Virus record (IMG/VR): IMGVR_UViG_3300025009_000312
Span: 1 to 30,606 of that record
Direction: 5' to 3' (one strand)
Source of the DNA: a virus
DNA: 30,606 nt
Numbering within the stretch: the first letter of the stretch is position 1; each line of letters starts with the position of its first letter. Below, in pieces: positions 1 through 30,606 of the stretch. Position numbers and translations under genes: made by a program. The notes under the pieces are model-generated. The model saw nothing but the letters and a program-made list of their open reading frames with translations. It made no database searches and was not told the DNA's origin.

Positions 1-572
1 TTCCCATCAAGCTCCCATTGCATCGCCACGGATGAGGTCGTGTCGGAGTATGGGATGCGGGCGTTGATCGCCGTAGAAAACTGTGTCTGGTGATTATCGA
101 GCGAGTCCAGGAAGCGATTACCGGTTACATATCCCGATAGTGCCGTAGAATCGGAGGCCGCTTTCTTTGTTGCAAGAGCCGCGATCCATTGTGTCTGATG
201 GTCTCCCAATGAATCCAACATTCGGTTCACGGTTGCCAACGTCGTTGTGTCGGTCTTTAGCCAAAATTTTGTCGTGTCTGAGAGCGCCGCACCCTGCCGG
301 AGCGTAAACCCGTCGAAGGTGAGAGCATCCACGTTGCCGCCGACCGTGAGCAGGTATTGGATTGCCACAGAGTCTGAGAGGTTCAACGTCCCGGATCGGC
401 TAGACAACGAATCGGTATATGTGTGACGGAAATCACCGGAAATCCAACGCAATAACGCTGTTCCAATAGATAGCGTCAGCGTCGTATCTGGCACGGGATT
501 TGCCCGGAATTGGTAGTTCTGCCCCACGGCCTGAGAGGCAACGAGGGCAAGTAATGCGAGCGTGCGTTTCAT
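1..572 (-). CDS. Signal-peptide tail-fibre-like protein, partial
   Basis: The gene starts with ATG at 572 and stays open to base 1, so only about 190 N-terminal residues are present and the C-terminus lies outside the window. The first 18 residues are a clear Sec signal peptide: MKR, a hydrophobic run LALLALVA, then AVG followed by QNYQ. The remainder is rich in Ser, Thr and Asp, with DS and DTT pairs and two similar segments containing LDSLGDHQTQ and LDSLDNHQTQ, which suggests a repetitive fibrous shaft. The start overlaps the stop of the upstream tail gene by 4 bases (ATGA), so it belongs to the virion operon. I infer a tail-fibre or surface protein. A signal peptide on a virion gene is unusual. 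No known family recognised. Confidence 0.75.
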   Translation of the reverse strand, partial: MKRTLALLALVASQAVGQNYQFRANPVPDTTLTLSIGTALLRWISGDFRHTYTDSLSSRSGTLNLSDSVAIQYLLTVGGNVDALTFDGFTLRQGAALSDTTKFWLKTDTTTLATVNRMLDSLGDHQTQWIAALATKKAASDSTALSGYVTGNRFLDSLDNHQTQFSTAINARIPYSDTTSSVAMQWELDG

Positions 573-1297
573 TTGGCCTGTAGTCCAATGGTGATCCGGC
601 AATAAAATTTTCCATCCGAGTACGCATTTCCTGCGTCGGCATGCCACACTTGGAACGTAACATCCGTCCCCGATTGTGTGACATTGCCGGCATAGCACAA
701 ACACCCCTGCCGTTCGCGGACTATCAACTCAACAGCATACGCCGCGAGACTGATGGACGGATATGGGTTGCCCGTCGCATCCGTCACCAACACTCCGGCG
801 TTCGTCGTGAGTGTGATCGGAGAGGATTCGTCGCCCGTTACCTCTATCCAGTCTGAGCCGATATACAAGAGCGTGTCCGCAGTAGGTTCAACAAGTTCTG
901 GCCATGTGGTATATGTGATTGTCTCAAGCAGTTGTATGTCATAATACCGCGCGAGAGACGTATCAAACTTCCATTCATTCTCAAACTTCTCCGGGTCAAG
1001 GAGAACGCAATAGACCGACGCAACCGATCCAAAGTATATCCACCTGTCATTCGATTGCAGGAAGTTGAGGACAAAAGCCCTATCCGCGTCTTCCTGCAAC
1101 ACTCCGAGCGTCGCCGTTATGACCCGCCGGAATCCTTTGAACGCCGTCCGAATCGACCCGTCAGACATCTCAAATCGAAGGGGGGGGAAGAGTTCAACTT
1201 TGTCCGGGCGGGTCAGTCCCTTGATGCTAAGCGTGGCGAACGTCCGCGTGTAGGTCGTTGCACCTGAGCGGTACTTGAATGTAATTGTCGAGGCCAC
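569..1297 (-). CDS. Tail protein, paralogue of the next gene upstream
   Basis: 242 aa, starting MASTITFKY. Its N-terminal half aligns by eye with the C-terminal half of the 271-aa protein encoded at 1301-2116. Shared positions include PDxVELF (about residues 31-37), DGS, FRR, a DR pair, then FENxWxFD, SL, Y and LLE. The C-terminal 100 residues, with VTGDESSPITLTTNAG and a Cys-rich CLCYAG stretch, are not shared and may form a separate beta-rich tip domain. Position after the tape measure and tail-tip genes supports a distal tail or baseplate role. Three bases separate it from the upstream gene, and its stop overlaps the next ATG. The exact family is not recognised. Confidence 0.8.
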   Translation of the reverse strand: MASTITFKYRSGATTYTRTFATLSIKGLTRPDKVELFPPLRFEMSDGSIRTAFKGFRRVITATLGVLQEDADRAFVLNFLQSNDRWIYFGSVASVYCVLLDPEKFENEWKFDTSLARYYDIQLLETITYTTWPELVEPTADTLLYIGSDWIEVTGDESSPITLTTNAGVLVTDATGNPYPSISLAAYAVELIVRERQGCLCYAGNVTQSGTDVTFQVWHADAGNAYSDGKFYCRITIGLQAK

Positions 1298-1300
1298 ACG

Positions 1301-2116
1301 CTACACCGGGAACGTCGTTCGGACTGACGGCTCCAATAGACTGAACGAGTAATGCGGCATGAGTGAGCAATCGAAGTCCCACGTATTCTCGAATCCCTCG
1401 GTGTTCTCAAGGCACATTGGCACATTGACCTCCGTCAAATAATCTACCGTTCGGTCGTTATCGATCACCCAATACAGTATAGACTTCATGTCCGTTGTCG
1501 AAGTCACGGGTTCACAATCCACCCATATCTTGCGGCGGAATGCCGTGATCTGGTCCTGCATCGACCCATCCTTGTATCGGTTCTGCGGACCGCCGAACAG
1601 TTCCACACTATCGGGCTTGGACATGCCACGCTCTGCCAATACGTCCAACTCAACGTACTCGGTTATGGCGATATCGTCAAAATAGAAAGTCTTGGCATCC
1701 GAAGCCCAAAGAAGAAAGTCTGTTGCTCCGCTGAGAGATGAAGACTTGAATGTGAGCGCTGTCCACGTGTCTGCTGTCAATACATCCAAAAAGCCAGACG
1801 TGACCCCGCCCGTCTTTATTGTCAGCGCAACTCCGTCAACGTCCGCCGTGTATGCCCACAGGGTTATGCAATATGCCTTCCCCGATACGAATGTGTGATT
1901 GTTCGCGCTCGGTAGCTTAGCGTGGTTCGTTGTCGCGTCCCCCGCGTCTGTGGCAATGACTTTGAATGAATACGTCCCGCCGTGGGCGTAGGTGTTGGAC
2001 TGCGATACGGCATGATTCCCAACCGTCGCCCAATTCCCCACGCCCGATTCCGCGTTCCGATTCGCCAGCGTCGGAAGCGTTGGGGCGTTATATCTCAGCC
2101 GGAACGTATCGGGCAT
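1301..2116 (-). CDS. Tail protein with inserted carbohydrate-binding-like domain
   Basis: 271 aa. The first 12 residues (MPDTFRLRYNAP) and residues from about 155 to the end match the layout of the neighbouring 242-aa tail protein: PDSVELF, DGS, FRR, FENTWDFD, SL and LLE. Between them lies an insertion of about 135 residues resembling CBM4/9-type jelly-roll modules, with an NAESGxGxW opening, a THGG-like AHGGTYSFKV, a GKAYCITLWAY strand and FYFDDIAI near its end. Such modules bind polysaccharides, so adhesion to host glycans is a reasonable inference for this tail-tip location. The start overlaps the upstream stop (TAATG). Confidence 0.8.
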   Translation of the reverse strand: MPDTFRLRYNAPTLPTLANRNAESGVGNWATVGNHAVSQSNTYAHGGTYSFKVIATDAGDATTNHAKLPSANNHTFVSGKAYCITLWAYTADVDGVALTIKTGGVTSGFLDVLTADTWTALTFKSSSLSGATDFLLWASDAKTFYFDDIAITEYVELDVLAERGMSKPDSVELFGGPQNRYKDGSMQDQITAFRRKIWVDCEPVTSTTDMKSILYWVIDNDRTVDYLTEVNVPMCLENTEGFENTWDFDCSLMPHYSFSLLEPSVRTTFPV

Positions 2117-3084
2117 TATGACACTACGCCATCAAGCGAAGAGACAAGGATCGCGCCATTGAGCATCCACGGGATATTCCTGTCTTTCTCGAAATCCCCC
2201 TGAATGTCGATAGCCGCCTGAATGCCCGTCTGATTGTCGAGTGTGAATATCATGCCGTCTATCATCGTCACAATGGCCTTCGCACTGTCAGCCGTTGCAT
2301 TGCCGAGGAGCAACAGATCGGCGTTCAGAGTTGACATCTGATTGAACTTGAGCGCAATATCCCACCCGATAGTGATGGGCCGCTTGAGGTCGTCCGTCAC
2401 CGCAAGGGGGCTGATTGTAAGGTCCAACGCACCGACCGGGGCAATCGTTACACCCGCACCCCCGGCAATGTCCAACTTGACCAAAGAAGCCGCCGCCGAG
2501 TAGATGTGCGTATAGGCCGGGCTTCCGCCGTCCGTGGCCGCCGTGTAAACTCCGATACCGTAGAAGACAGCCGTGGCGGAATCAGCCGATGAAGCAAAGT
2601 CAGCCGCCGCAAGCGTCGGAGTCAGTAATTCAACCTCAGCCGCATCAGTCTTTGCAAACGATCCTTCCCATTCGAGTTCAATAACCCGCGTTCCCTCGGC
2701 TCCGCCTTGAACCACAATACGGGGCTTGACATTGACCTGTGCCGCCGCAACCTTGACCCATCCAGCCGAAGCCGCACCAGCCGCCGCAACTGCGTCAGCC
2801 AGCTTGAACAGGAACAGGTTCGTCCCTCCCCGGAGTGAGTCTAGAAGTTCGCACTCCTGTAACGCACACTGGAGCATCTTTGTGCTTGCCGTGAAGTGAT
2901 ACGCCTTGTTCACTCTGTTGCGCCGGAGTCCGGTCGTAACGGTGAACTCTTCGATGTGAATTTTCGACTCCGCAAGTTCGCCCAAGGTCTGCCACTTGTT
3001 CGAAGTCGTGTCCATGACGTATATCGCCAGAACTGCCGACGAGTTTACGTTTGCGATTGTGCCAGCGATTGCCGGGAATGCCAT
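2116..3084 (-). CDS. Tail structural protein
   Basis: 322 aa, rich in Ala, Thr, Val and Asp, no transmembrane segment, typical of a beta-rich virion protein. It begins MAFPAIAGTIANVNSS and contains a segment around residues 35-75 (ELAESKIHIEEF, LRRNRVNKAYHF). The C-terminal part, with GWDIALKFNQMS and DGMIFTLDNQTG, looks like the closing barrel of a tail-tube or tail-associated subunit. A good Shine-Dalgarno site (GAGGAG) lies 8 bases before the ATG. It sits between the large tail-tip gene and the paired CBM-bearing tail genes. An alternative is a second tube or baseplate ring protein; no specific family is recognised. Confidence 0.8.
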   Translation of the reverse strand: MAFPAIAGTIANVNSSAVLAIYVMDTTSNKWQTLGELAESKIHIEEFTVTTGLRRNRVNKAYHFTASTKMLQCALQECELLDSLRGGTNLFLFKLADAVAAAGAASAGWVKVAAAQVNVKPRIVVQGGAEGTRVIELEWEGSFAKTDAAEVELLTPTLAAADFASSADSATAVFYGIGVYTAATDGGSPAYTHIYSAAASLVKLDIAGGAGVTIAPVGALDLTISPLAVTDDLKRPITIGWDIALKFNQMSTLNADLLLLGNATADSAKAIVTMIDGMIFTLDNQTGIQAAIDIQGDFEKDRNIPWMLNGAILVSSLDGVVS

Positions 3085-3127
3085 GATATTGCTCCTCTAC
3101 TGCGTGAATGGAATGTGACTATTTTCG

Positions 3128-5080
3128 CTATTCCTCAATCCAGAGGACCGTCGTTTCGTTGTTCTCGAAGTCTTTGCGTATCTCGGTGGCGTAGTAGACC
3201 ACATCTGCCGCCGTATTTTGGTCGTAGATTTCAATGCGCTTGAGCGGTGTGATGCTAGAGTGTGACGTTACCCCGGTGTCGTCAAACTTGAGACTACCGT
3301 ACGTGCGTTCGTACATCCTGCGACCTGGCGAGAATCGGCGGTTGTAATACTGCATGACAGCGGTCACCATGTTAGTAACGCCCGTAACCCACGTCGCCGC
3401 ATTGTAATCGTAGTATCGTGCGCCATTTGCAAACTGAAATTCGCCGGGAGAAGCCGCCTCCTCGGTGAAAAGTCCTCGGTAATCGTTCAGGCTCAACTCA
3501 TCTGTGCTGACCGCGTAGGAGACAATGAAAAGCAACCCGATGCCGAGGTCAAATTCTGCGAATTTGGGTGACGGCCTGACCGCGAAGTTGTCCGTCAATA
3601 ACAATGCTGAGGCCGTTTGCGGGTCGTAACCATCTACCTCAATTCCATCAATGGCCCACGACTCCCCAACGGTATGGTCCAAGTATCCGGCCCCAACGGA
3701 CCACGAAACGGTCGTATGTGCCGCGTGGACATCGACGACGCGTATGTTGCTGGTTTTTATGACAGAATCGGAGAACAACGTCGATTGTTTGATTCCCTTC
3801 TCTGGTGTTATCAGCCCGGCGTAGGAATTTCCACGAGTTAGAAATTCCAGGCGGTGTAGGTTATTCGCGGGCGTTGCCGCATCGTACGTACCGTCAGTCT
3901 TGCCGTAGTAATAGCGCACAACCCATCCGAAGTTTAGCGCAATGCGCGTCAGTAACGAAAAGCCGTCGGCAAATTCCGATTCCCACCTATGCGGGTTATT
4001 TGCGTCGTCGTTCTCTCCGTCCAAATATCCATTCTTACTTGACGTTTGTAGTAGTGGCGGAGCTTCTTGATAAATTGTCTTTGTAAGCATGTAGCAATCT
4101 TCGATATTCTTCTCTACCTCCCCACCATTAAATTCCATTTTGAAGTCTGTTGAACGAACCTGTGCCGCCGCCGCATCGTAAGTTTGGTCGAATCCGACAG
4201 ACACAATGCTTGCCAATAAATCGGACATCAGCACCGCATCGGTTTCATAAAGCCCCGCCCAACCATCGGAGAATGGTGTGGCGTGTGTTAATGCCTCGGT
4301 GACAATGTCGGCAATGGCAATATCCTTGATTGAATGTATAAGCGACACCAGCCTTAGCCTCACCGAACGGATTACATCAGTTTCACCCGTTGAGATGTAA
4401 TGCTCCGGCCATTCGACCTCTTCCCGGTACACCTTGCCCCAGAAGTAAAACGTATCTACGCCGTCCTCTTCGAGGATGAACTTGAACTCAACGTTGACCG
4501 TTGGATAGCCCTGAATAACCTTATACCAGAACCCTTGCGTATAGGTCGTGTAGTCCTCAGCAAGTTCGAGTTCGAGGTTCTGGACATCGACCACACCCGG
4601 CTCTACGTCTATAAGTTCTGTCAGAGTCCCAATATGCAAGACCTTGACAGTCGAAGGAATCGTCAACTCCGGGAGCGACGTATCGACAATCAGCGATATC
4701 TTCATCACCCCGGCGGGATTATTCTCAATGTCCGGTAGACTGTACTCGGTGCTGAATCCACGCCCGGTTAGCGATATGGGAAGTGCCGCATTAAATGCGG
4801 TTGCGGTTGTCGTTCCAGTGATATCGTCGGTATGCGTCCCTACCGCCGTTGGCGTGTAAGTAATGTCAACCGTGTGCGTTGCACCGTTCGCCGCAAGCGT
4901 GAACGCATCATCCCCGCTTCCGAATGTAAACGGAGCCGCAAGACCGCCGAGAGCAATGTCTTGCGACGCTGTAGGATCAGAATCATTCGTGAACACGATT
5001 TGAAGCGTTGACAACGCGCCAATCGCAACCGCGCCAAAGTCCAGAGAATCAAGGTCGTGTGTGGTCTGATTGACGGCCAT
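3128..5080 (-). CDS. Large tail-tip/baseplate protein with N-terminal ASH Ig-like domain
   Basis: 650 aa. Residues about 8-108 form an ASH (ASPM-SPD-2-Hydin, 'choice-of-anchor D') type Ig-like domain: LDFGAVAIG, FTNDSD, PFTFGSG, a VDITYTPTAVG strand and a closing ISLTGRG. Such domains are common in secreted proteins of Bacteroidota and relatives. The remaining 540 residues contain alternating acidic beta segments, a tryptophan-rich HRWESEFADGFSLL stretch near 385, and a C-terminus with MYERTYGSLKF. Immediately downstream of the tape measure gene is where distal tail and tail-associated proteins are usually encoded, so it is likely part of the tail tip. The ATG overlaps the tape-measure stop (TAATG). 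Confidence 0.82.
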   Translation of the reverse strand: MAVNQTTHDLDSLDFGAVAIGALSTLQIVFTNDSDPTASQDIALGGLAAPFTFGSGDDAFTLAANGATHTVDITYTPTAVGTHTDDITGTTTATAFNAALPISLTGRGFSTEYSLPDIENNPAGVMKISLIVDTSLPELTIPSTVKVLHIGTLTELIDVEPGVVDVQNLELELAEDYTTYTQGFWYKVIQGYPTVNVEFKFILEEDGVDTFYFWGKVYREEVEWPEHYISTGETDVIRSVRLRLVSLIHSIKDIAIADIVTEALTHATPFSDGWAGLYETDAVLMSDLLASIVSVGFDQTYDAAAAQVRSTDFKMEFNGGEVEKNIEDCYMLTKTIYQEAPPLLQTSSKNGYLDGENDDANNPHRWESEFADGFSLLTRIALNFGWVVRYYYGKTDGTYDAATPANNLHRLEFLTRGNSYAGLITPEKGIKQSTLFSDSVIKTSNIRVVDVHAAHTTVSWSVGAGYLDHTVGESWAIDGIEVDGYDPQTASALLLTDNFAVRPSPKFAEFDLGIGLLFIVSYAVSTDELSLNDYRGLFTEEAASPGEFQFANGARYYDYNAATWVTGVTNMVTAVMQYYNRRFSPGRRMYERTYGSLKFDDTGVTSHSSITPLKRIEIYDQNTAADVVYYATEIRKDFENNETTVLWIEE

Positions 5081-6756
5081 TACATGAGCCTCCCGCCACG
5101 ACCGCGCCTAGCCTTCGCCTGCACCAGCACAAGGTCACTTCCACGCAATACGACATCCATCACAACCGGGCCGGAAGCCGCCGCCATAGCCCCGCCGAAT
5201 CGCGCCATTTTCGCATTCGATACAATCTCTCCACTGCGATTTGGAACGAATAACTCCGGGCCACGTTCGCCGACGATATACGGACGGCCACCGGAGACGG
5301 GGCCACCTGCGGCCTTGAACGCGAACCCACCCATCATGCCTAGTCCGGGGAATATCGTATTCAATATCCCGGCAGAGGCCACTTGCATCGCCATGCTCGA
5401 AAGTGTGGACATGAACGCCCCGGCGAATGAGCCTAGCGCCGTCTGTGCGCCGCCGAACATCTGCGAGAATGCGTTGCCGATCTTCGAGCCTACCATGCCG
5501 GCCATGTTCGAGGTGGCAGAATCAAACGCGGACTCAAGCCCGCCTAAATCGTCGAATACTTCGCCGAATGACTTTGCGCGTTCTCCTGTCGGGCCTTCGC
5601 CTAGTTTGCGCGCCCTGTCCTGCGCCTCGCTTACCCTTTGTGCGGCCTTCGCCCTTGCCGCCGCACCCTTATCCAACCCCTTACGAGCCTTGCCGCCAAG
5701 CCCTGACGCAATCCCGGCGTAGAAACCTTCGCTCTCATCTTCGCCCAACCCGCCCTCGCGGATGCGCTGACGCTCAAGCGTTTCCTTCAACTTTTCCTGC
5801 AGGGTGTATTGCTTCGTGATGTCAGTCTCGAAGAGCAACGCCTCTTTGATGTACCGGATCATTTGCTCAGAACCCTCACCGCGCTTCTGGGCATACTCGG
5901 CTTCGACGCGCATATCTTCCAGTTCGTGCGCCCGTTCCTCACGGCGTTTCGAGAACTGGTCGGATTGTATCTTGTCGCGCTTCTCAATCAAGGCGTTAAT
6001 ACGCGCCTCTTTATTCATCACCCATGTTGCATGCTCTTGGGCGATTGCGTTCTGTCCGCGAAGTCCAGCAGATAGACTGGGTGTGAACTTTTCCTTTTCA
6101 ATCGCCGTAATCTGCTTCGTCAACATTGCAACTTGCGCATCCTTGCCGACACGACCCATCGATATCAATGACTCATTCAATCCCTTCGCCGCCGTGTCAA
6201 ACTCTGCCGTTGCCTTCTTTGCCTCGGTCATCACCCAAACAATACCCGCAATGGCCGCAACCGCCGCCGCTATCGGGCCAGCGTTCGCCATGAGCACCGT
6301 GCCGATCCCCGCGAGTTTACCACCAGCCCCTTGAGCCGCAATGCCAAGGCCGGTCATTGCAAACTCGGCCTCTTGGAACCGTGATGCTACGCCGCCGACA
6401 ACCGCACCTAGCCCAGACCCGGAGCCGCCGAGCATCGACGCAAAACCCGTAATGGCCTGAGTCGATTCCCGCATTGTCTTATCGCCGACCCGTTGCTCCC
6501 TGTAGAACCGACGAAGCTCCTCCCCGGTCTTAAAATAGGACTGCATCATCTTGCCTTGCGCACCGACGATTGGCTCTAAGGCTTGCGTCCTATAATTCTT
6601 CCATTGGTCAATCTCGGCGGCAAGTTCCGGGCGATTCTTTCGCGCCGTCTCTGACAATGCCTTGTACTGCTTTGTCAGTTCTTTGATTTTTGCGTTTACC
6701 GCATCAATCGACCTATCGTCACTCGTTACGGTTATATTTAGTCGGGAGTCGGCCAC
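5080..6756 (-). CDS. Tail tape measure protein
   Basis: 558 aa from a GTG at 6756, which directly follows the stop of the chaperone T frame. The N-terminal 110 residues are charged and helical; residues about 105-195 are Gly/Ala-rich and hydrophobic (LGGSGSGLGAVVGG, GPIAAAVAAIAGIVWVM), the usual membrane-active core of tape measures. A long charged coiled coil follows (about 215-350). The C-terminus has the family hallmark GGRPYIVGERGPELFVP. At the commonly used 0.15 nm per residue this length would set a tail of roughly 80 nm, which is short for a siphovirus. Location between the assembly chaperone and tail-tip genes is canonical. Confidence 0.93.
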   Translation of the reverse strand: MADSRLNITVTSDDRSIDAVNAKIKELTKQYKALSETARKNRPELAAEIDQWKNYRTQALEPIVGAQGKMMQSYFKTGEELRRFYREQRVGDKTMRESTQAITGFASMLGGSGSGLGAVVGGVASRFQEAEFAMTGLGIAAQGAGGKLAGIGTVLMANAGPIAAAVAAIAGIVWVMTEAKKATAEFDTAAKGLNESLISMGRVGKDAQVAMLTKQITAIEKEKFTPSLSAGLRGQNAIAQEHATWVMNKEARINALIEKRDKIQSDQFSKRREERAHELEDMRVEAEYAQKRGEGSEQMIRYIKEALLFETDITKQYTLQEKLKETLERQRIREGGLGEDESEGFYAGIASGLGGKARKGLDKGAAARAKAAQRVSEAQDRARKLGEGPTGERAKSFGEVFDDLGGLESAFDSATSNMAGMVGSKIGNAFSQMFGGAQTALGSFAGAFMSTLSSMAMQVASAGILNTIFPGLGMMGGFAFKAAGGPVSGGRPYIVGERGPELFVPNRSGEIVSNAKMARFGGAMAAASGPVVMDVVLRGSDLVLVQAKARRGRGGRLM

Positions 6757-7029
6757 TTATCTTCGTCGTCGTTCGGCTTCTTTTATTGCCCGTTTATGTT
6801 GCTCTTCCTGAATTGCGTTGTCATACGAACGTAGGTGGAACCACTTCATTGCATCCCGGAGCGTGTAGCGTTTCGCTACTTCATCCCTGCGGGACATCTT
6901 ACCGTCAGCAAGGACGAACATCAGATACTCGCCCATGAACCCGGAGGGAAGTTTGGTTGTTTCGTCCTTCTTATGGAACCGCTTGAATGCAGACTCCCAA
7001 CGCGCTAACTCCGCCGGATCGCCCGCGCA
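6757..7029 (-). CDS. Tail assembly chaperone T-frame extension (-1 frameshift)
   Basis: An open frame of 90 codons lies in the -1 frame relative to the end of the G-like gene and has no credible start of its own; the first ATG would give only 59 aa. It ends with TAA at 6757-6759, immediately before the tape-measure GTG. The protein continues after a tgc codon with GDPAELARWESAF, then a helical WFHLRSYDNAIQ region and a basic KEAERRRR tail. As with lambda G/GT, it is probably made only as a fusion to the upstream product, giving a GT protein of about 230 aa. This conclusion rests on frame layout and gene position. Confidence 0.75.
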   Translation of the reverse strand, partial: CAGDPAELARWESAFKRFHKKDETTKLPSGFMGEYLMFVLADGKMSRRDEVAKRYTLRDAMKWFHLRSYDNAIQEEQHKRAIKEAERRRR

Positions 7030-7448
7030 AAAACGGTAAAACCCGTCGCGATTTCGCTGACCTCCCCGGCCTTGAGTCCGCCGATGTCAAGGATGAACTC
7101 GGAAGGGCTATCGACCACAGCCTTGATGAATTTGGGCCACGCCGCCAAGAGTTTCTTCATTTCGGGTTCGGATGCAACGGCTTTCTTCCAGTTCTCCCGG
7201 AAGTCCTCACCGTAGCCCGTTTGTTCTGCGAGCGAATACCGTTCAAGGTTCGGGAAGAGGAACTTGACCTTTTCGCCCCCGATCTCAACGTAGTCTCTGA
7301 CCTCAGCCGCCTCGGTTAGCAATGCCTCAAGAACACCCTTCATTGTCTCGGCGGTAATGACTGGCACGTCCGCGCCTTGCTCTTCGGCAATCACGCCCGC
7401 AGGCTTCGCGTCGCGTTCAAGTACTTCCTTCCACTTGTTGAGTTCCAT
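7005..7448 (-). CDS. Tail assembly chaperone, G-like
   Basis: 147 aa, predominantly helical and acidic, starting MELNKWKEVLERD. A middle part with VEIGGEKVKFLFPNLERYSL resembles the short beta unit followed by helices seen in siphovirus tail assembly chaperones. It lies immediately upstream of the tape measure gene, and a second overlapping -1 frame follows, which together define the G/GT arrangement. The protein would act as a chaperone on the tape measure during tail assembly and is not expected in the virion. Family assignment is from context rather than a sequence signature. Confidence 0.8.
   Translation of the reverse strand: MELNKWKEVLERDAKPAGVIAEEQGADVPVITAETMKGVLEALLTEAAEVRDYVEIGGEKVKFLFPNLERYSLAEQTGYGEDFRENWKKAVASEPEMKKLLAAWPKFIKAVVDSPSEFILDIGGLKAGEVSEIATGFTVFARAIRRS
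7028..7034 (-). promoter_or_regulatory. Probable -1 ribosomal frameshift site GTTTTTG
   Basis: Read on the minus strand, the G-frame codons are GTT TTT GCG. Slipping back one base on the five-T run places Phe on TTT again and moves translation into the T frame, which then runs to 6757. The P-site codon GTT re-pairs poorly, so this is not a perfect X-XXY-YYZ heptamer. It lies 18-24 bases before the G stop, which is where phage chaperone slips usually occur. Confidence 0.55.
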
Positions 7449-7460
7449 GTGTCCGGCCTT

Positions 7461-7889
7461 CTATTGTAATGGCTCTGTTTTAGTGAATAGTGCATTTCCG
7501 TAGAGTTCCAAAATCTCCGTAATGTCTTCGTCCTGAAACATCATGTACTCGCGTTGGGGCATATTGATATCATACGGATCACCGTCGCCCGGATACTGAA
7601 TGACCCCGCCGAAGTTGTGTATCAATGCGTAAGGGACCGTCCCCGTATCAACAAAGACCGTAGCCTCGTTCTCGTTCCACTCGGCTTGAATCGACTCGAA
7701 AAGATGACCTGAGCGTATCAGCGTCATCCCGCTCCCGCCTGATTTCGTCGGGGGCCATGGATTAGGGCGACCTTGCTCAAGAAAGTTCTGTCTGACCGAC
7801 CGGAGCATGATATCCCCGATTGCGGCCATGACCTGTTCGCGGTCTTCGTTAACCTCCGGCAAGTCGCCCGTTATCTTAACATCAATCAA
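7461..7889 (-). CDS. Phage virion morphogenesis protein, Mu gpG-like tail completion
   Basis: 142 aa from a TTG at 7889. The pattern fits the phage virion morphogenesis family: helical N-terminus with IMLRSVRQNFLEQGRP, then NPWPPTK, then LIRSGHLFESI, VDTGTVPYALIHNFGG and a MPQREYMMF segment near the C-terminus. The L(I/T)xSGxLxxSI and YAxIHxFGG elements are the recognisable parts. Proteins of this family join or complete head-tail interfaces. It overlaps the upstream signal-peptide gene by 8 bases. The non-ATG start is supported by that overlap; there is no in-frame ATG nearby. Confidence 0.88.
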   Translation of the reverse strand: MIDVKITGDLPEVNEDREQVMAAIGDIMLRSVRQNFLEQGRPNPWPPTKSGGSGMTLIRSGHLFESIQAEWNENEATVFVDTGTVPYALIHNFGGVIQYPGDGDPYDINMPQREYMMFQDEDITEILELYGNALFTKTEPLQ

Positions 7890-8838
7890 GATTGGTCCCA
7901 GAAATAACTATGTACGGGTACAGAATCGGGGCCGTTGCTTTCGTTAGTGTGATCGTTGACGGCCAACCCCCACCCGCAGAAAGTTTGTTTGTTGCTATCG
8001 CGATAATCGGGAGCGTTGAGTTCTGGGATGCTTCAACAGCCAGATACATTGAGTTCACGTTTACGACTGGCCCATAAAAAATTTGTGAGCATGTATTGTC
8101 ATTGTAAACCGACCAACAAAAGTATACAATCCCCGGACCTGCAATTGCACCGACTACAAAGGCCGCCCCTTGCCCTGTGCTGTTGGCTGGCCAAGAGGTC
8201 GCCGCTGTCGTGTCGATAAGCGCAAAGTCCTCATCGTACACGCCGACACTCCACGTCCTGACGGCACAACTCCCCCCCAGCGTTGCGGCGGCAACAGACG
8301 CCTCGCCTAGGGCAATCGGCTTTTCAAGATATACCGCAAACCCAACAATTGAATCGTTGAGCGCATTGGTAAAATTGTTTGTTGTCGTGCTGAACCCAAA
8401 CCCCAACACGTCTGGAACAACGATAAAATTGTTCCCGGCGTTGTGTCCAGTTTCAAGCACCGAACGGGCGTACACTGTATCGGCTGGCTTGTCGCGCGAG
8501 GCAACATCAAATGTGTTGGCGGTTGTGAAAGTAACGTCTCCGCTTATGTCGATACTGTCTGGTATTGCAAGCGCCCCGTCTGGGTTATAGATTCCCAACG
8601 CGCTGATGGTATCGATAAACGCGTACACCGTGTCTGGCCCGATTTCATGAAAAGCAGAATCGGTCCCGAAAACATACAGCTTCTGCGAATCCGTGCAATA
8701 GACGGCCTCACGCGATAGTACCGTGTGATATGTGAGTGTGTCCTTCGCGGCCTCAGTCATTCCGCGCAACCGGATTTTCTGCGCATCCGCACCAGTAACC
8801 GCAACAAGCAGAGCGGCAATAGTCAATAGGGTTTTCAT
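7882..8838 (-). CDS. Signal-peptide beta-rich virion-operon protein
   Basis: 318 aa. Residues 1-19 are a Sec signal peptide (MKT, hydrophobic LLTIAALLVAVTG, cleavage ADA before QKIR). The mature part has DTVYAFIDTISALG and ADTVYARSVLE motifs, like stalk segments of surface proteins, then a beta-sandwich-like C-terminus from about 140 with WSVGVYDEDFALIDTT and VYFCWSVYNDN. This resembles receptor-binding domains of phage fibres, but no family is certain. It sits between two tail-completion genes and overlaps both (ATGA upstream, 8 bases downstream), so it is translated with virion proteins. The combination of secretion signal and virion operon is unexplained. Confidence 0.82.
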   Translation of the reverse strand: MKTLLTIAALLVAVTGADAQKIRLRGMTEAAKDTLTYHTVLSREAVYCTDSQKLYVFGTDSAFHEIGPDTVYAFIDTISALGIYNPDGALAIPDSIDISGDVTFTTANTFDVASRDKPADTVYARSVLETGHNAGNNFIVVPDVLGFGFSTTTNNFTNALNDSIVGFAVYLEKPIALGEASVAAATLGGSCAVRTWSVGVYDEDFALIDTTAATSWPANSTGQGAAFVVGAIAGPGIVYFCWSVYNDNTCSQIFYGPVVNVNSMYLAVEASQNSTLPIIAIATNKLSAGGGWPSTITLTKATAPILYPYIVISGTNLD

Positions 8839-9395
8839 ACCGTCCCCCCGTCGATCACTACGTCAGCCGATGGGCCGTCATCCCCACCAGAAACCTCGTA
8901 CATGAATGTGTTTGTCATATTCTTGATACAAATGGTGTACTTGGAATAGAATGCTCCATAGTTCCGGTCTTTGCCAAGAAGTTGAACCGTCTCAACAATC
9001 ATGGGGGTCTTGGCGGTAATGAGCCACTTGGAGCCGGTATATGTGAGATACTTGTTTAGCATCTCCGTTTGCTTCCTCAGCACGTCATGTCTCAGTGACT
9101 CCGCGGCCTCAATCAAGTTCGTTGCCTCATCGTCCGTATCGGTCGTCGCGCTTACCGTCCCTTGCACCCACACATCGACATACAGATCGAACATAGTCCA
9201 CGCGCCATCCCTAGGATCAAGCCTTGTCCTGCCCATCTGTACGCCGATCTCAGGATATGACCTAGCCCTATCGGGAATGGGGCGGATAACCCCGACTACG
9301 GTAGGTGTATTCCGGTAGCCGTTCGCCTGAGTAATGGTCTCGTACTCGGCAATGATCTCATCCCGTGCTTGCTCTATCCGGCTCGTGACTGGCAT
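8835..9395 (-). CDS. Probable tail terminator/completion protein
   Basis: 186 aa. Begins MPVTSRIEQARDEIIAEYETI and continues with GVIRPIPDRARSYPEIGVQMG, then a WTMFDLYVDVWVQG beta hairpin, a helix with LIEAAESLRHDVLRK, and a YSKYTICIKN strand. Helix-strand-hairpin-helix-strand order is typical of tail terminator or minor tail proteins (lambda gpU-like or Gp37-like folds). The position between the head-tail connector and the gpG-like gene agrees with that. The C-terminus is acidic and Gly-rich. It shares a TAATG junction with the connector gene. The fold assignment is inference. Confidence 0.75.
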   Translation of the reverse strand: MPVTSRIEQARDEIIAEYETITQANGYRNTPTVVGVIRPIPDRARSYPEIGVQMGRTRLDPRDGAWTMFDLYVDVWVQGTVSATTDTDDEATNLIEAAESLRHDVLRKQTEMLNKYLTYTGSKWLITAKTPMIVETVQLLGKDRNYGAFYSKYTICIKNMTNTFMYEVSGGDDGPSADVVIDGGTV

Positions 9396-10030
9396 TACAT
9401 CCTCCGAATACGGTAGCGGTCAAGAACGGCCTTCCAGTTTGGCGTTAGGTCCATGTAAGACGTGGAGAACGTCGAACCCGTCCCCGACTCACTCGTTGAC
9501 TGTAGGCCCAAGTGATTGTTGCCAGCCTTACCCTCGTTGAATCCGATTTGAACCATTTCCAGCACAACGCGCTTTACCGGGTCAATGTCAACCCCGGAGA
9601 ACCCGGCCTTGTATGACACCTTGATATTCCTTCGACCGAGCGGGAACGCATCTTGCCACAGTTCGATGTACGGCTTTCGGCTGTCAAGGAATACGTGATC
9701 AACGTCCGAGGCAATGTCCGTCCATGACCCATCCGGCGAGGTCCGGTATTGCAACGCCGCCAACTCCTGAGCATCCGTTGGGCTTGACTCGGTCGAAAGT
9801 TGTGTCACGGGGAAATGATGTGTATAGAGTTTCTGCGAGCCGTCGCCGTCGTGTATCTCATCTGTTACGGATTGCACGACGATCTTACGTCCGCAGTAGT
9901 CCTCAACCTTCGCCGAGCATTGGTCTATCAGCACCTCCAAGAATGCGTCCTTGCCGGTGTCCGATGCGCCTATGTTAAATTGTGCCCTTGCTTCTGCGAG
10001 TGTTACGATTGCGTATGCCGCGAGTGCCAT
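9395..10030 (-). CDS. Head-tail connector protein, HK97 gp6-like
   Basis: 211 aa. N-terminal helices fit the gp6-like connector family: LAEARAQFNIGASDTGKDAFLE, then a helix LIDQCSAKVEDYCGRKIV, the usual 'AsaxiExycgR' signature near residues 35-50. A beta-rich insert follows, with a YKAGF motif near residue 143 and a C-terminal helical region ending in LDRYRIRRM. Such proteins form the ring docking on the portal from which the tail or adaptor continues. Gene order (capsid, decoration-like gene, small protein, connector) supports the call. It overlaps the 71-aa gene upstream by 56 bases. Confidence 0.88.
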   Translation of the reverse strand: MALAAYAIVTLAEARAQFNIGASDTGKDAFLEVLIDQCSAKVEDYCGRKIVVQSVTDEIHDGDGSQKLYTHHFPVTQLSTESSPTDAQELAALQYRTSPDGSWTDIASDVDHVFLDSRKPYIELWQDAFPLGRRNIKVSYKAGFSGVDIDPVKRVVLEMVQIGFNEGKAGNNHLGLQSTSESGTGSTFSTSYMDLTPNWKAVLDRYRIRRM

Positions 10031-10190
10031 TAGTGATAGCCCTGTGCATGGGTGGATTGCTGATTGCCACGTTCACAACTTCAACGGAGTCTCCGAGTTG
10101 CACCGCGCGTTCTGGCGTGAGATCAATCAATTCCCCAACACCGTAACGACGGAACCGCTCGAAGAATGGACGTTTGACTAGGTAGTTCAT
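9975..10190 (-). CDS. Small protein preceding the connector
   Basis: 71 aa. MNYLVKRPFFERFRRYGVGELIDL is followed by TPERAVQLGDSVEVV. This matches short phage proteins encoded between capsid and connector genes (K-PF-RY-GE-I-L-ERA-LG pattern), of unknown function. The last 18 residues are basic, overlap the start of the connector gene and look unconstrained. Its ATG lies 42 bases after the stop of the signal-peptide gene. Confidence 0.7.
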   Translation of the reverse strand: MNYLVKRPFFERFRRYGVGELIDLTPERAVQLGDSVEVVNVAISNPPMHRAITNGTRGIRNRNTRRSKGTI

Positions 10191-10232
10191 AGTTGGTAAC
10201 GGGGGCAGGTATCAGCCGCCCCCGCCACAGTG

Positions 10233-10691
10233 TTACGGATGGTACTTGATCTTCGCCCCGTAGGTAGCCGAGGTCGTTCCGTTTGCACTTGACGCAAACT
10301 CAATACGAATACGGAACTGCCAACCGACTCCGCCGAGTTTATCGACGGCGGGACCGCGCAGAGTCCCCACAACAACGCTTCCCGTGTTGTGCGTATCGGC
10401 AAGCGTTGACAGGGAATCGTACACAGTATAAGACGCGGCGGCACGTCCAACAGGAGAGCGATCAATGTAAACCTTCGTGATCGAAACGGAGTCAGCCGCC
10501 CGAACCTCGAAGACCACATTGTTGTATCCGCCCAGATTGGCCGAGATACCGCTTACGGTGTCGATGTCATCGTCAGCGTAGGAAGTCCCCGTGTTCACAA
10601 TGGTATAACTTCTCCACTGTTGATTCGGGGCTTGTGCCTGGACGCCAACAACAACAAAGACCAGAAGAACGGAGATAAGGAGGTTTTTCAT
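10233..10691 (-). CDS. Signal-peptide protein directly after major capsid gene (paralogue A)
   Basis: 152 aa. MKN, a strongly hydrophobic LLISVLLVFVVVG, then VQA before QAPN make a classical Sec signal peptide. The mature 130 residues are beta-rich. The C-terminal ANGTTSATYGAKIKY matches ANGTTSPTYDAWLEQ of the protein at 12909-13310, and earlier positions also match (SITKVYIDRS with SINVSIRMDYRS; RIRIEF with RVRLIL), so the two are paralogues. A strong Shine-Dalgarno (AAGGAG) precedes the ATG. A decoration or head-fibre protein would be expected at this place; the secretion signal is odd for one. Function unknown. Confidence 0.85.
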   Translation of the reverse strand: MKNLLISVLLVFVVVGVQAQAPNQQWRSYTIVNTGTSYADDDIDTVSGISANLGGYNNVVFEVRAADSVSITKVYIDRSPVGRAAASYTVYDSLSTLADTHNTGSVVVGTLRGPAVDKLGGVGWQFRIRIEFASSANGTTSATYGAKIKYHP

Positions 10692-10704
10692 GATGTTGGT
10701 CTCC

Positions 10705-11811
10705 TTATGCCGAGGTCAAGAGTCGAGCCGTACCTGCTTCGTTCGTCCAGACCTGACCTGCTGATTCCAGAACGCGGATGGCAGACAGGTTCTTTTCCCA
10801 CAGGTTGCCCGCCGTGGTGAGCGACGCTTCCCGCGAGACTTCAACTTCCATCCCGCCACTGGTTCCAAAGAAGCACATCGTCGGGACAGCAAAGCCCACG
10901 AACGCCGTTGAAGCGGCATCCGTCGAAGGCATTCCATCGACCGGGATGAGTTCATGGCCCCACAGTGAGCGGATCGCCGAAGATTCAACGGGCTGACGCA
11001 CAATGTAATCACCCGCAGAGTTTTTAATCTGCTCAAGGTAGGAAATGACGTAGGGGTGAGCGAAGAACTTGGCTTGCGGCCAGTACTTCGGATTCACGGC
11101 CCTACGAAGTCCCTGCAAGTCGTCTGCCGTGAAGTTGGCAATCGACGCACCAGAACCGTTCACATCCACACCCGAAGTCAGGCTCAGAAGCGGAGTGCCA
11201 AACGAGGTAGCGTCCCCGAATGTATTGTCGTCCTCAAACAAGGCCAAAGCCTCGCCGTAAATCTCAGCGAAGTAGCCCAAGAGGTTGACATTCGTATCGC
11301 GGAGCAATTCATTCGACATGGGACTGATAGCACCAGCGACCTTCAATGTCAAGGTCTTTTGGACCAGCGTCGGCTGAGTCTCGCTGAATGCCGTGTTTTC
11401 ACCCGCGACCGACACCGTCACTGAGCCGGTTTCATCCGGGATCAGGATCGACTTCGTGCCGAGGGTGATGTTGCGGCAATACCGACGAGCAACGCCATAC
11501 TGAGCCGCGACACGCGCAATCTCGTTGGCATACTCAACCGGGACCACATACGAGCCGGAGCCGGAGCCTTCGACCAATGTCGCCTTCATCGCGATCATGT
11601 CGGTCGGGTCTCGCCGCCATACGGCATTGAGCCACCTTTTGAAGCGGCCCTCTTTCGTCATCTTCGACAGTTCCTCGTCCTGTGAACCGGGGAACACACC
11701 GTACTTCCGGTCCACCTTGTCAAGTCCTGCCTTTTCGATAGCCTTATCGACGGTCTCGCTCAACAGTTTGGCGAGGTCTTCCATCGACAGTTGAATCACG
11801 TTGCCTTCCAT
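10705..11811 (-). CDS. Major capsid protein, HK97 fold
   Basis: 368 aa from the ATG at 11811, which has AGGAG 10 bases upstream; an ATG six codons earlier lacks a site and overlaps that Shine-Dalgarno. The helical, charged N-terminal 50 residues would be the scaffolding-like delta domain. The core has the family features: a glycine-rich GSGSGSYVVPVEYANEI, then RRYCRNITLGTKSILIP, SETQPTLVQKTLTLKV, the spine-helix region with LLGYFAEIYGEALALFED, and a C-terminal DGMPSTDAASTAFVGF and LWEKNLSAIRVLE. It forms the icosahedral shell and is probably cleaved by the protease encoded just upstream. Confidence 0.95.
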   Translation of the reverse strand: MEGNVIQLSMEDLAKLLSETVDKAIEKAGLDKVDRKYGVFPGSQDEELSKMTKEGRFKRWLNAVWRRDPTDMIAMKATLVEGSGSGSYVVPVEYANEIARVAAQYGVARRYCRNITLGTKSILIPDETGSVTVSVAGENTAFSETQPTLVQKTLTLKVAGAISPMSNELLRDTNVNLLGYFAEIYGEALALFEDDNTFGDATSFGTPLLSLTSGVDVNGSGASIANFTADDLQGLRRAVNPKYWPQAKFFAHPYVISYLEQIKNSAGDYIVRQPVESSAIRSLWGHELIPVDGMPSTDAASTAFVGFAVPTMCFFGTSGGMEVEVSREASLTTAGNLWEKNLSAIRVLESAGQVWTNEAGTARLLTSA

Positions 11812-11847
11812 GATTATAGTTCTCCTCATGGATTGTGAATGTATCGG

Positions 11848-12696
11848 TTAAACCCTGCCCCGTCTTCGACTAATGACCCTATCGACCGCATCACTAAGCA
11901 AGACCCGCGCTTGGTCTGTCGTGAGCGTTTCGACTGTCATCCCCGCCGTCTTAGGCATGAGTGTTTTGAGTTCTTCAATCTGTGCCACTAATGCGGCCTC
12001 TCGGCCAGCAAATTCTTCTTTGAGTCCATCGATCACCGCATCAATGTCGGGCATCTTCTCCCGGCATGATTCGAGTTCACATATCCGCTTCTCGGTCAAC
12101 GCAGACTTGAGCAACCCCCGCATCTCATCCGACCGCGACAGGTCAAGTGCCTGCGACAACGCCCGCCGTTCGACTGCGTTTGGATTGGCGGGAATCGGAA
12201 CGAGGGAGTATTCGAGCAATTCCCACTTGCGGAAAATGAACACCTGAGACTTCGGGTCGAAGTCTCCACGGTTGACCGGGTTCAAATCATTCACGTCCTC
12301 AAGTGCCGCAAGTTCAATCCCCGTAGGAATGAACCCGATAGATGTGGCGGGCATAAGTCCTTCCTTCGCCAACGCCCACGCATCCCGCGCCAATGGCGTG
12401 GCATCGGAAAATATCGTCTTAGCAATCAAGGACTCCCCCTCCTGCTTCACCCATGCGGAACGTCCGATAATTGGAATCTGGTCGCCCATTGCCCGATAGT
12501 TGTGGCCGAAGAGAACGACCGGGTTCTTGTCGTAATTCCGCTTGTCAACTCCATTCGGGTCAACGATCTCTTGTGAGCGGTCAATGGTTGAATCTGTAAT
12601 GACGTGGACGATTGAACGCTCTTCCACATTTACAGACTTTATACCGATAGACCTTTCAAACCGTCCGGCTTCGCCTTCCTTCAGTCTGGGTTCCAT
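11848..12696 (-). CDS. Prohead protease, HK97 (S78) family
   Basis: 282 aa from ATG at 12696, which overlaps the stop of the 69-aa gene (TAATG). A longer frame upstream exists but runs through that gene and has no family match. Catalytic elements are visible: His at 65 in LFGHNYRAMG, and Ser at 119 in MPATSIGFIP, with the usual DRSQEIVDPNG strand before them. The C-terminal 90 residues are a helical, charged extension (LKEEFAGREAALVAQIEEL) that probably acts as scaffold. The protein matures the prohead by cleaving scaffold and capsid delta domain. Confidence 0.93.
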   Translation of the reverse strand: MEPRLKEGEAGRFERSIGIKSVNVEERSIVHVITDSTIDRSQEIVDPNGVDKRNYDKNPVVLFGHNYRAMGDQIPIIGRSAWVKQEGESLIAKTIFSDATPLARDAWALAKEGLMPATSIGFIPTGIELAALEDVNDLNPVNRGDFDPKSQVFIFRKWELLEYSLVPIPANPNAVERRALSQALDLSRSDEMRGLLKSALTEKRICELESCREKMPDIDAVIDGLKEEFAGREAALVAQIEELKTLMPKTAGMTVETLTTDQARVLLSDAVDRVISRRRGRV

Positions 12697-12905
12697 TACT
12701 GTAACCCCTTCGGATAATATGTGGCTAGATTGACCGTGGTTTGCCGTGGTGCCACACAGTCTAACTCCATTGGCATGACAAAGTCGTGCGATTCCAGGCA
12801 AGCGGCCTCTGCTAGTTCTTTTGTGCTGAACACTCCCAAAAGTTCCCATGCGGTTGTATCGCCCACAATCGACCTAAACTGACCAGCAATGTACAGGGTA
12901 TTCAT
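12696..12905 (-). CDS. Small conserved-type phage protein
   Basis: 69 aa, starting MNTLYIAGQFRSIVGDTTAW, followed by ELLGVFSTKELAEAACLES. The YxxGxFR, WELLGVFSTxExAxxAC pattern resembles small phage proteins that respond to 'FST-E-A' type alpha/beta folds; function unknown. An AGAGGTGAG Shine-Dalgarno, shared with the stop of the upstream signal-peptide gene, precedes the ATG. Its own stop overlaps the prohead protease start. Placement between portal and protease is unusual for an essential head gene, so it may be accessory. Confidence 0.8.
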   Translation of the reverse strand: MNTLYIAGQFRSIVGDTTAWELLGVFSTKELAEAACLESHDFVMPMELDCVAPRQTTVNLATYYPKGLQ

Positions 12906-12908
12906 GGC

Positions 12909-13310
12909 TCACCTCTGCTCAAGCCAAGCATCATACGTCGGGCTTGTAGTCCCGTTCGCAGTTGTCTTCCGCGTCAGGATCAGCCTTACCCGTTCCGCGC
13001 CGGGGATATTGTCGGCATTCTCATACCTGAGTGCAAAACCCTTCCAGTAGCCAACGGCGTTCGTTGAATCCGCCTCCACGTTGTAAGACTGGAATAGGGT
13101 TGTAGCCGCCTCTCCGCTTCGATAGTCCATGCGGATAGAGACGTTGATCGACTCCGCCGTATAGATAACAAGTGTGTATGACCGCATCGGATGGATACTC
13201 ACCCATGCCGTAGTATCGGTCGTCGCAAACGATGAGTCATTCGCAAGCGTAATCGGCTGGGCCTCGGCCACAGTAAATACGAACAACGCCATAATTGCTA
13301 AGCGTTTCAT
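12909..13310 (-). CDS. Signal-peptide protein between portal and protease (paralogue B)
   Basis: 133 aa. MKR, hydrophobic LAIMALFVFTV, and AEA before QPIT form a Sec signal peptide. The mature part (about 116 aa) is beta-rich with no cysteines. It shares with paralogue A (10233-10691) a C-terminal ANGTTSxTYxA motif and an internal SIxV...YRS region followed by a DSTNAVGYWKGFALR stretch (compare DTHNTGSVVVGTLRG in A). The start overlaps the zinc-ribbon gene stop (ATGA). Possible roles are head decoration or modification of the host surface; nothing in the sequence decides. Confidence 0.83.
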   Translation of the reverse strand: MKRLAIMALFVFTVAEAQPITLANDSSFATTDTTAWVSIHPMRSYTLVIYTAESINVSIRMDYRSGEAATTLFQSYNVEADSTNAVGYWKGFALRYENADNIPGAERVRLILTRKTTANGTTSPTYDAWLEQR

Positions 13311-13492
13311 TGTGCTTCCTCTCTGATTGAATTTGATTCGGGCCTCAGCCCACGACTGTCTTTACCGCATTCATAACAATGGAATATGTTCTGTGACTGC
13401 CACTCCGTCCGCTCTGCATCATGCCCGCAATGTTCACAGGCAATACGCACGGTCGTGGGAATCTTAGACCACCGGCTCACTATTTCCGACAT
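13307..13492 (-). CDS. Zinc-ribbon mini-protein
   Basis: 61 aa from ATG at 13492 (MSEIVSRWSK), overlapping the portal gene's 3' end by 29 bases. Two metal-binding knuckles are visible, CEHCGHDAE and CYECGKDS, spaced 20 residues apart, the typical pattern of a zinc ribbon. This may help fold a small nucleic-acid- or protein-binding unit, but the function is unknown. A longer frame from 13549 exists but its added residues have no features. Confidence 0.8.
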   Translation of the reverse strand: MSEIVSRWSKIPTTVRIACEHCGHDAERTEWQSQNIFHCYECGKDSRGLRPESNSIREEAQ

Positions 13493-14684
13493 TCTCAGTC
13501 CCCAGGGGTACAAGGTTTGACGGAACGAGCAACGTATCTCCACCCTCAACCGGGTCGTATCCCTGCGCCGTCCGTTCTTCGTTAATTGTCGTCAACCCCT
13601 GAATGCGAATGGCCGCAACCCTAGCCACACGCTCTTCGTCGTTTGATACCGTGCTGTCGTGCTTAATGATAAGTTTGGGATCGAACTTACGCGCCAAGTC
13701 CTGCGTGAGCCGTTCGTCCATCAATTCAAGGATCGGTTCTACCACATTCCGGCTGAACGTGTAATCATTCGCCTCAGCATTGGCTCGGTTCACATCCTCA
13801 ACCAATCCCAGCTTAGATGCCGGAACACCGAATGCCGCGAGAATATCATCTCTCGTTGATTTGTTTGTCGCCAGCCAGTCTAGTTCTTTCGGGTTAATGC
13901 CAATGCGCTCAATCGACAACCCACCCTCTAGGATGGGAGTCTTACCCGATCCGCCCGGGCCGCCATACTCACGGTTCCAATCGGCCTTCATCTTGTTGCG
14001 CGTGTCATCCCTCAACTCCGTGTTGGTCTTTAGCGCATACGGGGGGATGGCAAAGTTCTTGTAAAATTGACGCTGATACTCATGCTGAAATTCGTCAATG
14101 TCTGAAGATGCGGCGGCGGCCATGAGGACGGATTGACCATAGTAGAATGAGGACGGATTGGGGTGCTTGAAGTGAATAACCTCAGATGGGTCGAAGGGAA
14201 TGACCTCTTCCCCGTTCTGCAACTCATACCGGGCAATCTCACCCGATTTGGTGGGGACTATCTTCATCCTATCTGCTGGCAGTGACCACAACTCGGCGGG
14301 AATCTTCAATCCACTCATGGGTGCGTACCAGTATGCGTCCCCCGTCAAGTCCTGATGGGCTGATGTCACGTAAAGCATTTCCCGTTTGGTCGCTACGGGG
14401 TTGACCTCATCCAGTAGGATAACGAGCGGGTGGTCCGGGCGAACCTCAACAAGATCGTCCGGCCCCTTCTTGACATATACCCTGAACCTCGCACCTGCGA
14501 TAGCCTTTGCGCGGATAGACACACATGAATACACCCACGACTTGTATGATGCGAGCATCGCAGACTTATCGCCACGTCTATCAATTAACCCAGTCTGTTG
14601 CTCATGCCCACGGACTCCGTAGATGTTCGGGATGCCCTTGCGAAATACGTCTAGGGCGAGAGATGCGCGTTGAATGAAGTTCAT
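13464..14684 (-). CDS. Portal protein, HK97 family
   Basis: 406 aa. Family landmarks in order: SWVYSCVSIRAKAIAGARFRVY near residues 48-69, DHPLVILLDEVNP, QDLTGDAYWY, PSEVIHFKHPNP, YGQSVLMAAAA, the GPGGSGKTPILEGG loop, ATNKSTRDDILAAFGVPASKLG, and NVVEPILELMDERL. This covers the wing, stem and crown parts of the dodecameric portal through which DNA is packaged. Length is normal for the HK97 type. The start overlaps the terminase stop by 4 bases. Confidence 0.95.
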   Translation of the reverse strand: MNFIQRASLALDVFRKGIPNIYGVRGHEQQTGLIDRRGDKSAMLASYKSWVYSCVSIRAKAIAGARFRVYVKKGPDDLVEVRPDHPLVILLDEVNPVATKREMLYVTSAHQDLTGDAYWYAPMSGLKIPAELWSLPADRMKIVPTKSGEIARYELQNGEEVIPFDPSEVIHFKHPNPSSFYYGQSVLMAAAASSDIDEFQHEYQRQFYKNFAIPPYALKTNTELRDDTRNKMKADWNREYGGPGGSGKTPILEGGLSIERIGINPKELDWLATNKSTRDDILAAFGVPASKLGLVEDVNRANAEANDYTFSRNVVEPILELMDERLTQDLARKFDPKLIIKHDSTVSNDEERVARVAAIRIQGLTTINEERTAQGYDPVEGGDTLLVPSNLVPLGTENVGNSEPVV

Positions 14685-15934
14685 AGGAAAGTCAATCTCG
14701 GTTCGTTCGGGCCAGTTACCATCAATTCAGTCAATGCCCACACCAGCGCGTCCATGCGGTTCGGTGAAGGGTCGCCCGGCATCCACGTACACATTTCTTC
14801 TTCCATCTCCGGGAATTGTCCCACATGATGTACCCGGCCCTGTTCATACAGTGCGGCCACGGGTTCGGCGCGGGTCAATTTGCCACGACTTGCGTTGACC
14901 TTCTTATACGAGACAGTCGGATCAACCATTCTGACGGTCAACTCTACCATGTCCCCGCCGTTATTAGATTCTGCAACGATCCGGTCGGCCTTGTGCTGGT
15001 GGTATGCAACAACCGAACGCCTAGCCCATCCGTCTGGGGATGCCCGTAATGAATCGTCCGCCAAGACATAGCCGTGCCCGTTTGCACCAACTCCGGCAAC
15101 GACAATACCCGCCTCGTCCGAGGTGGCGGTAGAAGTCGCAGAGGGGTCAATCGCAACAATGACGCGCACAAGTTCGGGGGCTTTGTCAACTCTGAGGGAT
15201 TCGATACGTTCACGCTTCCAGAGACTACCTTCAACGTCTGTGACTTCCTCGGCCATGATCTCTTGCCTCACAGCAAGGGCCGTCATATCTTTGCTGATAT
15301 CGTCTAACGCCGTTCGGGATAGATGCGGATTGTCGTATGAGGTGAAGTGAAACGCCGCCCAACGTCCTGATGGGTCTTTCAATGCCTTCTGGTATAACTT
15401 CTCAGCATGACGGGGATCATCGGCCTTAGACGACGACCTTGAGCGAATGGAGGGCGGTGTGAACACGAACACGGCATCACCATCATTGTCCAGGAGCATC
15501 GGCGCGCCTACAATACGCCAGGCATCCTCGTTCATCAACTGCCATTCGTCCAGTATCAGTAGGTCCGCGTAGTCTCCGCGCAAGGTATCAGCGTTCCATG
15601 CCGTCTTTGCCCTGATGCGTTGCTCCTTGCCGGCTACTTCAATAACGTGCTCGGTCTCGTTCTTCTTCAGGAGTCCATACTTGATCGGCTCTGCAAATGC
15701 CCTCGTAATCTCTGACCAGAATCTCTGAATCTGGTCACTTGTCGGTGTGGCGTAGAGAACCCTTTTACCCGCTAAGAACGCTTGACCCGCTAACACTGAA
15801 ACACCTACCGTCTTACCGCCACGCCTTCCGGCCTTGATGATCTTGCGCTTGGCCGTTGAATCAATGAACGCCCGTTGCTTCGGGTGTGGGTTCGGAAAAA
15901 TTACGTCAATCTCTGGGTTCGTTGCGGTCGTCAT
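14681..15934 (-). CDS. Terminase large subunit
   Basis: 417 aa. Packaging ATPase plus nuclease. N-terminal ATPase: HPKQRAFID adenine-binding region at 17-25, Walker A GRRGGKT at 36-42, Walker B LLILDE at 125-130 followed by WQ, and FTPPS at 159-163 as the coupling motif. C-terminal RNase H-like nuclease: first acidic residue in VAIDPSA (Asp 263), second in VAESNNGGD (Glu 322), third in PNRMDALVWAL (Asp 395). All key residues are present. It overlaps the small subunit gene by 29 bases and the portal gene by 4. Which packaging strategy is used cannot be read from this alone. Confidence 0.96.
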   Translation of the reverse strand: MTTATNPEIDVIFPNPHPKQRAFIDSTAKRKIIKAGRRGGKTVGVSVLAGQAFLAGKRVLYATPTSDQIQRFWSEITRAFAEPIKYGLLKKNETEHVIEVAGKEQRIRAKTAWNADTLRGDYADLLILDEWQLMNEDAWRIVGAPMLLDNDGDAVFVFTPPSIRSRSSSKADDPRHAEKLYQKALKDPSGRWAAFHFTSYDNPHLSRTALDDISKDMTALAVRQEIMAEEVTDVEGSLWKRERIESLRVDKAPELVRVIVAIDPSATSTATSDEAGIVVAGVGANGHGYVLADDSLRASPDGWARRSVVAYHQHKADRIVAESNNGGDMVELTVRMVDPTVSYKKVNASRGKLTRAEPVAALYEQGRVHHVGQFPEMEEEMCTWMPGDPSPNRMDALVWALTELMVTGPNEPRLTFL

Positions 15935-16175
15935 ACCTTACGCGGAGTGTGAATTCGCCCTTGCCCTCAATGGTCTGAGGCTTGCGGGAGAACACATACG
16001 GAAGAATCCGGTCCAACATTCGCTCACGGTCGGATTGCTTCTCAGAGTTTAGCCCCTCGGCAATAATCTCCATGCAACGGTCGCCGAACTTCGCGGGCAT
16101 GTCGCCGCGCTTCCAGGGAACACCCGTCCCCTTTGGTCGCCCTGCTCCCGGTCGTTTGCCGCCATTGCCAGCCAT
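15906..16175 (-). CDS. Terminase small subunit-like protein
   Basis: 89 aa. N-terminal GGKRPGAGRPKG is the glycine/arginine-rich, AT-hook-like start typical of small terminase subunits of this kind. It is followed by KRGDMPAKFGDRCMEIIAEGL and a helix SDRERMLDRILPYVF. It would recognise the packaging site and recruit the large subunit. This is the first gene after the promoter at 16252-16280, leaving a leader of about 70 bases. It is shorter than most small terminases (about 140-180 aa), with only one clear helix-rich unit. Confidence 0.85.
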   Translation of the reverse strand: MAGNGGKRPGAGRPKGTGVPWKRGDMPAKFGDRCMEIIAEGLNSEKQSDRERMLDRILPYVFSRKPQTIEGKGEFTLRVRYDDRNEPRD

Positions 16176-16251
16176 TGAAAATGATATCAGTTCGCCGCGT
16201 TATTTGCGCGTTATCGGTAGGTGTAATAACCCCCCCTCTGGGGACAGTGCC
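16176..16251 (-). other. 5' leader of the virion operon
   Basis: About 70 transcribed bases before the small terminase gene. It contains a C/G-rich CCCCAGAGGGGGG segment that can form a short hairpin right after the expected start of transcription. I see no ORF and no strong Shine-Dalgarno before the ATG at 16175. Confidence 0.45.
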
Positions 16252-16280
16252 AAGATACGGACTTGCGCCGGTAGTGTCAA
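16252..16280 (-). promoter_or_regulatory. Sigma70-type promoter for the packaging/virion operon
   Basis: On the minus strand -35 TTGACA (16275-16280) is separated by exactly 17 bases from -10 TATCTT (16252-16257). The 22-base block around the -10 is repeated with two mismatches at the right end of the window. Transcription would begin near 16245 and reach the small terminase ATG at 16175. Confidence 0.85.
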
Positions 16281-16415
16281 GTAAAATTTACCGGGTTATT
16301 CTTACCGAATGGGCCTACGATCTACGCAATACGGGATGTGTGCACAAGAGAAATATAGCGCAGGGCTGACGCGGCAACAGCAGAACTCTAGCATCCCCTC
16401 ATATCGGCAGTCACG
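16281..16415. other. Non-coding stretch between virion promoter and plus-strand terminator
   Basis: No convincing ORF on either strand. A plus-strand transcript here could fold with GGGATG (16333-16338) paired to CATCCC (16392-16397) before the terminator hairpin. I searched for a plus-strand promoter by eye and found no good TTGACA/TATAAT pair. Confidence 0.4.
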
Positions 16416-16441
16416 GCCCCTCTTCGGAGGGGCTTTTTGTT
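16416..16441 (+). terminator. Intrinsic terminator, plus-strand orientation
   Basis: A perfect 7-bp GC stem, GCCCCTC (16416-16422) and GAGGGGC (16427-16433), closes a TTCG tetraloop and is followed by TTTTTGTTT. The T-tract follows only on the plus strand; on the minus strand an A-tract precedes the hairpin. The upstream arm also overlaps a second possible stem, ACGGCCC 16413-16419 with GGGCCGT 16444-16450. No plus-strand gene is recognised in the window. Confidence 0.8.
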
Positions 16442-16503
16442 TCGGGCCGTCAGCAAGGCTAGAATGAAAGGGGGAGGAACGCCCCGGCCCCGCATTCTGG
16501 CCC

Positions 16504-16677
16504 TTAGTTCAAACTGATTCCACGCCACACCGCGAAGCGGACTAGAACCAAACCGTCAATGACCCTAGCGTCAGAGGGAATGCCACGAAGGACAGAACGC
16601 AATATGTTCTGCATTGTTCCGTCAAATCCAATCGGTTTACCGTTCGGCTCTAGTCCAAGCCATGAGATTGTAGTCAT
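16504..16677 (-). CDS. Possible 57-aa protein downstream of the tRNAs
   Basis: ATG at 16677 to TAA at 16504. The product starts MTTISWLGLEPNGKPIGF and has a hydrophobic VIDGLVLVRFAVW stretch. It overlaps by ATGA the end of a 13-codon mini-frame that starts next to the tRNA-Thr 3' end. There is no Shine-Dalgarno, and no family is recognised. The fully open frame and coupling-like overlap favour a gene, but it may be chance. Confidence 0.42.
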   Translation of the reverse strand: MTTISWLGLEPNGKPIGFDGTMQNILRSVLRGIPSDARVIDGLVLVRFAVWRGISLN

Positions 16678-16717
16678 GTCAACTGACGGCGCATTATCTG
16701 GTCTAGTGGTTTCATTG

Positions 16718-16784
16718 AGCCGTCACTTGGACTCGAACCAAGTCGATACGCTTACAAGGCGTTACGCTTCGCCTGATTGACGGC
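16718..16784 (-). tRNA. tRNA-Thr(UGU)-like with shortened D-arm
   Basis: Acceptor GCCGTCA (16784-16778) pairs perfectly with TGACGGC (16725-16719). The T-arm CTTGG TTCGAGT CCAAG is canonical. The anticodon loop CTTGTAA places UGU (codon ACA) after U33. Only 12 bases stand where a D-arm of 16-17 is normal, there is no GG pair in a proper D-loop, and positions 8-9 read AT instead of the usual TA. CCA is not encoded. It may be a minimal functional tRNA or a decaying one. Confidence 0.62.
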
Positions 16785-16803
16785 ACTCCGTTTAGGGCGG
16801 ATG

Positions 16804-16888
16804 CGGAGGGCGTAGGATTCGAACCCACAAACCCCTTGCGGGGAACTGGTACTCAAGACCAGCGCAATCGCCGTTCTGCCAGCCCTCC
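16804..16888 (-). tRNA. tRNA-Ser(UGA)
   Basis: A class II tRNA of 85 bases. Acceptor GGAGGGC pairs with GCCCTCC; anticodon stem CTGGT/ACCAG holds loop CTTGAGT with anticodon UGA (codon UCA). The long variable arm CCCC-GCAA-GGGG is characteristic of serine tRNA. T-arm GTGGG TTCGAAT CCTAC has one wobble pair. The discriminator is G73 as required for Ser; CCA is not encoded. Confidence 0.92.
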
Positions 16889-16907
16889 AATGCGACACTC
16901 TTGCTTG

Positions 16908-16979
16908 TCGGAACAACAGGATTTGAACCTACAACCAATGGCTTATAAGACCACTGCGCTACCGTTGCGCTACACGCCA
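16908..16979 (-). tRNA. tRNA-Ile(UAU)
   Basis: 72 bases. D-arm GCGC-AACGGTA-GCGC, anticodon loop CTTATAA with anticodon UAU (codon AUA), T-loop TTCAAAT, discriminator A. The acceptor stem TGGCGTG/TGTTCCG is weak: one C-U mismatch and four G-U wobbles. Bacteria normally read AUA with a CAU tRNA carrying lysidine, so a UAU tRNA is a distinct solution. Confidence 0.75.
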
Positions 16980-16984
16980 AAGTG

Positions 16985-17056
16985 AGGCGGTTAGGCTGGC
17001 GGCTTACCTGACTCCATTGCTGGCTCTATGGCTCCCCAGCCTCATTGAATCCGCCT
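16985..17056 (-). ncRNA. Structured leader segment of the tRNA transcript
   Basis: Just upstream of tRNA-Ile, two nested stems can form: AGGCGG/CCGCCT (17056-17051 with 16990-16985) and AGGCTGG/CCAGCCT (17042-17036 with 16999-16993). The inner arm can alternatively pair with CCAGC at 17023-17019. It has tRNA-like size (72 bases) but no T-loop or anticodon loop. A processing leader is possible. Confidence 0.4.
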
Positions 17057-17070
17057 TAATCTGACGGCTT

Positions 17071-17099
17071 AAGATACAAATTTGCATCCTACAATGCAA
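17071..17099 (-). promoter_or_regulatory. Promoter of the tRNA cluster
   Basis: -35 TTGCAT (17094-17099), 17-base spacer, -10 TATCTT (17071-17076) on the minus strand. The -10 and the G before it match the other two TATCTT promoters in the window. It lies in the gap after the last early gene (stop at 17123), so the tRNAs have their own transcription start. Confidence 0.72.
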
Positions 17100-17122
17100 G
17101 GCGTGAGCTTCCTCCTATACCC

Positions 17123-17572
17123 TCATTGTTTCCTCTTTAGATACTCCATGAATCCGGGGAGGGTGGGGGGATTGCGCGGCGCATAGTAACCAACGTCTTT
17201 GAGTGGGTAGAAGTATTCCACTCCCTCGTTAATGCGAACGCTGTCCAATTCTCCGCCCGTAATCCACGTATGTCTCACCGTATCTCGACTGCACTCGGCG
17301 ACATATGCGTCCCATACTGAGACCTGAGTGCGTGCGTGAAGCGCAATGAATGCCTCCAATAGTGTTCGACCGTACACGGTATCGGGGCCGACAATGAATC
17401 GGATAATCATGTCACCCGTACTTGATTCGTCGAATGTGTCGAAGTATATGTTCCCCGCTTTTTGGTTCGCCAACCGTTGCATCTTCCACAGGTCGCGGAG
17501 ATCGGCTTGGTTCTGCCCCACCCCCACCTGCGTTGCAAGGGCTACAGCTAGGATGATGAGTAGGTGTCTCAT
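17123..17572 (-). CDS. Signal-peptide protein at the end of the early operon
   Basis: 149 aa. Signal peptide MRHLLIILAVALATQ, cleavage likely at GVG before QNQA. The mature 130 residues contain a helical start (DLRDLWKMQRLANQ), a VGPDTVYGRTLLEAFIALHAR segment whose DTVYxRxLLE part recalls ADTVYARSVLE in the 318-aa protein at 7882-8838, and a single cysteine. It is the last gene before the tRNA promoter, 4 bases after the upstream gene's stop. It is the fifth secreted-type protein in the window and the only one outside the virion operon. Function unknown. Confidence 0.82.
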   Translation of the reverse strand: MRHLLIILAVALATQVGVGQNQADLRDLWKMQRLANQKAGNIYFDTFDESSTGDMIIRFIVGPDTVYGRTLLEAFIALHARTQVSVWDAYVAECSRDTVRHTWITGGELDSVRINEGVEYFYPLKDVGYYAPRNPPTLPGFMEYLKRKQ

Positions 17573-17576
17573 GTGG

Positions 17577-17762
17577 TCAGCCCTTCGCTTTCTTGCACGA
17601 TTTTTCTAGTCCGTTGAGAAAATGTCCGGCGGCGTGTTTCCACTCTTCCAATTTACATCTGGTGCAATTCCTGACCCCATAGAATCGTGGTGTCCCGGCT
17701 GGCGCAAGAATTTCAGTTCTCCACTTGGTCATTCGATGGCTTGGATGTTTCTTCTGTCTCAT
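17577..17762 (-). CDS. Small basic protein with CxxC motif
   Basis: 61 aa from ATG at 17762, overlapping the upstream stop as ATGA. Pattern TKWRTEILAPAGTPRFYGV followed by RNCTRCKLEE, GHFLNGLEKSCKKA gives C-x2-C plus a later Cys and His, fitting a small treble-clef or zinc-ribbon fold common in phage mini-proteins. A longer frame from 17906 overlaps the neighbour almost fully and is not preferred. Function unknown. Confidence 0.75.
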   Translation of the reverse strand: MRQKKHPSHRMTKWRTEILAPAGTPRFYGVRNCTRCKLEEWKHAAGHFLNGLEKSCKKAKG

Positions 17763-18124
17763 GTGGATTCCTTTACGTGGATGCGCTTGCCGCAGGAACA
17801 TTGACCGGGAGATTGCATTGCCGCCGACATTGCCATATTTGTTGGCCTTCTCTCTCCACAGGTGGTTTCCCAGTATGAATCGGACCAAGTGCCTTTTCGT
17901 GTCCACTCACACGTCTCCTCCTCCCGCTCCTTGCGGTCCTGACGAATGGCGGCAGAGATGGCTTCCCGTATCCACTTCTTCATGTGTTCTCGCCCATCCA
18001 GAATCTCCTGCCAACCGAAACCGTCGTTACCGATGAGTTTAATTTCGATTCTGTCGCCATCTAGAGATTCAATGAGCCATGCAATCGCATTCCTCACCCC
18101 CTCCGACAACTCTGGCTGGATCAT
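17759..18124 (-). CDS. Helical protein with C-terminal zinc-ribbon
   Basis: 121 aa from ATG at 18124 (MIQPELSEGVRNAIAWL), chosen because it forms an ATGA overlap with the upstream stop. Residues 1-70 are helical and charged. The C-terminal 50 residues have CEWTRKG, YWETTCG and CSCGKRI, a layout seen in phage proteins ending in a one-ribbon zinc domain ('CxW...WxTxCG...C..CGK'). Function unknown. Confidence 0.8.
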   Translation of the reverse strand: MIQPELSEGVRNAIAWLIESLDGDRIEIKLIGNDGFGWQEILDGREHMKKWIREAISAAIRQDRKEREEETCEWTRKGTWSDSYWETTCGERRPTNMAMSAAMQSPGQCSCGKRIHVKEST

Positions 18125-18342
18125 GGCTTGGCCTTCCTCATGGTTTCGATAAACCTTTGGACGATACCCTTTCGCGGGTGGAGGAGTATGCGGGTCACTT
18201 TGCGATAGGTCTCGTTCAACTGCTTTCCACACTTCTCACATACATCCCTCACGTCGGGGTGATTCGCCTCGGCGGACAGAGTCATCAATTCCCACTCCGC
18301 CTTAACGGTAGTTCCACAAACATCACACTTGAGGTCTCTCAT
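18121..18342 (-). CDS. Zinc-ribbon protein
   Basis: 73 aa. Two knuckles, CDVCGTTVKA near residue 6 and CEKCGKQLNE near 35, separated by 26 residues, followed by a basic helix (RKVTRILLHPRKGIVQRF). ATGA overlaps occur at both ends, so it is embedded in the early polycistron. The basic tail suggests nucleic acid binding, but that is inference. Confidence 0.83.
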   Translation of the reverse strand: MRDLKCDVCGTTVKAEWELMTLSAEANHPDVRDVCEKCGKQLNETYRKVTRILLHPRKGIVQRFIETMRKAKP

Positions 18343-18608
18343 TTCTTCCCCTTTCGTGGAGGGATGCGCTTGACGTAGTATTGCGTGTCAACCGACAACT
18401 CTTCGCCTGCCCCGACCTTCCGATACCTCGGTGCGGGACGGTTGAGGATGCGCTCGGCTTCCGTGGTATCCATTGTGGCGTAGCACTCCTCGATATTGCA
18501 GACAACATCAACCCCACCCCCTGTATTCCGATCCCACGTTGTGTTTATGCTCCACTTGTGCGGCCCCTTGTGCTTGTGTGTCTTGCTCATGGGTTTAGAA
18601 TGCGTCAT
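18339..18608 (-). CDS. Hypothetical small protein
   Basis: 89 aa from ATG at 18608, preceded by AAGGGG; another ATG at 18590 would avoid the 14-base overlap with the upstream gene but lacks a ribosome site. The N-terminus is rich in His and Lys (MSKTHKHKGPHKW), followed by CNIEECYATMD and a basic end with YVKRIPPRKGKK. The stop overlaps the next ATG. No family recognised. Confidence 0.72.
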   Translation of the reverse strand: MTHSKPMSKTHKHKGPHKWSINTTWDRNTGGGVDVVCNIEECYATMDTTEAERILNRPAPRYRKVGAGEELSVDTQYYVKRIPPRKGKK

Positions 18609-18804
18609 TGACTGGCCCCTTTTTCACTAAGTCCATGCGTTCAAAGTGCATGACGTTGATTACTGCCCCGTCCCCAGTTCGCAAGCCCCAACAATCTCCC
18701 GTGTCTTGTGGCTTCTTGATAACCTCTGCGGGATTGATGGAACCAGAAACGGCAAAATCTACAGTTACAATATCGCCCACCTCAATCATGTTGGGATTGC
18801 TCAT
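18595..18804 (-). CDS. Small beta-barrel-like protein
   Basis: 69 aa. MIEVGDIVTVDFAVSG, then INPAEVIKKPQDTGDCW and GLRTGDGAVINV: a strand pattern with VGDxVxV and a GDG turn, as in small SH3-like or KOW-like barrels of phage accessory genes. Function unknown. It follows the neighbouring gene by 3 bases. Confidence 0.75.
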   Translation of the reverse strand: MSNPNMIEVGDIVTVDFAVSGSINPAEVIKKPQDTGDCWGLRTGDGAVINVMHFERMDLVKKGPVNDAF

Positions 18805-18807
18805 GGG

Positions 18808-19026
18808 TTAGTCCTTTCGTCTATTCATTTTCTTCACCCATCGAGGGAATGTATCCGCCCAAAAATGCTTCCACCCCCAACGATTGCAATACCGTATCAT
18901 CTCCATCACATACCCGACCCGGATTGCGTGCAACAGGTCACAGTTCAGTTGTTCGTCTGTGGCCGGTTCCTCGCGCTTGAGGGCATCAATGGATTCTTGC
19001 GTCAGCATATACCTTGGCTTATTCAT
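18808..19026 (-). CDS. Hypothetical small protein
   Basis: 72 aa from ATG at 19026 (MNKPRYMLTQESIDALK), an ATGA overlap with the upstream stop; an earlier in-frame ATG at 19062 would lie inside that gene. C-terminal half is aromatic and basic (YCNRWGWKHFWADTFPRWVKK), which suggests surface contacts with nucleic acid or membrane. No family recognised. Confidence 0.75.
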   Translation of the reverse strand: MNKPRYMLTQESIDALKREEPATDEQLNCDLLHAIRVGYVMEMIRYCNRWGWKHFWADTFPRWVKKMNRRKD

Positions 19027-19340
19027 GGCTCGGTCCTCATTGATTGTCGTTTCCACCACCACACACTTCGGTCAGAGGATTCAATAAGCGTCTTGTTCTT
19101 GAGCAACCACGCGCCTCGTTTGGCACTTATTTCTTCGACACGACGAAATCCATTTCCACGGAATAGCCTCCCGCCGGTAACGGCATCTGCGACATCATAG
19201 CGGTCACGATACATCCCTACGATAAATCCGACAGCCCAGTGGTCTTTGGAATCTCCATCACGCCACTTCGTCGCTAGAACGTACGACCCAATCGGCGGGA
19301 GCGGTATTCGCTTTGCTCCCCCTGTGCGATCCCTACTCAT
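19023..19340 (-). CDS. Conserved-type phage accessory protein
   Basis: 105 aa. LPPIGSYVLATKWRDGDSKDHWAVGF, broken by a GMYRDRYDV strand, then GRLFRGNGFRRVEEISAKRGAWLL. The DHWxVGF...RYxVxD...FRxNGFRRxxxI pattern is familiar from phages of many Gram-negative hosts, where the function is unknown. ATGA overlap with the downstream gene. Confidence 0.8.
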   Translation of the reverse strand: MSRDRTGGAKRIPLPPIGSYVLATKWRDGDSKDHWAVGFIVGMYRDRYDVADAVTGGRLFRGNGFRRVEEISAKRGAWLLKNKTLIESSDRSVWWWKRQSMRTEP

Positions 19341-19536
19341 GGCTCTCTCCTGATGGGGTGGGACGAGTTGCTGTTACCTCTATCCCGTAAACCTCTAAGG
19401 GCTTGTGACACTTGGGGCAATGCGTCGGAGCCTCACCCTTTGTCAAGTCGATAAACATCTTACACCCCGGCGTGAAGCACATGGCGGCCAATGGAATCTC
19501 GATGGGCTTTTGCCTCTTGCTTTTCTTCTGTTTCAT
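19333..19536 (-). CDS. Zinc-ribbon mini-protein
   Basis: 67 aa from ATG at 19536, with AAGGAG 8 bases upstream. Lysine-rich start (MKQKKSKRQK), then CFTPGCKMFID and CPKCHKPLEVYG: C-x4-C and C-x2-C knuckles. It lies inside the 3' end of the upstream gene for 77 bases, and its own stop overlaps the next gene by 8 bases. Function unknown. Confidence 0.76.
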   Translation of the reverse strand: MKQKKSKRQKPIEIPLAAMCFTPGCKMFIDLTKGEAPTHCPKCHKPLEVYGIEVTATRPTPSGESHE

Positions 19537-19840
19537 TCTCTCTCTCCTTCGGTGGGGGTGGGGTAAGTTTGTTGCGGTGCGGCCACACAACTTCTCCCTT
19601 AGCATTACTGGGTAGGGGACTCCCTATTGGTTCAAACACACAATAGGCACATCTCTGGACCTCAATTTTGAGTTTGAGCAAGTAAATGCCACCATGCCAA
19701 GAGCCATAGTGTTCGTTCTCACCACAAAAACACACAGCATTCCATCGCCAATGAAAATTCTGGGATGGGCATCTAACAAACAACGCGGGGGAAATCTTAC
19801 GTAATGCCCGTCTCCATTTCTGCTCATATCGGCTACTCAT
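19460..19840 (-). CDS. Hypothetical cysteine-rich protein
   Basis: 126 aa, ATG at 19840 with GGGAG 6 bases upstream. Pattern CPSQNFHWRWNAVCFCG, then a WHGGIYLLKLKIEV strand, RCAYCVFEPIG and GEVVWPHR. The four to five Cys and the hydrophobic strands suggest a metal-stabilised fold. The last 25 residues are acidic, then basic, and overlap the next gene, so they may be little constrained. No family recognised. Confidence 0.68.
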   Translation of the reverse strand: MSSRYEQKWRRALRKISPALFVRCPSQNFHWRWNAVCFCGENEHYGSWHGGIYLLKLKIEVQRCAYCVFEPIGSPLPSNAKGEVVWPHRNKLTPPPPKERENETEEKQEAKAHRDSIGRHVLHAGV

Positions 19841-19873
19841 TTCGTTCTCCCGGGGTCACAGCGGATTGCATGT

Positions 19874-20149
19874 TCAACGTTTCGTATCCCCCCCCCTCAG
19901 CCGTTCAACCTCAGACATGAGGGCGGTTGCCTGTACCTTTGAGGACTCATCATAATCCTCAAACATTTTAATCCTGCGCTTCAACCCCTCCACCTCCTCG
20001 GACTGCATGGAGAGAGCTTTCTTGAGCGCAATCCTCAATTCGCCACAGGTTGCCGATACAGCGAGTTCGTTTGTACTCTCGTAATTCTGAGACGGATCGA
20101 GAGATTGAAAGAATACACTCTCCGCCTCTTGCTCCTGTGTCAGTTGCAT
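19874..20149 (-). CDS. Coiled-coil protein
   Basis: 91 aa from ATG at 20149, preceded by AAGGAGG at 5 bases, the strongest ribosome site in this area. An acidic start (MQLTQEQEAESVFFQSL) is followed by a helix with heptad-like leucines (LRIALKKALSMQSEEVEGLKR) and VERLRGG. It looks like a small coiled-coil partner protein. The upstream codons in frame belong to the metallophosphoesterase gene and are not counted. Function unknown. Confidence 0.78.
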   Translation of the reverse strand: MQLTQEQEAESVFFQSLDPSQNYESTNELAVSATCGELRIALKKALSMQSEEVEGLKRRIKMFEDYDESSKVQATALMSEVERLRGGDTKR

Positions 20150-20168
20150 TGTGTCCTCCTTATGTGTG

Positions 20169-21032
20169 CTAGACGCTTGCATGTATGTCGATGTGAGTAT
20201 GCCGTTGCTTGTCTCTCCGCTCCCGACGCGGTGTAAGCTCAATCTTGATTACACCCAAGTCCGTGGGAGACATAGCCCCGTCCGCGACGTAGGAAGCGTG
20301 GCCCTCACAGTAGCCCTTTAAGAATGAACCAGTCCGGGCCAGTAAAACCTTTCTCTGTTTCAGTCTTACACCACCTCCCTGCCCAACCTCAGCAAGCCTG
20401 AGTCTGGATATGAACGCCGCAGACTTCTTGTGGTCATGGCCCATGAGATAAATGTCTGCCTCTGCCGCCTCCGCCATTTGCTGAACGCGATTGATTGATC
20501 CACCGGCGAGCCTTGATGCCCCCTTGCCGTGATGCGCCCAAATGTCAACGGAAAAGTTTTCTCCGCCCTTCGTGTGTATCCTAAGCCGAATGAACGACGA
20601 TACGCCAAGATATGTCGTTTGTAATTTCTCCGCAAGCAAGTGATCGGTCGTTGTCCCGTTCATTAAGTTCCCGTAATGATTCCCGCCGAGAACACCAATG
20701 ATTCGCCCCTTCATAAATCCAATCTCCTTTGCCAGCCTTGCCGTATTGCTCCGATACAGGTCGTCTAATGTAATGCGCGAGGATTCATGCAATTTCTCGT
20801 TGCCCAAAACGATCCGCTCTGAGGTTGAGGCTAGGTCGTCATAGTCTCCCATGCCCAGAAAGTAGGCGTTACGCTTTGTCTTTGCCCATGCGCAATACTC
20901 TAGCCACCGCTCTACGTGACACAGGGGAGCGGAACGATGAATGTCCCCAAATGGCATGAGATAAACCGGCTTCCCGATTTCTGCACCATTGACAACATAT
21001 TCGTGAACCGTAAATATCCCGGTTGTGGTCAT
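20169..21032 (-). CDS. Calcineurin-like metallophosphoesterase
   Basis: 287 aa. All signature blocks of the two-metal phosphoesterases are present in order: GDIH at 29-32, GDYDD at 62-66, GGNHY at 116-120, AHHG at 166-169 and GHDH at 198-201. The first three and the last bind the dinuclear metal centre. Phage members of this family are phosphatases or nucleases acting on nucleotides, nucleic acid or proteins; the substrate cannot be told from sequence. It starts with ATGA overlap to the upstream small gene. The C-terminus (about 265-287) is Arg/His-rich. Confidence 0.92.
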   Translation of the reverse strand: MTTTGIFTVHEYVVNGAEIGKPVYLMPFGDIHRSAPLCHVERWLEYCAWAKTKRNAYFLGMGDYDDLASTSERIVLGNEKLHESSRITLDDLYRSNTARLAKEIGFMKGRIIGVLGGNHYGNLMNGTTTDHLLAEKLQTTYLGVSSFIRLRIHTKGGENFSVDIWAHHGKGASRLAGGSINRVQQMAEAAEADIYLMGHDHKKSAAFISRLRLAEVGQGGGVRLKQRKVLLARTGSFLKGYCEGHASYVADGAMSPTDLGVIKIELTPRRERRDKQRHTHIDIHASV

Positions 21033-21223
21033 TTCTTTCTCACTGGTTTTCTCCGGCGTGGTTCTGGTTTCTGTTTCATTCGTTCGGCGGGGAATTGGCC
21101 GTCTATCACATCACGTTTACATGTCGGACACCAGTACATCGACTTGCCCTGATACGTTAGCCCCGGTGGTTCGGATTTACGGGGTGCATTGTCTAACGGG
21201 TGTCCGAGGGGGCAGAGGGTCAC
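21029..21223 (-). CDS. Zinc-ribbon mini-protein
   Basis: 64 aa. CPLGHPLDN near the start and CPTCKRDVIDGQFP form C-x3-H and C-x2-C elements. A proline/arginine/lysine tail (EPRRRKPVRKK) follows. ATGA overlaps at both ends. A small zinc finger with a basic extension suggests nucleic-acid contact, which is inference only. Confidence 0.78.
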   Translation of the reverse strand: MTLCPLGHPLDNAPRKSEPPGLTYQGKSMYWCPTCKRDVIDGQFPAERMKQKPEPRRRKPVRKK

Positions 21224-21408
21224 GGTATGGTCGATGTCTGTACGCGCACCTCTGTTTCTACGCCCAATAGTTGCAACTTGCCGGTTATGTACTGGTCTGA
21301 ATGAATCCGTATATCATAAACGAATAGCGTTGGATTGACCTCGTGGAATCTTTCGATGAGCGCGATAAGGTCTTTTGTAAAATCTGACTTTAACTCGGTC
21401 GGAGTCAT
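21220..21408 (-). CDS. Hypothetical small protein
   Basis: 62 aa. MTPTELKSDFTKDLIALIERF is helical, followed by three predicted strands (TLFVYDIRIH, ITGKLQLLG, TEVRVQTS). The alpha-beta-beta-beta layout suggests a compact domain. ATGA overlaps link it to both neighbours. No family recognised. Confidence 0.74.
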   Translation of the reverse strand: MTPTELKSDFTKDLIALIERFHEVNPTLFVYDIRIHSDQYITGKLQLLGVETEVRVQTSTIP

Positions 21409-21650
21409 AGCGCATCCTTCCTTTCTATGTCTTGCTCATGGGCTTCTTGCCTTGCAATTGTTTGGGCTGAAACGCTGGCTTGTTCGGCGGCAACTCGCTC
21501 AATTCTAACGTGGTCAGCGAAAAGATCGTTGAGCACAGCACACAACGCGCACTCAGGGGCATCACAGCCGAGTGCATGATTACGTAAGGCTTCCCACAGC
21601 CGGGGCAGATGCCCGTCAATCGCTCTACGGATTGCCTCTTGGTCATTCAC
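21405..21650 (-). CDS. Hypothetical helical protein
   Basis: 81 aa from a GTG at 21650, which gives a GTGA overlap with the preceding 49-aa gene; another GTG at 21686 is possible. NDQEAIRRAIDGHLPRLWEAL is followed by GCDAPECALC and a long helix rich in Ala, Glu and Gln. Its codons begin mostly with purines, whereas an alternative frame (21425-21646) with its own cysteines does not. ATGA overlap with the next gene. Confidence 0.7.
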   Translation of the reverse strand: MNDQEAIRRAIDGHLPRLWEALRNHALGCDAPECALCAVLNDLFADHVRIERVAAEQASVSAQTIARQEAHEQDIERKDAL

Positions 21651-21796
21651 CTTACCGCCTTCCTTGTCGTGGTTATCTTCTTGCACCTCTCACACAATTG
21701 ATAGTTCTTGTGAAAGTAAACCGCCGCTCGTGAGCATAGATCGCACTTCCGATACGGCCTGTGTTCCGGCTTGATGGGTGTGGCTTGGAGACTCAT
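21647..21796 (-). CDS. 49-aa zinc-ribbon protein
   Basis: ATG at 21796, stop TGA at 21647-21649. RKCDLCSRAAVYFHKNYQL is followed by CERCKKI: two C-x2-C knuckles 13 residues apart, a compact zinc ribbon. The start overlaps the upstream stop as ATGA and the stop overlaps the next start as GTGA. Function unknown. Confidence 0.78.
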   Translation of the reverse strand: MSLQATPIKPEHRPYRKCDLCSRAAVYFHKNYQLCERCKKITTTRKAVR

Positions 21797-22020
21797 AGCT
21801 TCCTCTTCGCCCTTGCGCGTATCAGTTCCTTCGCGTGTTCGGCCTTGAGCCTTGCCACGTCCTCGACGTTCAACTTGTCGGACAGTTTAAACTTCCCCAA
21901 CCAGTGCCTATCCAAGTCCTCCAAGTCCTTCGCCCTGCGGTTCGCTCCGAGCATCGCGCCAATAAGTAGCCCGGCACACGCACATACGGACATGGTTCCG
22001 ATAAAAATTGCGGCTCCCAT
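21793..22020 (-). CDS. Small membrane protein with cytoplasmic helix
   Basis: 75 aa. Residues 3-26 (AAIFIGTMSVCACAGLLIGAM) form one transmembrane segment, followed by RR and a charged helix (LARLKAEHAKELIRARAKRKL type). One N-terminal helix plus a charged coiled coil would suit an inner-membrane spanin-like or holin-like accessory protein. No endolysin is visible near, so this stays a guess. Confidence 0.72.
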   Translation of the reverse strand: MGAAIFIGTMSVCACAGLLIGAMLGANRRAKDLEDLDRHWLGKFKLSDKLNVEDVARLKAEHAKELIRARAKRKL

Positions 22021-22076
22021 TACTTGTGCCCTTTCTTCTGTTTTAGATGCTCATCAATTCACACCGACGATTATCC

Positions 22077-22184
22077 CTAGTCCACATTCCATACCATCCC
22101 CCTTCCGATAGCCACCACCAGCCAGCACAGGGCTAGGCTAGGTAGGGCAATGATGAGTAAGTGAATTGCGAGTATCGGCCACAT
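22077..22184 (-). CDS. 35-aa single-pass membrane peptide
   Basis: ATG at 22184, TAG at 22077. MWPILAIHLLIIALPSLAL plus CWLVVAIG is almost wholly hydrophobic, ending in RGMVWNVD. The start lies 3 bases after the upstream stop, so it is translated in the polycistron. A short (56-base) untranslated gap follows before the next gene. Function unknown. Confidence 0.62.
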   Translation of the reverse strand: MWPILAIHLLIIALPSLALCWLVVAIGRGMVWNVD

Positions 22185-22187
22185 GGC

Positions 22188-22478
22188 CTATTGTGCATTG
22201 GGCTTCTTATGCCTGTGAACAATTGTAAACGTTCCCTCGGTCATTCCGCAGGGCCGTTGTGAAAAATCCTGAGTCGATTTTCCGCTACCATTTAACTCGT
22301 CCGAATTGTATCCCAACATAAGTCGTGATGGGCCTATGGGTTTAAGGCCGCTCCTTCCCTTGCGCTTTTTCTTAGCCCTAACCTCTCGGCGTTCGGTCTC
22401 GTTTATGCCCCGGCATTTCGCGCATCGCTTCAACTGGTACCGACTGAGTTCACATCCACAACGGAGACAGTGTCTCAT
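22188..22478 (-). CDS. Zinc-ribbon protein with basic linker
   Basis: 96 aa from ATG at 22478 (ATGA overlap). HCLRCGCELSRYQLKRCAKC provides two C-x2-C knuckles at the N-terminus, followed by a strongly basic stretch (RAKKKRKGRSGLKP) and a C-terminal part ending HRHKKPNAQ. Likely a small nucleic-acid-binding protein by composition; function not known. Confidence 0.78.
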   Translation of the reverse strand: MRHCLRCGCELSRYQLKRCAKCRGINETERREVRAKKKRKGRSGLKPIGPSRLMLGYNSDELNGSGKSTQDFSQRPCGMTEGTFTIVHRHKKPNAQ

Positions 22479-22957
22479 GCCTTCCACGCCCTCCCCAATC
22501 CCTCAATCGCCTTCATTGCTTCCCTTACCACTTCCGGGCTTGCTGGGGGACAGCACTTGTCACATCCCCGTTCATGCGTCGCCAGTTCACGCTTCGGCAC
22601 GATCTGACCACACTTGGCCTCAATTGTCTCAAGTGTGAGAAATCGTTTCGGGATCACGTATTGCCCGTATTGCCTTAAAAATAATGCGAACGAGTAGCCC
22701 GTTGACTTGGCGAATGGATTAGCGAAGAATCCCCGTATCTGCCTCTCCCATGACTCCGATGTTGGATAGTCAAACATCTCCTCGCCCGTCTCTGGATCGT
22801 GGCCCTCGAACGCCTTGGTAATCATTCCGCACATCTGGGGCCACGGTACCTCACATTCCTCATGGAATTCCTCGGCGTGTATGCGGCGATATGTCGCTAC
22901 CATTGCTCGGATAGGTCTGGTGGGTTTCTTCGGCATGGGGAGAATATCGGCGGTCAT
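22475..22957 (-). CDS. Hypothetical early protein
   Basis: 160 aa. Aromatic and charged, with PTSESWERQIRGFFANPFAK, SFALFLRQYGQYV and later CGQIVPKRELATHERGC plus CDKCCPP. The region around 70-105 looks like a small helical fold and the C-terminal Cys/His set may bind metal. Neighbours on both sides overlap it by 4 bases. It is one gene before an HNH nuclease, so a replication or recombination accessory role is possible. No family recognised. Confidence 0.8.
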   Translation of the reverse strand: MTADILPMPKKPTRPIRAMVATYRRIHAEEFHEECEVPWPQMCGMITKAFEGHDPETGEEMFDYPTSESWERQIRGFFANPFAKSTGYSFALFLRQYGQYVIPKRFLTLETIEAKCGQIVPKRELATHERGCDKCCPPASPEVVREAMKAIEGLGRAWKA

Positions 22958-23364
22958 TTCTTCCCCTTTGGGTCTAGGCCACGCAACCCCGCGACGAACC
23001 GGACAAGGAATATCGCAAGCATGACGGGAGCCTTGTTCTTGAGTCCCCTATCCCGTTCAAATGCTTCGTGACAATTTCGGCAGAGGGGAATACATCCGAG
23101 GTCTGAGGACTTGAGGGACATTGAAGAGTTAAAGACATGATGTGGATCGCTTGGCTCCGGTGCGCCACAGTTCATGCAGGGCTGAGTCCTGACTATCGAA
23201 AGCCAGTTCTTGTCACGGTGAAATCCTACATTGTCCCTCCCCCAACGGAACCAAATTGTCTCATCCGTCCCATGCGGGTATATCGGCTTGGCGGGTCGGT
23301 GCATGTCAACGTCGATCTTGCCGATAAGTGGGACGTTGTGAGCGTCTGCGGTTTCGAGGGTCAT
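22954..23364 (-). CDS. HNH-type endonuclease
   Basis: 136 aa from ATG at 23364 (ATGA overlap; a longer frame from 23418 adds a basic tail inside the upstream gene). A zinc-stabilised HNH unit is clear: CMNCGAPEPSDPHHV, then SSDLGCIPLCRNCHEAFERD, giving two CxxC pairs with the DPHH catalytic strand and the CHxxFE helix. Proteins of this type (DUF968-like) cut DNA and occur in early regions of many phages, where they may act in recombination. Confidence 0.86.
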   Translation of the reverse strand: MTLETADAHNVPLIGKIDVDMHRPAKPIYPHGTDETIWFRWGRDNVGFHRDKNWLSIVRTQPCMNCGAPEPSDPHHVFNSSMSLKSSDLGCIPLCRNCHEAFERDRGLKNKAPVMLAIFLVRFVAGLRGLDPKGKK

Positions 23365-23558
23365 TTGTATTCCGGTTGTTCGCCATACATGGGGTCGGTT
23401 TCTTCTCCGCACCACCACGCCACATTGGACTTGGCAAGTCCGCGCAAGATGGACATTGCGGCCCTTGCGTCACTGAGCGTCTTTCTCCGCGCTACAGTCT
23501 GCCAGTATGTCGCCACCCCTTCGTATGCGGGTGGGTCTTTTCGCCTGACTATAAACAC
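23361..23558 (-). CDS. Hypothetical small protein
   Basis: 65 aa from a GTG at 23558, preceded by AAGGGAGG. FIVRRKDPPAYEGVATYW continues with RKTLSDARAAMSILRG and AWWCGEETDPMY. The pattern looks like a short alpha/beta fold. It overlaps the upstream gene by 10 bases. No family recognised. Confidence 0.7.
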   Translation of the reverse strand: MFIVRRKDPPAYEGVATYWQTVARRKTLSDARAAMSILRGLAKSNVAWWCGEETDPMYGEQPEYK

Positions 23559-23827
23559 TCGGCCTCCCTTGCGATTGTGAACCGTGAAATGATGCGGTGG
23601 TGACAGGTCTTGCGCTTGGACTTCTGAAATCCCACGTGCCTCATGCCCTCGAATACACTTCCCATGATGCGCCCGTCTATGCCTTGCGGAATCGGTAAAC
23701 GCTCATGGATTTCATCAGCACAGACTTCCCCATTCTCCTCGGCCAGTCGTCGGGCAATGTCTCTGGCACGGTCTAGCCATTCGTCCCGGTTGAGACTACG
23801 GGGGAGGTCGAAAAGGTCTAGCGTCAT
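23549..23827 (-). CDS. Winged-helix-like early protein
   Basis: 92 aa from ATG at 23827, in ATGA overlap with the 29-aa peptide; earlier in-frame ATGs lie inside that gene. DEWLDRARDIARRLAEENG and VCADEIHERLPIPQGIDGRI suggest a small DNA-binding fold of the kind seen in phage replisome-adjacent genes, followed by IMGSVFEGMRHVGFQKSKR and a basic HHRIISRF end. Assignment is by pattern only. Confidence 0.76.
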   Translation of the reverse strand: MTLDLFDLPRSLNRDEWLDRARDIARRLAEENGEVCADEIHERLPIPQGIDGRIMGSVFEGMRHVGFQKSKRKTCHHRIISRFTIAREAECL

Positions 23828-23913
23828 GCACGACCGTTCGGCGGTCTCATTATCCATTCGGTAAGTATGGCCGCGAGAATCACAACCGCGAACACCATTA
23901 GAAGTGGGTTCAT
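23824..23913 (-). CDS. 29-aa membrane peptide
   Basis: ATG at 23913, TGA at 23824. MNPLLMVFAVVILAAILTEW is a single transmembrane helix followed by IMRPPNGRA. ATGA overlaps occur at both the start and the stop, which is hard to explain unless it is translated. It lies between a nuclease gene and a DNA-binding-like gene. Function unknown. Confidence 0.68.
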   Translation of the reverse strand: MNPLLMVFAVVILAAILTEWIMRPPNGRA

Positions 23914-24221
23914 TTGGTAAGTTGCGCGTAAAGTCTCGGAAAGTCAAGGGCTTGCTCTACGGTTGCCAGTTCAATCACACGCCAGCCCATTGCCTGTGCC
24001 TCGTTCATCTTCTCCCGGTCGTCGATGAAGCCCTGTCCGCGTGTATGCCGTCCACTGCTCCACACCCCGCCGTGAAATTCTACCGCGATTTTCCGCTTGG
24101 TATCGGCCCTGTCAAATCGCCACTTCCGTTTCGGGTGAAATTGATGCTCGGCGGTGAATCTATCACGAATCCCGGCCCCGGCACAGGCAATGTCGAAGGA
24201 CTGCTCAACGGTCAACTTCAT
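23910..24221 (-). CDS. PD-(D/E)XK-like nuclease
   Basis: 103 aa. WRFDRADTKRKIAVEFHGG and GRHTRGQGFIDDREKMNEA, then MGWRVIELA reproduce the core of a Vsr/DUF559-like restriction fold: an FD strand, the E in VEFHGG, and a helix followed by a GWRVI strand. Small phage proteins of this type act as resolvases or single-strand nucleases. The catalytic residues would be Asp in FDRAD and Glu in VEF. Both ends overlap neighbours by 4 bases. Confidence 0.78.
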   Translation of the reverse strand: MKLTVEQSFDIACAGAGIRDRFTAEHQFHPKRKWRFDRADTKRKIAVEFHGGVWSSGRHTRGQGFIDDREKMNEAQAMGWRVIELATVEQALDFPRLYAQLTK

Positions 24222-24568
24222 ATCCGCATCTCCGCCTTTCGGTAACTCAGGGCCGATTGCACCGCCTTGAATCTCAAATGCAGGGCTTTCAGCAATGACT
24301 CGGCTTGCTTCACGGCGATCCGTTCTTCGACCGTCAGGGCTTGAACCGCCGCGCCTATCCGGGCCTCACTTGCGCCCGGTTCCGCCGCCATGACTTGATC
24401 CCGGTATTCGCGTTCCTTGCGAAGCATGACGGCCTCAAGGCCCATCGTTAGTTCGCTCACCGAGGATATGGCCCCGCTAATCTCCAGCAGGTATTCCGTA
24501 AGCCCCGCCGGGTCATTGGCATTCGCCTGCCTCTTGGCTATCTCTGCGTATTGGGATAGGTCGGTCAT
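24218..24568 (-). CDS. Helical early protein
   Basis: 116 aa from ATG at 24568 (MTDLSQYAEIAKRQANAN), an ATGA overlap with the upstream gene; a longer frame reaching 24709 lies within that gene. Predominantly helical with LEISGAISSVSELTMGLEAV and a long helix to the C-terminus (AESLLKALHLRFKAVQSAL). Possibly a coiled-coil structural partner of the nuclease downstream. No family recognised. Confidence 0.76.
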   Translation of the reverse strand: MTDLSQYAEIAKRQANANDPAGLTEYLLEISGAISSVSELTMGLEAVMLRKEREYRDQVMAAEPGASEARIGAAVQALTVEERIAVKQAESLLKALHLRFKAVQSALSYRKAEMRI

Positions 24569-25164
24569 GGGGCTACTGTGACACCGAGTGATTCGCGTAA
24601 CTGTGCAACCCACCGATTGCGTGAGTCCACTCGCTCTTGTTCTTTTTTGTGTTCCTCGGTGTGGTAGGTAATGTCCTTCAATGCTTTTGCCTGTTCGTCC
24701 CGCAACCACTCTTCCGCGCTTTTCTTACGTGGGGCTGGAGCATCGAATCCGCAATCAAACCGGATCGACTCGACAAGTTGCGACTCCATGAATTGCTTGT
24801 ATTCCACGTGGTCGGGAGACGGCGGGATATATGCCCGAACCTCCGTAAGCATGATCTCGTACCGCTTCCGTTGCTCGTTCTTCGCGGTCGCGTACCTGGT
24901 ATGGCTTGCGAGTGCGTCTTGGTACTCTAGTTTGGCTTCCGCCTCGGCTTGTTTGAACGTCAGCGATTCCACAAACTTCAACCGGGTCCGTGCGCGGTCG
25001 AGGCATTCGATGTGATAGGTTGACGGCTCAAATTTCTCTGGAATGGGCTTGTCTGGTGGGTCGTCTCGCATTTCCACTAACGCCCCAAACGCCCTAGCAC
25101 AACCAAGCGCGTATTCCTGAAAGGTCATACCCTTTTCAATTCCCGCAGTATATCCGGTTGGCAT
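24565..25164 (-). CDS. Conserved phage protein of unknown function
   Basis: 199 aa. MPTGYTAGIEKGMTFQEYA continues with LGCARAFGALVEMRDDPPD and FEPSTYH. This N-terminus is a family I recognise from many tailed phages, always of unknown function. The middle is a long charged coiled coil (FKQAEAEAKLEYQDALASH and further), the C-terminal 70 residues are acidic/basic. AAGGAGAG lies before the ATG, and a structured RNA segment precedes it. Confidence 0.85.
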   Translation of the reverse strand: MPTGYTAGIEKGMTFQEYALGCARAFGALVEMRDDPPDKPIPEKFEPSTYHIECLDRARTRLKFVESLTFKQAEAEAKLEYQDALASHTRYATAKNEQRKRYEIMLTEVRAYIPPSPDHVEYKQFMESQLVESIRFDCGFDAPAPRKKSAEEWLRDEQAKALKDITYHTEEHKKEQERVDSRNRWVAQLRESLGVTVAP

Positions 25165-25194
25165 CGTCTCTCTCCTTGTGTGATGAACGGGGGA

Positions 25195-25264
25195 CGGGAA
25201 CAGTCGCCACTCCTATTACGAGTAGCCAAGCGGCCTACGATTAGGCACGCACAGGTGGTTCCCG
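25195..25264 (-). ncRNA. Candidate structured RNA with two hairpins inside a closing stem
   Basis: In the intergenic gap before the 24565-25164 gene, CGGGAAC (25264-25258) pairs with GTTCCCG (25201-25195). Inside it are GCCTA-ATCG-TAGGC (25246-25233) and GCTACTC-GTAATAG-GAGTGGC (25226-25206, one G-U). This makes a three-way junction of 70 bases whose last arm ends 31 bases before the start codon. No known class matches. Confidence 0.5.
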
Positions 25265-25290
25265 CCCCTTCCGTTCGCTAATGGGCTAGA

Positions 25291-25893
25291 TCAAAATGGC
25301 AGGTCATCGTCTTTCTTCGGCGCTTGCGTTGCGCTCGGCGCGCCTTCACCCATCCTCGCCTTGTATTCGTCAGACTCCCGAATGAGTTTCTTGAGTCCAT
25401 CGGAAAGCCCCTCGAATGTCGCATCACTCCACTCCTCAATGAAGAACGCGAACGACGGATTGACTTGCGGGGGACATTCCATCCCCTTCGGAACACCTGA
25501 GACCGACGACACCTTTCGCTTGTCCTTTTCCACGCCCTCAATGACCGTCACGAGGCATGGCTTGCCGAGAATATTCATCAGGTCGAACCCTTCCAGTTCT
25601 TCCGGTGCAAACTCCTTACCGCGCCACGAAACGAGATCGGCCCTCAGTGTGGCCTTTTCGTTCAAGGAGTTTGTATAGAACTTGGAAACGATGAACGGTT
25701 TCAATCCCTCTTCCGTTGCGAACGTCTCGGTCGGAAGTTCCCAGAAAAGAATGAACTGATTGCGAACATTCGGAACACCCTGATATGAGCCGTGATGCGT
25801 CCCAATGTCGATTATCTTGATTGCCCTTGCAACGTGCGTCCCAATCGGTGCGGGCTGAAACGTGCTGGGCGTGTCCTTTGCCTGTCTTCCCAT
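25291..25893 (-). CDS. Single-stranded DNA-binding-like protein
   Basis: 200 aa, ending KKDDDLPF. The acidic C-terminus with LPF is the classical interaction tip of single-stranded DNA-binding proteins, which recruits replication and repair partners. The core, with NQFILFWELPTET, KPFIVSKFYTNSL, then LVSWRGKEF and GFDLMNILGKPCLVTV, matches a family of phage SSB-like proteins found in early regions. An N-terminal basic segment GRQAKD precedes. It probably coats single strands during phage replication. Confidence 0.85.
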   Translation of the reverse strand: MGRQAKDTPSTFQPAPIGTHVARAIKIIDIGTHHGSYQGVPNVRNQFILFWELPTETFATEEGLKPFIVSKFYTNSLNEKATLRADLVSWRGKEFAPEELEGFDLMNILGKPCLVTVIEGVEKDKRKVSSVSGVPKGMECPPQVNPSFAFFIEEWSDATFEGLSDGLKKLIRESDEYKARMGEGAPSATQAPKKDDDLPF

Positions 25894-25941
25894 TGTCCGG
25901 CTCCTTGATATGTGATTGTTGGCGGGTGTCCCGCCGTGAGG

Positions 25942-26172
25942 CTACTCGTTTGTCAGTGTGACGGTTCCGGTAAACCGCTCGAAGAATTCCATGTTCCACG
26001 TGTCGAAATAATACCCCACAGAATATATGCCGTTCCAGTTCCCGGCAACGACCGTCCCGACCCCTTCGCTCGTGAACAGTACAACCCTTGTATCGGTTTT
26101 GGATTTGAGTAATATGGGGTAGCGATAACTGCCCTCGGACACACCGCTTGACGCTATTGCTTTCACTGCCAT
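25942..26172 (-). CDS. Hypothetical beta-rich small protein
   Basis: 76 aa, AGGAGG 5 bases before the ATG. Strand-rich with SYRYPILLKSKTDTRVVLF, a GTVVAGNW turn and GYYFDTWNMEFFERF, ending VTLTNE. It looks like a small beta barrel. Function unknown. Confidence 0.75.
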   Translation of the reverse strand: MAVKAIASSGVSEGSYRYPILLKSKTDTRVVLFTSEGVGTVVAGNWNGIYSVGYYFDTWNMEFFERFTGTVTLTNE

Positions 26173-26181
26173 ATCGTCCTC

Positions 26182-26607
26182 CTATCTATTTGAGTGTAGT
26201 TCGTTCAGAGCTTCGTTGCGTTCCACTTGGCACTTGCCACATGGCTCGGAATTGTCCTTAACTGGATCGCCGCAAGTCTTACAGCGAACGGGGACTACAA
26301 CGTCAGTCTTCCCCATGCGCACAAGAAATTCCTCCAGCGGTTCCTCACCGCGTTGCCATCTGGCCCTAGTCCGGCAACGATGGATAGAGTCAATAATGAC
26401 CCTGTTTTCCGCGTTCAACTGGATTTGCTCTTGTGCCGTTAAAGTACGAGCCGGGATTATCTTTGGGCGTTTGACGTATCCAAACTCATCCAGTTGGCTC
26501 AACCTGTCCGCCTTGCGTTCGTCCTCCCTGAACCGCATCTCGTCTAAGGGATCAAAATGCTGATAGCGTTGCGCGTTCCGGTCGGTGAACTCTAGGAAGT
26601 TACTCAT
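26182..26607 (-). CDS. Helical protein with C-terminal zinc knuckle
   Basis: 141 aa. Charged helical N-terminal half (LDEMRFREDERKADRLSQL), a central IIPARTLTAQEQIQLNAEN stretch with a basic helix RCRTRARWQRGEE, and a C-terminal CKTCGDPVKD plus CGKCQVER zinc element. Overlaps the upstream 52-aa gene by 4 bases. Function unknown. Confidence 0.78.
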   Translation of the reverse strand: MSNFLEFTDRNAQRYQHFDPLDEMRFREDERKADRLSQLDEFGYVKRPKIIPARTLTAQEQIQLNAENRVIIDSIHRCRTRARWQRGEEPLEEFLVRMGKTDVVVPVRCKTCGDPVKDNSEPCGKCQVERNEALNELHSNR

Positions 26608-26762
26608 GCGGCCCTCTTCATGTCAATCGGTCTCTTCGGTATCAGCAATTCGCCCTGCCCATGACACCGCTTGCACTTCTCCTGCTCGGATTCCGGTAGG
26701 TGCTCTGTGCATGGCTCGATCTTTGTCCCGTGGCAACGTGGGCAACTGGCCGTAGGGGTCAT
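26604..26762 (-). CDS. 52-aa DnaJ-type zinc protein
   Basis: ATG at 26762, TGA at 26604. CPRCHGTKI and later CKRCHGQGELL are CxxCxG-type repeats like those of the DnaJ zinc domain, with an extra Cys in EPCTEH between them. Small phage proteins with this motif are frequent, and their function is not known. ATGA overlap with the next gene; it starts 8 bases after the upstream stop. Confidence 0.8.
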   Translation of the reverse strand: MTPTASCPRCHGTKIEPCTEHLPESEQEKCKRCHGQGELLIPKRPIDMKRAA

Positions 26763-26770
26763 GGCGAGCC

Positions 26771-27001
26771 TCAATACTTGCGGTTCCTAATCGCACAATA
26801 CAATCGGCGGAAGAACCCAACTCGTTTTGGGGGAATCGGAACAAACCTGTCTTGCACCACTTCTGGATTCCTCTGAAGCCCCATCTTCAACGCAAGCCAC
26901 GACACATCGTATTTAAGCTCCTGTATGCTCTTTGATTGATTGTTGATGTTGCTATGAATAACCGACAAGTCTTGTTGGGTAACATGTCTTGTGTCTTTCA
27001 T
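26771..27001 (-). CDS. Small helical protein
   Basis: 76 aa, AGGAG 9 bases upstream. N-terminal helical segment (TQQDLSVIHSNINNQSKSI, ELKYDVSWLALK) and a basic C-terminus with VGFFRRLYCAIRNRKY. This may be a short coiled coil plus an amphipathic tail. Function unknown. Confidence 0.73.
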   Translation of the reverse strand: MKDTRHVTQQDLSVIHSNINNQSKSIQELKYDVSWLALKMGLQRNPEVVQDRFVPIPPKRVGFFRRLYCAIRNRKY

Positions 27002-27011
27002 TTCCCTTCTC

Positions 27012-27173
27012 CTAGCTCAATGACGGCGTTGAGGGTATTCCATGATACGGCTCCCAATCATCCCTATCCATTGCAGGGTTCACGGATACGTGAACTATGG
27101 CCTTTGCCAGTTCGATCAGTTCTTCCATCTTCTGACAATGGGGGTTAGACTTGGATAGTTCGAGGTTCGTCAT
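27012..27173 (-). CDS. 53-aa hypothetical protein
   Basis: ATG at 27173 with GGGAGGAAGT before it, stop TAG at 27012. MTNLELSKSNPHCQKMEEL continues as a helix, then an acidic, proline-rich end (DRDDWEPYHGIP). The start overlaps the upstream stop as ATGA. No family recognised. Confidence 0.68.
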   Translation of the reverse strand: MTNLELSKSNPHCQKMEELIELAKAIVHVSVNPAMDRDDWEPYHGIPSTPSLS

Positions 27174-27340
27174 ACTTCCTCCCTTATCAGCGTCACCCTG
27201 TCAACCTCTTTCCCTGTCCGGCTGACGAAGTATGCCGCGAGTGTGTAGTGCCATTCCGGTCGGTCCTTCGGCAAGTCCATGCAAAGCCTTACCGTGTGAG
27301 TCCCGCCGTCTGTCTCAATGTAGGTCACGACGTAGGTCAT
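27170..27340 (-). CDS. 56-aa hypothetical protein
   Basis: ATG at 27340, TGA at 27170; ATGA overlaps at both ends. YVVTYIETDGGTHTVRLCM is a beta hairpin, followed by LPKDRPEWHYTLAAYFV and RVTLIREEV. A compact beta fold is likely. Function unknown. Confidence 0.7.
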   Translation of the reverse strand: MTYVVTYIETDGGTHTVRLCMDLPKDRPEWHYTLAAYFVSRTGKEVDRVTLIREEV

Positions 27341-27558
27341 GACTTCGCCGGGTACTTCATTTTCAACGCCGACTCGTAATACATTGCGGTGTCAATGTCG
27401 TGTTTGGCAATGTCAAGATACGCCTGAGCTGTATTGGGGTTGCCATCATCCATGTTCCGCCTTGCCTTTTCCTTGAACTGCTCAGCCCGATCCCTGAGCA
27501 TCAACACAGCATCTTCGGCGGCGTTCTTGAGGATAGTTTCCTGCGCGTCGTAAGTCAT
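27337..27558 (-). CDS. Helical hypothetical protein
   Basis: 73 aa. Two amphipathic helices: EDAVLMLRDRAEQFKEKARRN and DIAKHDIDTAMYYESALKMKY. It begins 3 bases after the repeat-protein gene stop and overlaps the next gene by 4 bases. Function unknown. Confidence 0.75.
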   Translation of the reverse strand: MTYDAQETILKNAAEDAVLMLRDRAEQFKEKARRNMDDGNPNTAQAYLDIAKHDIDTAMYYESALKMKYPAKS

Positions 27559-27561
27559 GGC

Positions 27562-28164
27562 TTACCTCAAGTGTTCGACACGGTTGGCGGGATTATGAAA
27601 TTGTGCAATCCAAAGTGAGGCGCATCCGTCTTGGTAGGTCTTCAAGAGTTGGGCGCATCCGTCTTGGTAGGTCTTCCAGAGTTGGGCGCGTCCGTCTTCG
27701 TAGGTCTTCAAGAGTTGGGCGCGTCCGTCTTGGCAGGTCTTCAAGAGTTGGGCGCATCCGTCTTCGTAGGTCTTCCAGAGTTGGGCGCGTCCGTCTTCGT
27801 AGGTATTCCGCGATTTTCCAGTCAACAGCGACACAAGCGCATTGTCAACGCCGCACTTCTTTATGTGGCGCATCAATGCCGTGGCAGACCCTGCAACGCG
27901 GTCATACTCAACCTGCAACCGCTTTATGTCGGCTTGAGTTGCTTCCCCCCCGGCCATGACGAACTTGCCGTAGCCCTTGGAGAAATCAGACTCAATACTC
28001 ACGACCCGTTGGCCCTTTGCGGTCTCAGTCCATCCGAGACGCTTGAGTTTACGCTCCAGCTTTTGGGTAAGTTCCGAATGCGAACCGATCCCGGCGGCGA
28101 TGTGCCTTACGGTCTTGCGCCCGACCTTCCATTCGAATTGGGTGAGTATCACTCCTTGGCACAT
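27562..28164 (-). CDS. First gene of the early operon, with six 11-residue C-terminal repeats
   Basis: 200 aa; GGAGAG precedes the ATG at 28164. The N-terminal 118 residues are mixed alpha/beta and charged: VGRKTVRHIAAGIGSHSEL, LERKLKRLGWTETAKG, VVSIESDFSKGYGKFVM and a helical stretch to GKS. From residue 120 to 185 an 11-residue unit, K-T-Y-(E/Q)-D-G-(R/C)-A-Q-L-(L/W), occurs six times without interruption. At the DNA level this is a 33-bp tandem repeat. The hendecad period suggests a helical or solenoid array. Three of the six units have Cys at the R/C position and unit 3 has an additional Cys in place of Tyr. Function unknown; copy number might vary. Confidence 0.85.
   Translation of the reverse strand: MCQGVILTQFEWKVGRKTVRHIAAGIGSHSELTQKLERKLKRLGWTETAKGQRVVSIESDFSKGYGKFVMAGGEATQADIKRLQVEYDRVAGSATALMRHIKKCGVDNALVSLLTGKSRNTYEDGRAQLWKTYEDGCAQLLKTCQDGRAQLLKTYEDGRAQLWKTYQDGCAQLLKTYQDGCASLWIAQFHNPANRVEHLR
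27610..27807. repeat. 33-bp tandem repeat, six copies
   Basis: Copies begin (by the shared tccgtctt motif on the plus strand) at 27625, 27658, 27691, 27724, 27757 and 27790, exactly 33 bases apart. They differ only at a few sites (cgca or cgcg before the motif, ttg or ttc, ttcaag or ttccag). Translated on the minus strand they give the 11-residue units of the gene at 27562-28164. Confidence 0.95.
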
Positions 28165-28186
28165 ATCGACTCTCCTTTAACCGACA

Positions 28187-28281
28187 ACAGCCCCGCAGTT
28201 CGTCCTACTACGCGCATACGCATTAGGACTGGCCGGGGGCTGTCTGTTCGGTTTCGATAGGTTTTCATTTTGCGTATGCGC
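28187..28281 (-). ncRNA. Structured 5' leader of the early operon
   Basis: In the transcript from the promoter at 28297-28325, ACAGCCCC (28243-28236) pairs with GGGGCTGT (28194-28187), enclosing GTCCTA (28229-28224) paired with TAGGAC (28207-28202). The apical loop holds 11 bases (28212-28222) exactly complementary to 28271-28281, upstream of the whole hairpin. A pseudoknot or switch between two folds is possible. The first gene's ribosome site begins about 13 bases after the stem. Confidence 0.6.
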
Positions 28282-28296
28282 TCGATAACGTGCCCA

Positions 28297-28325
28297 ATGA
28301 TAACGGGCAGGGAATCAAATGTCAA
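28297..28325 (-). promoter_or_regulatory. Strong promoter of the early operon
   Basis: -35 TTGACA (28320-28325), 17-base spacer, -10 TATCAT (28297-28302) on the minus strand. A frame of 72 codons that begins upstream at 28367 would cross the promoter and is not regarded as coding. Expected start of transcription is about 28290, leaving a leader of about 125 bases. Confidence 0.83.
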
Positions 28326-28386
28326 GGGCCGAAGATTAAAAATGCGTGAACGTTCGTTAATGTCCATACTCGGTTAGAATGACCGA

Positions 28387-28950
28387 CTACAGCCTACCGA
28401 GCGGCGCGAATCTGTCCTTGATTGAAGATATGCGACCCTTGAACGCAACAATTATCTTCTGCTCCCGTTTCGGGAACTTGCGAATGTGGAGCGTCTTCTT
28501 TGCCTGTGCCAACCGCGTAAACTCCGCCTCCAGGTAAACGATCTTGTTATACACGAACAGCCCGTTCTCCTTGAAGAATAGTTCTGTTTCCGACTCTGAG
28601 CAGTAATACGCACCGGACTTGTCCAGACTGTCTCCGGTCATTACGACAAAGAAACATCCATCATTTAGATGTGCAATCGCCCGCCTGTAGCCAGCAAATA
28701 GAACGTCCCGGAATTTCTCGTACGTATCAAGCGAGTTAATCTCTCCGGGCGGCGGATTGCCGTCGTAATCAACGTATCTCTCAACGCGATAATACGGCGG
28801 GCAAGAAAATACAAGATCAAACATCCCATCGGGTTCGTATGTTGATGAATCGCCCAGAATCCACGACACACCCGGAAACTCGGCGCATATCTTATTGTTA
28901 GCATCGCATTGGTTCTGCCGAATCTCACTCGCCACATACTCGAAACGCAT
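28387..28950 (-). pseudogene. DNA methyltransferase, N-terminally truncated
   Basis: 187 aa from ATG at 28950. Starting at its first residues it matches the post-motif-I part of phage DNA methyltransferases: FEYVASEIRQNQCDAN, LGDSS, FDLVFSCPPYYRVERYV (catalytic S-P-P-Y motif IV at 49-54), CFFVVMTGDSLDKSGAYY and a C-terminal FPKREQKIIVAFKG. The DPFxGxG AdoMet-binding motif I that normally precedes 'GxxYVGxEIR' is missing, and an in-frame TAG lies 12 bases upstream of the ATG. The product would not bind AdoMet normally, so I treat this as a remnant. Confidence 0.8.
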
Positions 28951-29296
28951 CGCAGACGTCTAGCGTATTGTCCCAATCGTGGCACGGGTCGCCCGCAGTC
29001 CCAATGCGATACCATGTTGCGGGATGTTCGCTGACACGCCGGAAAATGTCAGGCCAATTTCGCGCCGTTATTTTTCTAGATACGCTTTTGGAGAACTCGA
29101 CACCGTACCTTTTAACGCTTTTCAACGCATAGCATTCGCCGTAACATCCACCGTCCGGGTACGCGCGTAATCCCGCCGCACATCCCTTGACAGTGTCTAT
29201 GTCTAGAACCCCTTTTGCGTTTTCCTCAACCGTGAGTATTGGTCTATATTGTTTGCTCTTTCCCTGTAGGCCAAACAGCCCCGGTTGCAATTTCAC
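28925..29296 (-). pseudogene. gp88-like cysteine-motif protein, C-terminally truncated
   Basis: 123 aa from GTG at 29296. GVLDIDTVKGCAAG, PDGGCYGECYALKSVKRYG (Cys 39, 51, 55) and WYRIGTAGDPCHDWDNTLDV correspond to the N-terminal part of a phage family often next to DNA methyltransferase genes; full members continue with a 'K-TPVIITKHW' strand and a further cysteine-rich region. Here the frame stops at CDAFRVCGE, 26 bases into the methyltransferase remnant. The abrupt end in a conserved segment indicates loss of about half the protein. Function of the family is not established; a metal or iron-sulfur site is plausible. Confidence 0.65.
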
Positions 29297-29366
29297 ACAC
29301 CCTACCCAATGATTGTGGTTTGTCTTGTCTTATCTTGTGTCTTTGTTTTTGATTCTGCTTCTAATC

Positions 29367-29474
29367 TTAAAGCCGGACTCCTTTGCTATACCCCGCTTTC
29401 CGCAGAACAAATGCAGAAAGCGCGATACAGAGGAATGAGCCTACAAGAAGCGAGATCGCTTTACGCTTCGACAT
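29367..29474 (-). CDS. Possible 35-aa membrane peptide
   Basis: ATG at 29474, TAA at 29367. MSKRKAISLLVGSFLCIAL continues with SAFVLRKAGYSKG: one transmembrane helix with positive ends. No good ribosome site, but a hairpin (29480-29502) sits just before it. It lies in a 378-base gap between the nucleotidyltransferase and the gp88-like remnant. Coding status uncertain. Confidence 0.45.
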   Translation of the reverse strand: MSKRKAISLLVGSFLCIALSAFVLRKAGYSKGVRL

Positions 29475-29552
29475 TCTTAGCCGTCATTTTTCGGTTGACG
29501 GCCTATCGGTCGGTGTTATCGCCTACCCGCCCGGCGCGGAGCAAAGGAGTCC
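29375..29552. repeat. 13-bp inverted repeat
   Basis: GGACTCCTTTGCT at 29375-29387 and its exact reverse complement at 29540-29552, 152 bases between the inner ends. The enclosed segment contains the 35-aa frame. Possibly the boundary of an inserted or rearranged block; no transposase or target duplication seen. Confidence 0.55.
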
Positions 29553-29674
29553 TAGAGAAACGAACGCGCTGTCGAAACGATTACCCCGGCTCTAGCCCAG
29601 CGGCACAACGGGAGGCGTTGGCTTGGCGGCTCAGTTTCGGGGGACTACTTTTGTGTGTCTACTTCTGTGTGTGG
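29475..29674. other. Non-coding part of the gap after the nucleotidyltransferase gene
   Basis: No supported gene. It contains a 7-bp hairpin GCCGTCA/TGACGGC (29480-29486 with 29496-29502) and one arm of a 13-bp inverted repeat whose other arm is at 29375-29387. A plus-strand frame across the region has hydrophobic ends but no ribosome site and is not accepted as a gene. Confidence 0.4.
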
Positions 29675-30448
29675 TTACCGCTTTGCGTAGTGGGTTGACG
29701 TAATCTCAACGGTAAGCGCGTTCACAAGTTCGGCATCGACCGATTCTGGCAACTTGGATTCGTTTTTTGCCGACTCCATTTCTTTGAACAGGTCTGATGC
29801 TACACGCTTTACCTTGTCAATCGACCACGCCCCCAACTTAATTTGCTTCAACTCTTCCGCGTCTGGACGCTCTACAACAAGTTTGCCAGTTCGCATAAAC
29901 TCGACACCCTGCCGTAATAAGCGGACAAGGTGCTGTGCGTTTTTCGTGTCGTAACCAAACTTATCTACCAGCCCCTTGCGCTTTTGTCCCATGTAACCAT
30001 TGTAAGCCATATTCTCCATTTTGTGCAACTGCCCGTAGGCATACCCGCAGAAAGAATGGTAGATTTTCTTGCAGGAAAAGATGTCTCGGCTCACTACCAA
30101 CTTTCGCCACAAGTCCGTATTGCGTATGTAGAACTTTTCGGGTGTCCATAGGGCGTTGAGAACATTGGGATTCGCCTTTTCGACAAGCCGGATAAATTTC
30201 CGCAGATCATAAACCAGCACGTCCCACTCGCCTTCTTTGCACTCAAATTGATCGAACGTCTTGATGCCGAAAAAATAGTCTCTCGGCGGCAGACATACAC
30301 CAAAGATGTCGGTATCGTCAATGCTTCCGGGATTCGAGTTCGGGATGTGCGTACCGTGCGAATGACTCCCCCGATACATCAGCACAAGTGAGTTGTCCCA
30401 CATGTGGAACGGGCCACGGTGAACGAGTATGTCGTTAAGTTTTCTCAT
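29675..30448 (-). CDS. RlaP-like nucleotidyltransferase
   Basis: 257 aa from ATG at 30448; a TTG further upstream lies inside a hairpin and is not preferred. A polymerase-beta-type nucleotidyltransferase: YRGSHSHGTHIP at 26-37 is the G-S-x-x-x-G motif, and IDDTDIFGVCLPP at 43-55 holds the D-x-D metal pair. It is followed by DVLVYDLRKFIRLVEKANPN, the third strand and helical region. The C-terminal half is helical (NAQHLVRLLRQGVEF). Phages often carry this family; the acceptor, nucleic acid or protein, is not known. It is the first gene after the promoter at the right end. Confidence 0.88.
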   Translation of the reverse strand: MRKLNDILVHRGPFHMWDNSLVLMYRGSHSHGTHIPNSNPGSIDDTDIFGVCLPPRDYFFGIKTFDQFECKEGEWDVLVYDLRKFIRLVEKANPNVLNALWTPEKFYIRNTDLWRKLVVSRDIFSCKKIYHSFCGYAYGQLHKMENMAYNGYMGQKRKGLVDKFGYDTKNAQHLVRLLRQGVEFMRTGKLVVERPDAEELKQIKLGAWSIDKVKRVASDLFKEMESAKNESKLPESVDAELVNALTVEITSTHYAKR

Positions 30449-30460
30449 GGCTATAAAATA

Positions 30461-30533
30461 GATTGACCCCAATCCACCCAAAACTCTTGAGAAGTTCGCC
30501 GCCAGCGACGGCAAGGGTGAATTAGGGTCAATC
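30461..30533 (-). promoter_or_regulatory. 19-bp leader hairpin before the nucleotidyltransferase
   Basis: On the minus-strand RNA, GATTGACCCTAATTCACCC (30533-30515) pairs with GGGTGGATTGGGGTCAATC (30479-30461): 17 Watson-Crick and 2 G-U pairs, loop of 35 bases. The stem ends 12 bases before the start codon, and no Shine-Dalgarno lies in those 12 bases, so it may control translation or RNA stability. Confidence 0.7.
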
Positions 30534-30589
30534 CTAATCTCGTCTTGTGATGCTGGCCGCGCTTCTCAATTCGCGGGTGGAACTGTGCT

Positions 30590-30606
30590 AAGATACGCAC
30601 TTGCGC
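30590..30606 (-). promoter_or_regulatory. Promoter cut by the window end
   Basis: -10 TATCTT at 30590-30595 with the same surrounding bases as the virion promoter (GCGCAAGTxCGTATCTTxGCAC). The -35 would be at about 30613-30618, outside the window. It would drive the nucleotidyltransferase gene with a leader of about 140 bases. Confidence 0.6.

What the first reader, a model, noticed from the sequence alone, without database searches (positions are those of the whole stretch)
1..17572. Five signal-peptide proteins distributed through a phage virion/early gene set
Proteins starting at 572, 8838, 10691, 13310 and 17572 each begin with a full Sec signal peptide (positive N-terminus, 11-15 hydrophobic residues, small residue at -1) and each has Gln at +1. 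Four are coupled to virion genes (between portal and protease, after capsid, between tail-completion genes, at the tail end). Virion proteins assemble in the cytoplasm, so a secretion signal there is unexpected. Possible explanations: late surface remodelling of the host (receptor masking, superinfection exclusion), decorations added after export, or lysis-related secretion. The Q-at-+1 rule is established for Bacteroidota signal peptidase substrates and also hints at the host.
Basis: partly seen in the sequence, partly recalled or inferred. Interest (0 to 1): 0.85.

Follow-up and report, generated by a model that had tools for sequence, protein, structure and literature searches.

The report
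Exported virion-type proteins of a phage
A tailed phage, probably of a Bacteroidota-like host, puts Sec export signals on several proteins that look like capsid decorations and tail fibres, so parts normally used inside the cell during virus assembly appear to be sent out across the membrane, a step not described for tailed phages in the papers I could search.

Summary
Genes starting at 572, 8838, 10691, 13310 and 17572 (all minus strand) each begin with a Sec/SPase I-type signal peptide followed by Gln; no other coding-strand gene does. A near-identical contig completes the truncated 572 gene to 1027 aa and adds a sixth case (DUF5658).

Related phages show it is not chance: at 51-57% portal identity, L006 keeps signal-peptide genes after portal, capsid and adaptor, and L005 after capsid; L117, with an unrelated head but the same tail, keeps the signal-peptide fibre. 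Counting all of these, Gln follows the site in 12 of 12, although the signal sequences themselves diverge.

The mature parts look like virion proteins: two paralogous small beta-sandwich proteins beside portal and capsid, a weak Mtd_N match, and a fibre resembling phage collar fibres and Bdellovibrio MAT fibres. In distant phages the same capsid-adaptor cassette holds signal-peptide and signal-less orthologues; in one family, predicted cleavage restores the signal-less N-terminus.

Best reading: late virion-type accessory proteins are exported, cleaved at Gln, held soluble in the periplasm and released at lysis, most likely to join virions. Export is well supported; what follows is inferred. 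Q-rule export by phages is already published for Porphyromonas gingivalis phages, for proteins of unknown function.

The parts
1..572 (-). Signal-peptide tail-fibre-like protein, truncated by the contig end (complete 1027 aa in L030:1932-5015)
   Evidence: fibre similarity; orthologue with signal peptide and Gln+1 in L117
7882..8838 (-). Signal-peptide protein of 318 aa; weak Mtd_N-like match (residues 22-56) directly after the signal peptide; lies before the neck/tail-completion gene
   Evidence: (E 0.0035, below the Pfam cut-off)
10233..10691 (-). Signal-peptide small beta protein directly after the major capsid gene; strong Shine-Dalgarno
   Evidence: homologues with signal peptide in L005 and L006
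12909..13310 (-). Signal-peptide small beta-sandwich protein between portal and protease; paralogue of 10233-10691
   Evidence: orthologue in L006 after portal, 42% in the mature part
17123..17572 (-). Signal-peptide protein of 149 aa, unknown family, upstream of the tRNAs and TerS; outside the virion block
13464..14684 (-). Portal protein (context)
   Evidence: PHROG 2662, E 3.5e-74
11848..12696 (-). Head maturation protease (context; start chosen inside the 11848-12849 ORF)
   Evidence: PHROG 80
10705..11811 (-). Major capsid protein (context)
   Evidence: PHROG 10, E 5e-34
9395..10030 (-). Head-tail adaptor (context)
   Evidence: PHROG 442
7461..7889 (-). Neck/tail completion protein (context)
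   Evidence: PHROG 26
5080..6756 (-). Tape measure protein (context)
   Evidence: PHROG 5062
569..5080 (-). Tail genes shared with L117 (3128-5080 is 48% identical there); the last one overlaps the fibre start by ATGA

Best explanation
The virion block of this phage carries accessory virion-type proteins (small beta-sandwich proteins beside portal and capsid, a possible Mtd_N-type protein near the neck, and a long fibre at the tail end) with functional Sec signal peptides. They are translated within the late operon, exported by host Sec, cut by host signal peptidase I in front of Gln (probably cyclised to pyroglutamate), and, lacking any recognised anchor, accumulate as soluble periplasmic proteins. 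At lysis they meet the finished virions and most likely bind capsid, neck or tail as decorations and fibres; keeping them out of the cytoplasm would stop them binding unfinished particles. Shown from sequence: signal peptides, their conservation, Gln+1, operon placement, virion-type homologues, and in other phages cassette proteins with and without a signal. Inferred from these: export and cleavage. Hypothesis: binding to virions after lysis.
For: Signal peptide plus Gln+1 recurs in the same slots of relatives while its sequence diverges. Gln+1 in 12 of 12, a residue that matters to the periplasmic processing of Q-rule hosts, not to a cytoplasmic virion anchor. 572, 8838, 13310 and both L117 genes overlap the preceding gene by ATGA, and no promoter excess was found. 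Signals follow their module: head signal-peptide genes occur with the window/L005/L006 head, the signal-peptide fibre with the tail shared with L117, whose head differs. Fibre matches to phage collar fibre gp4 and Bdellovibrio Bd3182. Signal-bearing versus signal-less orthologues in the capsid-adaptor cassette of other phages: L095 vs L043 (E 8e-24), L085 vs L046 (E 2e-39), L057 vs L043 (E 2e-7), L071 vs L095 (E 1e-9); in L095 the predicted mature start AGSSTTIT aligns with the MAGTLSLS start of the signal-less form. No T9SS domain found and no Cys at +1, so a soluble periplasmic product is expected.
Against: No experiment; virion membership of these proteins or of the signal-less cassette proteins is not proven by proteomics. 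SignalP was not available. If the fibre is the receptor-binding protein, mounting it after lysis is without precedent known to me. No signal-less orthologue of the window's own five proteins was found; those pairs are from other families of the cassette. In more distant relatives signal peptides are no commoner downstream of the portal (11 of 476) than upstream (12 of 506). Decoration-like identity rests on slot, size, beta content and weak matches; the AlphaFold model of 13310 is only pLDDT 66 and that of 8838 failed.
Confidence: 0.42

Rival explanations
1. The exported proteins act on the host envelope late in infection: they mask receptors, block superinfection or rebinding of progeny to debris, or act as secreted adhesins, and are not part of the virion. 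Virion-type folds were reused as binding domains.
For: Known exported phage proteins work this way (Lom, Cor, Llp; own knowledge). P. gingivalis phages carry Q-rule proteins interpreted as envelope modifiers (PMC10367356). The fibre resembles Bdellovibrio surface fibres, which carry signal peptides.
Against: No lipobox, no T9SS sorting domain found, so no visible route to or anchor on the outer surface. Coupling to portal, capsid and tail genes, and co-segregation with head or tail modules, are not expected of independent surface factors.
Confidence: 0.33
2. Sec-exported virion-type proteins with no selected function outside the cell: signal peptides were acquired by recombination from host or other phage genes and tolerated.
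For: Sporadic gain or loss among orthologues in other phages; two localised replacement patches end inside signal peptides.
Against: Conservation of the signals across phages at 51-57% portal identity, in several genes, with Gln+1 kept.
Confidence: 0.12
3. The hydrophobic N-termini are not export signals but structural or membrane-association elements used in cytoplasmic assembly, perhaps removed by the phage protease.
For: A published survey treats SignalP hits on P. gingivalis phage capsid proteins as cleaved by phage proteases (PMC10367356).
Against: Gln+1 in 12 of 12; classic charged n-region and small -3/-1 residues; a fibre and a neck-region protein are not expected protease targets; in L095 the predicted cut restores the homologue's N-terminus.
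Confidence: 0.08
4. Chance or wrong start codons.
For: The heuristic has false positives in non-coding frames.
Against: Shine-Dalgarno sites and ATGA overlaps at the signal-peptide Met; shuffle rate 0.3%; conservation in L005, L006 and L117.
Confidence: 0.03

Closest known systems
Q-rule signal-peptide genes of Porphyromonas gingivalis phages (Nixviridae; PMC10367356)
   Same: Phage genes with SPase I signals and Gln at +1, using host export
   Different: Reported as five genes of unknown function; not described as virion-type proteins embedded beside portal, capsid and tail genes, nor as having signal-less relatives
Bdellovibrio MAT (mosaic adhesive trimer) fibres (PMC10769870)
   Same: Signal peptide plus phage-fibre-like modules; sequence match of fibre residues 527-597 to Bd3182 (E 7e-8)
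   Different: Bacterial cell-surface fibres, not phage genes in a tail operon; no S74 domain found here
Phage capsid decoration and collar proteins of the capsid-adaptor cassette
   Same: Slot, size and beta content
   Different: Ordinary members lack signal peptides and are made in the cytoplasm; no sequence family match for the window's proteins
Exported phage morons (Lom, Cor, Bor, Llp)
   Same: Signal peptides on genes near tail modules (own knowledge)
   Different: Outer-membrane barrels or lipoproteins with their own expression, not virion-type folds coupled to virion genes
Bordetella phage Mtd
   Same: Weak Mtd_N match after the signal peptide of 8838
   Different: Below the Pfam cut-off; Mtd has no signal peptide (own knowledge)

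Membership tests
Bacteroidetes Q-rule SPase I substrates | Sec signal peptide with SPase I-type c-region | tested here: met
   Rule-based scan; SignalP not available
Bacteroidetes Q-rule SPase I substrates | Gln at +1 | tested here: met
   12 of 12 in window, L030, L005, L006, L117; the site for 17572 and L006:3005 was chosen among plausible alternatives (allows for this)
Bacteroidetes Q-rule SPase I substrates | Pyroglutamate after cleavage in a Q-rule host | not testable with these tools
   Needs mass spectrometry; host unknown
MAT (mosaic adhesive trimer) superfamily | Signal peptide | tested here: met
   572 gene
MAT (mosaic adhesive trimer) superfamily | Sequence relation to a MAT member | tested here: met
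   Bd3182 segment, E 7e-8, residues 527-597 only
MAT (mosaic adhesive trimer) superfamily | S74 chaperone (S74 subfamily only) | tested here: not met
   No Pfam match in the 1027-aa protein
MAT (mosaic adhesive trimer) superfamily | Conserved beta domain of about 130 aa after the signal peptide | not tested
   Described in PMC10769870; sequences not compared
Capsid decoration proteins | Gene in the head module next to capsid, small beta protein | tested here: met
   10691 after MCP, 13310 after portal; (model of modest confidence)
Capsid decoration proteins | Presence on the capsid | not testable with these tools
   No virion proteomics
Major tropism determinant (Mtd) | Mtd_N domain above the curated cut-off | tested here: not met
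   17.7 bits against a cut-off of 26.3
Type IX secretion cargo | C-terminal T9SS sorting domain | tested here: not met
   No Pfam or NCBIfam sorting domain
Phage lipoproteins (spanin or Cor type) | Lipobox Cys at +1 | tested here: not met
   Gln, not Cys, at +1 in all five

The most novel reading that the evidence does not exclude
Some tailed phages finish their virions outside the cytoplasm: decoration and fibre proteins are Sec-exported, matured in the periplasm and mounted on particles only at lysis, and signal peptides are gained and lost on orthologous decoration genes across unrelated phages.
Probability: 0.3. Interest if true: 0.88.

Novelty: new variant of a known kind. Interest (0 to 1): 0.68.

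Why it matters
Tailed-phage virions are thought to be completed in the cytoplasm. Recurrent export signals on decoration- and fibre-type proteins would mean either an extracytoplasmic last assembly step or a class of secreted virion-like proteins that act on the host or its neighbours. Either can be tested with cultured phages whose capsid-adaptor cassette has such genes, and signal-bearing versus signal-less orthologues give natural pairs for comparison.

Tried and rejected
No relatives of 8838, 13310 or of the L057/L086 signal-peptide proteins in 50,697 named phages. Host not identified: the genome scan with the portal alignment gave only distant hits (24-31% identity), and Shine-Dalgarno use (16 of 40 window genes, against 8 of 37 in Nonlabens phage P12024S; the counts were made slightly differently) does not settle it. 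Homology of 8838 to the L117 signal-peptide protein is not supported (BLASTP E 0.09). Folding 8838 alone failed (pLDDT 32). Structure matches of the 13310 model are generic beta-sandwich hits with no Foldseek PDB hit under E 0.001 and I draw no function from them. T9SS and lipoprotein routes, separate moron promoters, and a signal on the endolysin were considered and not found. Paper searches for signal peptides on phage virion proteins gave nothing relevant, within open-licence papers only.

Full report
WHAT IS THERE. The window is a 30,606-base linear IMG/VR virus record, a siphophage-type genome read on the minus strand: TerS, TerL, portal, protease, major capsid protein, head-tail adaptor, neck, tape measure and tail genes. 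Five coding-strand genes, starting at 572, 8838, 10691, 13310 and 17572, begin with a Sec/SPase I-type signal peptide followed by Gln. SignalP was not available; I used a rule-based scan. It passes 0.3% of residue-shuffled virion-region proteins, against 5 of about 45 window genes (P about 3e-7). The start codons are credible: strong Shine-Dalgarno sites at 10691 and 13310, and ATGA overlaps with the preceding gene at 572, 8838 and 13310.

COMPLETING THE END. A contig with identical sequence over window 1-13277 (L030; comparison) runs 4.4 kb past the window end. It completes the 572 gene to 1027 aa and shows, after it, a sixth signal-peptide gene (DUF5658, LSPA|QERP), a holin-like gene and a GH108 endolysin without a signal peptide.

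CONSERVATION. By portal protein the nearest relatives are L005 (57%), L006 (52-55%) and L007 (51%). L006 has signal-peptide genes after portal, after capsid and after the adaptor; L005 has one after capsid; all have Gln at +1. L007 has none between portal and protease and ends in the capsid gene. The mature part of 13310 is 42% identical to its L006 counterpart; 13310 and 10691 are paralogues (BLASTP E 3e-4; profile E 2e-6). L117 has a different head but the same tail block (48% over the 650-aa protein); its fibre reads MRHALYILLLFPMLAFS|QDYLFRANPVPNT against MKRTLALLALVASQAVG|QNYQFRANPVPDT in the window: the signal sequence has diverged while its form, the Gln and the mature start are kept. 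So head signal-peptide genes go with one head module and the signal-peptide fibre with one tail module.

Q-RULE. In Bacteroidetes most SPase I substrates expose Gln, which is cyclised in the periplasm (PMC5837995, PMC10653852). Gln at +1 in 12 of 12 here is hard to explain unless the signals are processed by such a host. Ignavibacterium album also scores high, so the host phylum is not fixed.

WHAT THE MATURE PARTS ARE. The fibre matches phage collar fibre gp4 (9d93, E 0.001) and Bdellovibrio Bd3182 (8ojn, E 7e-8); its C-terminus matches EBPR siphovirus 2 gp74, a hypothetical protein near a gene noted as similar to a tail protein. Bdellovibrio MAT fibres are signal-peptide-bearing surface fibres (PMC10769870). 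The protein at 8838 has a weak Mtd_N match right after its signal. The 13310 model is all-beta (7 strands) but of modest confidence (pLDDT 66); its structure matches are generic. Cellulophaga phage phi12:1 has an annotated collagen-type tail fibre gene between head closure and neck genes, and my scan found no signal peptide on it, a slot like that of 8838.

BEYOND THIS PHAGE. In distant relatives (portal about 30-32%) I found further signal-peptide proteins in the capsid-adaptor cassette: L057, L071/L073, L075, L085, L086 and L095, none with Gln at +1. Several have signal-less orthologues in the same cassette of other phages: L095:11033 against L043, L041, L080, L057, L058, L072 (best E 8e-24); L085 against L046 (E 2e-39); L057:8630 against L043 (E 2e-7); L071 against L095:11484 (E 1e-9). 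In the first family, predicted cleavage after AYA gives AGSSTTIT, matching the MAGTLSLS start of the signal-less form. The signal is thus added to an otherwise complete protein of a virion cassette. These are other families than the window's five proteins, for which I found no signal-less orthologue. Caveat: over all relatives, signal peptides are no commoner downstream of the portal (11/476) than upstream (12/506). Seven cultured Bacteroidota phages showed no Gln+1 signal-peptide gene, only lipoprotein and membrane-type signals.

MECHANISM. Shown: the signals, their conservation, Gln+1, placement and translational coupling in the virion operon, and virion-type homologues. Inferred: export and cleavage. 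With no lipobox and no T9SS sorting domain, the expected product is soluble in the periplasm, released with the virions at lysis. I judge binding to finished virions slightly likelier than action on the host envelope, because the genes are coupled to, and travel with, head or tail modules, and because cassette proteins of the same kind occur with and without a signal. This last step is a hypothesis.

WHAT IS KNOWN. Q-rule phage proteins were reported in P. gingivalis phages, with unknown function and a suggested role at the outer membrane (PMC10367356; noted again in PMC10653852). Exported phage morons such as Lom and Cor are known (own knowledge). I found no report of signal peptides on decoration- or fibre-type virion proteins of tailed phages, in a library limited to open-licence papers.

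VERDICT. A real and unusual feature; a new variant combining known parts. Confidence in export about 0.85; in mounting on virions after lysis about 0.4.

Noticed in passing
window 17520-17539 against L004: Over 4694 aligned bases the window and L004 differ at 9 positions, all inside 20 bases of the signal peptide of the 17572 gene (LATQVGVG versus IATQYATG); the Gln and the mature part are unchanged. Localised replacement, strain variation or an assembly artefact.
   Followed up: partly
window 13278-13884 against L030: L030 is identical to the window over 1-13277, then differs at 21 positions up to its contig end; the change begins inside the signal peptide of 13310.
   Followed up: partly
L057:8630-9712, L071:17582-18259, L075:9155-9799, L085:10035-10895, L086:17271-17876, L095:11033-11476: Signal-peptide proteins in the capsid-adaptor cassette of unrelated uncultured phages, without Gln at +1; some have signal-less orthologues.
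   Followed up: partly
window 1301-2116: Weak carbohydrate-binding domain match (CBM_4_9, E 4e-4) in a tail protein next to a similar gene (569-1297); looks like a distal tail protein with a sugar-binding insert and may be the receptor-binding part.
   Followed up: no
window 29675-30514: RlaP-type nucleotidyltransferase (RNA repair, Pfam E 6e-19).
   Followed up: no
window 16803-16979: tRNA-Ser(TGA) and tRNA-Ile(TAT) genes next to the terminase small subunit gene.
   Followed up: no
window 27562-28164: Protein with a repeated motif, K-T-Y-(E/Q)-D-G-(C/R)-A-Q-L-(L/W), several copies.
   Followed up: no
window 28387-29296: DNA methyltransferase-like region split over two frames (28387-28950 and 28925-29296).
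   Followed up: no
L125:12286-12552: Flavobacterium phage 11b has a small lipoprotein-type signal gene between capsid and head-tail adaptor.
   Followed up: no

What the first reader, a model, noticed from the sequence alone, without database searches (positions are those of the whole stretch)
28187..28325. Early operon leader with mutually exclusive RNA folds
The leader contains an 8-bp stem with an inner 6-bp stem. The apical loop carries 11 bases exactly complementary to a segment upstream (28271-28281). Both pairings cannot form simply together, except as a pseudoknot. The hairpin lies shortly before the first gene's ribosome site, so it may be a switch controlling the whole early operon.
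Basis: partly seen in the sequence, partly recalled or inferred. Interest (0 to 1): 0.62.

Follow-up and report, generated by a model that had tools for sequence, protein, structure and literature searches.

The report
Structured phage leader, switch unproven
In an uncultured phage, the start of one messenger RNA carries an unusually stable hairpin and a second stretch that can briefly pair with its tip; it is probably a genuine structured leader, but nothing yet shows that it switches genes on and off.

Summary
On the minus strand of a 30.6-kb viral contig, an 11/12 sigma-70-type promoter (28325-28297) precedes a leader of about 126 nt and the ribosome site of a 200-aa orphan ORF. The 8-bp stem, the 6-bp stem and the 11-nt complementarity are all present. 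The hairpin is longer than described (28179-28253) and is the most stable 75-nt stretch sampled on that strand. The leader folds better than 1000 of 1000 shuffles, and none of 1000 shuffles carries an 11-nt inverted repeat.

Folding growing prefixes predicts that the 11-bp helix forms first and is displaced once the closing arm is made. The finished hairpin wins by about 10-13 kcal/mol. The ribosome site is about equally open in both states and there is no U-tract, so a classical masking switch or attenuator is not supported. No homologue was found, so covariation could not be tested. DNA operators (two copies of GCGYATRCGC near the promoter) remain a serious rival.

A second leader at the contig's right end, behind a similar promoter, has a better-balanced pair of exclusive folds: a 20-bp helix with a U-rich tail against a long hairpin. 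This is the most interesting lead.

The parts
28297..28325 (-). predicted sigma-70-type promoter: TTGACA (28325-28320), 17-nt spacer, TATCAT (28302-28297); predicted start of transcription about 28290
   Evidence: 11 of 12 consensus bases; 0.2 such sites expected per shuffled contig; its -10 and GGCAC downstream resemble two other promoter-like sites at 30595 and 16257
28271..28281 (-). 5' arm GCGCATACGCA, complementary to the hairpin tip; alternatively operator copy 1
   Evidence: exact 11-nt inverted repeat
28179..28253 (-). long imperfect hairpin that ends directly before the Shine-Dalgarno sequence
   Evidence: -42.5 kcal/mol, lowest 75-nt minus-strand stretch sampled; leader z -4.7
28236..28243 (-). 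5' side of the 8-bp stem (partner 28187-28194)
28187..28194 (-). 3' side of the 8-bp stem
28224..28229 (-). 5' side of the inner 6-bp stem (partner 28202-28207)
28202..28207 (-). 3' side of the inner 6-bp stem
28212..28222 (-). apical segment TGCGTATGCGC, pairs either within the hairpin tip or with 28271-28281; alternatively operator copy 2
28170..28178 (-). Shine-Dalgarno sequence AAAGGAGAG
   Evidence: sequence
27562..28164 (-). first ORF behind the leader, 200 aa, with tandem 11-residue repeats in its C-terminal part; no relative found

Best explanation
The element is the 5' leader of a phage mRNA that starts at about 28290 on the minus strand. Its working part is the long hairpin 28179-28253, which forms once its 3' arm is made and leaves the Shine-Dalgarno sequence in a single-stranded gap before the AUG. 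[quoted passage not shown] On the nascent RNA the 11-nt arm pairs first with the future hairpin tip and is then displaced. This makes a short-lived folding intermediate or, at most, a brief delay, and not a stable two-state switch. Shown in silico: promoter match, hairpin, competition, order of folding, largely open ribosome site. Inferred: transcription start, stabilising or processing role, any effect on expression.
For: Promoter 11/12 directly upstream. Fold z -4.7, 0 of 1000 shuffles as stable. Prefix folding: 11-bp pairing probability 0.999 for RNA ending at 28212 to 28194, 0.001 at 28190, 0 beyond; the same for assumed starts 28293 to 28279, but with start 28276 the competition is lost. 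SD-to-AUG opening cost 4.04 kcal/mol, eighth lowest of 25 minus-strand genes computed (range 2.22-13.06). A comparable long stem precedes the SD AAGGAGAG of ORF 24565-25164 (z -2.89).
Against: No homologue, so no covariation. Stable hairpins are not rare in such places: 3 of 23 relatives checked, out of 80 fetched, have a 75-nt fold of -40 kcal/mol or lower within 320 nt downstream of the related methyltransferase gene. In the finished leader the start codon is mostly paired with flanking segments (unpaired 0.02-0.33), which argues against a fully open ribosome site. The host is unknown, so promoter type and RNases are assumed.
Confidence: 0.45

Rival explanations
1. Co-transcriptional regulatory switch: the 11-bp helix and the hairpin are two functional states whose balance is set by polymerase pausing, a protein or an ion, and they control translation of the downstream genes.
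For: Two strong exclusive pairings in a leader; clear order of formation; the arm freed by the hairpin can pair with the start codon (about 0.6 probability); a second leader in the contig also has exclusive folds.
Against: The hairpin wins by 9.7 kcal/mol in minimum energy and about 13.5 in ensemble energy. Opening the ribosome site costs slightly more, not less, in the 11-bp state. No terminator-like site on the minus strand of 27000-30606. No known riboswitch or leader family at E up to 1.
Confidence: 0.2
2. DNA operators: the 11-nt repeat is two copies of a quasi-palindromic protein-binding site (GCGYATRCGC), one just downstream of the promoter, the other 60 bp further on; a phage repressor binds both and the RNA pairing is a by-product.
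For: GCGYATRCGC occurs exactly twice in the contig, both here, centres 60 bp apart; one copy lies about 10 nt past the predicted start; such placing is common for repressors (general knowledge).
Against: Does not explain the rest of the hairpin, whose stems lie outside the repeat. No exact copy of the site at the other two promoter-like sites. No repressor gene was recognised among the 30 proteins scanned against PHROGs, though most have no assigned function.
Confidence: 0.22
3. The hairpin is real but the 11-nt complementarity is a chance match without function.
For: About 0.43 such repeats are expected by chance in a contig of this composition, and one is found.
Against: It is the only one within 100 nt in the contig, and it falls in the leader; 0 of 1000 shuffles of the leader hold one.
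Confidence: 0.13

Closest known systems
Metastable leaders such as the phage MS2 5' UTR and the type I toxin mRNAs hok and aapA3 (PMC6733600, passages read)
   Same: Sequential, mutually exclusive folds during transcription, a transient one replaced by a more stable one.
   Different: In aapA3 the transient hairpins mask the Shine-Dalgarno sequence, and MS2 is an RNA phage. Here neither state clearly masks it, and no function is shown.
HK022 put RNA, an antitermination leader of a lambdoid phage (PMC9378689, passages read)
   Same: Structured RNA made just downstream of an early phage promoter.
   Different: put is about 70 nt with two stem-loops and acts on RNA polymerase. The leader here is one long hairpin plus a free 5' arm.
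RNase III-processed hairpins before genes in T7-type phage mRNAs (recalled, no source read)
   Same: Long imperfect hairpin a few nucleotides before a ribosome site.
   Different: No processing evidence; host and its RNases unknown.
Transcription attenuators with terminator and antiterminator (recalled)
   Same: Two exclusive pairings in a 5' leader.
   Different: The 8-bp stem here is followed by UGUCGGUUAAAGGAG, not a U-tract. The right-end leader fits this design better.

Membership tests
Known RNA families (Rfam 15) | score above a family's threshold | tested here: not met
   window at gathering threshold: only two tRNAs; 28100-30606 at E up to 1: no match
Transcription attenuator | terminator hairpin followed by a U-tract on the transcribed strand | tested here: not met
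   no terminator-like site on the minus strand of 27000-30606 (the scan allows loops of 3-8 only)
Transcription attenuator | exclusive alternative pairing | tested here: met
Translational switch by masking | ribosome site hidden in one state and open in the other | tested here: not met
   opening cost 4.05 against 6.28 kcal/mol
Metastable co-transcriptional leader | transient pairing replaced by a more stable fold as the RNA grows | tested here: met
   equilibrium folding of prefixes only, no kinetics
Metastable co-transcriptional leader | covariation in relatives | not testable with these tools
   no homologous leader found
HK022 put RNA | two adjacent stem-loops in about 70 nt | tested here: not met
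   predicted fold is one long hairpin
RNase III processing site | cleavage of the double-stranded stem | not testable with these tools
   needs RNA from infected cells
Repressor operator pair | repeated symmetric site near the promoter | tested here: met
   two exact copies of GCGYATRCGC
Repressor operator pair | protein binding | not testable with these tools
   no repressor identified

The most novel reading that the evidence does not exclude
This phage controls several gene clusters by bistable leader RNAs placed behind a shared promoter type. The right-end leader is a terminator/antiterminator switch (20-bp helix with a U-rich tail against a long hairpin), and the leader described here is a timing device in which a transient 11-bp helix delays the hairpin that frees the ribosome site.
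Probability: 0.1. Interest if true: 0.6.

Novelty: new member of a known kind. Interest (0 to 1): 0.3.

Why it matters
If the leaders are regulatory, an uncultured phage would use RNA folding instead of, or beside, protein repressors to set expression of its gene clusters, and two leaders in one contig would allow a direct test. If not, the case is a useful example of a striking repeat that has an ordinary reading (a stable 5' hairpin or a pair of operators).

Tried and rejected
Intrinsic terminator: rejected, no U-tract and no minus-strand terminator-like site. Known riboswitch or leader family: none. Masking switch: not supported. Stable pseudoknot with both helices complete: judged unlikely because only 4 nt (28211-28208) would have to span the 11-bp helix (inference from geometry, not modelled).

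Leader peptide: an in-frame reading from ATG 28268 to the stop at 28149 overlaps the start of the 200-aa ORF, but by eye it has no Shine-Dalgarno sequence and it was not tested further.

Homologues: the 200-aa protein in viral contigs, and its 118-residue N-terminal part in genome contigs (29 pattern matches, 0 relatives), phages, plasmids and 81 of 81 virus records reached through loci: none. Those record searches had no positive control, and the collection scans reach close relatives only. The leader DNA: phages, one 24-nt chance match at E 9; plasmids none; blastn on 81 held loci none at E up to 1; whole records of 41 of the 81 loci, only 14-16-nt matches. A 4.7-kb contig of the same phage (99.8% identical, L087) covers only 13777-18470, so it does not help. 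A relative by one replication-region gene (L002, 75%) does not share this region. The gene next downstream (27337-27558) and the right-end nucleotidyltransferase gave no relatives in viral contigs.

Literature: searches gave two papers used as comparators, of which passages were read.

Full report
What the window is. The window is a whole 30,606-base virus record. Nearly all plausible genes lie on the minus strand, with head and packaging genes in the lower half (terminase, portal, major head protein) and replication or accessory genes in the upper half. The finding lies between a methyltransferase-like ORF (28387-28950) and an orphan 200-aa ORF (27562-28164), and reads on the minus strand.

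Anatomy. A promoter-like site, TTGACA-17-TATCAT, occupies 28325-28297 with 11 of 12 consensus bases; 0.2 such sites are expected per shuffled contig. Its -10 region resembles two others on the same strand: TATCTT at 30595 and at 16257. These two share 24 of 28 bases around them (E about 3e-4). A loose motif made after seeing them, TATCWT with GCAC 0-3 bases on, has 5 hits in the contig against a shuffle mean of 0.36, maximum 3 in 200 shuffles; two of the five (13671 and 21674) were not examined further. Transcription would start near 28290. The leader then holds the arm GCGCATACGCA (28281-28271), the hairpin 28253-28179, the Shine-Dalgarno sequence AAAGGAGAG (28178-28170) and ATG at 28164.

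Is it more than chance? The hairpin folds at -42.5 kcal/mol, and its region gives the lowest value among 2036 minus-strand 75-nt windows sampled every 15 nt. The 126-nt leader folds at -48.7 against -32.7 for shuffles (0 of 1000 as low). The exact 11-nt inverted repeat occurs in 0 of 1000 shuffles of the leader and 19 of 5000 shuffles of the 222-nt intergenic region, but about 0.43 per whole shuffled contig. Ranked by stacking energy, the 11-bp helix is fourth on the minus strand, and 1.85 helices at least as strong are expected per shuffled contig against 4 found. So the hairpin is clearly non-random, whereas the 11-nt match is notable mainly for where it lies.

How the two pairings compete. 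With the finished leader the hairpin state has -51.9 and the forced 11-bp state -42.2 kcal/mol, and the 11-bp pairs have probability 0.0. For shorter RNAs the order is reversed: RNA ending between 28212 and 28194 has the 11-bp helix at 0.999, and by 28190 the hairpin has taken over. This holds for assumed start sites from 28293 to 28279 and fails at 28276. These are equilibrium folds of prefixes, not kinetic simulations. A transient helix that gives way to the hairpin is therefore predicted, but only if transcription starts where assumed.

Does it control translation? Opening the stretch from the Shine-Dalgarno sequence through the start codon costs 4.05 kcal/mol with the hairpin and 6.28 with the 11-bp helix. 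For 25 minus-strand genes the range is 2.22 to 13.06, and this gene is eighth lowest. In the hairpin state the start codon is largely paired, about 0.6 of the time with the freed 5' arm; blocking that arm lowers the cost to 3.01. These differences are modest. No minus-strand terminator-like site is found nearby. A masking switch or attenuator is thus not supported here. A constitutive hairpin that insulates, protects or serves as a processing site is the plainer reading, with the 11-bp helix as an intermediate. That functional role is inferred.

The DNA reading. The two 11-nt arms are also quasi-palindromes. GCGYATRCGC occurs exactly twice in the contig, at 28212-28221 and 28272-28281, with centres 60 bp apart, and the upstream copy lies just past the predicted start. 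A repressor binding both copies would explain the repeat without RNA pairing, though not the rest of the hairpin. Sequence alone cannot decide between these readings.

Relatives. No relative of the 200-aa protein or of the leader was found. The neighbouring methyltransferase has many relatives: 206 matches, of which the best 80 were kept, up to 85% identical. None of the 81 loci held then contains a leader match by blastn at E up to 1, and in the 23 loci examined the ORFs downstream are not relatives of the 200-aa ORF.

Other leaders in the contig. Of 14 intergenic or gene-start regions folded, five have z of -2.5 or lower with 40 shuffles each: the leader region (-5.17), 10704-10500 (-3.99), 25290-25150 (-2.89), 30606-30500 (-2.61) and 29674-29285 (-2.58). 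The right-end leader behind the 30595 site is the most interesting. Its arms 30534-30515 and 30479-30460 form a 20-bp helix (three G-U pairs, the closing pair among them), the strongest on the minus strand; 1 of 200 shuffled contigs has one as strong. It excludes a long hairpin that uses the same GGGUGG, and the two states are nearly balanced (-52.8 for the helix and -55.0 kcal/mol for the hairpin). The helix is followed by UAUUUUAU, as in a terminator with an imperfect U-tract. Against this reading, on growing RNA the long hairpin forms first and the 20-bp helix stays below 0.05. No relative of the gene behind it was found by the one scan made.

Verdict. The switch interpretation is possible but unsupported by accessibility, energies or conservation. 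Interest is modest, raised by the second leader.

Noticed in passing
30440-30606 (-): Leader behind a second promoter-like site (TATCTT at 30595) with two nearly balanced exclusive folds; one is a 20-bp helix (30534-30515/30479-30460) followed by a U-rich stretch, shortly before a nucleotidyltransferase gene (RlaP-like). Resembles a terminator/antiterminator pair.
   Followed up: partly
28387-29296 (-): A 123-aa ORF and the 187-aa methyltransferase ORF match the start of one gene and the last ~185 residues of the next in relatives, where about 1.3 kb lies between them (e.g. L003, L006, L062): a deletion or a misassembly in this contig.
   Followed up: partly
27619-27808: Tandem array of 5.8 copies of a 33-bp unit, in frame in the 200-aa ORF, giving 11-residue repeats such as KTYEDGRAQLW.
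   Followed up: no
16241-16280 and 30579-30606 (-): Two promoter-like regions share 24 of 28 bases; one precedes the packaging and head genes.
   Followed up: partly
16716-16784 (-): A tRNA-like sequence (by eye) next to tRNA-Ile and tRNA-Ser, not called by ARAGORN or at Rfam's threshold.
   Followed up: no
16415-16434 (+): Canonical terminator-like hairpin with a T-run on the plus strand, although nearly all genes are on the minus strand; an antisense or small RNA may end here.
   Followed up: no
29375-29552 (-): Non-coding stretch with a 13-bp exact inverted repeat 152 nt apart enclosing several hairpins; no Rfam match.
   Followed up: no
25165-25290 (-): Long stem (GGGGCGGGAAC/GUUCCCGUCCC) directly before the AAGGAGAG ribosome site of ORF 24565-25164, similar in placing to the leader studied.
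   Followed up: partly
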